DNA of 64,000 nt. Source: Sphingopyxis sp. OAS728 (GTDB taxonomy: Bacteria; Pseudomonadota; Alphaproteobacteria; Sphingomonadales; Sphingomonadaceae). Both the position numbers and the translations under genes were made by a program. The notes under the pieces were generated by a model. That model was given only the letters and a program-made list of their open reading frames with translations. It was not told where the DNA came from and ran no database searches. Positions 1 through 64,000 of this stretch are shown one piece after another. The DNA lies in assembly GCF_014873485.1 (NCBI RefSeq), contig NZ_JADBDT010000001.1:3776501-3840500 (forward strand), read 5' to 3'. Numbering within the stretch: position 1 is the stretch's first letter; each line of letters starts with the position of its first letter.

Positions 1-1717
1 TCAGGCGGCGGTCGAACAGCCGCGTCTTCAGGCCCACTTCATAGGCGTTCGACTTTTCAGGATCGATACGGCCGGTATCGCGCGCCAGCATGTTGAAGAA
101 CACGTTGAGCGCCGGACCCTTATAGCCGCGCGTATAGGTGGTGTAGGCGACGATATCGTCGGTCAGGTCATATTGCAGCCCGGCATTGCCCGACCAGCCA
201 TTGTCCTTGATCGACCCCGCCGACGCGAACGCCGGGTTCACGCCGGTGAAGGCGGTCGCCTGCGTCGAGGTGCGCGCAAAGTCATAGCTGACCTTGTCCT
301 CGGTATAGCGCAGACCCAAAATGCCGCGGAACGCGTCGGTAAAGTTGAGCGTGCCCTGGCCGAAGGCCGAATAGCTCGTCAGCTTGGTCGTGAAATCGGC
401 ATTGCCTTCATTCGTCGTATAGGTCGACGACCCGGTCGCGCACGGCGTCAGCCCGCCGACGGTCGGCAGCGTCGATGCGGTGCAGGCGGTGACCGTACGG
501 TTGAAGAAATCGACCTCCTTCGTGTGATAATAATAAAGGCCCGCAACATATTCGAAGAATTGCGGATTGGCCGACGCGATACGCAGTTCCTGCGTAAACT
601 GGTCGAATTTCAGGTCGCCGCGATCGTGCGACCGCACGTCGCCCGCCGCGGTACCCGTGTTGACGTAACGCGGCGCGTCCGACCGGAAATCGCCGTCGCG
701 CTGCTGGAAATTATACCAGTGGCGGTATGCGGTGATCGACGTCAGCGTGACGCCGCCAAGGTCGAGGTCGATCTGCCCCGACACGCCGCTGTTCTTGTCC
801 TTGGTATAGGGATCGAGGTCGTTGTCGATGTCCTTGTTCTTGCCGTCGAGCGTCAACGGCGCGAGGCTCGGGATGAACACCGCATTGTTGAACGCCGAGG
901 AGAAGACGGTGCCGATGCTGTCGGCAAATCCATTGTCGCTGTTCTTCGAATAATCGGCGATCAGCGTGATCTTCAGATTGTCGGTGGGCTCGGCGATCAG
1001 CTTGCCGCGCACGCCCCAATGTTCGTATCCGTTGACCTTGTGGTTGTTGAACACGTTGCGCGCGTTGCCGTCATATTGCGACCAGAAGCCGGTGAGCGAC
1101 GCGCGGATGCCGTCGCCGAGCGGGCCGCCAACACTCCCGCGAATGCGATATTCATTACCCTCATACCAGGCGGCGTCGATGTAACCGCCGAGCTCGTTGC
1201 CGGGCTCGCGCGACACGATGTTGATCACGCCGGCGCTTGCATTCTTGCCGAACAGGCTGCCCTGCGGGCCGCGCAGCACTTCGATGCGCTCGACGTCGAG
1301 AAAGTCCGACGTCTGCTGGCCGGTGCGCGCATAGACGACGCCGTCGATGACGGTCGACACCGACGGTTCGACACCCGACGAGAAGCTGATCGTGCCGACG
1401 CCGCGGATCGACAGCGCCGAGTCCTTGTTGGTGTTGCCCTTGCGGAAGGTCAGCGTGGGGACGCGCTGGAACAATTGCTCGGCCGAATTGACGTTTGACC
1501 GCTCGAGCTGTTCGCCCGACACGACCGAAATCGCGACGGGCACGTCCTGCAAATTCTGTTCGCGCTTTTGCGCGGTGACGATGATGTCGGTGCTGGCGAA
1601 GGGGGCGTCGGCTTCGGCGGGGGCCGGGGCGTCTTGCGCTGCCGCGGGGGCAGCGATCAGCGCCATGCCCAGTGCCGTCGTGATTGTCAGATACGCTTTG
1701 GCTTTCGACGAAACCAT
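1..1717 (-). CDS. TonB-dependent receptor, 3' end beyond window
   Basis: Outer-membrane receptor for energised uptake of an unknown ligand. Reading leftwards from an ATG at 1717, 572 codons are open to the window edge, so the C-terminus is missing. A signal peptide (about residues 1-27, ending AAPAAAQ) is followed by the TonB-box-like stretch TDIIVTAQKREQ. The plug domain shows the family signatures SIRGVG and VERIEVLRGPQGSLFG, then beta-barrel strands. A GGGAGG ribosome-binding site lies about 8 bases before the ATG. It points away from the LysR gene at 2090-3013. The ligand cannot be told from sequence. Confidence 0.93.
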   Translation of the reverse strand, partial: MVSSKAKAYLTITTALGMALIAAPAAAQDAPAPAEADAPFASTDIIVTAQKREQNLQDVPVAISVVSGEQLERSNVNSAEQLFQRVPTLTFRKGNTNKDSALSIRGVGTISFSSGVEPSVSTVIDGVVYARTGQQTSDFLDVERIEVLRGPQGSLFGKNASAGVINIVSREPGNELGGYIDAAWYEGNEYRIRGSVGGPLGDGIRASLTGFWSQYDGNARNVFNNHKVNGYEHWGVRGKLIAEPTDNLKITLIADYSKNSDNGFADSIGTVFSSAFNNAVFIPSLAPLTLDGKNKDIDNDLDPYTKDKNSGVSGQIDLDLGGVTLTSITAYRHWYNFQQRDGDFRSDAPRYVNTGTAAGDVRSHDRGDLKFDQFTQELRIASANPQFFEYVAGLYYYHTKEVDFFNRTVTACTASTLPTVGGLTPCATGSSTYTTNEGNADFTTKLTSYSAFGQGTLNFTDAFRGILGLRYTEDKVSYDFARTSTQATAFTGVNPAFASAGSIKDNGWSGNAGLQYDLTDDIVAYTTYTRGYKGPALNVFFNMLARDTGRIDPEKSNAYEVGLKTRLFDRRL

Positions 1718-2089
1718 GTTCAGATCCTCCCTTGATGCGCTGCTAAATCAGAATCTCAATCAATTTAATTGACAATTTCGAGCCGACCCATGCGCGCAAT
1801 TATTTTTGTGGTCCAATAGAGAAATGTCGTGATGCCATGTCCGAATGCTATGGCTTGCAGGACAGTGCGAGGAGCAGGCTAGGCGCTCGGGCTCGCGTGT
1901 CGGCCTTGTCATCAGCAACCCTTCCCTTGTCGTGGCGGATCGTTCGTCCGCTTCGACATCAGGCCACGAACTTTGTCGCTCGCAGCCACGAATCGGCTGA
2001 AAGGCGCCATTGCCAACCAGCCGACCTAGGGATGCGCGTCAAAATCATTGCAGTCTAATCGAGAAATGTCGGTATATTATGTCCAAATG
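1718..2089. other. Gene-free stretch upstream of the receptor
   Basis: These 372 bases lie between the receptor start and the LysR stop codon. I see no credible gene. The region should hold the receptor promoter. Its only structure I can support is the pair of 47-bp direct repeats annotated separately. The 195 bases between the copies look like ordinary GC-rich DNA and could be relict coding sequence. Confidence 0.5.
1811..1857 (+). repeat. 47-bp direct repeat, copy 1
   Basis: Matches copy 2 (2053-2099) at 39 of 47 positions, in the same orientation and 242 bp apart. Shared cores are GAGAAATGTCG and AATGCTATGGCTTG. This copy ends 94 bp upstream of the receptor ATG at 1717. Confidence 0.75.
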
Positions 2090-2099
2090 CTATGGCTTG
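2053..2099 (+). repeat. 47-bp direct repeat, copy 2
   Basis: Partner of the copy at 1811-1857. Its right end includes the last codons and TAG stop of the LysR gene (stop at 2090-2092), so copy 1 carries an image of that gene end. It is either a duplication relic or a repeated regulatory site. Confidence 0.75.
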
Positions 2100-3013
2100 G
2101 ACGAGACAACCTTCTGCACATGCGCCAGGCACGCCTCGGTCTCACGCGCCACATCGGCGTTGAGCCACGCCACAATCTCGGGCGTCGGCCCGATATCGGG
2201 CTCGAGCAGCGCGAAATCGAGATAGACCGGCGGCGCGATCGGCCGGATCGCGACGTTAAGCCGGTGGAACAATGGCGCGCTGAACGGCTCGGCGATCGAC
2301 ACGCCCAGCCCCGCTTCGACGAACGCATATAATATCTGCGAATGCTGCGTCTCCAACCGGCGCGACACGGGGATGCCCGCACCTTCGATCGCCGCATCGA
2401 TGCCGTTCCACAGCGCGTCGGCCTCGTGCATCGGGCCGATGAACTCCTCGCCCGCCAGATCCTCGACCGCCAGATGCGGCCGCGACGCGAGCGGGTGGTT
2501 CGCCGGCAGGATGCAGACATATTCGGCGCGCGCGAGCATCGTCGACCTTATGCCCTCGCGGCCCTGCGCATCGACCCCGATGCCAAGATCGGCCTGCCCC
2601 AGAAACACGCGCTCCTCGATCGCGCGCTGGCCGAGCGATTCCACCGTGATCTTGATGTCGGGATAGAGGATGCGGAAGCGCGCGATGACCGCGGGCAATA
2701 TCGCCATCGCGATCGCGGCAAGGGCGGCGATCCGCACCGTGCCCACCGGATGCGCGCGGATACGCCGCGCCGCCTGGTCGAGCAGGTCGAGACCCGCATA
2801 GCTTCGCCGCACCGCCTCATACAGCGCCTGCGCCTGTGCGGTCGGATGAACGCGCGCGCCGCGCCGGTCGAACAGGCGAAAGCCGACCGCGCGCTCCATG
2901 TCGGCGATCAGCCGGCTCACCGACGGCTGGCTGATATTCAGCATCGTCGCGGCGGCCGTAATGCCCCCGCTCATCATCACGGCGCGAAACGCCTCGACCT
3001 GTCTCATTCGCAT
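2090..3013 (-). CDS. LysR-family transcriptional regulator
   Basis: Predicted 307-residue DNA-binding regulator. The N-terminal winged HTH covers about residues 3-62, with the family pattern ITAAATMLNISQPSVSRLI and then LFDRRG. A periplasmic-binding-protein-like effector domain follows (about 90-295). A longer reading frame starts at 3100, but the ATG at 3013 begins the conserved MRMRQVEAF helix and leaves a 100-bp divergent promoter, so I prefer it. The gene is divergent from the dioxygenase gene at 3114 and probably controls it and itself. The effector is unknown. Confidence 0.9.
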   Translation of the reverse strand: MRMRQVEAFRAVMMSGGITAAATMLNISQPSVSRLIADMERAVGFRLFDRRGARVHPTAQAQALYEAVRRSYAGLDLLDQAARRIRAHPVGTVRIAALAAIAMAILPAVIARFRILYPDIKITVESLGQRAIEERVFLGQADLGIGVDAQGREGIRSTMLARAEYVCILPANHPLASRPHLAVEDLAGEEFIGPMHEADALWNGIDAAIEGAGIPVSRRLETQHSQILYAFVEAGLGVSIAEPFSAPLFHRLNVAIRPIAPPVYLDFALLEPDIGPTPEIVAWLNADVARETEACLAHVQKVVSSKP

Positions 3014-3113
3014 AGGCCATAGTATAGACGTATGACTGCTGGATGCAATTCGATTGGATGCAATGGATGATCTTGCGCTACGTGACACCTTCGACAACAT
3101 CGGGAGAGTGAAG

Positions 3114-3878
3114 ATGGATTATGCGGCGCAGCGCGAACAGTTCGCGACCGAAGGCTATGCGGTCTTCGAACGCATCCTCGAAGGCCCGCTGCTCGACCTG
3201 CTGCGCGAGGAATGCGGCCGCGTGATCGAACGCGAAGACGCCCGCCTCGACAGCCTCGGCGTCGAAGTCGACGGCATCAGCCACAAGGGCAAGCGCTATT
3301 TCGCCGGCGAATGCCAGCGCAAGCAACCCGATCTTCGGAGCATGTTGTTCAGCGAAACGATGGCCGACATCTGCCGCGCGACGCTCGGCGACGACGCCTA
3401 TTTCTTCTACGACCAATATGTCGTGAAGGGCGCCAGCGAAGGCATGCCGTTCAGCTGGCACCAGGATTCGGGCTATGTGGTTGGCAACGGTGGCCCCGTC
3501 GATCACAAGCCGTACCTCACCTGCTGGTGCACGCTCGATGATACGACGGTCGCCAACGGCACTGTTCGCATCATGCCCTTCTCGCAGGCGCCCGAGACGC
3601 GCGACGGCATCGTCCCGCACATCCGCCAGCCGGGCAGTAACGATCTGGTCGGTTACACCGGCGACAATGAGGGGGTGACGCTGGAGGTTCCGGCGGGCAG
3701 CGTCGTCGCTTTCTCCAGCCTTGCGCTCCATGCGACCGGATCGAACTCGACCCCGAACATGCGCCGCGTCTATCTCGCGCAATATTCGCCCGAGCCGATC
3801 CTCAACCCCGGTACCAACCACCTCCGCCGCAACGCGATCGCGTTCCTGCGCGGCGGCAGCCAGGTGACCTTCAACTAG
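3114..3878 (+). CDS. Phytanoyl-CoA dioxygenase (PhyH) family protein
   Basis: Probable Fe(II)/2-oxoglutarate oxygenase of 254 residues. The double-stranded beta-helix shows the facial triad: H116 and D118 in SWHQDSG and the distal H206 in LALHATG. Downstream, MRRVYLAQYS probably supplies the 2-oxoglutarate-binding Arg. I chose the ATG at 3114 because GGGAGAG precedes it. A TTG at 3054 would add 20 residues with no obvious domain. The flavin reductase gene follows 11 bp downstream, so the two are probably co-transcribed. The substrate is unknown; the family hydroxylates many small molecules. Confidence 0.87.
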   Translation: MDYAAQREQFATEGYAVFERILEGPLLDLLREECGRVIEREDARLDSLGVEVDGISHKGKRYFAGECQRKQPDLRSMLFSETMADICRATLGDDAYFFYDQYVVKGASEGMPFSWHQDSGYVVGNGGPVDHKPYLTCWCTLDDTTVANGTVRIMPFSQAPETRDGIVPHIRQPGSNDLVGYTGDNEGVTLEVPAGSVVAFSSLALHATGSNSTPNMRRVYLAQYSPEPILNPGTNHLRRNAIAFLRGGSQVTFN

Positions 3879-3889
3879 AGGAGCAAGCC

Positions 3890-4489
3890 ATGACCGCGCG
3901 CCCCCACATCGTCGCACTCGGCGGAAACGCCACCGCCGGCGGATCGGCCGAACGCCTGCTCCGTCACGCGCTCATGCGCTGCGAGGCGCAGGGCGCGGAG
4001 ACATGTCTCTTCGCGGGCGAGGCGATCGACCTGCCGATGTACGCCCCGCACCGTAATGAGCGTTGTTCAAAGGCGCAGGCGCTGATAGCCGCGCTGCGCA
4101 ATGCCGACGGCATCATCGTCGCGTCGCCCGCCTATCATGGGACGGTGTCGGGCGTGGTCAAGAACGCGCTCGATTATGCCCAGGATCTCGTGTCCGATGC
4201 GCAGCCCTATTTTGATGGCCGGGCGGTGGGGCTGATCGCGGTCGCGGGCGGATGGCAGGCGGCAGGCAGCACGCTCGCGACGTTGCGCTCGATCACGCAT
4301 GCGCTGCGCGGCTGGCCGACGCCGATGGCCGTCACGGCCAATTCGAGCCAGCCTTTGTTTGACCCCGACGGCATGCTGACTGATCAGGGCATCACGTCGC
4401 AGCTCGACATCATGACCGCACAGGTTATGACTTTCGCGCGCATGAAGCGCGCCTATGCCGACGGGAGCCGGGCCTCTTTGCCGGCCTGA
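3890..4489 (+). CDS. NADPH-dependent FMN reductase-like flavoprotein
   Basis: Flavodoxin-like fold, 199 residues. Visible are the N-terminal HIVALGGNATAGGSAE phosphate-binding loop and the family hallmark SPAYHGTVSGVVKNALDY near residues 80-97. Members reduce FMN, quinones or azo compounds with NAD(P)H. An AGGAG site lies just before the ATG. The gene is the second of a likely two-gene operon with the PhyH-type dioxygenase and is convergent with the receptor that ends at 4544. A reductase paired with an oxygenase is suggestive, but a 2-oxoglutarate oxygenase does not need a flavin partner. Confidence 0.88.
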   Translation: MTARPHIVALGGNATAGGSAERLLRHALMRCEAQGAETCLFAGEAIDLPMYAPHRNERCSKAQALIAALRNADGIIVASPAYHGTVSGVVKNALDYAQDLVSDAQPYFDGRAVGLIAVAGGWQAAGSTLATLRSITHALRGWPTPMAVTANSSQPLFDPDGMLTDQGITSQLDIMTAQVMTFARMKRAYADGSRASLPA

Positions 4490-4543
4490 CGCGAGCCTTG
4501 CCGGAAGGCACGCTTCGATGCCTCCCGGTCCTCGCAACCGCGT

Positions 4544-7500
4544 CTAGAATTTCACGCTGAGCCCGGCCGTGATCCGGCGATCGGTGAGCCCCTGGAAACA
4601 GAGCAGCGCCTTGTTGTTCACGCAATATTGGTTCTGGTCGCCGCGCAGCAGGTTGATACCCTCGACCCCGACATTGATATTCTCGGTGATGTCATAGTTG
4701 ATGCTGGCGTTGAGCTGCCCGCGCGCGCCATTGATCAACGGCAGCCCGAAAAAGAACGGGTCGTTCGACACATAGCTCGACCGCCACGTATAGCGCAGGC
4801 GCGCATTCAGCCCGTATTTGTCGTAGAACAATGTGGTGTTGTAGGCGTACTTCGACAGGTTCGTTAGCGAGATCAGGTCCTGCGAACCCGGATAGCCGAG
4901 CTGCGTGAACACCGTACGCGGGCCATCGGCCGTGCGATACTCGCGCGCCGAACCGCCGGCCTTTTGATAGGTGAAGTTGCCGATGAAGCCGAAGCCCGAG
5001 GCAAAGCCGAGCACGTCTTCCCAGGCCGACAGATCGTGCTGGAAGGCGACTTCGATACCCGTCTGCGTCGTGGTTCCCGGCACGTTGAACGTCGAGCTGC
5101 GCGGTACGCAGATGCCGACCCCTTGAATCGGGTTGTTGATGTTCCGGTTGGCGATCGGGTTGTAAATACCGCCGCCGGGGCAGGCGGGATCGATCGAGAT
5201 GTTGAGATTGCCATTCGCATCGAGGTTCGGCGCCGGATCTTCCTGCCGCTGCGCGAACAGGTTCGTGCGGCTCTTGTGGAAAAAGCCGATGCTGATCAGG
5301 CTCGACGGCGCGAAATAATATTCGCCCGACAGGTCGAACGACCATACCGCTTCGGGAACGAGATCGGGGTTACCGACCGCGACGGGCGTATTGGCGCCGG
5401 TACCGAACGAGAAGGAGGTCGACAGCGTGTCGAAATTCGGGCGGCGGATGTCGCGCGCGATACCGGCGCGGACGAGGAGCTTGTCGGCGGGTTCGAGGAC
5501 GAGGCTGAAGCGCGGCAGCAGGAAGTTGTACGAGCTCTTGGCGACCGTCTGGCCGGTCACCGCGCCATTCGCGATATTGTTGCCCGTCGACGACAGCTTG
5601 GTGTGGAGCCAGCGGAATCCCGCGTTGCCGCGCACCGGCATGCCGGCAATTTCGCCTTCCATATTCGCCTGGAAATAGGCGGCGTTCGTCGTTTCCTTGA
5701 TCTTGAAGAAACCGGCGAAGGATTCGGTCGGCGTCGCGAGCGAGGCAACCGCCGGCCCCTGCGTCCGCGCGGCGTTGCTCGCGGCAATCGCTTCGTTGAG
5801 CGACGCGAGCACGCTCGCCGGATCGCGGAAGGCCAGCCCGCCGTCGATCAGCAGGAAGTCGGGGAAGTAGAGCCGCCGCCCGTCGGCGGCGTTGAAGTTG
5901 CGCGGCCCCGGAATCAATATGTCGGAAAACAGATCGCCCGATGGCCGGTTCCACGCGGTTGTCGTATTGGTCAGGCTGACGTTGTTCGAAAATTCGCTGT
6001 TCTCGGCCGATGTGCGGTTCCAGCGCCAGCCGAAATCAACCGAGGTGACGAAGGGGTTGAGGTCGGTCGTGTCGTAGGAGAAATCGAGGCGCGCGGCGCG
6101 TTCCTGATTGTCGGTCGAGTTCGCGCCCTGTGTGACCTGCTGGAGCTGGTAATTGGCGGGGTCGAGCAACTGCGCGGTCGTTGGCGCGAAGGGGCTGGCC
6201 TGATCGATGCCGAATTGCAGCGTGCCGCCGCGCAGGTCGAATTCGATCGGCACGCCATTGTCGATGCTGCGACCGATCACCGGCTGCGGGCCGTTCGGGT
6301 TGATGAAGTCGAGCGTGGTCGAGAAGTTCGGAAAGTCGGATTTCGAGGTCGATAGCGATACTTCGGCGCGGACATTCAGCTTGTCGGTCGCCTGCCAGTC
6401 GGTGCCGAAATCGAAGACGCGGCTCTTCGTCACGCGCGCGCCGGTGTCGCTCGATGTGCGCAGGTTCGGATCGATCACGCTTCCGGTCGTGCCGCCAATC
6501 CCGATCGTGCCGGCGACTGCGGCCTCGACCGAGCCAAGGTCGATCGGCCCGTTCGGCCCGTTGAGCGTGCCGAAATCGACCGTTTCGAAGTCGGTGTTGT
6601 TCATCGCGTCGACGACCGAAGGCGTCGCCGTGCCCGAAATCTGCACGCGATGGCTCTGCTGGCCGCGGCGCTGGTTGTTCAGCGTGGCGTCGAAATAGAA
6701 TTTGAGGTCGTCGTTTGGCTTCCACTCGAGCGCCGCGGTGCCGTTGTACGTCTCATATTCATAATTCTCGAGCCCCTGCTGGAGGAACTGGATACGCAGA
6801 AACGGAAAAGCCTCGGCGCTCGGGCCCGAGCCGGGAAGCACGAGCGCGTCGCGGTCGACGCGCGGCTTGAACGAGGCGACATCCTGCCGCGCATAGCTGC
6901 CGCTCACCACGATGCCGATTTCGCCGATGCCGGTGTCCCACCGGTTGCCAAGCGTTGCCGACAGGCGCGGCAGCGTCGATTTCGACAGGTCGCTATTCTC
7001 CATCTGCGCGCGCGCGGCGATCAGCGGGTCCTTGAGGTCGAGCGGGCGGATCGTGCGGAGATTGATCGTGCCGCCGACCGATCCTTCGATCGTCTGCGCC
7101 GTCGGAACCTTGGTGACCTCGACCGACGCGATCAGCGCAGCTGGCAAATCCTCGAAGCTGATGCCCGAGCGGCCGGCGCCCGATCCGACGGTCGAAACGC
7201 CGTTGATTTCGGTGCGGTTGGCGTCGGTGCCGCGGATCTGCACGGCATTGCCGACGCCCGCCTGCCGGGTGATCTGAACCCCGGTGACATTTTCCAGCAC
7301 TTCGGCGAGGTTCTGGTCGGGCAGCTTGCCGATATCTTCGGCCTGGATGACCTCGACGATATTGTCGGTGGTGCGCTTTTCGCCCAGCGCGGTGGCAAGG
7401 GAACTGCGGATGCCGGTGACGACGATCGCATCATCGTTCATTTCTTCGGAAGCGGTTGGATCCTGCCCCGCTGCGTCCTGCGCAAAGGTCGGGACAGCGA

Positions 7501-7585
7501 GCATCGCCATCGCCGTCGTGCCGAGCAGCGCCGCCGCAAAATTGATGTTGCCGCGCGAACCGCGCACGAGGCTGCCCCGAATCAT
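4544..7585 (-). CDS. TonB-dependent receptor, alginate locus
   Basis: Outer-membrane receptor of about 1013 residues, of the large type common in sphingomonads and Caulobacter (TIGR01782-like). It has a signal peptide ending VPTFAQ, a TonB-box region DAIVVTGIRSS, a plug with EDIGKLPDQNLAEVLENV and VQIRGTD, and a C-terminal strand ending SVKF. I chose ATG 7585, which has GGGAGAG upstream; 7600 is an alternative. It is divergent from the PL6 lyase across a 147-bp promoter region. The position predicts uptake of alginate oligosaccharides, which is inference from context. Confidence 0.92.
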   Translation of the reverse strand: MIRGSLVRGSRGNINFAAALLGTTAMAMLAVPTFAQDAAGQDPTASEEMNDDAIVVTGIRSSLATALGEKRTTDNIVEVIQAEDIGKLPDQNLAEVLENVTGVQITRQAGVGNAVQIRGTDANRTEINGVSTVGSGAGRSGISFEDLPAALIASVEVTKVPTAQTIEGSVGGTINLRTIRPLDLKDPLIAARAQMENSDLSKSTLPRLSATLGNRWDTGIGEIGIVVSGSYARQDVASFKPRVDRDALVLPGSGPSAEAFPFLRIQFLQQGLENYEYETYNGTAALEWKPNDDLKFYFDATLNNQRRGQQSHRVQISGTATPSVVDAMNNTDFETVDFGTLNGPNGPIDLGSVEAAVAGTIGIGGTTGSVIDPNLRTSSDTGARVTKSRVFDFGTDWQATDKLNVRAEVSLSTSKSDFPNFSTTLDFINPNGPQPVIGRSIDNGVPIEFDLRGGTLQFGIDQASPFAPTTAQLLDPANYQLQQVTQGANSTDNQERAARLDFSYDTTDLNPFVTSVDFGWRWNRTSAENSEFSNNVSLTNTTTAWNRPSGDLFSDILIPGPRNFNAADGRRLYFPDFLLIDGGLAFRDPASVLASLNEAIAASNAARTQGPAVASLATPTESFAGFFKIKETTNAAYFQANMEGEIAGMPVRGNAGFRWLHTKLSSTGNNIANGAVTGQTVAKSSYNFLLPRFSLVLEPADKLLVRAGIARDIRRPNFDTLSTSFSFGTGANTPVAVGNPDLVPEAVWSFDLSGEYYFAPSSLISIGFFHKSRTNLFAQRQEDPAPNLDANGNLNISIDPACPGGGIYNPIANRNINNPIQGVGICVPRSSTFNVPGTTTQTGIEVAFQHDLSAWEDVLGFASGFGFIGNFTYQKAGGSAREYRTADGPRTVFTQLGYPGSQDLISLTNLSKYAYNTTLFYDKYGLNARLRYTWRSSYVSNDPFFFGLPLINGARGQLNASINYDITENINVGVEGINLLRGDQNQYCVNNKALLCFQGLTDRRITAGLSVKF

Positions 7586-7652
7586 CCCACTCTCCCTCAT
7601 TGGCTTTGTTTGGAGACAGGCTCGTCGTGTCAGACCAATATGTCAACCCATC

Positions 7653-7698
7653 TTGTATACCGAAACACGGTTGATATTGTCATACCGCTTGTATAGTC
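7653..7698. promoter_or_regulatory. Candidate GntR operator region, divergent promoter
   Basis: TTGTATACCG at 7653-7662 and TTGTCATACCG at 7677-7687 fit the loose FadR/GntR half-site pattern TNGT-N(2-3)-AC. CTTGTATA occurs twice, at 7652 and 7688. The second site closely matches 17990-18012, just upstream of the locus GntR gene (TTGTCCTACCG, then TTGTATGG). This suggests co-regulation of receptor, lyases and regulator. It is a visual match, not a computed one. Confidence 0.45.
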
Positions 7699-7732
7699 CA
7701 GTGGGCAAGAATCATAAAAAGGGTGAGGCGCA

Positions 7733-9946
7733 GTGCAGATAAGGGCGGTTCTAACGGCAGCGATGCTGGTCTCAACGGCGCATCCGGCGCTGGCGCGCGA
7801 CATGCTGGTGTCGGATCAGGCGCAGTATAAGGTGGCGGTGAAAAAGGCGCAGCCGGGCGACACGATCATCCTCGCTGATGGCGAATGGCGCGACTTCCCG
7901 ATCGTCTTTACCGGCACCGGTACCGCCGCCAAGCCGATCACGCTGACCGCCCAGACCAAGGGCAAGGTGCTCGTCACCGGCCAGTCGAACCTGCGCATCG
8001 GCGGCCAGCATCTCGTAGTTTCGGGCCTCGTCTTCAAAAATGGTGCGAGCCCGACGGACGAAGTGATCAGCTTTCGCCGCGATTCCAAAACGCTCGCGAC
8101 AGACACCCGCGTGACCGAGGTCGTTATCGACGGTTTCAGCAAGGCTGACCGCCGTGCCGAGGATATCTGGGTCGCGCTTTATGGCACCGGCAACCGCGTC
8201 GACCATTCGCATTTCGAGGACAAGACGAATGCGGGCGTGACGCTCGCGGCGATCCGCCGCGCGGGGGATCCGCTCGATAACCGCCACCGCATCGATCATA
8301 ATTATTTCGGCCCGCGCCCGCCGCTCGGCTCGAACGGCGGCGAGACGATCCGCATCGGTACCAGCGAAGAATCGCTGTCAGCGTCGAATACGGTCATCGA
8401 GCGCAACATATTCGACCGTACCAGCGGCGAGGTCGAGATCGTCTCGATCAAGTCAGGCGGCAATATCATCCGCGATAATCTGATAATCGAAGCGCAGGGC
8501 GCCATCGTGCTCCGGCACGGCAACGGCAACCTCGTCGAACGCAACATCTTCCTCGGCAAGGGCGTGCCCGACACCGGCGGTGTACGCGTGATCAACCGCG
8601 ACCAGATCGTGCGGAGCAACTATTTCGAGGGGCTTGCGGGCACCTCGTTCAAGAGTGCGCTCAGCGTGATGAACGGCGTGCCTAATTCGGTGATCAACCG
8701 CTACCATCAGGTCGCGAACGCGCGGATCGAGAATAATAGCATCATCGACAGCGCACGCATAACCTTGGCGGCGGGCGCCGACGCCGAACGCTCGGCAGCG
8801 CCGACGGACAGCAAATTCGAGCGCAATCTGATCGTCGGCGCGAAGGGGCAGGACCCGTTCCGCGCCGAGGGCGAAATCACCGGCATCGCGCTCGCGGGCA
8901 ATGTCGAGGCGAAGGTCGCGAAGCCGCTTCTGGGCGCGGGCGTTGAGCAGCGCGAGATCAAGCTGGAGCGCGCCGCCAACGGCCTGCTCTACCCGGTCGA
9001 TCCGGCGCTCGCCGCGGTCGGTGCGCCGCGCGATTTGAAGCCGGTGACGCGGACTGAGGTCGGCGCAAGCTGGTATCGCAGCGACGCCCCCGAAACGGCA
9101 TTTGGTGCGGGCGGCACCCGGCCGCTTGCGGCCGGCGCATCGCTCGCACGAGCAGTCGCCGACACGAAGGCGGGCGATATTCTCGCTCTCGCCACCGGGA
9201 CTTATGATATCGCGGCGCCGTTGGCGGTTCAGCACCGCTTGACCATCGCCGGCGCAAAGGATGCGAAACCCGTGCTTCGCGTCGCATCGCAGCTGGCGCG
9301 CATCGAAGGCGGCGGCGGATTACAGCTCGAAAATGTCGCGATCGATGCAAGCGCTGCACCGAGCGATGGCGCGCTGATCGCAGTCGGGAGCGGCGTCGCG
9401 CCTAACTACAGCATCGCGCTCGACGGCGTGTCGGTGCGCGGGCCCGGCAAGGGCCGCCTCGACGGCATCGCCATGGCGCCAGGCACCTTCGCCGACGATG
9501 TGACGATCACGAACAGTGATTTCGCCGAGATGGGCGTCGTCGTCCTCGCGACCGGCGAGCAGGAACCCAAGGGCTGGTATCCGATGGAGCGGCTGACGAT
9601 CACAGATAGTCGCTTCGCGCGCGTCGCGATGGTCGCCGATCTGCTCCGCAAGGGCACCGATGAAAGCACCTTCGGTCCGTGGTTCGCGATGGCCGGATCG
9701 AGTGTCGCCGACAGCGGACGCGATGGCGCATCGCTGCGCGTCTCGGGCGCCCAGCACGCCGACATTGCGCAGAATAATTTTGCGAAGTCGGATGGCATCC
9801 TCGTCATCCATTCGGTCGGCGCGCCCGAAACGCGGATCGCATCGAACGCCTTCGCAGCGACCCCCGCGCCGCGGATCGAGGAACTCGCGTGGAAGGGACC
9901 GGCGCGCGGTCAGGTCACCGGCAATGTCGTGGAGGCGCGTCCGTGA
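7733..9946 (+). CDS. PL6 alginate lyase
   Basis: Secreted polysaccharide lyase, 737 residues, that cleaves alginate by beta-elimination. A signal peptide (1-22, ending ALA) precedes a first parallel beta-helix domain (about 25-400) and a second beta-helix-like domain (about 440-737), the two-domain layout of AlyGC-type PL6 enzymes. Catalytic residues of the family are visible as K240 in EIVSIKSGGN and R261 in IVLRHGNGNLVERN, with acidic Ca-site residues around NGGET at 201-205. The start is GTG 7733 with GGTGAGG upstream. It is the first gene of a run of overlapping or closely spaced genes up to 14990. Whether it acts endo or exo is not visible. Confidence 0.92.
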   Translation: MQIRAVLTAAMLVSTAHPALARDMLVSDQAQYKVAVKKAQPGDTIILADGEWRDFPIVFTGTGTAAKPITLTAQTKGKVLVTGQSNLRIGGQHLVVSGLVFKNGASPTDEVISFRRDSKTLATDTRVTEVVIDGFSKADRRAEDIWVALYGTGNRVDHSHFEDKTNAGVTLAAIRRAGDPLDNRHRIDHNYFGPRPPLGSNGGETIRIGTSEESLSASNTVIERNIFDRTSGEVEIVSIKSGGNIIRDNLIIEAQGAIVLRHGNGNLVERNIFLGKGVPDTGGVRVINRDQIVRSNYFEGLAGTSFKSALSVMNGVPNSVINRYHQVANARIENNSIIDSARITLAAGADAERSAAPTDSKFERNLIVGAKGQDPFRAEGEITGIALAGNVEAKVAKPLLGAGVEQREIKLERAANGLLYPVDPALAAVGAPRDLKPVTRTEVGASWYRSDAPETAFGAGGTRPLAAGASLARAVADTKAGDILALATGTYDIAAPLAVQHRLTIAGAKDAKPVLRVASQLARIEGGGGLQLENVAIDASAAPSDGALIAVGSGVAPNYSIALDGVSVRGPGKGRLDGIAMAPGTFADDVTITNSDFAEMGVVVLATGEQEPKGWYPMERLTITDSRFARVAMVADLLRKGTDESTFGPWFAMAGSSVADSGRDGASLRVSGAQHADIAQNNFAKSDGILVIHSVGAPETRIASNAFAATPAPRIEELAWKGPARGQVTGNVVEARP

Positions 9947-12105
9947 TCCGCACCTTGGCACTCCTGCTCGCTGCCGCCACGCTGCCCGCCGCCCCGGCTG
10001 TCGCGCAAACCCCGCCCGCAGTGTCGCCGCAGGTCTATGCGCCGCTTTTCGCCGGCGAGGTCGAGCGCGCACGGCGCGACGTCGATGCATCGATCAAGAC
10101 GGGCATCAATGTGCCCGTGCCGAAAGACCCGGGCGGCGGCTTCACCCACGAACAGCATAAGCGCAATTACCGCACCATTTTCGAGGGCGGCCAGCTCTTC
10201 CGTCTGACCGGCGATGTCCTCTATCGCGACCATGTCCGCGACCTGCTGCTCGCCTATGCCGACCTCTATCCGAAGCTCGGGCCGCATCCCGCCGCGTCGA
10301 ACCAGGTTCCCGGCCGCCTCTTCTGGCAAAGCCTCAACGACAGCGTCTTCCTCGTGAATGCGGTGCAGGGCTATGCCGAGATTCGGGGCGCGCTGTCCGT
10401 CGCCGACCGCAAGCGCATCGACGATCAGGTCATCCGGCCGATGGCGCGCTTCCTTTCGGACGGCTCGCCCGAGGTGATCAACCGCATCCACAATCATGCC
10501 ACTTGGGCGGCGGCGGGCGTCGGCCTGTCGGGCTATCTGCTCGGCGACCGCCACCTTGTCGACAAGGCGCTGCTCGGGCTCGACAAGAGCGGCAAGGCGG
10601 GTTTCCTGCGCCAGCTCGACCTGCTCTTTTCGCCCGACGGCTATTATGCCGAAGGGCCCTATTATCAGCGCTATGCGTTGCAGCCCTTCGTCGTTTTCGC
10701 GGCGGCGATCGCGGCAAATGATCCGGACCGCAAGATTTTCGAGTACCGCGACGGCATCGTATTGAAGGCGATCCGCACTGCGATCGACGTGACGCACGAC
10801 GGCTATTTCCTGCCAATCAACGACGCGATGCCCGACAAGAGCCTGCGCACCGAAGAACTCTATCACGCTGTTGCCATCGCCTATGGCGCGACGAAGGATC
10901 CGACCTTCCTGTCGATCGCCGACTGGCAGGGCCGCACGGTGCTGACCCCGGCGGGGCAGGCAATGGCGGCCGATCTCGCGGCGGGCAAGGCGAAGCCCTG
11001 GCCGTTCGGCTCGCGGCTGTTATCCGACGGTCCCGACGGCAAGGACGGCGCGCTCGTCCTGCTGCGGACGAAACCCGATCCGACCGGTCCCTTGCTTGTC
11101 GCCAAGAACACGGTGCAGGGCATGGGTCACGGCCATTTCGACCGGCTCGGCTGGCTCTATTATGATGAGACCGGCGCCGTGGTGACCGACTATGGCGCCG
11201 CGCGTTTCCTCAATGTCGAGGCGAAGCGCGGTGGGCGCTACCTCCCCGAAAACGACAGCTGGGCGAGCGCGACGATCGCGCACAACACGCTTGTCGTCGA
11301 TGAGCAAAGCCACTTCGCGGGTGACTGGAAAGCCGGCGAGAAGTCGGGGACGCGCCAGCTCGCCGCGTCGCTCGAAGGTCCGACGCGCTACGCGATCGGC
11401 GAAATCGATACCGCGTACCAGGGCGTCCAGATCCGCCGTGCGCTCTTGCTCGTCGAAGTCGACGGTCTCTCCAATCCCCTCACGCTCGATATCCTCCACG
11501 GGACTGGCAGCGGCAGGCATCGCTATGACCTGCCGCTGCATTTTTCCGGGCATATCATCGACAGCGACATTGCGTTCGACCGCAAGCTTGCCGAGCGGCC
11601 GGTGCTCGGCAAGGCGAACGGCTACCAGCATCTGTGGGTCGACGGTGAAGGGGCGAAGACAGGCAAGGCCCGGCTGACGTGGATGCAGGGCAGTCGCTTC
11701 TACAGCTATCACATGCTGCCGCCCGCGGGTGCGCGCTTCATTGTCGCCGAAAGCGGCGCCAACGATCCTGAGTTCAACCTGCGCCGCGAACCTGCGCTGA
11801 TCCAGCGCGTCGACGGCGCGGCGGACGCGTCCTTTGTCAGCCTGCTCGAACCGCACGGCGCATACGATGCGTCGGCCGAAACTGTCGTCGCGAGCAGCGC
11901 GCGCGTGTTGGAGCTCGAACATCGCAAGGAAAAGGGCGTCGATCTCGTCCTGATCACCCTCGTCGACGGGCGCCGCATCGCCATCGCGGTCGCCGACGAT
12001 GCCACCGCCGGGGCGAAGCACAGCGTCACCGTCGACGGTCGCACCCTCGCATGGACCGGCGCCGTCGGCCGCCTCGACCTCGCCAAGACCGGAGCGAAGA
12101 AATGA
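9943..12105 (+). CDS. PL17 oligoalginate lyase
   Basis: Exolytic oligoalginate lyase of 720 residues that releases unsaturated uronate monomers, which open to DEH. A signal peptide (1-22) leads into an alpha/alpha toroid with N184-H185 in RIHNHATW and tyrosines 240-241 in YYAEGPYYQRYA, the family's catalytic signature. The heparinase II/III-like beta-sheet domain follows, with H396 and H398 in GMGHGHFDRLGW. The start is GTG 9943, overlapping the PL6 stop as GTGA, so the two lyases are translationally coupled. Pairing PL6 with PL17 is typical of alginate loci. Confidence 0.93.
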   Translation: MIRTLALLLAAATLPAAPAVAQTPPAVSPQVYAPLFAGEVERARRDVDASIKTGINVPVPKDPGGGFTHEQHKRNYRTIFEGGQLFRLTGDVLYRDHVRDLLLAYADLYPKLGPHPAASNQVPGRLFWQSLNDSVFLVNAVQGYAEIRGALSVADRKRIDDQVIRPMARFLSDGSPEVINRIHNHATWAAAGVGLSGYLLGDRHLVDKALLGLDKSGKAGFLRQLDLLFSPDGYYAEGPYYQRYALQPFVVFAAAIAANDPDRKIFEYRDGIVLKAIRTAIDVTHDGYFLPINDAMPDKSLRTEELYHAVAIAYGATKDPTFLSIADWQGRTVLTPAGQAMAADLAAGKAKPWPFGSRLLSDGPDGKDGALVLLRTKPDPTGPLLVAKNTVQGMGHGHFDRLGWLYYDETGAVVTDYGAARFLNVEAKRGGRYLPENDSWASATIAHNTLVVDEQSHFAGDWKAGEKSGTRQLAASLEGPTRYAIGEIDTAYQGVQIRRALLLVEVDGLSNPLTLDILHGTGSGRHRYDLPLHFSGHIIDSDIAFDRKLAERPVLGKANGYQHLWVDGEGAKTGKARLTWMQGSRFYSYHMLPPAGARFIVAESGANDPEFNLRREPALIQRVDGAADASFVSLLEPHGAYDASAETVVASSARVLELEHRKEKGVDLVLITLVDGRRIAIAVADDATAGAKHSVTVDGRTLAWTGAVGRLDLAKTGAKK

Positions 12106-13385
12106 GCAATATCAAGGGCCGCTTCCGCTGGTGCGTCATCGCGCTGATCGCGCTCGCGACGGTGATCAATTACATCGACCGCAACGCGCTGGCGGTGATG
12201 TGGCCCGAGGTGTCGAAGGAAATCGGCGCCACCAAGGAAGATTATGCGCTGCTCGTGACGATCTTCATGATCTTCTACGCCTTCGGCCAGTCGATTTTCG
12301 GGCGCATCTTCGACGCGATCGGTACGCGGATGGGTTTCACCATCTCGATCGTCGTCTGGTCGCTGTCGATCGCGGCGCACGCATTGGTGCGTTCGATGCC
12401 CTTGCTCCTCGTTCTGCGCGCTACGCTGGGGATCAGCGAGGCGGGCAACTGGCCCGGCGCCGCCAAGGCGAACGCGCTCTGGTTTCCCTCGCGCGAACGC
12501 GCATTGGCGCAGGGCATTTTCAACGCCGGAGCATCGCTCGGCGGGATCGTCTCGGCGCCGCTGATCGCGCTTTTGTTCGTCCAGTTCGGCTGGCACGGCA
12601 CCTTCCTGCTCATCGGCGTGCTCGGCTTCATCTGGCTCGTGCCCTGGCTCTGGTTCTACAAGGCCGATCCCGAAAAGCATCCGGGGCTGAGCGAGGAAGA
12701 GCGAGACTATATCCTGACCGGCCGCACCGAGGCGGGCCAGGGCGACAGCCGCCGTGTGCCGCTCGGCGAACTGCTGCGCTATCGCCAGAGCTGGGGCGTC
12801 ATCCTGTCGCGCTTCTTTCTCGATCCCGTGTGGTGGCTCTTCGTCTCGTGGCTGCCGATCTATCTCGCCGAAACCTTCGGCTTCGACGTCAAGCAGATCG
12901 GCCTCTTTGCATGGGTGCCCTTCGTCGGCGCGATGCTCGGCAGCCTGTTCGGCGGCTGGCTTTCGGGACGCATCATCACCGCGGGCGGCGGCGTGCACAA
13001 AGCGCGCACGCTGACCATCGCCATCGGCTGCGCGATCATGCTCCCGGCGCTGCTGTTCACGATCGGCGCCAGCGAGCCGCTCTCCGCGGTGCTGCTGATC
13101 GCGTGCATCCTCTTCGGGTTCCAGATGGCGATCGGCAATATCCAGACGCTGCCGAGCGACTATTTCGGCGGTGGCGCCGTGGGCAGCCTCGCGGGGATCA
13201 GCGGCACCGCCGCGGTCGCGGGCACGCTGATCACCACCTGGCTCGTCCCCGTGCTCACCAAGACCAGCTACGCGCCGATCTTCGCGCTCTCCGCGGCGAT
13301 CGTGCCGATCTCCTTCCTCTGTTTCTGGCTGATCGGCGGACGCGTCGAACCGGTCGTCACCCAACCCACCAACACCCAAGAATAA
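12102..13385 (+). CDS. MFS permease, hexuronate (ExuT-like) family
   Basis: Inner-membrane major facilitator of 427 residues with about 12 hydrophobic segments. The first segment carries the ACS-family pattern INYIDRNALAVMWPE, and RATLGISEAGNWPGA follows in helix 4-5. The family imports organic anions such as hexuronates. Coupling to the PL17 gene (ATGA overlap at 12102) indicates import of the alginate monomer DEH or short unsaturated oligouronates. This replaces the ABC importer used by Sphingomonas strain A1. The substrate is inferred from context. Confidence 0.88.
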   Translation: MSNIKGRFRWCVIALIALATVINYIDRNALAVMWPEVSKEIGATKEDYALLVTIFMIFYAFGQSIFGRIFDAIGTRMGFTISIVVWSLSIAAHALVRSMPLLLVLRATLGISEAGNWPGAAKANALWFPSRERALAQGIFNAGASLGGIVSAPLIALLFVQFGWHGTFLLIGVLGFIWLVPWLWFYKADPEKHPGLSEEERDYILTGRTEAGQGDSRRVPLGELLRYRQSWGVILSRFFLDPVWWLFVSWLPIYLAETFGFDVKQIGLFAWVPFVGAMLGSLFGGWLSGRIITAGGGVHKARTLTIAIGCAIMLPALLFTIGASEPLSAVLLIACILFGFQMAIGNIQTLPSDYFGGGAVGSLAGISGTAAVAGTLITTWLVPVLTKTSYAPIFALSAAIVPISFLCFWLIGGRVEPVVTQPTNTQE

Positions 13386-13398
13386 GGAATAGCATCAC

Positions 13399-14151
13399 AT
13401 GAACCTCCAGGGGAAAACCGCGCTCGTCACCGGCGGCGGCCGCGACATCGGCCGATCGGTCTCGATCGCGCTTGCGCGCGCCGGCGTCCGCGTCGCGATC
13501 AATTACAACAGCGGCCGCGAAGCCGCCGAGGACACGCTGAAGACGATCAAGGACGCGGGCGGCGACGCCTTCCTGATCCAGGCCGACGTTACCGACAGCG
13601 GCGCGGTCAAGGCGATGCTCGAAGAGGTCGGCATCGCGTTCAGCGGCCGGCTCGACATCCTCGTCAACCTTGCCGGCGGCATGGTCGCGCGCAAGACGCT
13701 GAGCGAGATGGACGAGGAGTTCTTCGACCATGTCATGACGCTCAACCTCAAATCGGCTTTCCTCGTTCTCCAGGCATCGCAGCCCTTCCTCGGCGAAGGT
13801 TCGGCTGTCGTGAACGTGTCGTCGCTCGCCGGCCGTGACGGTGGCGGTCCGGGCGCATCGGTCTATGCGACCGCAAAGGGCGCGCTGATGACCTATACGC
13901 GTTCAATGGCCAAGGAACTCGGACCGCAGGGTATCCGCGTCAACGCCGTCTGCCCCGGACTGATCGGCACGAGCTTCCACGACATCTTCTCGAAGCCCGA
14001 GGGCCGCGCCGCGGTCGCCGGCAACACGCCGCTGCGCCGCGAAGGCCATCCCGACGAAGTCGCCGACACGATCGTTTATCTCGCGTCACCGGCGGCGAGC
14101 TTCCTCGCCGGCGTCTGTCTCGACATCAACGGTGGGCTGGGCTTCTCCTGA
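13399..14151 (+). CDS. SDR oxidoreductase, probable DEH reductase
   Basis: Classical short-chain dehydrogenase of 250 residues. It has the cofactor loop TGGGRDIG (11-18), NLAGG at 90-94, and the catalytic set S141/S142, Y156 and K160 (YATAK). In alginate catabolism an SDR reduces 4-deoxy-L-erythro-5-hexoseulose uronate (DEH) to KDG with NAD(P)H. The position between the permease and later KDG kinase fits this step. It starts 13 bp after the permease stop. A FabG-like sugar dehydrogenase role cannot be excluded on sequence alone. Confidence 0.85.
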   Translation: MNLQGKTALVTGGGRDIGRSVSIALARAGVRVAINYNSGREAAEDTLKTIKDAGGDAFLIQADVTDSGAVKAMLEEVGIAFSGRLDILVNLAGGMVARKTLSEMDEEFFDHVMTLNLKSAFLVLQASQPFLGEGSAVVNVSSLAGRDGGGPGASVYATAKGALMTYTRSMAKELGPQGIRVNAVCPGLIGTSFHDIFSKPEGRAAVAGNTPLRREGHPDEVADTIVYLASPAASFLAGVCLDINGGLGFS

Positions 14152-14990
14152 TGCGCCGGCTCCTTGCGACGGCCGTCGTTGCCCTGCTCGCGAGCGGGGC
14201 GCAGGCCCAGACCCGCGAGCGGACCGATGCGCCGCCGCTCGAGCCGTACAAGATCATCCTTGTCGGCGATTCGACGATGGCGCCGCACAGCGGTTGGGGC
14301 GGGGCGTTTTGCTCGCGCCATGTCAAATCGTCGGTCGCCTGTCTCAACGCCGGTCGCGGCGGGCGCAGCACGCGCAGCTATCGGCAGGAAGGCGGCTGGG
14401 ACATCGCGCTCGCCGAGGCGAAGGTGCCGGGTTATCGCGGCACCTGGGTGCTGATCCAGTTCGCGCACAACGACCAGTCATCGAAGTCCGAACGCTGGAC
14501 CGACGAGACGACCGAATTCCCCGCCAATCTCCGCCGCTTCGTCGAAGAGGTGAGGGCGGCGGGAGCAACGCCGGTGCTCGTAACCCCGCTGACGCGCCGC
14601 GAGTTCAAGGACGGCAAGCTCAGGAACACGCTCGCGAGCTGGTCGGATCAGGTGCGCGGCGTCGCCAAGGCGATGGACGTGCCGCTCGTGGACCTCAACG
14701 CGCTCAGCGCCGCGCAAGCGCAGGAGATGGGCGCCGAGATGGCGACCAAGCTCGCGCAGGAACCGCCAACCGCCGAGGAGCTTGCTGCGGCGAAGGCGGG
14801 TACGACGCTGACCGCGCGCCCGGCACCGCCCGAACCCGCGCCGATCACGGGCGACGGCGCGCGCGGGCAGGTGACGCGCAAGTTCGACTACACGCACCTC
14901 GGCGACGTCGGTGCCGAGGTCACCGCCAAGCTGGTGACGCAGGCGCTCGCCCGCGCGGTGCCGGGGCTGCGGAGCCAGCTCGTTCGCTGA
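14151..14990 (+). CDS. SGNH/GDSL esterase, possible alginate deacetylase
   Basis: Exported hydrolase of 279 residues with a signal peptide (1-20, ending AQAQ). SGNH blocks are visible: block I VGDSTM with nucleophile S41, Gly near 70, block III FAHND with N107, and block V DYTHLG with D246 and H249. It resembles rhamnogalacturonan acetylesterases. The start overlaps the SDR stop by one base (TGATG). In an alginate operon the simplest role is removal of O-acetyl groups from bacterial alginate before lyase action. That role is inference. Confidence 0.82.
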   Translation: MRRLLATAVVALLASGAQAQTRERTDAPPLEPYKIILVGDSTMAPHSGWGGAFCSRHVKSSVACLNAGRGGRSTRSYRQEGGWDIALAEAKVPGYRGTWVLIQFAHNDQSSKSERWTDETTEFPANLRRFVEEVRAAGATPVLVTPLTRREFKDGKLRNTLASWSDQVRGVAKAMDVPLVDLNALSAAQAQEMGAEMATKLAQEPPTAEELAAAKAGTTLTARPAPPEPAPITGDGARGQVTRKFDYTHLGDVGAEVTAKLVTQALARAVPGLRSQLVR

Positions 14991-14997
14991 CGAAGGT

Positions 14998-15051
14998 GTG
15001 TATGGCAATTTGGACTAACCAATTTGCCATACACAATTGTTGACAAATTGG
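14998..15051. promoter_or_regulatory. Inverted repeat with a third arm, candidate operator
   Basis: GTGTATGGCAATTTGG (14998-15013) and its near-perfect complement (15019-15034; 15 of 16 pairs) flank ACTAA. The inner part of the second arm, CCAATTTG at 15019-15026, is also the exact complement of CAAATTGG at 15044-15051. The three arms could be two overlapping operators or two exclusive hairpins. There is no T-run, so a simple terminator is less likely. It lies 56-109 bp before the receptor start at 15107. Confidence 0.7.
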
Positions 15052-15106
15052 CCGGCATGTTCGACAGCGTCAGCCAGAACAGAATCGATTTTCAGGGAGA
15101 GACAAC

Positions 15107-17962
15107 GTGAATTCTCGCAATCCGATCCGCGCGCGCAGCCTGCGCGCCGCGTTGCTGGCTGGTGCCGGTTCGACGCTGCTGATCGTCGCAGCGCCCGCGA
15201 TGGCGCAGGACGCGCCCGCGCCGCAGGCCGAGTCCGAAGAGGATGCGATCGTCGTCACCGGTATCCGCGAGACGATCCAGAATTCGATCAACACCAAGCG
15301 CGAAGAAACCGCGATCGTCGATGCGCTGTCGTCGGACGACATCGGCGATATCCCGGCGATCTCGGTCGGGCAGGCGATCCAGACGATCACCGGCGCGACG
15401 ACGCACCGCGAAAAGGGCGACGCGTCCGAAATCGCGCTTCGCGGTCTCGGCCCCTTCCTGTCGAATGCGACGTTCAACGGCCGCGACGCGACGAACGGCA
15501 GCGGCGACCGCTCGGTGAATTTCAACCAATTCCCGTCCGAACTCGTCAACAATATCAAGATTTACAAGACCCAGCAGGCGAGCCTTGTCGAAGGCGGCGT
15601 CGCGGGAACGATCGAGATCGGCACGCTGCGTCCGCTCGATTTCGGCAAGCGCCGCCTGCAGGCCGATATCAAGGCGCAATATAATCCCTATGGCGATCGC
15701 ATCGTCGGGTCGGGCGGGATCGGCTGGCGCGGGACGCTGAGCTATGTCGACCAGTTTGCGAACGATACGATCGGCATCGCGATCGGCGTCCAGCGCAACG
15801 ACACGAACAACCCCGAAGAAACGTTCGCCGCGTCGACGACCTGGACCGCGTGCCAGGCGTCGCCTGTCGTCGCGAACAACAATTGCAACGAATATACGCG
15901 CGACGAATATGGGCAGGACCTGCCCTTCTATCTCGTCCCCAACGCCTATACCTTCCGCCAGATCAGCGAGACCGACAAGCGCGACGCGATCTTCGGATCG
16001 ATCCAGTGGCGCCCGTCGGACCAGTTCAACATCAACCTCGACGTCCAGTACTCGGACCGCACCTATGTCGAGAACCGCCGCGACCTCAATCTGTCCGAGG
16101 GCCGTTACGGCCTGACCAACGTCGTCTATGACGAGAATGGTATCGTCCAGAGCCTCAACGGCCTGAGCTCGCTCGAATCGAACGGGTCCGAACTGTCGCG
16201 GTCGGAGGAATATCTGGGCGGCGGCCTCTCGGTCGAATGGCAGCCGTCGGACCGGCTGACCGTCACGCTCGACGGCAGCTATTCGCGCACCGTCCGCACC
16301 GAGATCGAACGCAACTTCCGCCTGCGCACCGACCCGACCGACGTCAACGGTGTGCGCACCGTGTTCAACAATATGCGCATCCCTTACACCTATTCGATCA
16401 CGCCGGGCAGCTTTGTCCCGACGATCACGATCGATCCGCGCTTCGACCTCAACAATCATAATCTCTTCTGGGACGACGCGCGCTTCCGCCGCGACGAGAG
16501 CAAGCGGCACAACGAAATCTACGCGGGCCGCTTCGACGTCGCCTATGAAATGGACGGCTTCCTCAGCAAGATTTCGGCGGGTGGCCGCTGGTCGCACCTG
16601 ACGTACCGCGACTATGATGTGCGCAACGGCGACTTCAACCTGAACCCGGCGATCGCCGAGGACCGCCGCATCAACAATCTCTGCCGCACCGCCTTCCCGC
16701 AGCAGGATTATCTGTCGGCCGCGAAGGGTAACAGCATCAACAGCTGGGCGACTTTCGACGTCGACTGCCTGTTCCGCGAATATATGGGCGCTGAAGATCC
16801 CGGCAACCTGCCCGACACGCGCTCGGTTGCGAACCGCGATGTCACCGAACGCACTTTCGCCGGTTATGTGATGGCCGAATATGACGCCGATCTGGGTAAT
16901 ATGCCGGTGCGCGGCAATTTCGGCGTGCGCGTCGTCAATACGCGCGTGACTTCGGACGGGCTGCGCAGCGACCTCAGCGTCGTCACCAACCCCGACGGTT
17001 CGATCCGCCTCGTCACCTCGGGCGATTTCGACACGGTGACGATCAAGAGCCAGAACACACGCATCCTGCCCAGCCTCAACGCGATCTTCGAGGTCGCGCC
17101 GAACACGTTGCTGCGCGCCGCCGCCTATCGCGCGATGTCGCGTCCGAACCCCAGCTCGCTCGGCGCCGGCCGCACGATCCTGCTTGAGGACGGCACCAGC
17201 TTCACGTCGATCGAGGATGCGATCCGCAACATCACCGCGAACGGTAGCCCGCGCCTGAAGCCGCTGATGTCGTGGAACGGCGATCTGTCGCTCGAATGGT
17301 ATCCGAACAAGGACAGCCTGCTGTCGGCGACCGTCTATTACAAGCAGTTCACCGGCGGCTTCCAGCCCGTGGTGTTCAACGAGGATTTCACCATCGACGG
17401 CCAGTCGGTGTCGATCCCGGTGACGCAGACGCGCAACAGCCCCGACAAGTCGCGCATCTATGGCCTCGAACTGACCGCGGCGACGCGCTTCAGCTTCCTG
17501 CCCAAGCCGCTCGACGGGCTCGGCGCGAAGGTCAGCTACAATTACGCCGATTCGAACTTCAAGACGCAGGATATCCGGCTCGGCGAGGTCTATGACCCCG
17601 AAACCGATACGGTGAGCGCCGGCATCATCCCGCCCGCGAACCTGTCGGGCTATTCGAAACATGTGCTGTCGGCGCAGGCCTATTACGAGATCGGCCCGGT
17701 GTCGCTGCAGGCGATCTACAATTACCGCGCGAAATATTTCCAGGATTTCGTCGGCGGCAACAGCCAGCTGCGCTACGTCGCACCTAGCGAAACCGTCGAT
17801 TTCCGCGCCTCGCTCGACCTGATGAAGGGCGTGTCGCTGCGCTTCGAGGCGCTCAACATCTTCAACGAGCCGAAGGCGACCTACATGCCGGTCTATGGCA
17901 GCAGCCGTCAGTATCATTATTACGGCGCGAAATATTTCATCGGCATCCGGGCGCGAATTTAG
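15107..17962 (+). CDS. TonB-dependent receptor, alginate locus
   Basis: Second receptor of the locus, 951 residues. It has a signal peptide ending APAMAQ, a TonB-box region DAIVVTGIRET and a plug with EIALRGLGPFLSNATFNG. The VPLQ-type plug and long barrel place it with the large carbohydrate-type receptors of Caulobacterales and sphingomonads. The start is GTG 15107 with AGGGAGA upstream. It lies between the SGNH gene and the GntR gene, with the large inverted repeat in its promoter. Two receptors suggest uptake of different oligomer lengths or M/G compositions, which is inference. Confidence 0.92.
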   Translation: MNSRNPIRARSLRAALLAGAGSTLLIVAAPAMAQDAPAPQAESEEDAIVVTGIRETIQNSINTKREETAIVDALSSDDIGDIPAISVGQAIQTITGATTHREKGDASEIALRGLGPFLSNATFNGRDATNGSGDRSVNFNQFPSELVNNIKIYKTQQASLVEGGVAGTIEIGTLRPLDFGKRRLQADIKAQYNPYGDRIVGSGGIGWRGTLSYVDQFANDTIGIAIGVQRNDTNNPEETFAASTTWTACQASPVVANNNCNEYTRDEYGQDLPFYLVPNAYTFRQISETDKRDAIFGSIQWRPSDQFNINLDVQYSDRTYVENRRDLNLSEGRYGLTNVVYDENGIVQSLNGLSSLESNGSELSRSEEYLGGGLSVEWQPSDRLTVTLDGSYSRTVRTEIERNFRLRTDPTDVNGVRTVFNNMRIPYTYSITPGSFVPTITIDPRFDLNNHNLFWDDARFRRDESKRHNEIYAGRFDVAYEMDGFLSKISAGGRWSHLTYRDYDVRNGDFNLNPAIAEDRRINNLCRTAFPQQDYLSAAKGNSINSWATFDVDCLFREYMGAEDPGNLPDTRSVANRDVTERTFAGYVMAEYDADLGNMPVRGNFGVRVVNTRVTSDGLRSDLSVVTNPDGSIRLVTSGDFDTVTIKSQNTRILPSLNAIFEVAPNTLLRAAAYRAMSRPNPSSLGAGRTILLEDGTSFTSIEDAIRNITANGSPRLKPLMSWNGDLSLEWYPNKDSLLSATVYYKQFTGGFQPVVFNEDFTIDGQSVSIPVTQTRNSPDKSRIYGLELTAATRFSFLPKPLDGLGAKVSYNYADSNFKTQDIRLGEVYDPETDTVSAGIIPPANLSGYSKHVLSAQAYYEIGPVSLQAIYNYRAKYFQDFVGGNSQLRYVAPSETVDFRASLDLMKGVSLRFEALNIFNEPKATYMPVYGSSRQYHYYGAKYFIGIRARI

Positions 17963-17989
17963 AACTAAGTTCGGTCATGGGCTTCAAAC

Positions 17990-18012
17990 TTGTCCTACCG
18001 GATTGTATGGAC
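17990..18012. promoter_or_regulatory. Candidate GntR autoregulatory site
   Basis: TTGTCCTACCG followed by TTGTATGG closely matches the element at 7677-7696 upstream of the lyase operon, with one base of spacing difference. It lies 33-55 bp before the GntR start, as expected for autoregulation. Confidence 0.42.
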
Positions 18013-18044
18013 TTCCTGACGCTTGTGCGGGGAGAAGATTGACC

Positions 18045-18791
18045 ATGGCCGAACGCCGCCTTTTCGAAGATGTCGCTGATACGATCCGGCGCCTGATTCT
18101 CGACGGAACCTTCCCGCCGGGGACGCGGCTGCCCGGCGAACGCGAGCTGTCCGAACGTTTCGAGGTCAGCCGCGTGACGATCCGCGAAGCCGAGATCGCA
18201 TTGCAGGCGACGGGGTGGATTCACATCCGGACCGGCGCGGGCGCCTATGTCGAGGCGATCCTGCCCGGCGACAATGCGATCCTGCCCAAGGTCAGCGCGT
18301 TCGAGCTCACCGAAGCGCGCTCGCTGTTCGAAGCTGAGGCCGCGGCGCTTGCCGCACCGACGATCTCGGCCGAAACGCTGGCGAAGCTCGACGAACTGCT
18401 CGACGCGATGGCCGACGACAGCAAGAGTGAGGAAGAGATCAGTGCGATCGATCGTGAGTTCCATATGACGATCGCTGCGGCATCTAGCAACAAGGCGATC
18501 ATCCATGTGATCGAGAGCCTGTGGCGGATGCGGATGGAATTGCCCGAAGTGCGGAGCAGCCATTCGCTGGTCTGCCGCAAGGACGGCAGCGCGCGTCAGG
18601 CCGAACATGCAGACGTCGTCGCGGCGCTGCGCAATCGCGACGCGACGGGTGCGCGGCTCGCGATGCGCCGCCACTTCAACCGCCTGATCGAATCGATGCT
18701 CGACGAGACCGAGGAGCGCGCAATCGTCGAACTGCGCCGTCAGTCGGCCGAGAGCCGCGAACGCTATTTGCTGAGCGCCAAGCTGGCGTGA
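18045..18791 (+). CDS. GntR-family regulator, FadR (FCD) subfamily
   Basis: Predicted regulator of the alginate locus, 248 residues. The winged HTH (about 8-72) contains LPGERELSERFEVSRVTIREA. The all-helical FCD effector domain (about 90-225) has D and H residues in DREFHMTIAAAS and EHADVVAAL that bind metal in this family. The ATG at 18045 starts the conserved domain; an upstream in-frame start at 17895 would overlap the receptor gene and is rejected. Its stop overlaps the next gene as GTGA, so it is co-translated with the catabolic genes. KDG or DEH is a plausible inducer. Confidence 0.9.
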   Translation: MAERRLFEDVADTIRRLILDGTFPPGTRLPGERELSERFEVSRVTIREAEIALQATGWIHIRTGAGAYVEAILPGDNAILPKVSAFELTEARSLFEAEAAALAAPTISAETLAKLDELLDAMADDSKSEEEISAIDREFHMTIAAASSNKAIIHVIESLWRMRMELPEVRSSHSLVCRKDGSARQAEHADVVAALRNRDATGARLAMRRHFNRLIESMLDETEERAIVELRRQSAESRERYLLSAKLA

Positions 18792-19591
18792 CGTCCGGCC
18801 TTTCGTCTTCGCCGGCCGCGCCGGATCCGGTTGCGGCGTTACTCGAAGCACGCCGTTCGGGGCGTGCGCTGCCGGCCTTTCCTTCTCCAGTGCCCGCGAC
18901 GTTGGCGGATGCCTATGTCATACAACAGCGTTTGATCGTCGAGCTTGAGGCGCCCGTCCTCGGCTGGAAGGTCGGGCGCATCCCGCCGGCGTTGATCGAT
19001 GTTCTGGGCGCCGAGCGCCTCGCCGGGCCGGTGTTGCGCGTGGCCGAACTCCACGGCGACACGCCCGGCAAAGCGGCGGTTTTCGTCGGCGGGGCGGGGG
19101 CTATCGAGGCGGAAGTGATGCTGCGCCTCCGCGCGGTGCCCGACAGGCGCGTCATGGGCATCGACGATGGCGCCGCATATGTCGAAGAGATCCGCGCCGG
19201 ATTCGAAGTCGCGAGTTCGCCCGCGCCCGACGTTCACGATCATGCTCCCTATGGCACCATCGCCGATATCGGTATCAACAACGGACTGCTGCTTGGGCCA
19301 CCGCTCGACAAAGACGAATTCACGACGCTGATCGTCGAAACGCAGATCGACGGCACGCCGGTCGGGACCGGTCGCGCAATCGACGTCCTCGACGGCCCTT
19401 GGGGAGCGCTGAATTTTCTCGTCGAACTTCATCGGCGCGGCGTCATCGAACTCAAGGCGGGGCAGTGGATTTCGGCCGGAGCCATCACTGGAGTTCATCC
19501 GATCGGCATCGGGCAAATCGCGACCGCGCGTTTCGGCGCGGTGGGCCATATCGCCTGCATCGCGGTCGAGGAAACCGGATTCAAATCATGA
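18788..19591 (+). CDS. 2-keto-4-pentenoate hydratase-like (FAH superfamily) protein
   Basis: 267 residues of the fumarylacetoacetate hydrolase fold, closest to MhpD-type hydratases. K61 in GWKVG and the metal ligands E107 and E109 (IEAEVMLRL) and D160 (TIADIGINNG) are in place, so an active metalloenzyme is likely. The start is GTG 18788, inside the GntR stop; the end overlaps kdgK as ATGA. It is thus locked between regulator and kinase. No FAH enzyme is needed in the textbook DEH-KDG-KDPG route, so its role here is open. Confidence 0.83.
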   Translation: MTSGLSSSPAAPDPVAALLEARRSGRALPAFPSPVPATLADAYVIQQRLIVELEAPVLGWKVGRIPPALIDVLGAERLAGPVLRVAELHGDTPGKAAVFVGGAGAIEAEVMLRLRAVPDRRVMGIDDGAAYVEEIRAGFEVASSPAPDVHDHAPYGTIADIGINNGLLLGPPLDKDEFTTLIVETQIDGTPVGTGRAIDVLDGPWGALNFLVELHRRGVIELKAGQWISAGAITGVHPIGIGQIATARFGAVGHIACIAVEETGFKS

Positions 19592-20607
19592 TTGCACCCC
19601 ACGGAACGATCGCCTGTTTCGGCGAGATCGTCATGCGCGTCTCGGTTCCGAACGGCGAACTGCCGCTGCAATCGGCGCGTTTCGACGCGCATGTCGGAGG
19701 TGCCGAAGCGAATGTCGCCGTCGCGCTTGCCGCACTCGGCCATGACACGGCAATGATCAGTGCGGTCCCCGAAGGGCCGCTCGGCGACGGTGTGCTCGGC
19801 GAAATGCGCCGCCATGGCGTCGACGTAACGCCCATACGCCGTCCTGCGGGCCGCATCGGGCTCTATTATCACCTGCCCGGCGGCCCGATGCGCCCGGCCG
19901 AGGTCATTTATGACCGCGCCGGATCGGCTTTTGCGGAGGCGAGGCCCGATGACTGGAATTGGGACCATTTGTTGGACGGCATCGGCTGGCTGCACGTGTC
20001 GGGTGTCACCCCCGCGCTGGGGCCGGACAGCGCGGCCGCCGTGCTCGATGCCGTGACGCGCGCGCGGGCGGCCGGGATCGGCGTCTCGTTCGACGGCAAT
20101 TGGCGTGGACGCCTTTGGGATCGATGGCAGTCCGACCCGGCGGCGATATTGAAACCGATCGTCGCTCAGGCGACGCTATTGTTCGGCAATCACCGCGACG
20201 CAGGTCTGCTTTTGGGCCGCGAATTTTCGGGGGATGGCGAAGATCGGCGGCGCGAGGCGGCGCTTGCATTGCTCGACCATTTCCAATCGCTCGAATATGT
20301 CGCCTCCACCGCGCGCGAGATCATGCGGCCCGACGCACACCGCGTGACGGCACGGATCGACACCCGCGACAAGAGCGGGGCAAGCGATGCCATGCTCATC
20401 ACTCCGGTGATCGACCGGATCGGAACCGGCGACGCGTTTGCTGCCGGCGTCCTCGACGGATTGTGGGCCGGTAAGGGCCTAGCGGACGCGGCGAGGTATG
20501 GCTTGGGGCTATCCGCACTGAAACACGGCATCCACGGCGATTTTGCGCCCTTCTCTCGTGCGGCTATCGGCCGCACGGTGTCGGTCGCGCAGGATGTTTC
20601 GCGCTAG
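19588..20607 (+). CDS. kdgK: 2-keto-3-deoxygluconate kinase (PfkB family)
   Basis: Ribokinase-like sugar kinase of 339 residues. It shows the N-terminal substrate loop HVGGAEANVAVALAALG (35-51) and the C-terminal signature DRIGTGDAFAAGV with catalytic base D282. In this context it phosphorylates KDG to KDPG, which an aldolase outside the window would split to pyruvate and glyceraldehyde 3-phosphate. The ATG at 19588 overlaps the previous stop (ATGA). It is the last gene of the alginate block and faces msrA. Confidence 0.9.
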   Translation: MIAPHGTIACFGEIVMRVSVPNGELPLQSARFDAHVGGAEANVAVALAALGHDTAMISAVPEGPLGDGVLGEMRRHGVDVTPIRRPAGRIGLYYHLPGGPMRPAEVIYDRAGSAFAEARPDDWNWDHLLDGIGWLHVSGVTPALGPDSAAAVLDAVTRARAAGIGVSFDGNWRGRLWDRWQSDPAAILKPIVAQATLLFGNHRDAGLLLGREFSGDGEDRRREAALALLDHFQSLEYVASTAREIMRPDAHRVTARIDTRDKSGASDAMLITPVIDRIGTGDAFAAGVLDGLWAGKGLADAARYGLGLSALKHGIHGDFAPFSRAAIGRTVSVAQDVSR

Positions 20608-20634
20608 GGGACGAGCCTCGTGCGGGTCATCGGC

Positions 20635-21156
20635 CTATTCGGCCGAAAGCGCGGCACCGGCGCGATGCGGGAGCTTCCATCCCGGACGTACGAAATGGCA
20701 GGTATAGCCGTTCGGAATGCGCTCCAGATAATCCTGATGCTCGGGTTCGGCTTCCCAGAAGGCGCCCGCCGGGGTGACTTCGGTAACCACCTTACCCGGC
20801 CAGAGGCCTGAAGCGTCGACATCGGCGATCGTGTCCTCGGCCACCGCCTTCTGCTCGTCGCTGGTGTAGAAGATCGCCGAACGATAGCTGGCACCGACGT
20901 CGTTGCCCTGGCGATTCTTCGTGGTCGGATCGTGGATCTGAAAGAAGAATTCCAACAGCGAGCGATAGCTGGTCAGGGCCGGATCGAAGATAATCTCGAT
21001 TGCTTCGGCATGATTGCCGTGGTTGCGGTAAGTGGCATTTTCCACCTCGCCGCCCGAATAGCCGACGCGGGTCGAAATCACCCCGGGCTGCCGGCGCACC
21101 AGGTCCTGCACGCCCCAGAAGCAGCCGCCGGCAAGAATTGCGCGCTCGGTGCTCAT
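20635..21156 (-). CDS. msrA: Peptide methionine (S)-S-oxide reductase
   Basis: Repairs S-form methionine sulfoxide in proteins; 173 residues, about usual length, with no signal peptide, so cytoplasmic. The nucleophile is C12 in the signature GGCFWG. Family motifs YSGG and [11 protein letters not shown] follow. The ATG at 21156 overlaps the msrB stop (ATGA), giving an msrB-msrA operon read leftwards. The long upstream frame to 21414 is a shadow of msrB. It is convergent with kdgK. Confidence 0.95.
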
Positions 21157-21602
21157 GCGACGTCCTCCACCTGATCGAGATAGGCGCCATATCCCTCGGC
21201 TTCCATATCGTCGCGATGGACAAAGCGCAGCGAAGCCGAATTGATGCAATAGCGCAGCCCGCCGCGGTCGCGGGGGCCGTCGGGGAACACGTGCCCCAGA
21301 TGGCTGTCGCCATGGGTCGATCGCACTTCGGTGCGGATCATGCCATGGGTCGTGTCGTTGAGTTCGGCGACATTCGCGGGCTCGATCGGCTTGGTGAAGC
21401 TCGGCCAGCCGCAACCCGATTCATATTTGTCAGACGACGCAAACAGCGGCTCGCCCGAGACGATATCGACATAAATGCCGGGATCCTTGTTGTTCAGATA
21501 TTCGCCCGTGCCGGGCCGTTCGGTGCCGCTCTGCTGTGTCACGCGATATTGCTCGGGCGACAAGGCCGCGACGGCTTCGGGTGTTTTGCGATATTCGGTC
21601 AT
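21153..21602 (-). CDS. msrB: Peptide methionine (R)-S-oxide reductase, zinc-free form
   Basis: Repairs R-form methionine sulfoxide; 149 residues. The catalytic Cys is C119 in RYCINSAS and the likely resolving Cys is C64 in SGCGWPSF. The two CxxC zinc motifs of form-2 enzymes are absent, unlike the second MsrB at 60234. The ATG at 21602 has a GGAG site 7 bases upstream. It is the first gene of the msrBA pair. No export signal is seen. Confidence 0.94.
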
Positions 21603-21678
21603 TTGAATCTCCATTTCACTGGGGAATATGGTGCTTCCATTTGGATAAACCATGCCCCGGCAGATGGTCAGGTCCGCA

Positions 21679-22140
21679 TTATGGCGCGATGTCGTTGGTG
21701 GGGACAAGCAGGGGCTTGCCCTTTTCGACGATATAGGTCGCGAGTTCGGCGCCGTTGGCGGCCGTGCGATTGCGCGCCATATGCGCGACCCTGGCCGGGA
21801 CGAACAGGACCTCGCCCGTCTTCACCGTTACGGGCGCCTGGCCCTCGAGCTGATATTCGAGCGTGCCCTCGACGACATAGATGACCTCTTCGCCGGGATG
21901 GCGATGCCAGGGTGCCACCGCTCCGGGTGCGATGTCGATGCGCGCCTGCACCGTCTCATGGCCGGCGATCGACAGATCGTGCCGCTGCAGGTCGGTGCGC
22001 GCGACACCAGGCGGAACGGGAGCCGGCGCCGTTTGCGCTGGCGCTGGCGCGGCGGGGCTTTCCCCGGCCCAGGCGGGAGCAGCCGGCGCGCCGAGCGCGA
22101 GCGCCGTTGTCATCAAGGCCTGGAGAAATTGTTTTGCCAT
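21679..22140 (-). CDS. Secreted cupin-domain protein
   Basis: Single-domain cupin of 153 residues with a signal peptide ending APAWAG and a Pro/Ala-rich linker (about 30-55). Motif 1 reads [17 protein letters not shown], with the two His and the Glu that bind metal in the fold. Motif 2 is less complete. I start it at ATG 22140; 22158 is possible. It lies between msrB and a LysR gene on the same strand. No specific enzymatic role can be named. Confidence 0.8.
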
Positions 22141-22258
22141 CTCTGTTGTCCTTCGCATTTCGCGGATCGTCCGTACGCCATGCGCCGACGAGCCGGTTCG
22201 AGCTTGTTGCTGCAGGTTTCGTCGTGAAGGCCGCGATGGTTACAAAAGGGGGCGCGAG

Positions 22259-23161
22259 TCAGGTGCAGTCGAACGCCGTACAAGCGGCGCGCAGCCGCGG
22301 GGTCGCCCAGTCGATGAAGGCGCGGACCTTGAGCGGAAGCAGGCCCTGGCGCGGGTATACGATATGCACCGGGCGGGGATCGCCGTCGCAGTCGGGAAGG
22401 ACGCGCACCAGCGCGCCCGACTGAATCTGCCCCGAAAGTTGATAGTCGAACAGGCGGGCTATTCCGGCGCCGCCGAGCGCTGCGGCGAGATTGCCCGCCG
22501 CGCTGTTCACGGTGATGCGGGGGCGGGGGGCGCAGGTCATGTCGTCGCCATCGACGTGGTAGTTCCAGAACATCGCCGGGGGGCCAAAGAATATGCCGTC
22601 GTGACCGGGAAGGTCGCGCGGGCCCGTCGGCGTGCCGCGTAGGCCGAGATATTCGGGGCTGGCGCAAGTGATCAGCCGGAACGTCCCCGCCTTGACCGCA
22701 AAAAGGGCGCTGTCGGCGAGGTGGCCAAGACGGATCGCGACGTCGATCTGTTCGTCGACCATATGGGAAATGCGGTCGGATATCATCAGGTTCAGCGTGA
22801 CGTCGGGATATTCTTCCATGAAGGACAGGGCGATCGGCAGGACGTGGCGCGTACCGAATTCGACCGGCATCGTGATCGACAATTCGCCGCGCGGCGTTTG
22901 ATATTCGCCCGACGCGCGTCGTTCGGCTTCGTCGAGATCGGCGATGATCCGCCGCGCCGCGTCGACATAATCGCGGCCCGCGTCGGTCAATTGAATGTTG
23001 CGGCTGGTACGGACGAGGAGGTTGGTGCCGAGGAAGCGTTCCAGTTCGGCAACCTTGCGGCTGACGCTGGGGAGCGGAGCGTTCAACTTGCGGCTGCCCG
23101 CCGACAGGCTGCCGGCGTCGACGACCGCAAGAATGACACGCATCGCGTCGAGACGATCCAT
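22259..23161 (-). CDS. LysR-family transcriptional regulator
   Basis: 300-residue regulator. The HTH (about 1-60) includes LSAGSRKLNAPLPSVSRKVAE, the variant seen in the CrgA/DsdC-like group that acts on one-component stress or aromatic promoters. The effector domain ends WATPRLRAA. The ATG at 23161 begins MDRLDAMRV, the usual start of this group. The cupin gene lies downstream on the same strand after 118 bp and may be its target. Confidence 0.88.
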   Translation of the reverse strand: MDRLDAMRVILAVVDAGSLSAGSRKLNAPLPSVSRKVAELERFLGTNLLVRTSRNIQLTDAGRDYVDAARRIIADLDEAERRASGEYQTPRGELSITMPVEFGTRHVLPIALSFMEEYPDVTLNLMISDRISHMVDEQIDVAIRLGHLADSALFAVKAGTFRLITCASPEYLGLRGTPTGPRDLPGHDGIFFGPPAMFWNYHVDGDDMTCAPRPRITVNSAAGNLAAALGGAGIARLFDYQLSGQIQSGALVRVLPDCDGDPRPVHIVYPRQGLLPLKVRAFIDWATPRLRAACTAFDCT

Positions 23162-23543
23162 GGAACGCGCTCCAGTTCCCACCTGCCGGCCGGTTGCCGT
23201 TTCGCATTAGGGTAACCGCCGGGCTATTTCAAATGTCCGGATAGGTCCCGGCGGCCTCGAATCCGCGAATCCGATAGGTGACGTCGAAGCAATGTAGGGG
23301 GCGACTTGCGCCCGATCGCGAACGATGCAGCGCCCTGGACCGGTATCCGAAAGCTGTCGCTTCGGTGCGAAAGGAGCAGCAACTATCAGGCCATTCGCGC
23401 ATAAGGAGCGGCAAATCGGGACGGGCATGACGGCGGGCGGCCAAGTTGTGAAAATTTGCCGTTGAAATTTTGCAAGCCGCTGGACAGCGATGGGGTCGCT
23501 CTTTACCTAGTCGCGCAACAGGCTTCTGGGAATCCATCGAAAA
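23162..23543. other. Gene-free region before the ECF sigma gene
   Basis: 382 bases between the LysR and sigma-factor starts. I see no gene. It contains an AT-rich inverted repeat (AAAATTT at 23451-23457 and AAATTTT at 23465-23471) about 75-90 bp before the sigma start, which may act as an UP element or operator. The rest shows nothing I can name. Confidence 0.45.
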
Positions 23544-23557
23544 TTGTCGGAGACAAT
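23543..23557. promoter_or_regulatory. Short dyad over the sigma gene start
   Basis: ATTGTC and GACAAT flank GGA as a perfect 6-bp dyad. The proposed TTG start codon of the sigma gene (23544-23546) sits inside the left arm. It may be an operator or an RNA hairpin that limits initiation. Confidence 0.35.
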
Positions 23558-24083
23558 CGCGCAGGGTCATCGTCGTGGACGCTCGCTAGAGAAGATATTT
23601 CTCGACGAGCGGCCACGGTTGCTCGCGTTCCTGCGGCGGATTGGCGCCGGCGAAGACGCCGAGGACATTTTCCACGATGCGTGGATCCGGATCCGGTCGC
23701 TCGACCGACCGGTGCCCGACGAGGCGCTGTCCTATCTCTATCGTGTCCTGCACAATCTGACGATCGATCGCCGTCGCGCATCGCATCGCGGCCTGCATCG
23801 CGATACGCAGTGGGCCGAGGTACGGGGCGAGGCGTTCGATCGCTGCACGCAGCCCGATGGCGAGCGACGTCTGCTGGCGATTGACGAGGTGCGGGCAATT
23901 CACGAAGCGATTGATGCACTGGGAGAGCCCGCGGCAAGTATTTTTCGGCGGCACCGTCTGGAGGGACAGACGCAGCGCGCGATCGCCGACGAACTCGCGA
24001 TGGGTTTGAGCACGGTCGAAAAACATTTGCGCCGCGCCTATGCCGCCTTGCTCTCGTTTCGAAGGGCGCGCGACGATGTCTGA
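23544..24083 (+). CDS. FecI-like ECF sigma factor
   Basis: 179-residue extracytoplasmic-function sigma factor. Region 2 (about 20-82) includes AEDIFHDAWIRI and region 4 (about 115-170) includes RLEGQTQRAIADELAMGLSTVEKHL. It would direct RNA polymerase to the downstream receptor or autotransporter genes when released by the FecR-like protein. The only in-frame start before region 2 that I can find is TTG 23544, with GGGAA about 12 bases upstream, so initiation may be weak. The stop overlaps fecR by 8 bp. Confidence 0.9.
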   Translation: MSETIAQGHRRGRSLEKIFLDERPRLLAFLRRIGAGEDAEDIFHDAWIRIRSLDRPVPDEALSYLYRVLHNLTIDRRRASHRGLHRDTQWAEVRGEAFDRCTQPDGERRLLAIDEVRAIHEAIDALGEPAASIFRRHRLEGQTQRAIADELAMGLSTVEKHLRRAYAALLSFRRARDDV

Positions 24084-25032
24084 TATGATGCCGCGCAAAA
24101 CCCCCGCGACCTTGCGCGACGAGGCGCTCGACTGGGTGATCCGGCTGCGCGAGGCCAAGGCCGCCGACTGGCAGGCGTTCGAGCAATGGATGGCAGCCGA
24201 TACCCGCGCCGCGGACATTTATTGGGAATTGGCGGCCGCCGATGTCGATGTGGCAGAAGCGCTGACGCGGCCGCGCCCGGAGACGCCGGTTCGATCGCTG
24301 CAGGCGCGCACACCGAACCGGAAATGGATTGTCGGTGGTATGCTCGCGTTGGCGGCATCGATCCTGTTGCTGCTGTTCGTGCAACGGGCAGACGGACGCT
24401 ATGCGGTCGAAACGCCGCCCGGGGCGACACATAGCATCGCGATGGACGATGGCAGTGCGGTCTTGCTGGGCGGCGGCTCGAAACTGATACTCGACCACGG
24501 TAATCCGCGGAGCGTGCGGTTGGATGGCGGCGACGCGCGCTTCACCGTCGCGCACGATGCCGCAAAGCCCTTCCGCGTCCATGTCGGAGAGGCGGTCCTT
24601 GTCGATTTGGGTACGGTCTTTTCGGTGACTTGGCAGAATGGCGCGCTTCATGTCGAGGTGGCCGAAGGAGCCGTGCGTTATAGCCGGAACGGCCTGACGC
24701 GTGATTTGGGGGCGGGCGACACACTGCGGATCGGTGTCGATGGACGGATGGTTTCGGGGCGCGTCGATCCCGCCGATGTCGCCGCCTGGGCCGAGGGGCG
24801 GCTCGTCTATTCGGGTACGGAAATGGCGGCAGTTGCTGCCGATTTGTCGCGTGCGACGGGGATCGATGTCGCTGTCGATCCCGCGGTTGCCGCACATCTT
24901 TTCAGCGGAGGCTTTGCGCTGGGCAATCGCGATGCCGAAACGGTCCGGCGCGCCGCAAACCTGATGGGATTGCGGGCGCGTCCAAACGGCGATGGCTGGA
25001 TATTGGAGGCACCCGCTTCGGGGTCTAGATGA
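24076..25032 (+). CDS. FecR-like anti-sigma/sigma-regulator
   Basis: Inner-membrane sigma regulator of 318 residues. The N-terminal cytoplasmic part (about 10-60) has the DEALDWVIRLREA and WQAFEQWMA pattern of DUF4880. One transmembrane helix spans about 84-102. A periplasmic FecR domain follows (about 105-200), and a C-terminal DUF4974/STN-like domain can contact the receptor. The start overlaps the sigma gene by 8 bp and the stop overlaps the receptor gene as ATGA. This is the standard cell-surface signalling trio. Confidence 0.9.
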   Translation: MSDMMPRKTPATLRDEALDWVIRLREAKAADWQAFEQWMAADTRAADIYWELAAADVDVAEALTRPRPETPVRSLQARTPNRKWIVGGMLALAASILLLLFVQRADGRYAVETPPGATHSIAMDDGSAVLLGGGSKLILDHGNPRSVRLDGGDARFTVAHDAAKPFRVHVGEAVLVDLGTVFSVTWQNGALHVEVAEGAVRYSRNGLTRDLGAGDTLRIGVDGRMVSGRVDPADVAAWAEGRLVYSGTEMAAVAADLSRATGIDVAVDPAVAAHLFSGGFALGNRDAETVRRAANLMGLRARPNGDGWILEAPASGSR

Positions 25033-27377
25033 GGGTCGCCGCCGGTATGATATTGCTGGCGGCCCCCGTTGCCGCGCAGGCGGCCGGGGATGCGGTGCAG
25101 GTCGATGTGCCGGCGGGCACGCTCGGGACGGCGGTCGCGACGCTTTCGCGGCAGGCGCGCATCGACATCGGCGTCGACGATCCGGCGTTGCATCGCGTCG
25201 CGACGTCGCCGGTGCGTGGGCGGATGAGCGCCGAGGAGGCGCTGGAACGGATATTGCGCGGTACGGCCGCGACCTGGCTACGTGGCCGCGGGGGGCTATT
25301 CCATATCGTCGGGCGACCGCGACCCGTTGCCGTGCAAGCGTCTATGGGCACCGCCGGCCGTCGCAAGCGCTATGTCGTGCCGCCGCCACCCGTTACCGAC
25401 ATCGTCGTCACGGCATCGAAACGCGGCGCGGCGCTAGCCGATTATCCGGCAACGGTCGCCATATTCTCGGGCGACGAATTCGGGGCAGCCGGCATATCGC
25501 CGGGAAGCGAAGCCATCACGCTGCGCCTCGCCGGCGTCGGATCGACCCATATGGGGCGGGGGCGCAACAAGCTGTTCGTGCGCGGCATCATCGATTCGAG
25601 CTTTCATGGGCCGAGCCAGGTCGCGACGGCACAATATCTCGACCATGTCCGGATCAACCACAACGGTCCCGACCCTGACCTGCGCCTGTACGATATCGCA
25701 GCGGTCGAGGTGCTGGAGGGGCCGCAGGGCACGCTTTATGGCGCCGGGTCGCTCGGCGGCGTGATCCGGGTGGTAACGAACCGGCCGCAACTCGACCGTA
25801 CCGAGGGGCGGGTCAGCGCCGGTGTCACGCACGTTGCTCATGGCGATCCGGGGGGCGATGCGGCGGCGATGCTTAATTTGCCGCTGGCGCGGGGAGTCGC
25901 CGGCCTGCGGCTTGTCGGCTATGCATCGCGCGAGGGCGGCTATATCGACAATCCTGTCTTGGGCCTGTCCGACGTGAATGGTGTTTCGGTTCGCGGCGGG
26001 CGCGCAGCACTGCGCCTCATGGTCGGCGGCTGGACGGCTGATCTGGGTGGTGTGCTGCAATCGATCCGCGCCGACGACAGCCAATGGACCGACCGCGACG
26101 GAGCGCCGCTGACCCGATCGAGCCTGGTGCGCGAAGCCTATGCTACCGATTATCGGCAAGCGAATGCCGCAGTCGAGCGCGATCTGGGTGCGGCGCGGCT
26201 TGTCGCGAGTCTCGCTGCGGTCGAGCGGTCCGCGACACAACATTATGACGATGGCACTCCCTCCGCCGTGGTGCAGAAAGCGCGGTCGGATCTGCTCGTG
26301 GGCGAGGCGCGAATATCGCAGCGGCAGTCGGATGGTGCGGGCTGGGTGGCCGGACTGGGCTTCCTCGACAGCGAGAGCCTGGTCCGGCGGAGCAATGGTC
26401 CGGTCGGGGACGATGCCCTGCTGCGTCAGCGTGTGGCCAATAGCGCGCGCGAGATCACCCTGTTCGGCGAGGCGGGCATGGCTGTCGCGCCGCGGCTTGT
26501 CGTGACGGCGGGGCTGCGGCTCAGTCACACGCGCCTGCACGGCGAGGCGTGGGCGAAGGAGAGCCTCGCGACGCTGCCGGGAACCGGCAAGCCGATCGCG
26601 GTGGGGCTGGTACGAAGCGATGTCCGGGCGCTCCCCAGTCTGGCGCTGTCGCTGCGCGCTTCGGAGCGGCTGTTTGTTTTTGCGCGCTATCAGGAGGGCT
26701 TTCGTCCCGGCGGCGTCGGCGTCGCGGGCTTCAAGCCCGAAATCCACCGCGGCGACCGGTTGCGGTCGTGGGAGGTCGGCCAACGCCTGACGCGCGGCGA
26801 TGCATTCGCGCTCGATATCGCGGCCTCTTATGCGCGGTGGGACGGCATAGCCGCCGAGGTCGTGTCACAAACGGGCGATCTGACGACCGCCAATATCGGC
26901 GATGGCGAAATCGTCTCGATCGAAGCGCGCGCCGATTGGCGCCCGGTACCCGGATGGCGCGCGGGTGGCGGGCTGTTTCTCAACCGCAGTCGGCTGACGC
27001 GATCGAATATCGGCACAATCGCGCTGAAGGGCGCCCGGTTGCCGAATGTGCCCCGGCTCGGGCTACAGGCGCGTATCGGGCGCGAGTGGGCGCTGGGCAC
27101 CGGGCTGCGCGCAAGTCTCGCGGTCGATGCCCGTTATTTCGGGGGATCGCGGATCGGCGCGGGGCCGCTGCTCGACACCGCGCAGGGCGACTACGTCGAC
27201 GACCGGGTCCTGCTGCGTGTGGGCGATGCCATGCGCGGCCTCAGCCTTGAGGCGACGAACCTTGCCGACGGCGCCACCAATCGGTTCGCGCTGGGCACGC
27301 CGTATCGCATCTACCATCCGCAAGCGACGCCGCAGCGGCCGCGAACGATCCGGATCGGCTTCGACGCGGCCTTTTGA
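25029..27377 (+). CDS. FecA-type TonB receptor with STN signalling domain
   Basis: TonB-dependent transducer of 782 residues. After a signal peptide (1-19) comes an STN domain (about 24-75: VDVPAGTLGTAVATLSRQ and later MSAEEALERILRGT), which passes ligand binding to the FecR-like protein. The TonB box DIVVTASKRG precedes the plug with LFVRGIID and VEVLEGPQGTLYG, then the barrel ends in RIGFDAAF. Start ATG 25029 is coupled to fecR. The ligand, whether siderophore, haem or other, is not evident. Confidence 0.92.
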   Translation: MRVAAGMILLAAPVAAQAAGDAVQVDVPAGTLGTAVATLSRQARIDIGVDDPALHRVATSPVRGRMSAEEALERILRGTAATWLRGRGGLFHIVGRPRPVAVQASMGTAGRRKRYVVPPPPVTDIVVTASKRGAALADYPATVAIFSGDEFGAAGISPGSEAITLRLAGVGSTHMGRGRNKLFVRGIIDSSFHGPSQVATAQYLDHVRINHNGPDPDLRLYDIAAVEVLEGPQGTLYGAGSLGGVIRVVTNRPQLDRTEGRVSAGVTHVAHGDPGGDAAAMLNLPLARGVAGLRLVGYASREGGYIDNPVLGLSDVNGVSVRGGRAALRLMVGGWTADLGGVLQSIRADDSQWTDRDGAPLTRSSLVREAYATDYRQANAAVERDLGAARLVASLAAVERSATQHYDDGTPSAVVQKARSDLLVGEARISQRQSDGAGWVAGLGFLDSESLVRRSNGPVGDDALLRQRVANSAREITLFGEAGMAVAPRLVVTAGLRLSHTRLHGEAWAKESLATLPGTGKPIAVGLVRSDVRALPSLALSLRASERLFVFARYQEGFRPGGVGVAGFKPEIHRGDRLRSWEVGQRLTRGDAFALDIAASYARWDGIAAEVVSQTGDLTTANIGDGEIVSIEARADWRPVPGWRAGGGLFLNRSRLTRSNIGTIALKGARLPNVPRLGLQARIGREWALGTGLRASLAVDARYFGGSRIGAGPLLDTAQGDYVDDRVLLRVGDAMRGLSLEATNLADGATNRFALGTPYRIYHPQATPQRPRTIRIGFDAAF

Positions 27378-27454
27378 TCTGATTCCGCAGATTATTTTCG
27401 CCCGCCGTAAGGTGTCTCGTGGGCGACATCGTTCTGTCATCATTGGGTCAGATC

Positions 27455-27468
27455 GTTTCATTTGAAAC
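27455..27468. promoter_or_regulatory. GTTTCA-TT-TGAAAC dyad before the autotransporter
   Basis: A perfect 6-bp dyad with a 2-bp centre in the 119-bp gap after the receptor gene, 29 bp before the ATG at 27497. It may be a regulator site controlling the autotransporter separately from the fec-like trio. Confidence 0.35.
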
Positions 27469-27496
27469 AGCATTTGCACGTCGGACCCTGAACCAG

Positions 27497-30400
27497 ATGA
27501 CAGGGAGTTTGACGTTGCAGCAGTTTTCGGGCCTCGGGATCGCATCGCTCCATCCGTATCATGCACGTACGCGCCGCGCGCGACTGGGACTGGGGACCAG
27601 TCTGGCTAGCGCCGCCGCCGCGCTGCTGCTGACCTCGATCCCGGTGGCCGCACAGACGGCGCCCGATATGTCGACGCTGCGCCCCCCGCTACATCAGCTT
27701 GCTGCGCGCGGCGACGCGGCAACGTCCGCGGCCGAACCGCAGGATCTGACTATCCGCCTCGACGAGGGAACCGCGGTCGTCACCGGCAACGAATATGAGC
27801 ATGGCGTCACGCTCACCAATTTCGCCGGCGGATCGGTGACGATCGACGCGGCGGGTGCATCGGTGGAAACCAAAGGCACTGGCGCGATCGGCGCGGTGGC
27901 GATCGCCGTCGACGGCAACGCCACGCTCCAGATCGGCGATGTGCGTACGGCGGGCGATAATGCGCATGGCATCGTTGCGGGGTCGGCGAATGGTTCGGTT
28001 AACGTCCAGGCGGGGCATGTCGCAACCGAGGGCGGGAACGCGTTCGGAATTCATGCGACAGGCTATGCGGGTCCGATCAACGTGTCGGCCGCCTCAGTGC
28101 AGACCTCGGGCTATTATTCGACCGGAATCCATGCGGTGTCGAATGGCAATGTGTCGATCGACGTCGGCGATGTGCTGACGACGGGTGACAATTCGGTCGG
28201 CGTCAACGGGCAAGCGGGTCAGCGGCCGTCCTATGACGAGGATACCGGCCTGCCGATCCTGTCAGACCCCGCCGACCTGACGATCCGCGCCGACAATGTC
28301 GAAACGCGCGGCCTTTCGTCGGATGGCGTGATCGCGACGAATTTCACCAAGGGCAACACCTCGGTCGACGTCGGCACCATCAAGACGACGGGCGACAACA
28401 GCTGGGGCGCCTATGCCGGCGGCTTCGGCAATGTCGCGCTGCACGCTGGGACGGTCGAAACCACCGGCGCCGGTTCGGTCGGACTCGGCGCGGTCAGCTA
28501 TTATGGCAATGTCGAGGTGTCCGCGGACAGCGTGGTCACGCGCGGCGATTTCTCGAACGGCGTCAATGTCCTCAATTACGATCCGACCAAGGCGACCTCG
28601 ATCGACATCGGCAGCGTCGAGACGCACGGCAATTCGTCAACGGGCATCTATATGGGCGGTGCCTATTGGGACAATGAAGGGCAGGACATCACTGTCGTCG
28701 CCGACCAGGTGACAACGCACGGCGAGGGTTCGACCGGCGTCGCGGTGCGCAGCAGCGGCAATATCACCATGGATCTCGGCGACGTCGTCGTCGAAGGGAA
28801 CCGTTCGCGCGGTGTCGTGGTTTTCGGCGGCCTGGGCGACATGAACCTGACGATCGACAGCATCGTTACCAAGGGTGAGTCGCAATATGGACGCGATACG
28901 GCCGGGCTGCGGATCAATCATAATCATGGTTCGGTAAACGCCACCATCGGGTCGATCGAAACGAACAGCAACAATGCGCCGGCGATCCTGACGAACGGCT
29001 ACAACACCAACCAGAATTTCACGATCACCGGCAGCCTTCAGACCGACGGCTATCATGCTTCGGCCTTCCAGGCGGACATCGACACCGGATCGCTGACGCT
29101 CGACGCCGCATCGATCACGACGAAGGGCGACGCGAGCAACGGCGTGAAAGTCAACATGCGCTCGGGCGAGGTCGATATCCGCACCGGTACGATCGAGACG
29201 TCGGGCGCGGATTCGGCCGGTATATTGGTCGAGAGCGCCAGCTATGACGGGCAGGCGCATCATGTCGCGATCAACGCCGGCTCGATCGTCACGCAGGGCG
29301 GTAATTCGGCCGGGATCAGCGTACTCGCGCTCGGCGCGAGCGCCGACATCAACGCGGGCAGCATCACGACCTCGGGCGAATATTCGGCCGGGGTACGGGC
29401 GATCGCGGTGTCGGGTGTCGATTCCTATGGCAATCTGTTCGGCGGCGACCTCAATATCGAAGTGGGCTCGATCGCGACGACCGGCGACAATGCGCCGGGC
29501 ATCGATGCGATCGCTTATGGCTCGATTGCGATCAAGGCGGAGAATGTCACGACCGAAGGGTCGCGTTCGACTGGCGTCAAGGCGCAGGCCTATGGCGATA
29601 TCGTTATCGACGCGGGCACCGTCGAAACTCACGGCTATCGCGCCGACGGGATCCTTGCGAACAGCAATGTCGGCGGCAGCACCGGCGACATCAAGATCAC
29701 CGCGAACAGCGTCACGACGACGGGCGCGGCGGCGAGCGGTATTCGTGCGGAGGCCTATGCCGGCTCGGTCGATATCAAGGCGGGCAGCGTCAAGACCAGC
29801 GGCTATGGTGCCGATGGCGTCTTTGCGTGGAGCTATATGGGCGATGCCAAGGTCGATATCGGCACGGTTTCGACCAGTGGCGAAGGCGGCCGCGGCATCA
29901 CCGCCTATTCGGGCGGCACCACGACGGTCATCGCCGGCGATGTGACAACGACCGGGGCAGGCGCATCGTCGGAATTCGACGCCGGCGGGATCAAGGCGGT
30001 CGGCGCGTCGGTTGTCGTCAAGGCGGGGAACGTCAGCACTAAAGGCGACTATTCCAGCGGCATCTATGCCAACAGCAATATGGTCAACGACAATGGGCAG
30101 GTGCCGCGCGATATCAGCGTGACCGCAGCCAGCGTTTCGACCGAAGGCCTGTTCTCGCACGGCGTCGTCGCGATCAATACGGCAAGGCGTGCGAACATCG
30201 ACATCGACGTCGGCAGCATCAAGACAAAGGGCGACTATGCGCTCGGTATCTATGCCTCCGCTCCCGCCGGCAATATTTCGGTCAAGGCCGACAGCGTCGA
30301 GACCGAAGGCAAGCAGGCGGCGGGTGTCGTCGCGGTCAGCAATTATGGCGATATCGGCATCGATATCGGCACGATCGTAACGAAGGGCGAAGGCGCGGCG

Positions 30401-33205
30401 GCTATCTACGCCTATGCCGGCGGTGCGCCGAAGGCCGGTGACAGCACGACGAGCATCAAGGCGGGCTCGATCACGACGAGCGGCGAATATTCGTCGGGCG
30501 TCGTGGCGATCGGGGCCAGCGAGGGTGTCCATCTCGACATCGATGTCGGCGACGTATCGACCGCGGGCACGGCGTCGCGCGGCGTATTCGGCTACGCGCT
30601 CGGCGATATCTCGGTCAAGGCGGGCACTATCGCGACCAAGGGGGATGGCGCCTCGGGCGTCGAGGCTGTCTCCTTCTATGGCGACATCAAGGTCAGCGCG
30701 GGGTCGATATCGACCGAAGGCAATGTGGCGACCGGAATCTATGCGAGCACGCTGACGGGCGACGTGATCGTCGATGCGGGCGACATATCGACCCTCGGCG
30801 ACATTGCATCGGGCGTGCGGGCGTTCAGCCGGACCGGCGATGTCATGGTCACCGGCAACGGCGATATCAGCACCAAGGGCAATAATTCCTACGGCATTCT
30901 TGCCTTTGGCGACGGCTCGATCACCATCGACAACAAGGGCGACGTACGCACCGACGGTGATTCCGCGCACGGGCTCTATGCGCTCGGTCGCGGCGGCGGC
31001 GTCACGACGATCACCAATAGCGGTGCGGTCTCGGTCGATGGCGATTATTCGACCGCGATCCGTGCGCTCGGCAGCTATGCGGGCGGTGGCATCAAGATCG
31101 TTTCGACCGGCGACGTCTCGGCGACGGGCGCGAATGTCGGCGGCATCGTTGGCGTGATCCCGCGCTCGCGCGGCGCGGGTTCGACTGCGCCTTCGGTCGA
31201 TATCGAGGCCGGAAAGGTGACGGTCAGCGGCAGTCCCGCGGTCGGCATATTGGCGCTCAACTATTGGGGTGACGTGCGTATCCGTGCCGACGAGGTCAAG
31301 GCCGTGGGATCGGGCTTGGGCATCTCGTCGATGGCGCTGGGCAATATCGACGTCGAGGTACGCAACGTCGAATCGGACGGCCGCGGGATCTTCCTGTCGT
31401 CGGGCGGCGGAAACACGCTGACGGTGACCGGCAATGTTATCGCGAAAAACCATGTCGCGATCGAGATGGGCGCGGGTTCGGGCCAGTCGGTGCTGAACAT
31501 TGCGAAGGGCGCGACGGTGATCGGCGGCGGCAGACGCAATCCGGCGGACGATCCTTATACCGGACCCGGCAACGCCATCATCATCGGGTCGGACTCGGGC
31601 GTCGTCATCAACAATGCGGGCACGATCCGCAACGTCGGCGATCGCTACACCATCTTCGTGACCGACCAATATGCGTCAGACTGGACCCCGATCCCGGGCG
31701 CCGGGAGCGCGATCAACAACAGCGGTATCCTTGAGGGCAATCTGCGCCTGACCGCAGGCAAGGACGCCGTGAACAATTCGGGCGAGTTCGATGCGACGAA
31801 GGATTCGGTGTTCGGCGATGGCGAAGACATCTTCGTCAACAGCGGAATCGTCCGCATCGGTTCGGCGGCGGTCACCACAAGTCTCGCCCGCGCGCCCGAA
31901 AAGGGCTCGTCGGTGACCTTCGCCGGGCTCGAACGGTTCGAAAACAGCGGCACGATCGACATGCGCAACGGCATCGCGGGCGACCAGTTCGTGCTGCCTG
32001 GCGCCTTCGTCGGCTCGGGTGCCTCGACGCTCGCAGTCGATATCGGCGGCGCGAGCAGCGACCAGCTGGTGGTCGAGGGCGCCGCGACGGGATCGACCAA
32101 TGTCGTCGTCGCGACGCTGCCGGGCAAGGCGACGCTGTTCGCCGGGCCGATGTCGATCATCAAGGTCGGTGCCGGATCGGCCGCGGACGCCTTCAAGCTC
32201 GACAAGGCCGACATGGGCTTCATCCAGTACAACATGCGCTACGATGCGGTGACCGGGACCTACAGCCTCGGCACGCAGGTCGGCAGCTCGGCCTATCGCC
32301 TCGCCAAGCTCAACGAGGCGGCGCAGGCGATCTGGGACAAGTCGGCGCAGGCGTGGAGCACGCATATGGCCGAACTTCGCGACGCCGACGGCGCCGGCAA
32401 GCGGCTGTGGGGCCAGATGTTCGGGGGCGTGGTCGACCGCGACAGTGCGATCGACGGCGCCCCGCTCGACTATCGTCAGGACTTCTTCGGTGCGCAGCTC
32501 GGCTATGATCTCGGCGGCAGCGAGGGTGAAGACAGCGCGGCGATCTTTGGCGTTACCGGCGGCTATCTAAGCTCGAAACAGCGGTTCGAGGGGGCCGACG
32601 AACGCGCCGATTTCGGTGCGCTCAACCTCGCGGGTTACGGCAGCTATCGCGGCAAGCGCGTCTTCGCGAACCTGCTCGCGCAATATAGCCGCTACTGGAT
32701 CGACGCGCGCGGAGGGATCGGCACCGAACGCTGGTCGGATTCGGCCGGAGGCGACGCTTATGGCGTGCAGGGCGAGGTCGGCGTGCGGCTGGGGTCGGAG
32801 AAATTCTTCGTCGAACCCGTCGCCACGCTCGCCTGGCAGAACAGCTCGATCGACGCGATCGAGGCGTTCAGCCACAGGATCGATTTCGACGACAATAGCG
32901 CGGTGACCGGCAAGGTCGGCGCGCGGATCGGTGCCGCGATCGGCAAGGCAGAAGGGACGCAGGCGGTGCTTTATGCGCGCGGCAATTATGTCCATGCCTT
33001 CGACGGCAAGGCGGGGCTGCTCTTCTCGAGCGGCAACGTCAGCCAATCGATCGTGACCCCGCAGGCCGGCGATTATGGCGAGGCCGCGATCGGGCTCAAC
33101 ATCCTCTCGAACGGCCCGGTGAGCGGCTTCATCGAGGGGGATGCCACCGTCGGCAGCGGGACGAAGGGCGGCGGTGGCCGCGTCGGCGTCCGGTTCAAAT
33201 TCTGA
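27497..33205 (+). CDS. Giant type V autotransporter with 25-residue repeats
   Basis: Surface or secreted autotransporter of about 1902 residues. A long N-terminal leader (about 1-53, ending SIPVAAQT) precedes a beta-helix passenger (about 60-1600). The passenger is built from degenerate 25-residue repeats of the form V-T/E-T-x-G-(5)-G-I/V with G-D-I-x-I/V-x-x-G between. NNSG/NNAG turns appear near the end of the passenger. The C-terminal barrel (about 1637-1902) begins near WGQMFGG and ends VGVRFKF with the terminal Phe needed for assembly. An in-frame GTG at 27419 or TTG near 27515 (with AGGGAG) are other possible starts. It follows the fec-like trio by 119 bp. Adhesin or biofilm function is plausible, not shown. 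Confidence 0.92.
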   Translation: MTGSLTLQQFSGLGIASLHPYHARTRRARLGLGTSLASAAAALLLTSIPVAAQTAPDMSTLRPPLHQLAARGDAATSAAEPQDLTIRLDEGTAVVTGNEYEHGVTLTNFAGGSVTIDAAGASVETKGTGAIGAVAIAVDGNATLQIGDVRTAGDNAHGIVAGSANGSVNVQAGHVATEGGNAFGIHATGYAGPINVSAASVQTSGYYSTGIHAVSNGNVSIDVGDVLTTGDNSVGVNGQAGQRPSYDEDTGLPILSDPADLTIRADNVETRGLSSDGVIATNFTKGNTSVDVGTIKTTGDNSWGAYAGGFGNVALHAGTVETTGAGSVGLGAVSYYGNVEVSADSVVTRGDFSNGVNVLNYDPTKATSIDIGSVETHGNSSTGIYMGGAYWDNEGQDITVVADQVTTHGEGSTGVAVRSSGNITMDLGDVVVEGNRSRGVVVFGGLGDMNLTIDSIVTKGESQYGRDTAGLRINHNHGSVNATIGSIETNSNNAPAILTNGYNTNQNFTITGSLQTDGYHASAFQADIDTGSLTLDAASITTKGDASNGVKVNMRSGEVDIRTGTIETSGADSAGILVESASYDGQAHHVAINAGSIVTQGGNSAGISVLALGASADINAGSITTSGEYSAGVRAIAVSGVDSYGNLFGGDLNIEVGSIATTGDNAPGIDAIAYGSIAIKAENVTTEGSRSTGVKAQAYGDIVIDAGTVETHGYRADGILANSNVGGSTGDIKITANSVTTTGAAASGIRAEAYAGSVDIKAGSVKTSGYGADGVFAWSYMGDAKVDIGTVSTSGEGGRGITAYSGGTTTVIAGDVTTTGAGASSEFDAGGIKAVGASVVVKAGNVSTKGDYSSGIYANSNMVNDNGQVPRDISVTAASVSTEGLFSHGVVAINTARRANIDIDVGSIKTKGDYALGIYASAPAGNISVKADSVETEGKQAAGVVAVSNYGDIGIDIGTIVTKGEGAAAIYAYAGGAPKAGDSTTSIKAGSITTSGEYSSGVVAIGASEGVHLDIDVGDVSTAGTASRGVFGYALGDISVKAGTIATKGDGASGVEAVSFYGDIKVSAGSISTEGNVATGIYASTLTGDVIVDAGDISTLGDIASGVRAFSRTGDVMVTGNGDISTKGNNSYGILAFGDGSITIDNKGDVRTDGDSAHGLYALGRGGGVTTITNSGAVSVDGDYSTAIRALGSYAGGGIKIVSTGDVSATGANVGGIVGVIPRSRGAGSTAPSVDIEAGKVTVSGSPAVGILALNYWGDVRIRADEVKAVGSGLGISSMALGNIDVEVRNVESDGRGIFLSSGGGNTLTVTGNVIAKNHVAIEMGAGSGQSVLNIAKGATVIGGGRRNPADDPYTGPGNAIIIGSDSGVVINNAGTIRNVGDRYTIFVTDQYASDWTPIPGAGSAINNSGILEGNLRLTAGKDAVNNSGEFDATKDSVFGDGEDIFVNSGIVRIGSAAVTTSLARAPEKGSSVTFAGLERFENSGTIDMRNGIAGDQFVLPGAFVGSGASTLAVDIGGASSDQLVVEGAATGSTNVVVATLPGKATLFAGPMSIIKVGAGSAADAFKLDKADMGFIQYNMRYDAVTGTYSLGTQVGSSAYRLAKLNEAAQAIWDKSAQAWSTHMAELRDADGAGKRLWGQMFGGVVDRDSAIDGAPLDYRQDFFGAQLGYDLGGSEGEDSAAIFGVTGGYLSSKQRFEGADERADFGALNLAGYGSYRGKRVFANLLAQYSRYWIDARGGIGTERWSDSAGGDAYGVQGEVGVRLGSEKFFVEPVATLAWQNSSIDAIEAFSHRIDFDDNSAVTGKVGARIGAAIGKAEGTQAVLYARGNYVHAFDGKAGLLFSSGNVSQSIVTPQAGDYGEAAIGLNILSNGPVSGFIEGDATVGSGTKGGGGRVGVRFKF

Positions 33206-33221
33206 TCCATTTCAAACCTTT

Positions 33222-33250
33222 GCAAGGCCCGGTTTCGCACCGGGCCTTGC
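33222..33250 (+). terminator. Strong hairpin after the autotransporter
   Basis: GCAAGGCCCGGT and its exact complement (33239-33250) form a 12-bp stem with loop TTCGC, 17 bp after the autotransporter stop. No T-run follows, so termination may be inefficient or the hairpin may stabilise the 3' end. Confidence 0.65.
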
Positions 33251-33264
33251 CTGTATGAGCGAGC

Positions 33265-34416
33265 ATGATGAGCAATACCCAAACCCCCGCAGACCAGCCG
33301 GCCGAGGCCGCCACCACCGGACAGGCCTATGCGCCCGGCGAAGCGCCCGCAACCGAGCCGGGCAAGACCAATATAGCGGTCTCGCGCGGCCTTGCCGGCT
33401 GGCTCGCGGCGCGGCGAACCAGCTTGGCCTTTACCAGCTATCAGACCGGACAGCTTTTCCTCGTCGGCCTGCATCCGGGCGGCACGGTGTCGTTCAACCA
33501 GCAGAATTTCAGCCGCGCGATGGGCGTGTGCTGGCGACCGGGGAGGCTCTATCTCGGCTCTCTCAGCCAGCTCTGGCGGCTCGAGAATATCCTGCGCCCC
33601 GGCGAGGTCGGCAACGGCACGTTCGACGCGGTGCTGGTGCCACGCAACGGACAGACGACGGGCGACATCGATATCCACGAGGTCGGAGTCGACGGCGACG
33701 GCCGCGTCATCTTCGTGAACACCAAATATAGTTGCCTCGCGACGCTCGACCTGACGCACAGCTTCAAGCCGATCTGGAAACCGCATTTCATCTCGAAGCT
33801 GGCGCCCGAGGATCGGTGCCACCTCAACGGTCTCGCGATGCAGGATGGCCAGCCACGCTATGTCACCGCAGTCAGCCGTTCGGATGTGATCGCCGGATGG
33901 CGCGAGCGGCGCCACGAGGGCGGAGTGCTGATCGACGTGCAGACCGACCGCATCGTCACCGACCAGCTCTCGATGCCGCACTCGCCGCGTGTCGTCGGCG
34001 ACCGCATCTATGTGCTCGACAGCGGGCGCGGGCGGATCGTGCGGATCGACCCGGCGACGGGCGAGAAGACCGACATTGCCTTCTGCCCCGGTTTCCTGCG
34101 TGGCATGTCGATCGTCGACGGCCATGCGATCGTCACCGTATCGAAGCCGCGCAACGGCAGCTTTGCCGGGCTGCTGCTCGACGGCGAGCTCAAGGCGCGC
34201 GACGCCGAACCCTGGTGCGGCGTGCTGATCGTCAATCTGGCGAGCGGCGACATCGTCGAATGGATCCGCCTGGAGGGGCATATCACCGAAATGTTCGACG
34301 TTGCGGCGATGCCCGGTGTCGTTTGTCCGATGTCGGTCGGGCCGAATACGGCGGAGATGCAGAATACGATCAGCTTCGAGCCGACCGCGCTGTTGGAATT
34401 GGAACGGGCAGCCTAG
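33265..34416 (+). CDS. TIGR03032-like conserved protein
   Basis: 383 residues resembling the TIGR03032/DUF4915 family of unknown function. Typical stretches are LAFTSYQTGQLFLVG, RLYLGSLSQLWRLEN, and later blade-like repeats (YVLDSGRGRIVRIDPATG) that suggest a beta-propeller. No signal peptide or membrane segment is seen; the N-terminus (1-35) is Ala/Pro/Thr-rich. It starts 59 bp after the autotransporter stop, beyond the hairpin. The family is often found near surface-protein or glycan genes, so a link with the autotransporter is possible but unproven. Confidence 0.72.
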   Translation: MMSNTQTPADQPAEAATTGQAYAPGEAPATEPGKTNIAVSRGLAGWLAARRTSLAFTSYQTGQLFLVGLHPGGTVSFNQQNFSRAMGVCWRPGRLYLGSLSQLWRLENILRPGEVGNGTFDAVLVPRNGQTTGDIDIHEVGVDGDGRVIFVNTKYSCLATLDLTHSFKPIWKPHFISKLAPEDRCHLNGLAMQDGQPRYVTAVSRSDVIAGWRERRHEGGVLIDVQTDRIVTDQLSMPHSPRVVGDRIYVLDSGRGRIVRIDPATGEKTDIAFCPGFLRGMSIVDGHAIVTVSKPRNGSFAGLLLDGELKARDAEPWCGVLIVNLASGDIVEWIRLEGHITEMFDVAAMPGVVCPMSVGPNTAEMQNTISFEPTALLELERAA

Positions 34417-34446
34417 CGCATTTCCGCCCGCAATCGGGCTCGATCG

Positions 34447-35403
34447 CTACCTGGCGATTTGTACGACGGTTGCGTCTGCCAGCCGGTCGACCAACCAGCT
34501 CAATCCAGCGTCGGTCAGCGCAGCCTTCGGGACAAAGGCGTTGAGGCGGAACGTGCCGAACGAGATGGGCGGCTCTGTGATCGCCAGGCCGAATTGATCG
34601 GCATGAAGCGCGGCGAACGTTCGCGGGATAGCGCAAATCAGATCGGTAGCCGGCAGGACTGCACATGCGAACATGAAGTTCGGCACCGTGAGCGCGACGT
34701 CGCGGTGCCGGCCCTGCGTCGCCAGTATATCGTCGACGAACCCATGCGGATCGCCCGTCATGGAGACGACCAGATGGCGATGGGCGCAATAGGATTCGAT
34801 CGTCGGGCGCTCGCAAAAATTGTGGCCGGCCCGCGTGGCGAGGACAAAATCCTCTTCATATAGCGCCCGCTTTTCGAACCGGATCGGGCCTTCCTCGGAC
34901 GGGATCACCGCGATGTCGATCTCGCGGCGTTCGAGTTCGTCGAATGCCGTGCGCCACGCGCGGTCGGGCGCGGTCTCGTCGGCGACGGGCAGGAGCTGCC
35001 TTATGCCGATCCTGATCCCTGGCGATCGGCTTTCCAGTTCGGTCAGAAGCGGTTGCAGGAATACCGCCGAAACCCCATCGGGCGCGCCAATCGCGAAACG
35101 CCGGACCGAGGTCGCCGGGTCAAAGGGCGCCGCCTGAGAAAACACTGACCGGACCTGCTGCAATATGTCGGCGATGGCGGGCGCCAAGGTGGAGGCGCGA
35201 TCGGTCGGCACCACGCCCTTGGGTGTCTTGAGGAAGACGGGATCGTTGAGCAAGCGGCGGAGCCGGCCCAGCCCATGGCTAACCGCAGAGGGCGACAGGT
35301 TCAGGCGTGCAGCTGAACGGCCGACATGCCTCTCTTCGAAAACGGCCTCGAACAGCAGCAACAGATTGAGGTCGGCGCGCGAGAGATCAATTTCATTCAG
35401 CAT
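34447..35403 (-). CDS. LysR-family transcriptional regulator, NodD/NahR-like
   Basis: 318-residue regulator. The HTH includes DLNLLLLFEAVFEERHVGRSA and LSPSAVSHGLGRLR, the pattern of the NodD/NahR/LinR branch often tied to aromatic or plant signals. The effector domain extends over about 95-305. It is divergent from the NTF2-like gene at 35493 across a 90-bp promoter and probably controls it. Confidence 0.9.
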   Translation of the reverse strand: MLNEIDLSRADLNLLLLFEAVFEERHVGRSAARLNLSPSAVSHGLGRLRRLLNDPVFLKTPKGVVPTDRASTLAPAIADILQQVRSVFSQAAPFDPATSVRRFAIGAPDGVSAVFLQPLLTELESRSPGIRIGIRQLLPVADETAPDRAWRTAFDELERREIDIAVIPSEEGPIRFEKRALYEEDFVLATRAGHNFCERPTIESYCAHRHLVVSMTGDPHGFVDDILATQGRHRDVALTVPNFMFACAVLPATDLICAIPRTFAALHADQFGLAITEPPISFGTFRLNAFVPKAALTDAGLSWLVDRLADATVVQIAR

Positions 35404-35492
35404 ATTCGTGAAATCATATCACTTCATGCATCATAGGAAAATTGCCATTTCGCCTGGGTCGCGGCGTCGCCGCATCCAGACGAGGAAAAGAC

Positions 35493-36035
35493 ATGATGGT
35501 GAGACGGATTTTAATAGCTTGCGCCGCCGGCGCGGCAGCCGCTTTCGCAGGAGGAGACGCCGCTGCGGACACGAACCGCGATTCCGACGTCGCAGCGTTG
35601 GTCGCGAGGGCCACGACCGCGCATGAACGCCTGATGCGCGGCGACATCATCGGGTATCGGCAGGCGATCGACGTGACGCCCGACTTCGTGCTGATGGACC
35701 CGTTCGGCGGTCGGCCGACCGGCGCGCCGAAATCGGAGGCGCATTGGAACCGGATCGGTCGCTTCTTTCGCGAAGGCACGGCGGCCAGTTTCGACCTCGT
35801 CGGTGCCTATCGGTCGACCGACCTGATCGTGCTCGTCGCAAATGAACGCGCGCATGTCGCGGTAGGATCGCTCGACGCGCAGGAGTGGTTCCTGCGAGTG
35901 ACGCTTGTCTTTCGCCGCGACGATGGCGCGTGGCGGCTGGCGCATCGCCATGCCGATCCGCTGGTGCGCGGTATCGGCGTCGAAGAGGCAGCGCGCCTTA
36001 CGCTGGGGCAGGGCGAACTTCGCATTGGCCCGTGA
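35493..36035 (+). CDS. Exported NTF2-like (SnoaL/DUF4440-type) protein
   Basis: 180 residues. A signal peptide (about 1-24, ending AAAD) precedes a cone-shaped alpha+beta domain: a helix with LVARATTAHERLMRGD, DVTPDFVLMDPFGG, and a C-terminal sheet LRVTLVFRRDDGAWRLAHRHAD. These are the features of DUF4440-type proteins. The ATG at 35493 has GAGGAAAAG upstream. It is divergent from the LysR gene. Catalytic function cannot be assigned; several relatives are isomerases or binding proteins. Confidence 0.78.
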   Translation: MMVRRILIACAAGAAAAFAGGDAAADTNRDSDVAALVARATTAHERLMRGDIIGYRQAIDVTPDFVLMDPFGGRPTGAPKSEAHWNRIGRFFREGTAASFDLVGAYRSTDLIVLVANERAHVAVGSLDAQEWFLRVTLVFRRDDGAWRLAHRHADPLVRGIGVEEAARLTLGQGELRIGP

Positions 36036-36059
36036 TCGGACGCAGACCGCAATTTCCAC

Positions 36060-36102
36060 GCCGCCGGGTCGGATTTCAACGGTCGTTCGATCGGCGGCTT
36101 TT
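36060..36102. terminator. Possible terminator between convergent genes
   Basis: GCCGCCG (36060-36066) and CGGCGGC (36092-36098) can pair around a 25-base loop and are followed by TTTT. It sits between the convergent stops at 36035 and 36109. The long loop weakens the call. Confidence 0.3.
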
Positions 36103-36108
36103 CAATTC

Positions 36109-36987
36109 TTATATGCTTGGCTGCGCCAAATCGATGGCCTCGAGAATATTGTCGATGACAAAGGAAGGAGCCTCGTGCGGGAGGCCGTGCCCCGCGGTTT
36201 TCGAGATATTCTGCTTCGAGCGTGAGGACAGCGACAGCAATCGGCGCTGCATGTCCTGTGTGGCGGCCTCAAGTTTCACAGCAAGTGGCTCGGACATTCC
36301 CGGCACCATTCGATAATGCACGCTGTGGGTCGCGATCACCACCGGCTTGGCGCCAAGCGAGCGGAGCATGCGCGCTTGCGCGGCGCTGGCCCTGAAGTCG
36401 AGCCTCTCTTCGTTCTTCGAGGGGTCGACAGCCATCGACGTCAGAAAGCTGCGCGCCTCGGTGACCGCCTTTTCTTCATCAGCCGCCGGGGCCGGCAGAA
36501 TGGAAAGCCAGGTATCGATCTGGTCGGGATGCGTCGAGGATACCAACACCAGTCCGGCGGTTTCTTCCGGGTACAGATTTGCGAACACCTGGGCATGCAA
36601 TCCGCCGATAGAGTGGCCGGCGATAAGATAGGGTCCCGCTATCCCGGCCTTGTGCAGGGCGCTGTGTAGATCGGTGGCCGCATCGGCGCTGGTGCGTATG
36701 CGTTCGGGCGCGGCGTCGCTCGCGCCGAGGCCGGCGCGGTCGTAGAGGCAGACCCGGGTGCGTTCGGCGATCTTGGCAGCGATTCCTCGCCATCCCGGAT
36801 CCTCGACGGGCGCTGTGCCCATCCCGGCATCGACGACGACGGTCGGCATACCCTCGCCGCGGCATGTCAATTGGATCGAGCGTCCGCCAATGTCGAAGCG
36901 ACCTTCGACCGGATTGCCGTCGGATCCCCCCGCGTTGGCGATCGGCGCAATGATGAAGGCGATTGGCAGGGCAAGCAGAACGCGCAT
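36109..36987 (-). CDS. Secreted alpha/beta hydrolase
   Basis: 292 residues. A signal peptide (1-19, ending PIANA) precedes an alpha/beta-hydrolase fold. The nucleophile elbow is GHSIGG with S126. DRAGLGASD at 83-91 and the late HSVH or GHGLPHE supply candidate acid and His residues. I prefer ATG 36987 with GGAG upstream; the frame open to 37485 has no homology-like sequence before it. Members of this branch are esterases or lipases. It is divergent from the small secreted protein at 37256. Confidence 0.85.
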   Translation of the reverse strand: MRVLLALPIAFIIAPIANAGGSDGNPVEGRFDIGGRSIQLTCRGEGMPTVVVDAGMGTAPVEDPGWRGIAAKIAERTRVCLYDRAGLGASDAAPERIRTSADAATDLHSALHKAGIAGPYLIAGHSIGGLHAQVFANLYPEETAGLVLVSSTHPDQIDTWLSILPAPAADEEKAVTEARSFLTSMAVDPSKNEERLDFRASAAQARMLRSLGAKPVVIATHSVHYRMVPGMSEPLAVKLEAATQDMQRRLLSLSSRSKQNISKTAGHGLPHEAPSFVIDNILEAIDLAQPSI

Positions 36988-37255
36988 CAATATCTCCAGA
37001 TTAGAACAGTCGACCCCAATTTTTGCCGGAAAGGCGGCCGATAGATCAAAGACGCTTTCTCGATAGCATTTGGATGCGATGCGCGACGGAGAAATTGGCT
37101 GGTGGCCACATAAGACTTTCGGACAATTTCTCGACTTCCCGAGCGAGCGTAGTTTCGAGCGGCGAGCAAGGCCGGGCACCGGCTTGCTCCGGTCGGCCGC
37201 ATGGAACTGCATGCGGTGCCGACTGACGATCGAAACCCGAACAGGAGATATCCAG

Positions 37256-37696
37256 ATGCCCGCTCCAAAACCCGTCGTTCGCATTCTGCTGGCGATGACA
37301 TCGATGATCATGCTGCCGCTCGCGGTAGCCCCGGCGCATGCGAAGTCGACAGCATCGATCCAGCGCGTTGAAGACAATCTGGCTGCGGCTGGCTTTATCG
37401 TGAAGCCGGCGAACACGCCCGAACGCGCCGCGATGCTGATGCGACTGCCGGCGAACAAGTTCGTCCAGCGTATCGATGGCGACACGGTGACCTACGTCTA
37501 TGCCGATCCGAAGGCCTGCGGCTGCCTTTATGTCGGCACGCAGGAGGCATATGGTCAGTATCAGAAGGCGATGCAGGCGAAGAATCTGCTCGATCAGCAA
37601 GCGGATAATGCCCTGGCGTTTCGCGACGATGCCTGGAGTTGGGGCGCCTGGGGGCCGTGGGGTCCGCATTGGGGCTTTGGCTATTATGGCTGGTGA
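37256..37696 (+). CDS. Small secreted protein with Trp/Gly-rich tail, unrecognised
   Basis: 146 residues that I do not recognise. A signal peptide (1-29, ending APAHA) leads to a short domain (about 35-95: VEDNLAAAGFIVKPANTPER, then a YVYADPKACGCLYVG stretch with two Cys). The tail is rich in Trp and Gly (WSWGAWGPWGPHWGFGYYGW). The ATG at 37256 has AGGAGA upstream. The form suggests a cell-envelope protein anchored or exposed by its aromatic tail. No function is assigned. Confidence 0.78.
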   Translation: MPAPKPVVRILLAMTSMIMLPLAVAPAHAKSTASIQRVEDNLAAAGFIVKPANTPERAAMLMRLPANKFVQRIDGDTVTYVYADPKACGCLYVGTQEAYGQYQKAMQAKNLLDQQADNALAFRDDAWSWGAWGPWGPHWGFGYYGW

Positions 37697-37803
37697 AGCG
37701 AGCCGATCGGCGGAGCGCGATCCGAACCGGCGATTTCGACGGGCCATATCCGCGGCTTGACGAGCCTCTTGTCCATCTGCTTGCCTGTGCGTGCGGGGAA
37801 ACC

Positions 37804-37819
37804 CGATACCATGGTATCG
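37804..37819. promoter_or_regulatory. Perfect 16-bp dyad upstream of kinase 1
   Basis: CGATACCATGGTATCG is a perfect palindrome centred 87 bp before the proposed kinase start at 37899. It is the best copy of the GATAC-N4-GTATC element repeated across 37-62 kb. The form resembles STY/TOD boxes bound by StyR/TodT, FixJ-like regulators. Confidence 0.75.
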
Positions 37820-37898
37820 ATGGCGCTTGACTCTGTTACAGAGCATTCTGCCAATTCGCTCCTGATAGCGGCAATCGGTCTGTGGACGGCGGTGGGAT

Positions 37899-40730
37899 TT
37901 GGGAAGAGCATCTAGCCTGCAGGACGGCGCGCAGCCGGAGGTACAGCTTTACTCGCTGGAAACGAGTGCGATGGCGCTGATGGAAGCGATGCCGGGCCTC
38001 GTCGCGATGCTGGCGCCCGATGGCAGCGTGCAGCGGGTAAACGGGCAGATCCAGGAATATTGCGGGGAGACGCTCGAAGAGCTTCGAAACTGGGGTACGA
38101 ACGGGATCGTCCACCCCGACGACATGGGCCATGTGGGCGAGATATTCAGCCGGTCGATGGCGGCGGGCACGTCCTACGAGATCGAACAACGGTTGCGCCG
38201 GTTCGATGGCGTGTATCGCTGGTTCCAAAATCGCGGCCTCCCGATGCGCGCCGAAGACGGGCGCGTGATCGCCTGGTATGTGCTGTTGATCGACATCGAC
38301 GACCGGAAAAATACCGAACAGGCGCTGGCGGCCAGCGAGCATGAACTGCAGGTCACGATCGATTCCATTCCGGGCCTGGCATGGACTGCGCGCACCGACG
38401 GCACCGGCGACTTTTTCAATCGCCATTACCTCGACTATACAGGGCTGTCGCACGACGAACTCTGCGATTGGCAATGGACCCAGAGGATCCACCCCGACGA
38501 TCTGCATGCCATCACCGGTGGTTGGGAGGGCTTTCGGGAGGCCGGGACGCCGGGCGTGGTCGAAGCGCGGATCGAGCGCCACGACGGTGTCTATCGTTGG
38601 TTTTCCTTCCACGCGAGCCCGCTCCGCGATCCTGCCGGGCACATCGTGAAATGGTATGGCGTCAACGTCGATATCGAGGACCGCAAACGCGCCACGCTGA
38701 TGCTCGCGGGCGAACACGAACTGCTCGAACTGATCGCGTCGGGCAAACCGCTAGACACGATATTGGGCAAGCTTTGTGAGGTCGTCGAGCAGATTTTGCC
38801 GTCCTGTCACTGCGAGGTACGGACGATCGGCGGCGACGGTCGGACTTTCGAATATGGCGTGGCGCCGAACCTTCCTGAAGCGTTGGTCGGGGCAGTCACG
38901 GGGGTCGCTGTGGACCGGGCGATGTCACCTTGCGGCATGGCCGTGCTCGATGTGCGCCAAGTCGTCGTGGAGGATGTCGCCAGCGATTGGCGCTGGAAAG
39001 GCTCGCCTTTACAGGATCGCCTGCAACAGAGCGATTTGCGCGCGGTGTGGAGCACGCCGATCCTCGCGGGCGAGGCCCGGGTGCTCGGCACGGTCTGCAT
39101 CTACCGGCCGTTCGCATCGACGCCGCAAGCCGACGATCAGGACATCATCGGGCGCGCCGTTCATATCGCGAGCATCGCGATCGAGCGCGCGCGCGACGAC
39201 GAGGCTTTGCGGGCCGGCGCGGCGCGGCTGCGCGAAGCGCACCAGCATTTGAGTCAGGCGCAGCGGCTCAGTCGGACGGGCAGTTTCACGACCGACGTCA
39301 GGGCGGATACGCATATCTGGTCGGAAGAATTATACGAGATACTGGAATTCGATCGCGACGAGGCGCCGAGTTTTGCGGCCTTCCGGAAATGCATCCATGC
39401 GGAGGATGTCGGCCGGTTCGATGCCGGTTTCGAACGGTCGATAACGGGCCGCGCGGAGTTCGATCATGTGTTTCGCGTGGTGACGCCGAGGGGCAACACC
39501 AAATATCTCCACGCCGTCGCGCAATTCATCTCCGAAAGCGAGAAGCGGCCGATCGTCGTCGGATCGATCCAGGATATTACCGAAAGCAAGCGGATCGAAA
39601 ATGAGCTGCGGCGAAGCGCAAATTATCTATCGGCCGGCGAACGCGTCAGCCTGTCGGGGTCGTTCGCCTGGGACATCGCGACCGACAAGATCGTCTATTC
39701 CGAACAATTCGCGCGGCTGAACGAATTCGACGACCGGGATGGGCTGACCGCCGACGATTTTCGCAGCCGCTTTCATCCCGACGATGTGCCGATCTTCGAG
39801 CGCGAGGTCGCGAAGCTGCTCCACGGTGCAGATCATATCGAATATGATCTGCGGCACCTGATGCCTGACGGGCGCATCAAATATTTTCACGTCTTCGCGC
39901 AGATGGTCGAACAGTCCGACGGCCGCAGGGAATGCGTTGGCGCGGTGCAGGATGTCACGCGAAACCGCACGGCGGAGCAGGCGCTCGACAAGGTCCGGTC
40001 CGAGCTCGCCCATGTGACGCGGGTCATGACGCTGGGTGAATTGGCGGCGTCGATCGCGCACGAGGTGAGCCAGCCGCTGTCGGGGATCATCACCAATACC
40101 AGCGCCTGCCTCCGTCTGCTTGGCGTCGAGCCGCCCAATGTGGAGGGGGCGAAACGAACGGCGCAGCGGACGTTGCGCGACGGAAACCGGGCATCCGAGG
40201 TGCTCGCGCGGCTGAGGGCGCTCTTCAGCAAGCGGGATTTTGTCGTCGAGCCTTTGGACCTCAACGAGGCCGCGCTGGAAGTCCTCGCCATCTCGGCCCA
40301 CGACCTCCAGCGGAGGGGTATATTGGTGCTGACGGAGCTCGATGACGAGCTCCCGCCGGTTGCCGGAGATCGCGTCCAGTTGCAGCAGGTCATCCTCAAC
40401 CTGATACTGAACGCGGCGGACGCGATGGAGGGTGTCGAGGGGAGGGCGCGGCGGCTGTCGATCGCGACCAGCCGGGCGGCGGGCATGGCTTGCCTGCGCA
40501 TCAGCGACACGGGTCCGGGGCTGGGCGAGGAAGAGGCACGCCGGGTCTTCGACGCCTTTTTCACCACCAAGACGAACGGGATGGGGATCGGGCTTTCGGT
40601 CAGCCGCGCGATTGTCGAACGGCATGGCGGGAAGTTGCTCGCCTCGGCTAACGAGGATTTCGGCACGACATTCTCTTTCTCGGTTCCGCTTGCCGCATTG
40701 TCGGCGCTCGACACACGGCGAAACGGCTAA
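37899..40730 (+). CDS. PAS/GAF hybrid-sensor histidine kinase (kinase 1)
   Basis: Cytosolic sensor kinase of 943 residues with no clear membrane helix. The order is PAS (about 25-145), PAS (150-270), GAF (275-430), PAS (450-570), PAS (575-700), HisKA with H721 in ASIAHEVSQPLSGI, then an HATPase with VILNLILNAADAM, DTGPGLG and GMGIGLSVSRAI. There is no receiver domain. The start is TTG 37899 (GGTGGGAT upstream); ATG 37971 is an alternative. A TonB receptor gene begins 3 bp after the stop, so the two are one operon. Paralogues lie at 46900-48963 and 53806-56202. Its partner is probably the two-regulator cassette at 52.7-53.8 kb. Confidence 0.9.
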   Translation: MGRASSLQDGAQPEVQLYSLETSAMALMEAMPGLVAMLAPDGSVQRVNGQIQEYCGETLEELRNWGTNGIVHPDDMGHVGEIFSRSMAAGTSYEIEQRLRRFDGVYRWFQNRGLPMRAEDGRVIAWYVLLIDIDDRKNTEQALAASEHELQVTIDSIPGLAWTARTDGTGDFFNRHYLDYTGLSHDELCDWQWTQRIHPDDLHAITGGWEGFREAGTPGVVEARIERHDGVYRWFSFHASPLRDPAGHIVKWYGVNVDIEDRKRATLMLAGEHELLELIASGKPLDTILGKLCEVVEQILPSCHCEVRTIGGDGRTFEYGVAPNLPEALVGAVTGVAVDRAMSPCGMAVLDVRQVVVEDVASDWRWKGSPLQDRLQQSDLRAVWSTPILAGEARVLGTVCIYRPFASTPQADDQDIIGRAVHIASIAIERARDDEALRAGAARLREAHQHLSQAQRLSRTGSFTTDVRADTHIWSEELYEILEFDRDEAPSFAAFRKCIHAEDVGRFDAGFERSITGRAEFDHVFRVVTPRGNTKYLHAVAQFISESEKRPIVVGSIQDITESKRIENELRRSANYLSAGERVSLSGSFAWDIATDKIVYSEQFARLNEFDDRDGLTADDFRSRFHPDDVPIFEREVAKLLHGADHIEYDLRHLMPDGRIKYFHVFAQMVEQSDGRRECVGAVQDVTRNRTAEQALDKVRSELAHVTRVMTLGELAASIAHEVSQPLSGIITNTSACLRLLGVEPPNVEGAKRTAQRTLRDGNRASEVLARLRALFSKRDFVVEPLDLNEAALEVLAISAHDLQRRGILVLTELDDELPPVAGDRVQLQQVILNLILNAADAMEGVEGRARRLSIATSRAAGMACLRISDTGPGLGEEEARRVFDAFFTTKTNGMGIGLSVSRAIVERHGGKLLASANEDFGTTFSFSVPLAALSALDTRRNG

Positions 40731-40733
40731 ACC

Positions 40734-43079
40734 ATGCAGCCGGGCAGAGACGAAGCGCGATTTGATCCTGTTCGCACGATTGCCGCAAGTCGCGCGAGAC
40801 GGTTTGGCGTCCTCTGCGCATTCGTGGCGGTCATTCCCATAGAGCCTGCGTTGGCTCAGGCGACCGCAGATCCCCAGCCCTCCGAGATTGTCGTGACCGC
40901 CCAGAAGCGGGAGGAGGCCATCAACCGGGTGGGCATGTCGATCGATGCGATGCTGGGCGACGATCTTCGCCCCCGCGGCATCGACTCGGTGGCTGAGCTC
41001 GACAAGATCGCGCCCGGCCTGACTTTTACCCAGACGCCGTTCGGCCCGCCGGTCCTGACGCTGCGCGGGGTGGGTTTCTATGATTCAGCGCTGGCCGCCA
41101 CCCCGGCCGTCAGCCTCTATGTCGACGAGGCGCCGCTCGCCTTGCCCGTTTTCGCGCAGGTCGCGGTCTTCGATGTCGAGCGGGTCGAGATATTGAAGGG
41201 CCCGCAAGGCACGTTGTTCGGCGAAAATTCGACCGGCGGCGCGATCAACTATGTCATCGCGCGCCCGACCGCCGATTTCTCCGCCGGTGGAATGGCAAGC
41301 TTCGGCCGCTTTTCGACCGTCGAGGCCGAAGCCTATGTCAGCGGACCGCTCACATCGACGCTGGGCGCGCGCCTTGCCGTACGAACGATCCAGAGCGGCG
41401 ACTGGCAGCGGAGCCATACGCGCAGCGACACGCTGGGCGAGACGCATCAGGGGGCGGCGCGGCTGCTTCTCGACTGGCAGCCATCCCCGGCCGTACGCCT
41501 GTCGCTGAACCTGAACGGCTGGCGCGATACGTCCGACAGCCAGGCGTTCCAGCTCGCAGGGGTCGCGTGCACCGTGCCGCAGAAATGCGCGCCCGACCTG
41601 CTGGTTTATCCGCTCGCCCCGGAAAATGCGCGCGCAGCCGATTGGGATGCGGGTTCGCCGATGAAGGTCGACGACAGTTTCGGGCAGGCGGTGCTGCGGG
41701 CCGACGTCGAGATCGGTTCGGGCCTGCGGCTGACCTCGATCAGCGGATACCAGCGCCTCAGCCAGGACAAGTTCATCGATGCCGACGCGACCGCCTTGCT
41801 GCTCAACAGCTTTCGTCAGGAGGGGCACGCGACGACGTTCAACCAGGAACTGCGGCTGGCGGGGGACAGTGGCACGGTCGACTGGATATTGGGGGGCTAT
41901 TATTCGTCGATCGACGTTCGCGAACATTTTTCGGGCCGGACCGATTTCGTCTCGGCCAACGAGCCGCTGCCGGGCCTCTTTCCCCCCTTTCCGACGTCGG
42001 AGGGGCGCTATACGTTCAGGACGCGCAGCTACGCCGGTTTCGGCCATCTCGAATATGCGCTGACCGAACGGCTGAAGCTCAGCGCCGGGCTTCGATATAC
42101 GCGGTCGGTCCAGCGTTTCGCAGCCTGCACCGGAACGGGCGAGGATCCGACGCTTGGGCGCCTCTTCGCCTATCTGGGGGCGATGGCGCGGGGCGAATTG
42201 CCTGCTGTTCCGCCGCCGCCCGAGTGCATCCAGTTCGACAAGGACACGCTGGAGCAGAAGGAAAGCCGCGATCGCCTCGCCGAGGACAATATCTCCTATC
42301 GCCTCGGGCTCGACTATCGCACGCGCGGCGACACGCTGCTCTACGCCAATCTCAGCAAGGGCTATAAATCGGGCAGTTTTTCGAATGTCCCGGCGTCCAA
42401 TTCGATCCAGTTCGAACCCGCCCGGCAGGAGTCGGTGCTGGCCGTCGAAGCGGGAATCAAGGCACCGCTTGCGTCGGGGGCGACGCGGATCGAGGGTGCG
42501 GTCTTCTGGTACGACTATCGCAACAAGCAGCTCCGCGGGCGGATCCTCGATCCCTTTTTCGGCGCGCTGGAAACATTGGTGAACATACCGCAGTCGCGGG
42601 TCCGTGGCGCCGAGCTCGGCATCAGCACAAGGCCGTTGGCGGGCCTGACGCTGAGCGCGTCGGCAACGTGGGTCGACAGCCGGGTGGACGAATTCACCGG
42701 CATCACACCGACCGGTCAGACGAGCAATTTTCGCGATTCATCCTTCCCCTATGCTCCGCGATGGCAGGCGGTCGCCGACGCCCAATATGAGTGGGCGCCG
42801 ACAGGGCGGCACCATGCATTCATCGGGGCGAACATCAACTGGCATGGGGAAACCTGGGCCGCGCTGGGCGAAGACGATGCCTATCGGTTGCGGCCCTATC
42901 TGACGCTCGACCTGCGCGCCGGGTTCGGGCCAGCGAACGGTCGTTGGCAAATCGCGGCTTACGCGCAGAACGTCACGAATCGATATTATTGGAACAATAT
43001 ATTCCAGTATATCGACACGCGGTTCCGGATCGCCGCGCGTCCGGCAACCTATGGCGTCCGATTTTCGGTCCGCTATTAG
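40734..43079 (+). CDS. TonB-dependent receptor coupled to kinase 1
   Basis: Receptor of 781 residues without an STN domain. The leader is long (signal core VLCAFVAVIPIEPALAQA, about 29-46). EIVVTAQKREE is the TonB-box region; the plug has LTLRGVGFYDS and VERVEILKGPQGTLFGENSTGG. The barrel ends in GVRFSVRY. The ATG is 3 bp after the kinase stop and has no strong ribosome site, so expression probably depends on translational coupling. It is convergent with the cupin gene at 43086. It lacks the usual signalling domain, so ligand sensing would fall to the cytosolic kinase. Confidence 0.9.
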   Translation: MQPGRDEARFDPVRTIAASRARRFGVLCAFVAVIPIEPALAQATADPQPSEIVVTAQKREEAINRVGMSIDAMLGDDLRPRGIDSVAELDKIAPGLTFTQTPFGPPVLTLRGVGFYDSALAATPAVSLYVDEAPLALPVFAQVAVFDVERVEILKGPQGTLFGENSTGGAINYVIARPTADFSAGGMASFGRFSTVEAEAYVSGPLTSTLGARLAVRTIQSGDWQRSHTRSDTLGETHQGAARLLLDWQPSPAVRLSLNLNGWRDTSDSQAFQLAGVACTVPQKCAPDLLVYPLAPENARAADWDAGSPMKVDDSFGQAVLRADVEIGSGLRLTSISGYQRLSQDKFIDADATALLLNSFRQEGHATTFNQELRLAGDSGTVDWILGGYYSSIDVREHFSGRTDFVSANEPLPGLFPPFPTSEGRYTFRTRSYAGFGHLEYALTERLKLSAGLRYTRSVQRFAACTGTGEDPTLGRLFAYLGAMARGELPAVPPPPECIQFDKDTLEQKESRDRLAEDNISYRLGLDYRTRGDTLLYANLSKGYKSGSFSNVPASNSIQFEPARQESVLAVEAGIKAPLASGATRIEGAVFWYDYRNKQLRGRILDPFFGALETLVNIPQSRVRGAELGISTRPLAGLTLSASATWVDSRVDEFTGITPTGQTSNFRDSSFPYAPRWQAVADAQYEWAPTGRHHAFIGANINWHGETWAALGEDDAYRLRPYLTLDLRAGFGPANGRWQIAAYAQNVTNRYYWNNIFQYIDTRFRIAARPATYGVRFSVRY

Positions 43080-43085
43080 GTTCGG

Positions 43086-43595
43086 CTAGCAGCCGGTGGG
43101 CTGTTGCGCGCCGTCGCCATGGCAACGCGGATCGTCTTCCTTGTCCAGATATTCGATGCCGAGTGGCCCGGTGCCGGTGACCTGGGTAATATATTCACCC
43201 GACTGCGCCCAATGGAAATGGGGCGTATTGTGCGGCAGGATGACGACGCTTCCCGGGCCATAGGTCTGGAGCTTGGTAGGGTCGAAGGTCGTCCCGAAGC
43301 CGATGTAGAAGACCCCCGAAATCACCGTGTAAATCCGGTCTTCCGGGTGGATATGCGGCATCAGCTTGACCCCGCCGGGCACCTTGACGCGCACGGCATA
43401 GGGCGCGTGTTGGGCGGGATCGCCGACGACCTTTGCCAGCTCGGCGCCCGGTGGAAACGCGGCGAAGGGTTCGAAGCGAATATCCTCGGATCGTACCGAT
43501 CCGATCTCCGTCGGGGACAGGCTCTGCGCCGATGCGGATGGTGCCGAACACATGATGCAGGCCATGGCGATCTTGATGGGGGAGGAGCGGCGCAT
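43086..43595 (-). CDS. Secreted cupin
   Basis: 169 residues with a signal peptide (1-23, ending SASA) and one cupin barrel. Motif 1 is HIHPEDRIYTVISGVFYIG and motif 2 PHNTPHFHWAQSGEY, with several His suited to metal binding. Domain position 50-150. It lies 6 bp after the DJ-1-type gene on the same strand, so the two are one operon, preceded by the dyads at 44367-44399. ChrR-like or dioxygenase-like roles are possible; none is shown. Confidence 0.82.
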   Translation of the reverse strand: MRRSSPIKIAMACIMCSAPSASAQSLSPTEIGSVRSEDIRFEPFAAFPPGAELAKVVGDPAQHAPYAVRVKVPGGVKLMPHIHPEDRIYTVISGVFYIGFGTTFDPTKLQTYGPGSVVILPHNTPHFHWAQSGEYITQVTGTGPLGIEYLDKEDDPRCHGDGAQQPTGC

Positions 43596-43601
43596 CGATG
43601 C

Positions 43602-44306
43602 TCAGGCGGCGCCCGCGACAGGGGCCGCCATCGCCGTCAGCAGCTTGACCAGCGCTTCGGCGCCCGCCGTCGACGAGGCAGGATTCTGTCCGGTGATGAG
43701 CCGGCCGTCGGTGATGGCAAAGCTTTCCCAGTCGGCCGCCTTTTCGTACAGGCCACCGAGGCGGACGAGTTCATCCTCGACGAGGAAGGGGACGACCTCG
43801 GTCAGGCCAACGGCCTCTTCTTCGCTGTTTGCAAAGCCGGTCACGCGCTTGCCCTTTACCAGCGGCTGTCCCTCGAACATCACCTGCCGCAGCACGCCCG
43901 GCGCATGGCAGACGGCGGCGACGGGCTTCCCGGCGTTGTAGAACGCCTCGATCAGCGCGATGGAATCGGGGTTGTCCGCAAGGTCCCACATCGGGCCATG
44001 GCCGCCGGGATAGAAGATCGCGTCATAATCCTCGGCGCGGGCATCCTCCAGCTTGCCGGTGTTCGCAAAGACCTTTTGCGCATCGGCATCCTGTTTGAAG
44101 CGCGTCATTGCGGGGGTCTGGTTTTCGGGCAGGTCGCTCTTGGGATCGACCGGCGGTTGTCCGCCCTTGGGCGAGACGAGGGTGAGGTCCACGCCCGCAT
44201 CGCGGAACACATAATAGGGGGCGGCACCCTCCTCGAGCCAGAAGCCCGTCTTGCGCCCCGTGTCGCCGAGCGTGTCGTGCGAGGTGAAAACCATCAAGAT
44301 GCGCAT
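43602..44306 (-). CDS. DJ-1/PfpI family protein (Hsp31-like)
   Basis: 234 residues of the class-I glutamine-amidotransferase-like fold. The nucleophile is C133 in AVCHAPG with neighbouring H134, and an acidic partner is in FWLEEGAAPYY (E25-E26). This matches the Hsp31/glyoxalase-III type rather than true amidotransferases. Likely roles are detoxification of reactive carbonyls or chaperone-like protection. It is first in an operon with the cupin. Tandem dyads lie 60-93 bp upstream. Confidence 0.88.
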   Translation of the reverse strand: MRILMVFTSHDTLGDTGRKTGFWLEEGAAPYYVFRDAGVDLTLVSPKGGQPPVDPKSDLPENQTPAMTRFKQDADAQKVFANTGKLEDARAEDYDAIFYPGGHGPMWDLADNPDSIALIEAFYNAGKPVAAVCHAPGVLRQVMFEGQPLVKGKRVTGFANSEEEAVGLTEVVPFLVEDELVRLGGLYEKAADWESFAITDGRLITGQNPASSTAGAEALVKLLTAMAAPVAGAA

Positions 44307-44366
44307 CGTGCTGCTCCTTCGCTGCTGGATGGCTGATGAGGTAACATCGATGGGGCGCGGCGGCAG

Positions 44367-44382
44367 TCAGACATTGGTATCG
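44367..44382. promoter_or_regulatory. Degenerate dyad upstream of DJ-1/cupin operon (1)
   Basis: TCAGACATTGGTATCG carries one good half-site (GGTATCG). It is in tandem with the better copy at 44384-44399, 17 bp centre to centre, a phased arrangement also seen at 56333/56349. Confidence 0.45.
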
Positions 44383-44383
44383 C

Positions 44384-44399
44384 CAAGACCATGGTATCG
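44384..44399. promoter_or_regulatory. Dyad upstream of DJ-1/cupin operon (2)
   Basis: CAAGACCATGGTATCG matches the perfect dyad at 37804 in 14 of 16 positions. Its centre is 85 bp upstream of the DJ-1-type start at 44306. A further half-site GGTATCG is at 44406-44412. Confidence 0.62.
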
Positions 44400-44414
44400 G
44401 GTGCGCGGTATCGA

Positions 44415-46895
44415 TCACCATTCCGATGGGCGAAGGGTCAAGCGCAGCCAGAATTGCCGGCCGGGTTCGAACCCGCAGAGCACTTCGCCCGATCCGGCGG
44501 GGCCCTTGATTGGCGCGCCGGTGATCGTGCCGGGAAAGACGCCGCCGCCGCCCGGATAGTTGAAATTCAAGCAGCCGCCCGTCGTGTAGCGGTTGGTCAG
44601 ATTATTGCCGATCAGCGCGACCTCCCAGCGATCGTCGGGCCCCGCCAGTCGGACATGTGCGCCGAGCTTGGCGAACGCGTCCTGATATCCCCGCTCGCGG
44701 TTGCCGATATCGACGACATAGCGCGACGAATATTGGAAATTGGCGCCCAGGCTGAGGGTGAGTTTCCCGGTCAGCGGGCGCTCATAGCCCACACTCAGCG
44801 TGCCCTGCCAGGCCGGCGCACGGGGCAGGGGCGTGCCCGAAAGGTCCTGCCCATTATAGCGCACGGGGCCTCCCGACGCCGGGTCGATGCTGAAATAGCC
44901 CGCGGCGATCTCTTGGGCATCGGTTACCGGGGTCGGGAGAAGATTGCAGCCTTCGGCGACCGTCTGCCCCGCCTTGCAATCGGCGCCGACGAAACGCGTG
45001 AAGCGGCCGTGGTTCCAGTTGAGCGCGCCCGTGACGCTGAGCCCGGGCATCGCGCGCGGGCGATAGCGGAGCGTGAGGTCGGCGCCATAGACTGTCGCGG
45101 CGCCCGCGTTGACCGTCGCCAACGCAGGAACCCCTGCGGCGCTGATCCGGATGACCCCGGCCTGCAGCCCCTTGTAGCGATAATGATAACCGGTGAGGTC
45201 GAAATAGAATTGGCGGTCGCCGGCATAGCCTTTGATGCCGACCTCGCCGCCGCGCCCGCGCTCGTCACCGAACGAATTGTCGGTTCCCGGAATTGGCGGC
45301 TGGTTGATGTTGTAGGATCCCGATTTGTTGCCCTGTTTGTATGCGCCAAAGATTGTCAGCTCGTCGGTCGGATACCAGGCGATCGTCATCTCGGGTGACC
45401 AGTTGTGTAGCTTGAGCCGCGGAGCTTCGAACCGGATCGTCGCGCCCGGCACACCGCCATAGGCGCCGAAGGCGTCGAGCGCGGTCTGCATGTTGCGCCG
45501 CCGTTCGTCAGTCCACCGCAGGCCGCCGGCAATCTCGAACCGCGACGTGGGGCGGGCGCGTATCTGGCCGAAAAGCGCGAGCGCCCTGATATCGATATCG
45601 TGCGATCCCGCGAGTACGACGGGCGGGAAGCCATAGAGGCTATTGCCGAAAAAGCCGATGTCGTTCCGGAGGTTGCCGTCCTGAAAAAAGGCGCCGGCGG
45701 TGACATCGAACAGGCCGCCGCGATCGGAGGTCAGGCGCAGCTCCTGCGTGACCTCCTCGCGCCGCAGCGCCTTGGTGATCGCGATCGGCGATCCGGCGCC
45801 CCCCGACCAGGGACCGTTCTGCAGTGCGTCGGCGGTGAGGTGATAATAGCCCGTCACCGACGTCAGCAGCCAATCCGGTGCGACCGTCCAGTTGAGTTCG
45901 GCGGTGGCGAAGCGCTGGTCGAGGTCGGTGAAATTCTCCCCCTCGTTCGGCAGGCCGCCATAGGCCCGATCGTCGAGCGCGATGATATTGACGTTGCGGT
46001 CGGCCCGGCAATCCTCGTTGGCGCTATATTGCGAGGGCAGGTTCAGGCCGATCGTCGGCAGATAGTTGAATATGCCTTCGGGGCAGTCGACGAGCTGCGC
46101 GCCGAGTCCACCCAGACGCCGGTCGTGGGTGGCGTTGAGCTTGATCCGCGCGCTGAAATTGCTCGCGGGTTCGAACAATGTCGTGAGCCGAAGGATGAGG
46201 CCGCGATTGCGGCCGAAACGCGCGTCGGGCTGCCGCGCCCCACTGCCGGGGACGGCGAGTGCCGTGTTGCGGAAATAACCGTCGCCCGCCGTGTAACGCG
46301 TCGCGAGGCGCAGCTTGAGACCCTCGGCGACGTGCCCCGAGACGATCGCATCGGCCTGCCATTCGCGGGCTCGGGTCTCATAGGCAAGAGCGCCGATGAT
46401 TTCGGTCTTTTCGCCCGGATCGGCGGTCCGGATCGCGATCACACCGCCGGGGCTGTTCTTGCCGAAGAAGAGCGGCTGCGGTCCCTTGAGTATCTCGATC
46501 CGGTCCATATCGAAGAGGCCCGCCGAATAGGCCGCGCCCTGTCCGAGCGGGAGGCCGTCGATATTGAGCGCGACCGACTGGTCCATCCCCGGATCGAGGG
46601 GGCTTGCCCCGATTCCGCGGAGCGAGACTTCGGTTCCGACCTCGAGCGGCGCCGCGCCGAGGATGAGGCCCGGCGTCAACGATGCGACGCCATAGAGATC
46701 GGTGACCTGCCGGTTCGCGAGCTCTTCGGCACGAAGGACGCGCGGCGCGGCCGGAACGCGGATGGCCTGTTCCTCGCGCTTGCGCGCGGTGACGATGATG
46801 TCGGCAGGATCTTCGATCTGCGCCATCGCCTCGGGAGTAGGGACGAGCAAGGCAATGATGAGCGCGGCGCTTGACCGGAGATGGAGCGGTACCAT
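44415..46895 (-). CDS. TonB-dependent receptor coupled to kinase 2
   Basis: Receptor of 826 residues. A signal peptide (1-25, ending PEAMAQ) is followed by the TonB box DIIVTARKREEQ, a plug with VSLRGIGASP and MDRIEILKGPQPLFFGKNSPGG, and a barrel ending LRLTLRPSEW. It has no STN domain. The ATG is 4 bp after the stop of kinase 2 on the same strand, mirroring the kinase 1-receptor pair. If kinase 2 translation ends at its amber codon, this coupled gene may be poorly expressed unless the second kinase fragment is translated. Confidence 0.92.
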   Translation of the reverse strand: MVPLHLRSSAALIIALLVPTPEAMAQIEDPADIIVTARKREEQAIRVPAAPRVLRAEELANRQVTDLYGVASLTPGLILGAAPLEVGTEVSLRGIGASPLDPGMDQSVALNIDGLPLGQGAAYSAGLFDMDRIEILKGPQPLFFGKNSPGGVIAIRTADPGEKTEIIGALAYETRAREWQADAIVSGHVAEGLKLRLATRYTAGDGYFRNTALAVPGSGARQPDARFGRNRGLILRLTTLFEPASNFSARIKLNATHDRRLGGLGAQLVDCPEGIFNYLPTIGLNLPSQYSANEDCRADRNVNIIALDDRAYGGLPNEGENFTDLDQRFATAELNWTVAPDWLLTSVTGYYHLTADALQNGPWSGGAGSPIAITKALRREEVTQELRLTSDRGGLFDVTAGAFFQDGNLRNDIGFFGNSLYGFPPVVLAGSHDIDIRALALFGQIRARPTSRFEIAGGLRWTDERRRNMQTALDAFGAYGGVPGATIRFEAPRLKLHNWSPEMTIAWYPTDELTIFGAYKQGNKSGSYNINQPPIPGTDNSFGDERGRGGEVGIKGYAGDRQFYFDLTGYHYRYKGLQAGVIRISAAGVPALATVNAGAATVYGADLTLRYRPRAMPGLSVTGALNWNHGRFTRFVGADCKAGQTVAEGCNLLPTPVTDAQEIAAGYFSIDPASGGPVRYNGQDLSGTPLPRAPAWQGTLSVGYERPLTGKLTLSLGANFQYSSRYVVDIGNRERGYQDAFAKLGAHVRLAGPDDRWEVALIGNNLTNRYTTGGCLNFNYPGGGGVFPGTITGAPIKGPAGSGEVLCGFEPGRQFWLRLTLRPSEW

Positions 46896-46899
46896 CGCC

Positions 46900-48963
46900 C
46901 TATGCGCCGTCCTTCGACGCTACGGGTAGCGAAAAGACGAGGGTGGTGCCGGGCCCCTCGTTGGACATTGCCCAGAGCTTCCCCTTGTGACGGTCGATGA
47001 TCGAACGGCTCACTGACAGGCCGATGCCCATGCCATGCGGCTTCGTCGTATGAAAAGGTTCAAAAATTCGTTCACGATCTTCCTTGGCGATGCCGGTTCC
47101 TGTGTCGCGGACCATCAGCTGTACCCGTCCGGTTTGGTGCTGCACCGAAAGGATGGATATCTGGCGGGGGCGGTCATCGACGGCGGAAAGCGCATCGGCT
47201 GCGTTCAGGACGAGATTCAGGATCACCTGTTGCAGTTGGATGCGGTCACCGGTCACGTGGGGCAGTTCGTTGTCCAGATCGACGGTCATCGCGATGCGCC
47301 GGCGCTGCAGGTCATGTGCACAGATTGCGATGACCTCTCGCGCTGCGTCGTTGAGGTCGAGCAATTCGAGAGCAAAATCCTGTTTTCGATAGAGGCTACG
47401 GAGGCGTTTGATGACTTCTGCGGCCCGGTTTCCATCCCGGACGCTTCGTTCTGCCGTTCGAATTGCGCCTTCGATATTGGGCGGGTCGGTCGCGAGCATC
47501 CGCAGGCATGTGTTGGCGTTGGTGATAATGCCCGACAGCGGCTGGTTCACTTCGTGCGCTATCGAGGCTGCAAGTTCTCCGAGGCTGAGCACCCGGGTAA
47601 CGTGGGCCAACTCGGATCGTAATTTTTCCGAAGCTTGTTCTGCCAGGCGCCGTTTCGTGATGTCTTGCGAGACGCCGACACACTCCACTCGTCCGTCTTC
47701 ATGGTGAAAGACCAGGGTTGAATTGCTCATCCATTTGATACGCCCGTCGGGCATGAGGATGCGTTCCTCATTTTCCGGATTGTCCAGCCCCTGCCGCATA
47801 CGATCGACCCGTCCCTGAACCATCGCGGCATCGTCCGGGTGCACCATAGGCATCAGATTGTTGGGGCCGAGCGGAAGGCTCGGGTCGATTTCCCAGATGC
47901 GGTACATCTGTTCGGACCAGATCAGCTTGTCATGGACAAGGTCCTACGAGAAGGAACCTGTCTCGCTTATCCGTTCTGCCGTAACCAACAAAAACTGGCG
48001 TCGTTTCAATTCATTCTCTGCACGATAACGTTCGATCGCAATGCTGGAGATATGAACGGCGCGCTGAATGATGTCCTGATGTTCGGGACGAAATTCGCCC
48101 GTTTCAGAGCGATAAACACATAGCGAGCCGAGTATCCCACCGTCCTTGGACGAGATCGGGACGCCGCAAGCCGACCTCAGCCCCTCATCCAATAGGCGCT
48201 TCTGAACATCCGTGTTTTGCCAACGGGGATCTGTAGCGATGTTTTTGGCGATTATAGTGGTCTTGTGTGCAGCGGCGCGTCCGGCGGGAGACATATCGTC
48301 AGCGAGAGGTGTGCCGGGCACGCTTTCGATGAGCTTGCATGATAATGTCGGCGCGACCGCGATTTCATAGACGGTCCCCGTCGCGTCGAGCGTGCGGATT
48401 TCGCATGGGCAATCAGGAGCCGCCTGTTCGATGACCTCGCACAACGCGACAAGGATGTCGCGGATTGGCCTGCTCGATGCGACGAGTTCGAGCAGCCGCC
48501 GCTCGCCGGCCAGCATGATCGCGGTGCGCTTCTGATCCTCTATATCGATGTTGACGCCATACCATTGGGCGATCTTTCCGTCGGCGCCCGGCGATGCGCT
48601 CGAACGGAAGGAAAACCAGCGATAGACACCGTCGTGGCGGCGAAGGCGCGCCTCGATTTCGCCGCCGCTTCCGGCTGCGTTGAAGGCCTCCCAGCAAGCC
48701 ATCACGCGATCTACGTCGTCGGGATGGACCACGCTCGTCCATTGCCACCCCTCGAGTTGCCCGGCCGAAAGGCCGACATAGTCGAGATAGCGGCGGTTGA
48801 AGAAATTCCCGGTCCCGTCGGCACGGGCCGACCAGGCCATTGCGGGGATGGAGTCGACGACGCGTTGAAGGTCCCGTTCGTTCTCCGTTGGCGGTGCCGA
48901 CAGCGATGCGGCCGCGCTTCGCGAAGCACGGGCACTGCGTCCCTCGGCGCCATTCTTGCTCAT
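46900..48963 (-). pseudogene. PAS/GAF histidine kinase 2 split by an in-frame amber codon
   Basis: Conceptual product of 687 codons with PAS (about 25-150), GAF (about 155-330), PAS (about 330-445), HisKA (H470 in ASIAHEVNQPLSGI) and HATPase (GMGIGLSVSRSI). Codon 340 is TAG (47944-47946), between SETGSFS and DLVHDKLIWSE. No frame change occurs: both sides stay in register and align with kinases 1 and 3, where this position is Thr and Trp. A single TGG-to-TAG change would explain it. The downstream part has an ATG at 47907 that could give a 335-residue kinase core. The start ATG is 48963; 48984 is possible. Confidence 0.85.
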
Positions 48964-49029
48964 ATGCGCTCCCGCAGCCAACAAGCAGCACAGGGTCTAC
49001 CCATGCCGTGCCGAGGGCGGAAGCACTAT

Positions 49030-49045
49030 CGAGACGAAAGTATCA
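49030..49045. promoter_or_regulatory. Dyad upstream of kinase 2
   Basis: On the minus strand it reads TGATACTTTCGTCTCG, with 9 of 10 arm positions of GATAC-N4-GTATC. Its centre is about 75 bp before the kinase 2 start and it overlaps the flavin reductase stop codon. The 15-base core is identical to that at 49722-49736. Confidence 0.65.
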
Positions 49046-49630
49046 GTCGGGCTCGTTCGTATGGCGCGCGGTCGCCAGCGCCTTTGCCCACCAGAGCAGT
49101 TCGTCGAGCATCGTCACGGCATTGTCGGCGATATAGGGAAGGTCGGCGAGATCGCGGTCCTTCAGCAAGGCGTCGAAGAAATCGCCCCCCTGGATGTGGA
49201 CACCGTTGCGCGTCGGCGCAACCTGAAGCTCGATCAGGTTCGTGCGGAGTTGCTCGACCGCGCGTGCGCCGCCGACCGAGCCATAACCGAGGCAGGCCGC
49301 CGGCTTGCGCGCCCATTCGGGGTAGGCATAGTCGAGCGCGTTCTTGAGCACCCCCGAAATGCCGTGATTATATTCCGCAGTGACGAAGATATAGCCGTCG
49401 AACTCTGCGACCTTCTTTTGCCAGCGCTGCGCAACCTCGTTCTTCGCCGGCACATAGGCGTTGGATGCGGGCTCGTCGAAGAAGGGCAGGGGATAATCGC
49501 GCAGGTCGACAATCTCGACATCCATATCGCCGCGCGCGGCGGCGATATCGTGGATCCATGCGGCGGGTCTGCCGCCAAAACGCGTGGTGCGGGTGGTGCT
49601 GATAATGATGGCAATTCTGGGGTTTGGCAT
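49043..49630 (-). CDS. NADPH-dependent FMN reductase-like protein
   Basis: Flavodoxin-like oxidoreductase of 195 residues. It starts with IAIIISTTRTTRFG (phosphate loop), then PLPFFDEP and the hallmark TAEYNHGISGVLKNALDY near 90-107. GYGSVGGARA is the second flavin loop. This is the YieF/ChrR/ArsH-like group of quinone, chromate or azo reductases. I choose ATG 49630; the frame to 49768 covers the promoter. It is divergent from an MFS exporter, with a dyad between them, and lies upstream of kinase 2. Confidence 0.9.
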   Translation of the reverse strand: MPNPRIAIIISTTRTTRFGGRPAAWIHDIAAARGDMDVEIVDLRDYPLPFFDEPASNAYVPAKNEVAQRWQKKVAEFDGYIFVTAEYNHGISGVLKNALDYAYPEWARKPAACLGYGSVGGARAVEQLRTNLIELQVAPTRNGVHIQGGDFFDALLKDRDLADLPYIADNAVTMLDELLWWAKALATARHTNEPD

Positions 49631-49720
49631 GGACGCTGATCCTGTGGCGACACATAGCGTGCCGGGAGCAGGCGGATATCGGCCCCGAGCAAGGGACAGC
49701 CCATTGGACGAAGGTATTGC

Positions 49721-49736
49721 GGATACTTTCGTCTCG
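49721..49736. promoter_or_regulatory. Dyad between flavin reductase and MFS genes
   Basis: GGATACTTTCGTCTCG matches 9 of 10 arm positions. It lies about 98 bp upstream of the reductase start and 107 bp upstream of the MFS start, so it could serve both. A weaker half-site, TAATACCATCGTGCAA, is at 49760-49775. Confidence 0.62.
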
Positions 49737-49835
49737 TCGCACCCGACTATCGGCCCGCGTAATACCATCGTGCAATTGAGCGGTCGGGGCGGGCCGTCGA
49801 TGTCGCGCGCCTCCCGACGTTAAACCGGATTGCCC

Positions 49836-51074
49836 ATGCACAGCCCAGCCCGCCCCGCGAACGACAATCGACCTGCCGGTATCGTGCGCGGAACGAAGGA
49901 ATATCGGCATCTCGCTTTCGCACTGCTGATGGCGGGCTTTTCGACCTTCGCGCTCCTTTATGCCGTGCAGCCGCTGCTGCCGGTTTTTTCGCGGAGCTTT
50001 GGTATCAGCGCGGCCAACGCCAGCCTCGCGGTATCCTTCTCGACGGGCGCGATGGCGCTCGCGTTCATCCCGGCGGGCATCCTGTCCGACCGGGTCGGCC
50101 GACGTCCGGTGATGATCGCGTCGCTATTCGTTTCGGCCTTGCTGACCATCGCGTCGGCGGTTGTGACCGATTGGGGCGCCCAACTCGTCTTGCGTGCCTT
50201 GATCGGGCTTGCGCTGGCGGGGGTCCCGAGCGTCGCGATGGCCTATATTGCGGAAGAGGTCGACCATGGATCCCTGGGGGCTGCGATGGGCCTCTATATC
50301 GCGGGCTCGGCGATCGGCGGGATGACCGGACGGATCGGTGTCACGTGGGTGAGCCATTTCACCGGCTGGCAGGTCGCGATTGCGGCCATCGGCGTGGCGG
50401 GGCTCGTGGCGGGCCTGATTTTCCTGTCCAGCGCTCCGCGTTCGCGTGGCTTCCATGCAGCGCATCACGACGTAGGATCGCTCGCGACGGCGACCCGGCG
50501 CCTGTTCGCCGATCGCGCATTGCCGTGGCTCTATCTCGAGGGCTGCCTGCTGCTGGGGACCTTCGTCACCATCTATAATTATCTCGGCTTCCATCTCGAG
50601 CAGCCGCCCTATGGCCTTGGACAGGCGGCGATCGGATCGATCTTTTTCCTCTACATCATCGGATCGTTCAGTTCGGCGTGGTTCGGGACACTGGCGGCGC
50701 GTTTCGGACGCGACCGGCTACTCTGGATGCCCGTCGCCGCGATGGCGGCGGGGATCGCGCTCAGCGAGGCGCGGTCGCTATGGCTCGTCATCGTCGGCGT
50801 CGCGGTGACCACCGGTGGCTTGTTTGCCGCGCATTCGACCGCTTCGGGGTGGGTGGGGGCACGGGCGACGCGCGACCGTGCGTTGGCCGCCGCTTTTTAC
50901 CTGCTCTTCTATTATCTGGGGTCGAGCCTGTTCGGCGCCGCGGGTGGGCTGGCCTGGGACGCCTATGGCTGGACGGGGGTGGTCCTCTATTGCTTCATAC
51001 TTGCCGCCGCCGCCGTGGGCGTCGCCTTTCGGCTCCGCCACATCGCCGCGGTCGAGGCGTCTTCCCGAAACTGA
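49836..51074 (+). CDS. MFS transporter, YnfM/AraJ-like
   Basis: Inner-membrane facilitator of 412 residues with about 12 hydrophobic segments. The A-motif-like loop GILSDRVGRRPVMI sits between helices 2 and 3, and LYAVQPLLPVFS is in helix 1, as in the YnfM group. Such proteins usually export small molecules. An in-frame TTG at 49830 is an alternative start; neither has a clear ribosome site. It shares a promoter region with the flavin reductase and ends 2 bp from the convergent enoyl-CoA hydratase gene. Confidence 0.88.
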   Translation: MHSPARPANDNRPAGIVRGTKEYRHLAFALLMAGFSTFALLYAVQPLLPVFSRSFGISAANASLAVSFSTGAMALAFIPAGILSDRVGRRPVMIASLFVSALLTIASAVVTDWGAQLVLRALIGLALAGVPSVAMAYIAEEVDHGSLGAAMGLYIAGSAIGGMTGRIGVTWVSHFTGWQVAIAAIGVAGLVAGLIFLSSAPRSRGFHAAHHDVGSLATATRRLFADRALPWLYLEGCLLLGTFVTIYNYLGFHLEQPPYGLGQAAIGSIFFLYIIGSFSSAWFGTLAARFGRDRLLWMPVAAMAAGIALSEARSLWLVIVGVAVTTGGLFAAHSTASGWVGARATRDRALAAAFYLLFYYLGSSLFGAAGGLAWDAYGWTGVVLYCFILAAAAVGVAFRLRHIAAVEASSRN

Positions 51075-51076
51075 GG

Positions 51077-51913
51077 TCAGCTCTCCGCGCTGTCCACGAA
51101 ACGGCCGAGCTCGCGTTCGACGTCGGAGCGGGTCTGGAGCCCCATGCCGATCAGCCGCGCCATGCGTTCGCGCGTTTCCGGGCGCGCCGTCGAGACGAAG
51201 AATTGGTCGAGCGCTGGCGGGAAAACGCCGTCATCGGGCAGCGAGAGCTGATCGACGAAGCGCTTTGTCTCGGCGAGTGCGTATTTTTCGAAGCCGGCGA
51301 GACGGCGCGCGAAGCGGTCGACGAACCAGTCGAGTTCGGCGTCGGGTATGGCGCGGTTGACATAGCCGTAGCGCTCGGCGAGCTCGGCGGGGAAATCGTC
51401 GGCGCCAAGCACGACCTCGAGCGCCCGGCCGCGACCGACCAAATGCGCGAGCCGTGCCATCGGGTTTGCGCCGGGAACTGCGCCGACGCCCACCTCGAAC
51501 TGGCCGAGGATCGCCTTTTCAAGGCTCGCGAATCGCATGTCGCAGGCGAGCGCGAACTCGCTGCCTGCCCCGCGCGCGCGGCCGCGGATCATCGCGATCG
51601 AAGCAACCGGGGCGCGACTTAGACGCGCCAGAACGTCGAGCCAGGGATGCATGCCGGTGGGGCCCTTGGGCATCGCGGCGGTCCGGGCCTTGTCCACGAG
51701 CACGTCGTAGTGGGCGAGGAAATAGTCGGGGTCTTCGCTGGCGAAGACGACGACCTTGACGTCGGGGTCCGTCTCCATCTGCGCAATCAACCGGTCAAGC
51801 TCGCCGATCGTGTCGGGGTCGATCAGGTTGATCGGCGGGTTCGAAAAGGTCGCGTGCCAATAGCCGGGCGCGGGATATTCGAGGCGGATCTGCTGGGTCA
51901 TGTTCTGGCTCAT
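51077..51913 (-). CDS. Enoyl-CoA hydratase/isomerase family protein
   Basis: Crotonase-fold protein of 278 residues. The oxyanion-hole and catalytic regions are visible: MIRGRARGAGSEFALACD and AILGQFEVGVGAVPG, with both Glu residues used by hydratases (in GSEFAL and GQFEV). The N-terminal half has an unusual HYDVLVDKA stretch, so the CoA substrate may differ from short fatty acyl chains. The ATG at 51913 overlaps the stop of the small kinase gene (ATGA), an odd operon partner. Confidence 0.85.
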   Translation of the reverse strand: MSQNMTQQIRLEYPAPGYWHATFSNPPINLIDPDTIGELDRLIAQMETDPDVKVVVFASEDPDYFLAHYDVLVDKARTAAMPKGPTGMHPWLDVLARLSRAPVASIAMIRGRARGAGSEFALACDMRFASLEKAILGQFEVGVGAVPGANPMARLAHLVGRGRALEVVLGADDFPAELAERYGYVNRAIPDAELDWFVDRFARRLAGFEKYALAETKRFVDQLSLPDDGVFPPALDQFFVSTARPETRERMARLIGMGLQTRSDVERELGRFVDSAES

Positions 51914-52599
51914 TGCGCGGCGAGCACATTCCAGACGGCCGATGCTGCCGTTGCCTCGACGATCGGGACGGCGTCCGCAGCGGGAAAATGGACCACGGCG
52001 AAATTGCCGCGTCGCGTGAACGACCAACGGACGGCGCCGCCAATCTCCCGCACGAGCGAGCGGACGAGCCTCTGTCCGCGGCCGGGCGCGCTGTCCCTTT
52101 CGGACCGGCCGCTGTCGCTGACGAGACAGAGGATATAGCTGCCTTCGTCGGTGATCCGAACATCGATCAGTCCCGGCTTGCCCTTGAGGCCGTGCCGCGC
52201 CGCGTTGCGGAGCAGCTCGGCCACGATCAGTCCGATCCGCCAGCCGCGATCAGCGGGCACCCGGATATCGTCGGCCTTCAGGATCAGGTGGATGTTGCGA
52301 TCGGACAGGGTCGCACGGGTATATGCGCCGCAGATCGCTGCGATATGGTCGGCAAGATTGACCGCAGCGTCGATAGCCGGTGCCGACAACGCGCGATGCG
52401 CTTCGGCGTGATCGCGGAGGCGGTCCGCGACGCCCCGCAATGTATCGCGCACGCTGCCGCCGGCGCGAGCGGCGGCAATCGAAAGCATCGCGATTGCCTC
52501 GGCATATTCGTTGATGACGCGGTGGTTGATCTCTTCGACCAGATTGAGCGACGCGGGGAGCGCGCCTGTACCATTCATCGCAAAACCATGTTCCAGCAT
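51910..52599 (-). CDS. Small HisKA_2-type histidine kinase without sensor domain
   Basis: 229 residues. The dimerisation/phosphoacceptor part has H26 in LVEEINHRVINEYAEAIAML, the HisKA_2 pattern, and the ATPase part has IGLIVAELLRNAARHGLKG, VSDSGR and a compact G2 region. No PAS, GAF or membrane part is present. The ATG at 52599 has GGAG upstream. It follows the two response regulators by 89 bp with its own dyad and overlaps the enoyl-CoA hydratase gene. It may act as a partner or phosphatase for the nearby regulators, which is inference. Confidence 0.8.
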   Translation of the reverse strand: MLEHGFAMNGTGALPASLNLVEEINHRVINEYAEAIAMLSIAAARAGGSVRDTLRGVADRLRDHAEAHRALSAPAIDAAVNLADHIAAICGAYTRATLSDRNIHLILKADDIRVPADRGWRIGLIVAELLRNAARHGLKGKPGLIDVRITDEGSYILCLVSDSGRSERDSAPGRGQRLVRSLVREIGGAVRWSFTRRGNFAVVHFPAADAVPIVEATAASAVWNVLAAQ

Positions 52600-52675
52600 G
52601 ACCGGTCTCCTGCATTGCTCGTTGCAGGGATTAGGTCAGGAAAGTCTCATTCGCGCCATTGAACCTTGGTGTAGC

Positions 52676-52691
52676 GCATACCTTTGTATCA
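52676..52691. promoter_or_regulatory. Dyad upstream of the small kinase gene
   Basis: GCATACCTTTGTATCA matches 9 of 10 arm positions of GATAC-N4-GTATC. Its centre is 85 bp upstream of the start at 52599 and it overlaps the stop codon of the FixJ-like regulator gene. Confidence 0.62.
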
Positions 52692-53375
52692 GTTGGTCCG
52701 GCTATCCCGTGGCGGCGGCATCTCGAGGTCGAGCCGCTCGCTCATCTTGACGAGGTCGGCGAAGGATCCCGCCGACATTTTCTCCATGACGCGGCCGCGG
52801 TGTGCCTTGACCGTGATTTCGCTGATGCCGAGTTCCCAGCCGACCTGCTTGTTGAGCAGCCCCGAGACAACCAGCGCCATCACCTGCCGCTCGCGCGGAC
52901 TGAGCGACGCGTAGCAACGCTGGACGCCATCGAGATCGGCTTTCTCTTCGACGGCGGTGCGGCTCGTCTCGACGGCACGCTCGACGGCGGACAACAGCAC
53001 ATCCTCGTTCAGCGGCTTGGTCAGGAACTCGGCCGCGCCCGCCTTCATCGCGCGCACCGTCATCGGAATGTCGCCATAGCCTGTGATAAAGATGATCGGC
53101 ATTTCGGGGCGATCGCCCGCGATGCGCTCCTGAATGTCGAGGCCGTTGAGGTCGGGGAGGCTGACGTCGAGGATCAGGCACGCCGGGCCCGGCGGGGGCG
53201 TCCACGCGAGAAATTCGGTCGCCGAACCAAAGCCGCGCACTTTCATGCCCGCGGCGTCGAGCAGTGCTTCAAGCCCTTCGCGTGTCGAGAGGTCGTCGTC
53301 GACGACGATCACCATGGGGCGGGTGTCCAGCATGGCGTGCGGTCCATTCCTGAGGGTGGTGCTGTAATTTAACAT
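52689..53375 (-). CDS. FixJ/StyR-like response regulator (receiver + LuxR HTH)
   Basis: Response regulator of 228 residues. The receiver (about 20-135) has the acidic triad VVDDD, phospho-acceptor D70 in LILDVSLP, and K in FLTKPL. A LuxR-type HTH (about 160-220) has LSPRERQVMALVVSGLLNKQ and ISEITVKAHRGRVMEKM. The start ATG 53375 has GGAGG 6 bases upstream; ATG 53333 would give 214 residues. It lies 11 bp after the single-receiver gene. I propose it as the protein that binds the GATAC-N4-GTATC dyads, because FixJ-type regulators such as StyR and TodT bind sites of the same geometry. Confidence 0.93.
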   Translation of the reverse strand: MLNYSTTLRNGPHAMLDTRPMVIVVDDDLSTREGLEALLDAAGMKVRGFGSATEFLAWTPPPGPACLILDVSLPDLNGLDIQERIAGDRPEMPIIFITGYGDIPMTVRAMKAGAAEFLTKPLNEDVLLSAVERAVETSRTAVEEKADLDGVQRCYASLSPRERQVMALVVSGLLNKQVGWELGISEITVKAHRGRVMEKMSAGSFADLVKMSERLDLEMPPPRDSRTN

Positions 53376-53386
53376 GGCGGCCTCCA

Positions 53387-53770
53387 CTATGCATCGGGGT
53401 TTTTCCGGGCGAGCGCGGTACGCACGGCATCGACGATCGCGCTCTCGCTGAATGGCTTGACGAGGCAGGCCACCGCACCGCTTCGCAGCAGCACCGGCCA
53501 TATGCCGTCGTGCGAATGGGCGGTGATGAAGACGATCGGAAGATTTCGTTCCTGCCGGATCAGTTCCTGCTGCAGTTCGGGGCCGGTCATTTCGGGCATC
53601 GCAACGTCGAGCACGAGGCAGCCGACCTCATGCGCATCGTCGAAGCCCAGAAAGTCGGCCGCCGACGAGAAGGCCCGGGTTCGGAATCCAAAGGATTCCA
53701 GCAGGTCGGGAAGCGATTCCCGAACCGATTCATCATCATCCACGACCGCGATTATCTTGTCATTCAACAT
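53387..53770 (-). CDS. Single-domain response regulator (CheY-like)
   Basis: 127-residue receiver with no output domain. It has VVDDDESVRESL, D55 in LVLDVAMPEMTG and K105 in CLVKPF. FixJ-like hydrophobic positions suggest it derives from the receiver of a two-domain regulator. I start it at ATG 53770; 53809 would overlap kinase 3. It lies between kinase 3 and the FixJ-like gene. Likely roles are a phosphate sink or relay tuning the FixJ-like partner. Confidence 0.92.
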   Translation of the reverse strand: MLNDKIIAVVDDDESVRESLPDLLESFGFRTRAFSSAADFLGFDDAHEVGCLVLDVAMPEMTGPELQQELIRQERNLPIVFITAHSHDGIWPVLLRSGAVACLVKPFSESAIVDAVRTALARKNPDA

Positions 53771-53805
53771 GTCTTTTCCTTGTGGTCCCTCCAGTGCCTC
53801 CACTC

Positions 53806-56202
53806 TCAATTTATCGTGACGACATTCCTCTCCCTCTCCAGTCCCCGCTCATGGATCGGCATGGCGAAAGCGAACGTCGCGCCATGCCCGTCGTTGCGGG
53901 CGGCGGTCAGGCGCCCGCCGTGGTTCTCGACGATCGAACGGCTGATCGCGAGCCCGACCCCCATCCCGTGCGGCTTTGTCGTGTAAAAGGCGTCGAACAG
54001 CTTGTCGGCGCCCTGATCGTCGAGCCCGATGCCGGAATCGCGAACCGCCAGCCGGACACCGTTGTGCTCGGTCTCGGTCGTTGACAGGAACAGGCTTCGC
54101 GAGCGGTCGTTCACCTCTCTCATCGCGTCGAGCGCGTTGAGGATCAGGTTGAGCACGACCTGCTGGATTTGCACGCGGTCGCCCATCACCAACGGCGTGC
54201 CCGGCATGAAATCATGCCGGAGTATCGCGCCGCCGCTTCGAATTTCGGTGTTGCAGAGGGCGAGAACCTCGCGAACCGCATCGTGCAGGTCGACGGGCTC
54301 GAAACGATAAGGATCGGCGGCGAACATCGCGCGCAGGCGCTTGATGACCTCCGACGCACGATTGCCGTCGCGGATCGTGCGCTCGGCGGTAGCGCGTGCC
54401 TTGTCGATATCGGGCGGGTCCGCTGCGAGCAGGCGAAGGCAGGCGCTGCTGTTGGTGATGATGCCCGACAAGGGTTGGCTTACCTCATGCGCGATCGAGG
54501 CGGTGAGCGCGCCAAGCGTCGATACGCGGGCCAGGCGCGTGAGCTCCGAGCGTGCATGATCGAGTGCCTCCTCGGTCAGCTTGCGCGCGGTGATGTCCTG
54601 TATCGCGCCCATGAAAATCGGCCGGTCGGTGACATGGTCGATGCGGCGTCCGACGACATGGGCATATTTCATCTTGCCGCTTGCCGGGACGAGACGGAAG
54701 GCGAGCTCGAAATCGTCACCGCCTGCGGCCTCGGTAAGCAGCCTCTCGACTTCGGGCAGATCGTCGGGATGAACTGCCGCGAGTATTCTCTCGAGCGTGA
54801 TATCGGAGGCGGGATCGAATTCGAAAATGCGGTAATTCTCTTCCGACCAGATATGCTCGTTTCGCTCGACGTCCCAGGTGAAGCTGGCGGTCAGCGTCAG
54901 CCGCTGCGTTTCGACGAGGAAACGGTTGGTGCGTTGCAGGTCCTCGCTGGTTTGCTTCAATGCTGCATCCGCCTGCGTTCGTTCGATCGCCAGCGACGCG
55001 ATGTTGACGAAACGGTCGACCAGCCTTTGCTCGAGCGACGTCGGACCGGCCGCCTTCTGCTTATAGAGTGCGAAGACGCCGATCACCTGGCCGGCACTCG
55101 ACGATATCGGCGTCGACCAGCAGGATCGAAAGCCGATCGATTCCATGAGCGGCGGCCAGGACGAGCCAGCCCAACGCTGATCGGTCAACGGATTCGACGT
55201 AATGATCGGCGTGTTGCTAATCGCTGCGAGCGAGCAGGGGCCATAGCCGGGGTCGATGGCCTTTCCGTCGAAAAGCCGATTGTAGCTGTCGGGCAGGCTC
55301 GGCCCAGCACCGGGCCAGAAGCAAAGTGCGTCGCTGTCGACTCCCAACACGCTGCAGATCGAGCCGGGTGAAATCTCCTCCACCACCTTGCAAAGCGTGT
55401 CGAGAACCTCTCCCAGAGCACGACCCTGTGCGACCATGCGGAGGAGTTCGACCTCTCCGGTCAACAGATGCTCAGCCTTCTTCAGATCATCGATGTCGTT
55501 GCGGATGGAAACATATCGTACGACGTTCCCTGCGGCGTCTGTCGATGGGACGATGATCGATTGGAACCACCGGTACAGTCCATCCTTCCCCAGCAGGCGG
55601 CCCTGGTTAACATAAGGCGGACCGCCAGCGAGCATCTCTCCGAGCATTTGGAGGCCGGGACCGATATCGTCAGGATGGACGACCTGCGTCGTACGCCATT
55701 TGGTCAAATCTTCGAAGCTCTGACCATAATAGGCGAAGCCGTGGTCGTTCACATATTCGACCTCGCAGCGCGGGTCGAGGAACACCATATGAACCGGAAT
55801 ATTCTTGATGAAACGGCGAAGCCGCTGTTCCGAGGCGCTGCCGTGTATCGTGTCGGACCGTGCCTCGTCGGCAAATGATGCGATGCCGCACCAGCGGTTC
55901 TCGCCATCGTCCATCGGCGCAAAGCGAAGTAGGAACCAGCGATATTCGCCGTCGGTGCGTTGCAGCCGCACCTCAATTTCGCCTTGGCCGGCGGCTTCAT
56001 GCGCCGATCGAAAAGCCGATTGAAACATCGCAATGTCGGCAGGATGAATCACCGATTCCAGCCCTTCCTGCCGAAGTCTCTCCAATGTTCGGCCCGTGTA
56101 TTCGAGCCAGCGATTATTCACATAGTCGATGCCGTCATCGGCGTTCATGGTCCAAACCAAGCCCGGCAACGCGTCCATCACGCGGCTGAAGTCGGTTTTC
56201 AT
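53806..56202 (-). CDS. PAS/GAF histidine kinase 3
   Basis: Cytosolic sensor kinase of 798 residues: PAS (about 5-120), PAS (125-245), GAF (255-410), PAS (425-545), HisKA with H572 in ASIAHEVSQPLSGI, and HATPase with VVLNLILNALDAM, DSGIGLD and GMGVGLAISRSI. No membrane helices are seen. The ATG at 56202 has AGGAAG upstream. It is followed by the single-receiver gene (35-bp gap) and the FixJ-like regulator, forming the only kinase-regulator operon in the window. It is paralogous to kinases 1 and 2 over the GAF, last PAS and catalytic parts. Confidence 0.93.
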   Translation of the reverse strand: MKTDFSRVMDALPGLVWTMNADDGIDYVNNRWLEYTGRTLERLRQEGLESVIHPADIAMFQSAFRSAHEAAGQGEIEVRLQRTDGEYRWFLLRFAPMDDGENRWCGIASFADEARSDTIHGSASEQRLRRFIKNIPVHMVFLDPRCEVEYVNDHGFAYYGQSFEDLTKWRTTQVVHPDDIGPGLQMLGEMLAGGPPYVNQGRLLGKDGLYRWFQSIIVPSTDAAGNVVRYVSIRNDIDDLKKAEHLLTGEVELLRMVAQGRALGEVLDTLCKVVEEISPGSICSVLGVDSDALCFWPGAGPSLPDSYNRLFDGKAIDPGYGPCSLAAISNTPIITSNPLTDQRWAGSSWPPLMESIGFRSCWSTPISSSAGQVIGVFALYKQKAAGPTSLEQRLVDRFVNIASLAIERTQADAALKQTSEDLQRTNRFLVETQRLTLTASFTWDVERNEHIWSEENYRIFEFDPASDITLERILAAVHPDDLPEVERLLTEAAGGDDFELAFRLVPASGKMKYAHVVGRRIDHVTDRPIFMGAIQDITARKLTEEALDHARSELTRLARVSTLGALTASIAHEVSQPLSGIITNSSACLRLLAADPPDIDKARATAERTIRDGNRASEVIKRLRAMFAADPYRFEPVDLHDAVREVLALCNTEIRSGGAILRHDFMPGTPLVMGDRVQIQQVVLNLILNALDAMREVNDRSRSLFLSTTETEHNGVRLAVRDSGIGLDDQGADKLFDAFYTTKPHGMGVGLAISRSIVENHGGRLTAARNDGHGATFAFAMPIHERGLERERNVVTIN

Positions 56203-56260
56203 CGCTGCACTTCCTGCCCGCTACGCCGCAAGGATGATGCAAAGCCCACCTAACGTCCAT

Positions 56261-56276
56261 TGATACTTTGGTGTCG
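56261..56276. promoter_or_regulatory. Dyad upstream of kinase 3
   Basis: TGATACTTTGGTGTCG matches 9 of 10 arm positions. Its centre is 67 bp before the kinase 3 start, suggesting feedback control of the kinase-regulator operon. Confidence 0.65.
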
Positions 56277-56332
56277 GTGAAACCTAATTCCGCAGCGGCG
56301 ATAGATATTTGGCCGTGCCGGCGGCTCCACCC

Positions 56333-56348
56333 CGATACCAACGTGTCA
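56333..56348. promoter_or_regulatory. Dyad in the kinase 3/LysR region, first of a pair
   Basis: CGATACCAACGTGTCA matches 9 of 10 arm positions. It is 16 bp centre to centre from the weaker copy that follows, similar to the 17-bp spacing at 44367/44384. Confidence 0.6.
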
Positions 56349-56364
56349 CCATACCATCGTCCAA
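56349..56364. promoter_or_regulatory. Dyad in the kinase 3/LysR region, second of a pair
   Basis: CCATACCATCGTCCAA has one good half-site and one poor one. It is credible mainly because of its phasing with the copy at 56333. Confidence 0.4.
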
Positions 56365-56577
56365 TGGCGAAGCGCTGAGGCCCACCCCCATTCTCTGCCC
56401 GAACGCCGGAATAATCGCGGCGGCGGAGGAACGGTCATGACCCGCGTGGAAGCAGCCGGAGGTTTTCTAGCGTGCGACCTAGCCAGCGTTTCGTTCGCTG
56501 CGCGGTTGAGCGGTACTCGACCCGTTCGTCCGGCTGGCCTAGCATGATCCCCGACACTCCAATCTTGCGGGCGGACC

Positions 56578-57498
56578 ATGGATCGCATCGACGCGATGAA
56601 AATCTTTGTGACGGCGGTCGACGAGGGCAGCCTCGCGGGCGCTGCGCGGCGCCTGCGCCGTTCGCCGACCGCGGTCAGCCGCGCGATCGCGTCGCTCGAG
56701 ACGCATATCGGTGCCGAACTGCTCCACCGCACGACGCGCAGCATCCGCCTGAGCGAAGCGGGGCAGCGTTATGCCGCCTCGTGCCGGCGCATTCTTGCCG
56801 AACTGGAGGAGGCCGATCTGCTCGCGGGTGGCGAACGGTCGGCGCCGCGCGGGATGCTGACGCTGTCGGCGCCGCCGATCAGCGGCGAGGAGGTGCTGCG
56901 TCCGATCCTCGACGAATTTCTCGAAGCCTATCCGCTGGTGTCGGCGCGCCTGCTACTGGTCGACCGGTCGGTACATCTGGTGGACGAGGGCGTCGATGTC
57001 GCCCTGCGCGTCGGCCAGCTTCCCGACTCCTCGCTGGTCGCGACGCGCGTCGGCGACGGGGTGCGGCGCGTGGTCGTCGCATCGCCGCGCTATCTTTGCG
57101 AGCATCCGCCGATCGAGGAGCCTGCGGATATTGCGGGGCATCAGATCGTCTCGCTGACCCATTTCGGTATCGAATCCTGGGGGTTCGGAACCGGGCCGGC
57201 GGCGCGCACCGTGCATTTCACCCCGCGGCTGGTCGTCAATACGGTCCGCGCGGCGGTGGGCTCGGCGGTCGCCGGGCGCGGGCTGACGCGCGTCTATTCC
57301 TATCATGTCGCGCGCGAGGTGAAGGACGGGCTGCTGAATATCCTGTTGCCCGAAGCCGAACCGGTGCCGCAACCGGTGCACCTGCTGGCGCCCGGCGGCC
57401 GGATGGGCGTGCCCAAGGTTCGCGCCTTCGTCGATTTCGCGACCCCGCGGCTGCGTGCGGCTTTCGCGCGGCTCGCGATCGACGCGCGCGCGCTTTAG
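56578..57498 (+). CDS. LysR-family transcriptional regulator, CrgA-like
   Basis: 306 residues. It begins MDRIDAMKIFVTAVDEGSLA, with the HTH including RRSPTAVSRAIASLETHI, and has a full effector domain ending FVDFATPRLRAA. It is similar in type to the LysR at 22259. It lies 154 bp upstream of the SDR gene on the same strand, and a perfect 7-bp inverted repeat in that gap is a candidate binding site. It probably controls the SDR-tautomerase-monooxygenase run. Confidence 0.9.
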   Translation: MDRIDAMKIFVTAVDEGSLAGAARRLRRSPTAVSRAIASLETHIGAELLHRTTRSIRLSEAGQRYAASCRRILAELEEADLLAGGERSAPRGMLTLSAPPISGEEVLRPILDEFLEAYPLVSARLLLVDRSVHLVDEGVDVALRVGQLPDSSLVATRVGDGVRRVVVASPRYLCEHPPIEEPADIAGHQIVSLTHFGIESWGFGTGPAARTVHFTPRLVVNTVRAAVGSAVAGRGLTRVYSYHVAREVKDGLLNILLPEAEPVPQPVHLLAPGGRMGVPKVRAFVDFATPRLRAAFARLAIDARAL

Positions 57499-57519
57499 CC
57501 GAAACATTATCCCGATATC

Positions 57520-57536
57520 CGGCAGAATGTCTGCCG
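57520..57536. promoter_or_regulatory. Inverted repeat, candidate LysR site
   Basis: CGGCAGA and TCTGCCG flank ATG in a perfect dyad, 117 bp before the SDR start and 22 bp after the LysR stop. The size and position fit a LysR-type operator. Confidence 0.45.
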
Positions 57537-57652
57537 AACTCGGCGGATTATATCCCGATACCGCCTGACCTACCTTGCTCCCGTCGGCGCATGGCGCGCC
57601 ACACGGGCGAGCCTTTCTCGACCCGTCGTCACTCAAGCAAAGGTCCAATATC

Positions 57653-58363
57653 ATGAGCAATGCACAGAAAGTCGCCGTCATTACCGGCGCATCACAGGGT
57701 ATCGGCGCCGCACTCGTCGACGCCTATCTTGACCGCGGCTATCGCGTCGTCGCGACCTCGCGTTCGATCCAGCCGTCGAGCAATCCCGACGTGCTGACGA
57801 TCGCCGGCGATATCGGCGACCCCGAAACCGGCGCGCGCGTGATCGCCGCGGCGCTCGAACATTTCGGCCGCGTCGACACGCTGGTCAACAATGCCGGCAT
57901 CTTCGTCGCGAGCCCCTTCACCGGCTACAGCGCCGATCAATATGCCAGCGTCGTATCGACCAACCTCAACGGCTTTTTCTACATCACGCAGGCTGCGGTC
58001 GCAGCGATGGAAGCGGCGGGGCGCGGCCATGTCGTCAGCATCACGACCAGCCTTGTCGATCATGCCAATTCGAATGTCCCGTCGGTGCTTGCCTCGCTGT
58101 CGAAGGGCGGCATCAACGCGGCAACCAAAAGCCTCGCGATCGAATATGCGAAGCGCAGCGTCCGCGTGAACGCCGTGTCGCCGGGCATCATCAAGACCCC
58201 GATGCACGCCCCCGAAACGCATGAGTTCCTCTCGGCGCTGCATCCGGTCGGCCATATGGGCGAGACGTCGGACATCGTCGATGCCGTCCTCTTCCTCGAA
58301 AATGCGCCCTTCGTGACGGGCGAGATCCTGCACGTCGATGGCGGCCAGTCGGCCGGCCATTAA
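57653..58363 (+). CDS. SDR-fold protein lacking the catalytic tyrosine
   Basis: 236 residues of short-chain dehydrogenase fold. The cofactor loop TGASQGIG (11-18) and NNAG (79-82) are normal, and it ends with HVDGGQSAG. In the active-site helix the sequence is VLASLSKGG: K151 is present, but Ala147 stands where Tyr of YxxxK should be. The Ser position reads TTS (131-133). Either the enzyme uses another residue or it is not a dehydrogenase. The ATG at 57653 is the first start in the fold. The tautomerase gene follows at 24 bp. Confidence 0.85.
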   Translation: MSNAQKVAVITGASQGIGAALVDAYLDRGYRVVATSRSIQPSSNPDVLTIAGDIGDPETGARVIAAALEHFGRVDTLVNNAGIFVASPFTGYSADQYASVVSTNLNGFFYITQAAVAAMEAAGRGHVVSITTSLVDHANSNVPSVLASLSKGGINAATKSLAIEYAKRSVRVNAVSPGIIKTPMHAPETHEFLSALHPVGHMGETSDIVDAVLFLENAPFVTGEILHVDGGQSAGH

Positions 58364-58387
58364 TCCGATCAGCCAAGGAGAAAGACC

Positions 58388-58624
58388 ATGCCTATCATCA
58401 CCGTCCAATTGACCCGTGAAGGCACCGAACCCGGTGTCGATCATGTGACCGCGGAACAGAAGGCCGCGATCTACAAGGGGATGAGCCAGGTCCTGCTCGA
58501 CGTGCTCGGAAAGCCGCTCGACTGGACATGGGTTATCTTCCAGGAAGTCGAGATGGAAGATTGGGGCTGGGGCGGTATGCCCGTCGCCGAGTATCGCAAG
58601 AAGCTCGCGGCAGCCTCCGGCTGA
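58388..58624 (+). CDS. 4-oxalocrotonate tautomerase family protein
   Basis: 78-residue small tautomerase. Pro2 becomes the N-terminal catalytic proline after Met removal (MPIITVQL). The middle has [21 protein letters not shown] and the end [14 protein letters not shown]. It is slightly longer than classical 62-residue 4-OT, like PptA/YdcE-type members. The AAGGAGAAAGACC ribosome site is clear. It lies between the SDR and nitronate monooxygenase genes, suggesting an enol/keto step on a shared substrate. Confidence 0.88.
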
Positions 58625-58644
58625 ACCTTTCGACCTTGGAGACG

Positions 58645-59718
58645 ATGATGAACACCCGCCATCTTACCCGTTTGCTCGGTATCGAATTGCCGATCATCCA
58701 GGCACCGATGGCGGGTGTCTCTTCGCCTGCCATGGCGGCGGCGGTCAGCAATGCGGGCGCGCTCGGTTCGATCGGGGTCGGCGCGACCGATGCCGAGGGA
58801 GCGCGCGCGATGATCGCCGCGGTCCGCGAAGGCACCGCGAAGCCCTTCAACGTCAATCTCTTCTGCCATGCGCCCGCCATTACCGATGCGGCGATCGAAG
58901 CCGCGTGGATCGCCCGTCTTGCGCCGCTCTTCGCCGAGTTCGGCGTGGATGCGCCCGACGTGCTGGGCGAAATCTATCGCAGCTTCGTCGCCGACGAAGC
59001 GATGCTGCAAATGCTTCTGGGCGAGCGGCCTGCCGTCGTCAGCTTTCATTTCGGCCTGCCTTCCGAACCCGCGATCCGGGCGCTGCGCTACGCCGGCATC
59101 CTGTTGCTCGCATCCGCGACCAACCTTGACGAAGCGCGGCTCGCAGCGTCCGCTGGCGTCGATGCCGTCGTGGCGCAGGGATGGGAGGCGGGCGGTCATC
59201 GCGGCGTCTTCGATCCCGACGCGCCCGACGACCGCCTCGGCACGATGGCGCTCACGCGGTTGCTCGTCGATGCGATCGACCTGCCGATCATCGCGGCGGG
59301 CGGTATCATGGACGGTGCGGGCATTGCCGCCGCACTGGAGCTGGGCGCCGCGGCGGCGCAGCTCGGGACCGCCTTTATCGCCTGCGACGAAAGCCTGGCC
59401 GATGCCGGCTATCGGGCCGCGCTGGCGAGCGGCGCCGCGCTGCATACGCAAATGGTGCGCGCGGTATCGGGGCGCCCGGCGCGTATATTGGCGAACCGGT
59501 TCGCCGCGCTCGATGGCGAGATTTCGGCCGGACAGATCCCGGCCTACCCGATCGCCTATGACCTTGGCAAAGCGCTGCACGCGGCGGCCAAGTCGCGCGG
59601 CGAATATGGCTTTGGTGCGCAGTGGGCGGGGCAGGGCGCGCCATTGGCGCGCGCCATGCCCGCCGCGGACCTCATCGCGACGCTGGCCGCCGAGATGGCA
59701 GGGGCCCGAAATCCGTGA
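58645..59718 (+). CDS. Nitronate monooxygenase-like FMN enzyme
   Basis: TIM-barrel flavoprotein of 357 residues. [20 protein letters not shown] at the N-terminus and [12 protein letters not shown] (with the catalytic-type His) are hallmarks, and [17 protein letters not shown] binds the FMN phosphate. Members oxidise alkyl nitronates; related proteins reduce quinones or enoyl compounds. GGAG precedes the ATG at 58645 (a second ATG follows at 58648). It is 20 bp after the tautomerase gene and 14 bp before the DUF3237 gene. Confidence 0.9.
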
Positions 59719-59732
59719 CAGGAGCTGACAAT

Positions 59733-60221
59733 ATGGACGATTTCGGCGAAGCCTTTGCCGCGCTCGGCGATCTGCGCGGGCGCCCGCTTTTCGTGATGAA
59801 GGTCGGTGTCGACCATATCCATGCGATCGGCGGACCAGCCGGAATCGACCGGCGCGTCGGCGAAATGGTCGCAGGGCGTTTCGCGGGCGAGCGCCTGTCG
59901 GGCGATGTCCTGACCGGCGGCGCCGACTGGCAGATCGTGCGCGCCGACGGCGCGGTCCTGCTCGACGCGCGCGTCGTGCTGCGCACCGACGACGGCGCCA
60001 AGATCGCGATGGAATATACGGGCATCCGTACCGGGCCGGCCGACGTCATCGCGCGGTTGGGGCGGGGCGAGCCGGTCGATCCCGCCGACTATTATTTCCG
60101 CATCGCGCCGCGCTTTTCGACGTCCGATCCGAGATACGAGTGGCTGAACCGCATTATGGCGGTCGGCATCGGTCACCGGCTGCCCGAGGGGCCGGTCTAC
60201 AGCGTGTTCGAGATTGCCTGA
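59733..60221 (+). CDS. DUF3237 family protein
   Basis: 162 residues resembling the DUF3237 family: an N-terminal strand after FVMKVGVDHIHAIGGPAG, then SGDVLTGGADWQIVRADG, then a sheet ending DYYFRIAPRFSTSDPRYEWLN. The family forms a lipocalin-like barrel and has no settled function. It starts at ATG 59733 with AGGAG; a GTG at 59715 would overlap the preceding stop. It is the last gene of the run that starts with the SDR and is convergent with msrB. Confidence 0.82.
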   Translation: MDDFGEAFAALGDLRGRPLFVMKVGVDHIHAIGGPAGIDRRVGEMVAGRFAGERLSGDVLTGGADWQIVRADGAVLLDARVVLRTDDGAKIAMEYTGIRTGPADVIARLGRGEPVDPADYYFRIAPRFSTSDPRYEWLNRIMAVGIGHRLPEGPVYSVFEIA

Positions 60222-60233
60222 GGGCGGCGGGAG

Positions 60234-60707
60234 CTATCCCCGCCAAACCAGCCCTTCGGGCGCGCCGCGGCCGAGCCGGTCGGGGAGCGTCTCGCCGGTG
60301 GCGACGAACTCGAGCGAGCCGCTGTTGATGCAATAGCGCAGCCCCGTGGGTGGCGGTCCGTCGGGGAAGACATGCCCCTGATGCGATCCGCAGCGCGCGC
60401 AGACGATCTCGGCACGGACCATGCCGTAGCGCCTGTCCTCGATCGTCTGCAGATGATCGGCGCTGAACGGCGTCGTGAAGCTCGGCCAGCCGGTGCCGCT
60501 TTCGAACTTGGCGCCGGCGCGGAACAGCGGCAGGCCGCAAAGGCGGCAGCAATAGACGCCTTCGCGCTTTTCATAGAGGAAGAGGCCGCAAAAGGGGGCT
60601 TCCTCCGCATGGTCGAGGAGGAGGCTGCGCTCCTCATCGGTGAGCGCGGCGGCGAGGTCGTGCCGTTGCTGTCGCGTCGGCGGCGCCAGGTCGAAGCCTT
60701 CAGCCAC
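60234..60707 (-). CDS. msrB: Peptide methionine (R)-S-oxide reductase, zinc form
   Basis: Second MsrB of the window, 157 residues. The zinc site is complete: C54 and C57 (CRLCG) and C103 and C106 (CARCG). The catalytic Cys is C126 in RYCINSGS. The usual resolving position is GTGWPSF, so it needs another Cys or thioredoxin directly. The start is GTG 60707, overlapping the alpha/beta hydrolase stop by 8 bp. The longer frame to 60884 is a shadow. It is coupled to an exported hydrolase, an odd partner for a cytoplasmic repair enzyme. Confidence 0.92.
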   Translation of the reverse strand: MAEGFDLAPPTRQQRHDLAAALTDEERSLLLDHAEEAPFCGLFLYEKREGVYCCRLCGLPLFRAGAKFESGTGWPSFTTPFSADHLQTIEDRRYGMVRAEIVCARCGSHQGHVFPDGPPPTGLRYCINSGSLEFVATGETLPDRLGRGAPEGLVWRG

Positions 60708-61752
60708 GCGTGACGTCCAGCACCGCCTGCGCAAAGGCTTGCGGCGCTTCCTGCGGCAGGTTGTGGCCGATGCCGCCGCTGATGTCGCGATGCTCGTAGC
60801 GACCCGTGAACTTGGCGCGATAGGCGGCGGGCGGCGGGTGCGGTGCGCCATTGGCGTCGCCTTCCATCGTGATCGTCGGGACACCGATCGTCGGCGCGGC
60901 CGCGATCTGGCGGTCGAGGTCGGCGTAGCGCGCTTCGCCGTCGGCCAGCGCCAAACGCCAGCGATAATTGTGGATCACGATGTCGACATGGTCGGGATTG
61001 TCGAAGGACGCTGCGCTGCGGGCGTAGGTGGCTTCGTCGAAATTCCATTGGGGCGAGGCGAGCTTCCAGATCAGCCGGTTGAAGTCCTTGCGGTTCTTGT
61101 CGTAGCCGAGGCGGCCGCGCTCGGTCGCAAAATAATATTGATACCACCATTGCAGTTCGGCCTCGGGCGGCAGCGGCGCCTTGCCCGCTTCCTGTCCGGC
61201 GACGAGATAGCCGCTGACCGCAACAAGGCCGGTCGTGCGTTCGGGCCAGATCGCAGCGACGATGTCGGCAGTGCGCGCGCCCCAGTCGAAACCCGCCAGC
61301 ACGGCGCGCTTGATCTTCAGTGCGTCCATGAAGTCGATCAGGTCCTGCGCCAGCGCGGCAGGCTGTCCGTTGCGGAGGCTGTCGGCCGACAGGAAGCGCG
61401 TCGGGCCATAACCGCGCAGATAGGGGATGAGGACGCGATAGCCCTTCGCGGCCAGCAGCGGCGCGACATCGGCGAAGCTGTAGATATCATAGGGCCAGCC
61501 GTGCAGCAGGATCGCGACCGGGCCCTTGGCGGGGCCCATGTCGATGTAGGAAATATTGAGGAGACCCGCGTCGACTGACTTGAGCGGTGGGAAAGCTCCG
61601 CCGGTCGGGGGTGCAGTCTGGGCGCTTGCCGGCTGCGGTGCTGCACCGGCGCTCGCAAGGCTCAGTCCGAGCTGCGCGGCGACGGCGACGCCGGTGATGC
61701 CGAGAAATTGCCGGCGGTCCGACAGGCCCTGTTCGAAAGCGGAAAGCTGCAC
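60700..61752 (-). CDS. Tat-exported alpha/beta hydrolase with Asp nucleophile
   Basis: 350 residues. The N-terminus has a Tat motif SDRRQFLG (11-18), then a hydrophobic stretch ending near PASAQ. The hydrolase fold has the oxyanion HGWP (84-87) and a nucleophile elbow GFDWGA with D156 in place of Ser, as in epoxide hydrolases and haloalkane dehalogenases. The catalytic His is probably in GIGHNLP. The start is GTG 61752. msrB overlaps its end. The dyad at 61970 lies 226 bp upstream. Confidence 0.87.
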   Translation of the reverse strand: MQLSAFEQGLSDRRQFLGITGVAVAAQLGLSLASAGAAPQPASAQTAPPTGGAFPPLKSVDAGLLNISYIDMGPAKGPVAILLHGWPYDIYSFADVAPLLAAKGYRVLIPYLRGYGPTRFLSADSLRNGQPAALAQDLIDFMDALKIKRAVLAGFDWGARTADIVAAIWPERTTGLVAVSGYLVAGQEAGKAPLPPEAELQWWYQYYFATERGRLGYDKNRKDFNRLIWKLASPQWNFDEATYARSAASFDNPDHVDIVIHNYRWRLALADGEARYADLDRQIAAAPTIGVPTITMEGDANGAPHPPPAAYRAKFTGRYEHRDISGGIGHNLPQEAPQAFAQAVLDVTRG

Positions 61753-62131
61753 GTCGTCATACCCCTTTGTCTGGGCCAATCGGGCCGGAAGTGGGACGCG
61801 GACGGACTGGGCGGGGGGAGGGAGTGGAGTCCGTCCGCGTCCTCTGCCCGGCGTGGCCAGCGGGCGCCACACCGGGAATTCGCTCTAGTCGGTCATCCGG
61901 TTACATCGGCGCCCGACACGGCCAATATTGCGGGGCTTCGACGGCAAATCGATTATACGTTTGTGTTGTCGACACCATCGTATCGATAGTCGTTGCACGC
62001 CTTTTGCCAGAAGCGGGCCGCCGACACCAAAGTTCAATAACGGCGTCAGAGACGCCTTCCTATCTCGCCTTGCAGGCTCGGTACGCGCCACCCGTGCACC
62101 GACGCCGCCCCCTCCGGCAAAGGATAGAGAC
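61753..62131. other. Gene-free divergent promoter region
   Basis: 379 bases between the Tat-exported hydrolase and the gene at 62132. It holds one copy of the dyad at 61970-61985. I see no other motif I can support and no convincing gene. Confidence 0.45.
61970..61985. promoter_or_regulatory. Dyad in the hydrolase region
   Basis: CGACACCATCGTATCG matches 9 of 10 arm positions and differs from the perfect copy at 37804 in two bases. It lies 154 bp before the gene at 62132. Confidence 0.58.
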
Positions 62132-62656
62132 ATGGCCAACCCCGAAATCGTCGATTCCAGCTTCACCGCGATCATCAACGCACCGATCGACAAGATCGAC
62201 CTGCCCGCCTGGGCCTTTTCGCTCCCCGAACATGAATATCAGGGCTGTTCGCCGGCGCATGTCGCGGCGGGCGCCACCACCGCGCCCGACGGCCGGCGGA
62301 TGTCGATCAACGTCGAGATCATCGGCGGAACCTTGATGGTCCAGCATTATGTCGAAACGCTCGCAGAAAAGGATCATCTGGTGCTGGAATCGGTGTCGGA
62401 CATCTTCCCGCCCGCGGGCCGCACGACGATCCACGTCAAATGGGAACTCAGCGTCAAGGATCTGGGCGATGGCCGCTGCGAATTCGTCAATCATGTGCAG
62501 ACGCACGCGACCGACGAATTCCTGACCTACCTCGATCGGCAGGGCATCCCGTTCGAAGCCTTTGCGGCGCAGCGCAAGCCGATGTCGCTCGCGCACAACG
62601 CGGGCGAGACGCCGCTCTTCGCCGAAAGCATCGAACGCTTCGCGCTGCGCGGTTGA
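62132..62656 (+). CDS. Conserved protein, possibly SRPBCC fold
   Basis: 174 residues that I only weakly recognise. The pattern SSFTAIINAPIDKIDLPAWAF at the N-terminus, a sheet with TTIHVKWELSVKDLG, and a long C-terminal helix resemble the START/SRPBCC ligand-binding fold. The central HVAAGATTAPDGRRMSINVE suggests a bound polar ligand. No signal peptide is seen. AAGGATAGAG precedes the ATG. It is followed 12 bp later by the isochorismatase-family gene. No function is assigned. Confidence 0.72.
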   Translation: MANPEIVDSSFTAIINAPIDKIDLPAWAFSLPEHEYQGCSPAHVAAGATTAPDGRRMSINVEIIGGTLMVQHYVETLAEKDHLVLESVSDIFPPAGRTTIHVKWELSVKDLGDGRCEFVNHVQTHATDEFLTYLDRQGIPFEAFAAQRKPMSLAHNAGETPLFAESIERFALRG

Positions 62657-62668
62657 GGGAGAGCGGCC

Positions 62669-63307
62669 ATGGCATTGCCGACCTACAAGCGGGCGTCGAC
62701 CGCGCTGCTGTTCATCGATCCCTATAATGATTTCCTTTCCGAAGGCGGAAAGGCATGGCCGCGCGTCGGGCCGATCGCCGAGGAGATCGGCCTGCTCGAC
62801 AATTTGCGCGCGATCGTCGCGGCCATCCGCAAGGCGGACATCCGGGTCTTCATCGCGCCGCACCGCCGCTGGGAGCCCGGCGACTATGAGGATTGGGATC
62901 ATCCGAACCCGACGCAGATCGGGATCATGAGCCGCCACAGCTTCGCTCGCGGCGAATGGGGCGGCGAATGGCATCCCGACTTCGCGCCGCAACCCGGCGA
63001 TATCGTCGCCAAGGAACATTGGGCGCAGAGCGGTTTTGCCAACACCGACCTCGATCACCAGCTCCGCCAGCACGCGATCACGCATGTCATCCTGGTGGGG
63101 CTGCTCGCCAACACCTGTGTCGAATCGACGGGGCGCTATGCGATGGAACTGGGTTATCATGTCACGCTGATCCGCGACGCGACCGCCGCCTATTCGAAAG
63201 AGATGATGCATGCGGCGCACGAGCTCAACGGGCCGACCTATGCGCATGCGATATTGAACACGGCCGAGTTGCTCGACGCGATAACGACGCTGGAGGTGGC
63301 CGGGTGA
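62669..63307 (+). CDS. Isochorismatase-family cysteine hydrolase
   Basis: 212 residues with the family triad: D17 in LLFIDPYNDF, K115 in VAKEHW and C150 in GLLANTCVEST. The fold is the Rossmann-like cysteine hydrolase that cleaves amides, carbamates or ureas (nicotinamidase, N-carbamoylsarcosine amidase, biuret hydrolase); true isochorismatase activity is unlikely on context. It is 12 bp after the SRPBCC-like gene and overlaps the next hydrolase start as GTGA. Confidence 0.9.
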   Translation: MALPTYKRASTALLFIDPYNDFLSEGGKAWPRVGPIAEEIGLLDNLRAIVAAIRKADIRVFIAPHRRWEPGDYEDWDHPNPTQIGIMSRHSFARGEWGGEWHPDFAPQPGDIVAKEHWAQSGFANTDLDHQLRQHAITHVILVGLLANTCVESTGRYAMELGYHVTLIRDATAAYSKEMMHAAHELNGPTYAHAILNTAELLDAITTLEVAG

Positions 63308-64000
63308 GTATGGCCACCCTGCTCGCGGCGGCGGCGCTCGCGTCGTCGCCCGTCACCTACCAGCGCGTCGACGTCGACGGGGTCGGTATATTCTACCGCG
63401 AGGCCGGCCCGAAGGATGCGCCGGTCGTCGTGCTCCTGCACGGCTATCCCTCGTCGTCGCGAATGTATGAGCCTTTGCTGCATCGGCTGTCGGGGCGCTA
63501 TCGGCTGATTGCGCCTGACTATCCGGGTTTCGGGCACAGCGATGCGCCGCCGCCGGGGCAATATATCTATACGTTCGACCGTCTGGCCGCGACGACCGAT
63601 GCCTTTCTGAAACAGCTGAAGATCGACCGCTACACGCTCTTCCTGCAGGATTATGGTGGCCCCGTCGGCTTTCGCATCGCGATGAAGAACCCCGACAAGG
63701 TGCAGGCGATCATCGTCCAGAATGCCAATGCCTATAGCGAGGGGCTTGGCGCCAAATGGACTGCGATTGCCGATTATTGGGCCGACCGCGCCCTGCATGG
63801 CGATCAGGTCGACAAATTCGTCTCGCTCGAAGGGGCCCGGCAGCGCCACATCGGGCTCAGCCCCAACCCCGAGCGATACGATCCCGACAGCTGGACCGAC
63901 GAATATGCGTTTCTGTCGCGCCCGGGGCAGCGTCAGATCCAGGCCGATCTGCTTTACGATTATCGCACCAATGTCGCCGCCTATCCCGCCTGGCAGGCGT
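63304..64000 (+). CDS. Alpha/beta hydrolase with Asp nucleophile, cut by window end
   Basis: At least 232 residues; the C-terminus lies outside the window. A short hydrophobic leader (MATLLAAAALASS) may be a signal peptide. The fold shows HGYPSSS (oxyanion region) and the nucleophile elbow LQDYGG with D116, typical of haloalkane dehalogenase or epoxide-hydrolase types. The start is GTG 63304 (overlapping the previous stop) or ATG 63310. It is the second Asp-nucleophile hydrolase of this block, after the one at 60700. Confidence 0.88.
   Translation, partial: MSMATLLAAAALASSPVTYQRVDVDGVGIFYREAGPKDAPVVVLLHGYPSSSRMYEPLLHRLSGRYRLIAPDYPGFGHSDAPPPGQYIYTFDRLAATTDAFLKQLKIDRYTLFLQDYGGPVGFRIAMKNPDKVQAIIVQNANAYSEGLGAKWTAIADYWADRALHGDQVDKFVSLEGARQRHIGLSPNPERYDPDSWTDEYAFLSRPGQRQIQADLLYDYRTNVAAYPAWQA

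Follow-up and report, generated by a model that had tools for sequence, protein, structure and literature searches.

Systems that pair a FixJ/NarL-type regulator with neighboring PAS kinases are known for styrene in Pseudomonas (StyS/StyR) and for toluene (TodS/TodT and TmoS/TmoT). In excerpts of published work, the StyR-like operator is given as ATAAACN4GTTTAT and the StyR residues K175, V176 and H179 are named (PMC5874301). Excerpts of a further article state that StyR activates from a site at about -40 (STY2), and that it represses when it occupies two sites, probably by looping the DNA (PMC2442086). A palindrome, GGTGTTCGCACC, was proposed as an operator upstream of the -35 for TdiS/TdiR of Azoarcus (anaerobic toluene), as given in an excerpt of its description.

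The locus described here lies in a stretch of 64,000 nucleotides from Sphingopyxis sp. OAS728 (the window), and its features are listed in Table 1. As in the styrene and toluene systems, a FixJ/NarL-type regulator is encoded beside PAS kinases, and as in the StyR/TodT group (to the extent of the excerpts) there are dyads with an AC-N4-GT core. However, the operator here is GATAC-N4-GTATC instead of ATAAACN4GTTTAT, and the AC-N4-GT core alone is common. The positions of StyR K175, V176 and H179, the residues named in the excerpt (PMC5874301), read K, A and G, with only the lysine kept. Unlike StyS and TodS, the kinases here have no receiver domain according to Pfam, and the locus further differs from StyS/StyR and TodS/TodT by its 17-bp step between dyads and its lone REC protein. 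The regulator would work like StyR, yet we do not place it in the StyR/TodT group, given its operator and helix letters. It has the REC plus LuxR/GerE helix-turn-helix arrangement of FixJ-type regulators (Pfam Response_reg 4.2e-27, GerE 8.8e-19). The best NCBIfam models are FixJ for the regulator and FixL for kinase 2, but both scores are below the curated cut-offs (199.3 of 255 bits for FixJ and 224.8 of 850 bits for FixL), and by this equivalog cut-off the protein is not FixJ sensu stricto. The locus shares with TdiS/TdiR the two-component arrangement and a palindrome, although the letters of the palindromes differ. We found no published report of these operator letters or of this gene set among open-licence PMC articles.

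We propose, with a probability of roughly 0.85, that the FixJ/StyR-type regulator uses the dyads as its operators, and that it would act as a class II activator at promoters of two layouts and receive input from several kinases. The genes for kinase 2, the receiver protein and the regulator are on the same strand and presumably form one operon. Other neighbors assigned by Pfam include two TonB receptors, FMN reductase, an MFS protein, an enoyl-CoA hydratase-like protein, SDR, nitronate monooxygenase, DUF3237 and isochorismatase.

Table 1. Genes and dyads of the proposed regulon, with window positions.
Feature	Position	Strand	Basis and remarks
Single dyad before PAS/GAF histidine kinase 1	37805..37818	+	GATACCATGGTATC, 10/10 arm bases
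PAS-GAF histidine kinase 1	37899..40730	+	Pfam PAS_3, GAF_2, HATPase_c; HisKA slightly below cut-off
Cupin, weak match, after DJ-1 gene	43086-43595	-	Pfam
DJ-1/PfpI-family protein, first gene behind 44368/44385 dyads	43602..44306	-	Pfam
Proximal dyad, DJ-1 gene	44368..44381	-	Exactly 17 bp from 44385
Distal dyad, DJ-1 gene	44385..44398	-	Dyad scan
Third kinase, split by one in-frame stop	46900..48984	-	Pfam; stop is residue 347 of frame; pieces PAS-GAF 47944-48984 and PAS-HisKA-HATPase 46900-47907
Single dyad before third kinase	49031..49044	-	Dyad scan
Proximal dyad with GTCCAATGG, FMN-reductase promoter	49705..49718	-	Exact composite match 49701-49717; 17 bp from 49722
Distal dyad common to divergent FMN-reductase and MFS promoters	49722..49735	.	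Dyad scan
Proximal dyad with GTGCAATTG, MFS promoter	49761..49774	+	Exact composite match 49762-49778
Small HisKA_2-type kinase	51910..52599	-	Pfam HisKA_2, HATPase_c_2
Proximal dyad with GTTCAATGG, small kinase	52660..52673	-	Exact composite match 52656-52672
Distal dyad, small kinase	52677..52690	-	Dyad scan
FixJ/StyR-type response regulator, proposed dyad binder	52689..53375	-	Pfam Response_reg and GerE; closest solved chain StyR 1yio, E 1.3e-54
Single-domain receiver protein (lone REC)	53387..53770	-	Pfam Response_reg
PAS-GAF histidine kinase 2, first gene of presumed kinase-REC-regulator operon	53806..56202	-	Pfam
Single dyad before kinase-REC-regulator operon (presumed autoregulation)	56262..56275	-	Dyad scan
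Distal dyad, LysR side	56334..56347	+	Dyad scan
Proximal dyad with GTCCAATGG, LysR side	56350..56363	+	Exact composite match 56351-56367; 16 bp from 56334
LysR-type protein	56578-57498		Pfam
Alpha/beta hydrolase, epoxide-hydrolase-like	60700..61872	-	Closest solved chain 5bov (putative epoxide hydrolase), E 8.3e-134
Proximal dyad, hydrolase	61954..61967	-	17 bp from 61971; composite match 61950-61966 with one mismatch
Distal dyad, hydrolase	61971..61984	-	Dyad scan; GACACCATCGTATC present in G005 too

Nine dyads were reported in an earlier, sequence-only reading of the window. All are real, and each starts one base further on than reported there (37805, 44368, 44385, 49031, 49722, 52677, 56262, 56334 and 61971). 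Conservation of 9 or 10 arm bases, claimed for most copies, holds for seven of them (10/10 in one, 9/10 in six), whereas the dyads at 44368 and 44385 keep 8/10. Positions A2, A4, C5, G10, T11 and T13 and the A/T (W-W) center are invariant in all nine. Seven sites are wholly intergenic and the other two overlap the last 2 bp of a neighboring gene, in a stretch where 2,224 of 25,060 bases are intergenic. With assumed start codons, the distance from center to gene is 53-107 bp for eight genes and 237 bp for the LysR gene, a wider range than the 67-87 bp given earlier for the kinases and the DJ-1 operon.

The same reading had named an even spread of the motif over coding and intergenic DNA in a genome scan as one outcome that would speak against a regulon. 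Instead, the sites are clustered. The 4.92-Mb genome contains 41 matches to GATAC-N4-GTATC with at most one mismatch, of which seven are in this 24-kb region, compared to about 0.2 per 24 kb expected by arithmetic for an even spread. These seven are the only such sites in the window (all within 37.8-62.0 kb), and positions 1-36000 have none. Six of the eight mismatch-free copies of GANACNWWNGTNTC in the genome also fall in this region. Among intergenic patterns of the region, GATAC-N4-GTATC ranks first of 10,240 palindromes of varied arm and spacer (5 seen, 0.05 expected), and it likewise comes first in the intergenic DNA of 12 stretches that surround close regulator relatives (12 seen, 0.3 expected). 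The dyad signal is thus one of clustering and intergenic placement, not of genome-wide count.

Other measures speak against an excess of the motif or were set aside. Ranking palindromes over coding and intergenic DNA by base composition was uninformative (GATAC-N4 was 39th in the window region, behind CG-rich palindromes, and 141st in the 12 related stretches), and the intergenic ranking was used instead. Sites with two mismatches are close to chance in number (21 in the window, 16.05 expected; 14 of 100 shuffles reach 21). The genome-wide total of the loose pattern GANACNWWNGTNTC was rejected as evidence, as eight copies is ordinary (79 other genomes of the genus hold 1-11). The strict palindrome GATACNWWNGTATC was rejected as a marker; it is present in none of 35 other same-genus genomes, including the one with a 70% identical regulator (G005), while genomes from other families of the order hold up to five copies.

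Many of the dyads are part of a composite element. The earlier description overlooked the second dyad, shifted by 17 bp, and the promoter elements joined to it, as well as the continuation of the cluster beyond the window. A search around 35 strong sites gave 12 counts of a second dyad scoring >5 at 17 bp (10 distinct pairs), and no more than three at any other offset from 8 to 119. Oriented alignment gives the order towards the gene as distal GATAC-N4-GTATC, 3 or 4 bp, and proximal (G/A)AYACC-WW-nGTnCAATnG. The proximal dyad ends in GTnCAATnG, and an extended -10-like sequence then follows at a fixed distance. An alternative in which TTGnAC of the proximal dyad is a -35 on the opposite strand was dropped; in the oriented alignment it is the weak dyad that adjoins the gene. 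Of 11 promoters with a single dyad, mostly those of kinase and REC-regulator genes, 10 share a C at +26 after the dyad; the 11 were picked by hand and include several orthologs.

The genome has five copies of the proximal element AYACNWWNGTNCAATNG, and a span of 18 kb contains them all. The fifth is 3 kb beyond the end of the window (G000:C1:3843517, L079:3518) and has a distal dyad 39 bp before it; the cluster therefore continues beyond the window. The gene behind it encodes a second enoyl-CoA hydratase-like protein (52% identical to that of the window). A further match with one mismatch, at 62024-62040 (+), faces the isochorismatase side. In 30 genomes, AYACNWWNGTNCAATNG gave 20 matches compared to four for a reversed control; in this search the element was absent from three genomes with regulators at 51-60% identity (G085, G773 and G794). 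One of 19 control genomes (G001) has it, before an 80%-identical MFS relative. This genome is of the same genus and lacks a close regulator, and its single composite element (L080:10177) directly precedes the MFS gene. It can be read either as a relic or as a site bound by a regulator paralog of 48% identity in that genome. The proximal element was rejected as a stand-alone marker because of its background: one or more copies are found in 50 of 396 genomes of the order, and in 47 of the 393 without a regulator at E<=1e-62. At least two copies occur in only five genomes, and this genome has five.

Close relatives of the regulator are sparse, with matches at E<=1e-62 in three of 396 genomes of the order, this one counted. 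One genome of the same genus (G005) encodes a regulator at 70% identity, and regulators at 56-61% identity occur in Devosia insulae, Ancylobacter, Acidobacteriaceae and others. A matrix built from the nine window copies, a check that the sequence-only reading had suggested, was scanned on 12 stretches around close relatives, two others (Ancylobacter L033, and L046) and 12 paralog stretches; these groups did not include Cupriavidus agavae L037 or the weaker relatives L039-L043. The close-relative stretches contain 17 sites scoring >16, whereas permuted matrices that preserve the palindrome average 0.16 and none of 300 reaches this number. No site >14 was found in the paralog stretches, nor in L033 or L046. 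The dyad thus recurs beside close regulator relatives in sphingomonads, Devosia and Acidobacteria. A relative of the lone receiver adjoins the regulator in most of the dyad-bearing related loci, where gene calls are crude and target names rest on Pfam or BLAST matches. This receiver may serve as a relay or as a phosphate sink.

There are departures from this pattern. In C. agavae the regulator is only 46% identical and has a TVKI helix, yet two sites score 16.5 within 10 kb of it (L037:149 and 2147); a different regulator may read the same box there. Despite 51-61% identity, no site >14 is near the regulators of Ancylobacter L033 (TVKI), G085 (TVKK) and G794 (TVKAHRA). The G773 regulator has the TVKAHRG helix, yet only one site, at 13.5.

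The association also appears when the search starts from the motif. The query GTATN{4,6}AYACNWWNGTNCAATNG gave 67 matches in 27 of 399 genomes of the class of Granulicella and none for the reversed control; two genomes (G838 and G840) were known beforehand, so that the independent yield is 25 of 397. G840 (locus L029) carries the label Betaproteobacteria, which is probably wrong, as the genome is grouped with Granulicella G838 in this class. For comparison we used the first 53 of the 372 motif-less genomes. A regulator match at E<=1e-50 was found in 21 of the 27 motif-bearing and 7 of the 53 motif-less genomes, and at E<=1e-65 in 18 and 1, respectively. Motif and regulator are within 25 kb of each other in 18 of the 27 genomes, and 47 of 66 listed motif matches are linked to a regulator (one, G1039:C81:3534, was left out of this check). 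The recognition helix TVK[A/T]HRG, read among the matches listed (at most 30 loci), is present in 19 of the 27 and in none of the 53 genomes (Fisher 1.9e-12, an optimistic value, since the A/T class was chosen after viewing the table and the genomes are related). The seven motif-less regulator matches have other helices at the loci listed. Among the eight motif-bearing genomes lacking a regulator with this helix, six have no match at E<=1e-50 and two have TVKI or TVKV. The residue at StyR position 176 largely separates dyad-linked from unlinked regulators. Together with the enrichment of the dyad beside close relatives and its absence from paralog stretches, with C. agavae as the exception, these comparative tests leave the link to the gene at 52689, which the sequence-only reading had inferred, well supported if not proven, with binding predicted.

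Alignment of 30 motif-first promoters revealed conserved columns beyond those in the query: a distal ATAC arm (0.99-1.79 bits), and a downstream TG and AT-ending hexamer. Hexamers that match TATAAT in at least four of six positions occur at one offset in 19 of the 30, and at any other offset in at most two. The extended -10-like sequence in these relatives is TGG-YTTAAT. If the hexamer is the -10, the predicted centers, by arithmetic, are near -43.5 for the proximal and near -60.5 for the distal dyad; the former compares with about -40 for the activating site of StyR.

Could the palindromes have clustered by chance or through base composition, or be a dispersed repeat, rather than operators? 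The near-chance number of two-mismatch sites and the ordinary genome total of the loose pattern would fit this, but the first intergenic rank in two data sets, the permuted-matrix controls, the 17-bp phasing and the recurrence in Acidobacteria make it barely credible. Another regulator of the cluster might bind the dyads, with the FixJ-type gene merely linked. The LysR-type protein is one candidate: its gene is inside the cluster, and G005 encodes a 92% identical relative. However, no relative of it was found among the called genes (crude calls) of six dyad-bearing loci (L029, L030, L031, L032, L034 and L035), all six of which have the REC-regulator pair, mostly with a kinase. Since the helix residue of the FixJ-type protein also largely sorts dyad-linked from unlinked regulators, we consider this explanation very improbable.

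It is also conceivable that, once bound to the dyads, the FixJ-type protein acts as a repressor or merely relays a signal to a second factor, and that the -35/-10-like geometry is coincidental. StyR represses from two occupied sites, probably with looping, in the excerpt cited above (PMC2442086), and -10-like hexamers at the expected offset are poor in the promoters of the window itself. Nevertheless, the single preferred offset of the hexamer in the motif-first promoters puts the proximal dyad near the activating STY2 position given there, and we regard repression or relay as unlikely.

If the FixJ-type protein does act as an activator at the dyads, at least one of the linked PAS/GAF kinases would feed it, and the phosphorylated regulator would dimerize. 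A dimer would occupy each GATAC-N4-GTATC, with two side by side at two-dyad promoters, and activation would be of the class II (promoter-proximal) type, in which the regulator on the proximal dyad contacts polymerase. While the sites, their geometry, their co-occurrence with the regulator and the helix correlation are read directly from the genomes, we infer the binding, its dependence on phosphorylation, activation rather than repression, the feeding kinase and the signal. In the first predicted layout, kinase and regulator operons would be served by a single dyad. In the second, used for enzyme genes and the small kinase, there would mostly be a distal dyad and a proximal dyad 17 bp nearer the gene; the latter would run into a -35-like TnG, with the extended -10-like sequence downstream. 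Besides its own kinase-REC-regulator operon, the regulator would thus activate additional kinase genes and genes for oxidoreductases and hydrolases. Predicted targets are DJ-1, cupin, FMN reductase, the enoyl-CoA hydratase-like and epoxide-hydrolase-like proteins and the MFS transporter, with a TonB receptor as a probable addition. The operator stands before the genes for kinases and regulator alike, so that several kinases probably feed the circuit and its autoregulation is probably positive.

These predictions would give an unnamed response-regulator subfamily an operator, a promoter layout and a target list. The joint change of helix residue and operator relative to StyR/TodT makes a case for sequence-based reading of FixJ-type DNA specificity, and an operator before several sensor-kinase genes would be a design for self-reinforcing, many-input signaling. 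We see an even chance that this is a separate FixJ-type module of several kinases, a lone receiver and one regulator, with its own operator code (TVKAHRG reading GATAC-N4-GTATC), that controls detoxification or catabolic genes through a strongly conserved two-dyad promoter of about 61 bp. In this reading, the promoter, the regulator and its targets would have moved together between Acidobacteria and Alphaproteobacteria by horizontal spread, and the module would amplify itself via its own input kinases.

The targets in the two phyla are in part related, at identities that would fit horizontal spread. A DJ-1 protein 71% identical to that of the window is encoded by the first gene behind a composite element in L104. 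Relatives of the window cupin (64%) and enoyl-CoA hydratase-like protein (50-53%) are encoded behind or beside motif-first elements, and a hydrolase relative (68%) is upstream of its element, not behind it. First genes could be scanned for 27 of 31 composite elements (the other four are one without an ORF and three whose short ORFs were discarded). Their Pfam assignments are SDR (4), enoyl-CoA hydratase-like (4), sigma factor (3), pyridine-nucleotide reductase (2), DJ-1 (2), glyoxalase (2) and FMN reductase (1). No ring-dioxygenase or styrene-monooxygenase match was found among the window ORFs given to Pfam. The predicted targets in the window suggest that the cell responds to, or makes use of, a small molecule that is reactive or xenobiotic. 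In Acidobacteria, some elements precede genes for ECF-type sigma factors (L034:6502-7167 and L086:1640-2356), which suggests a cascade.
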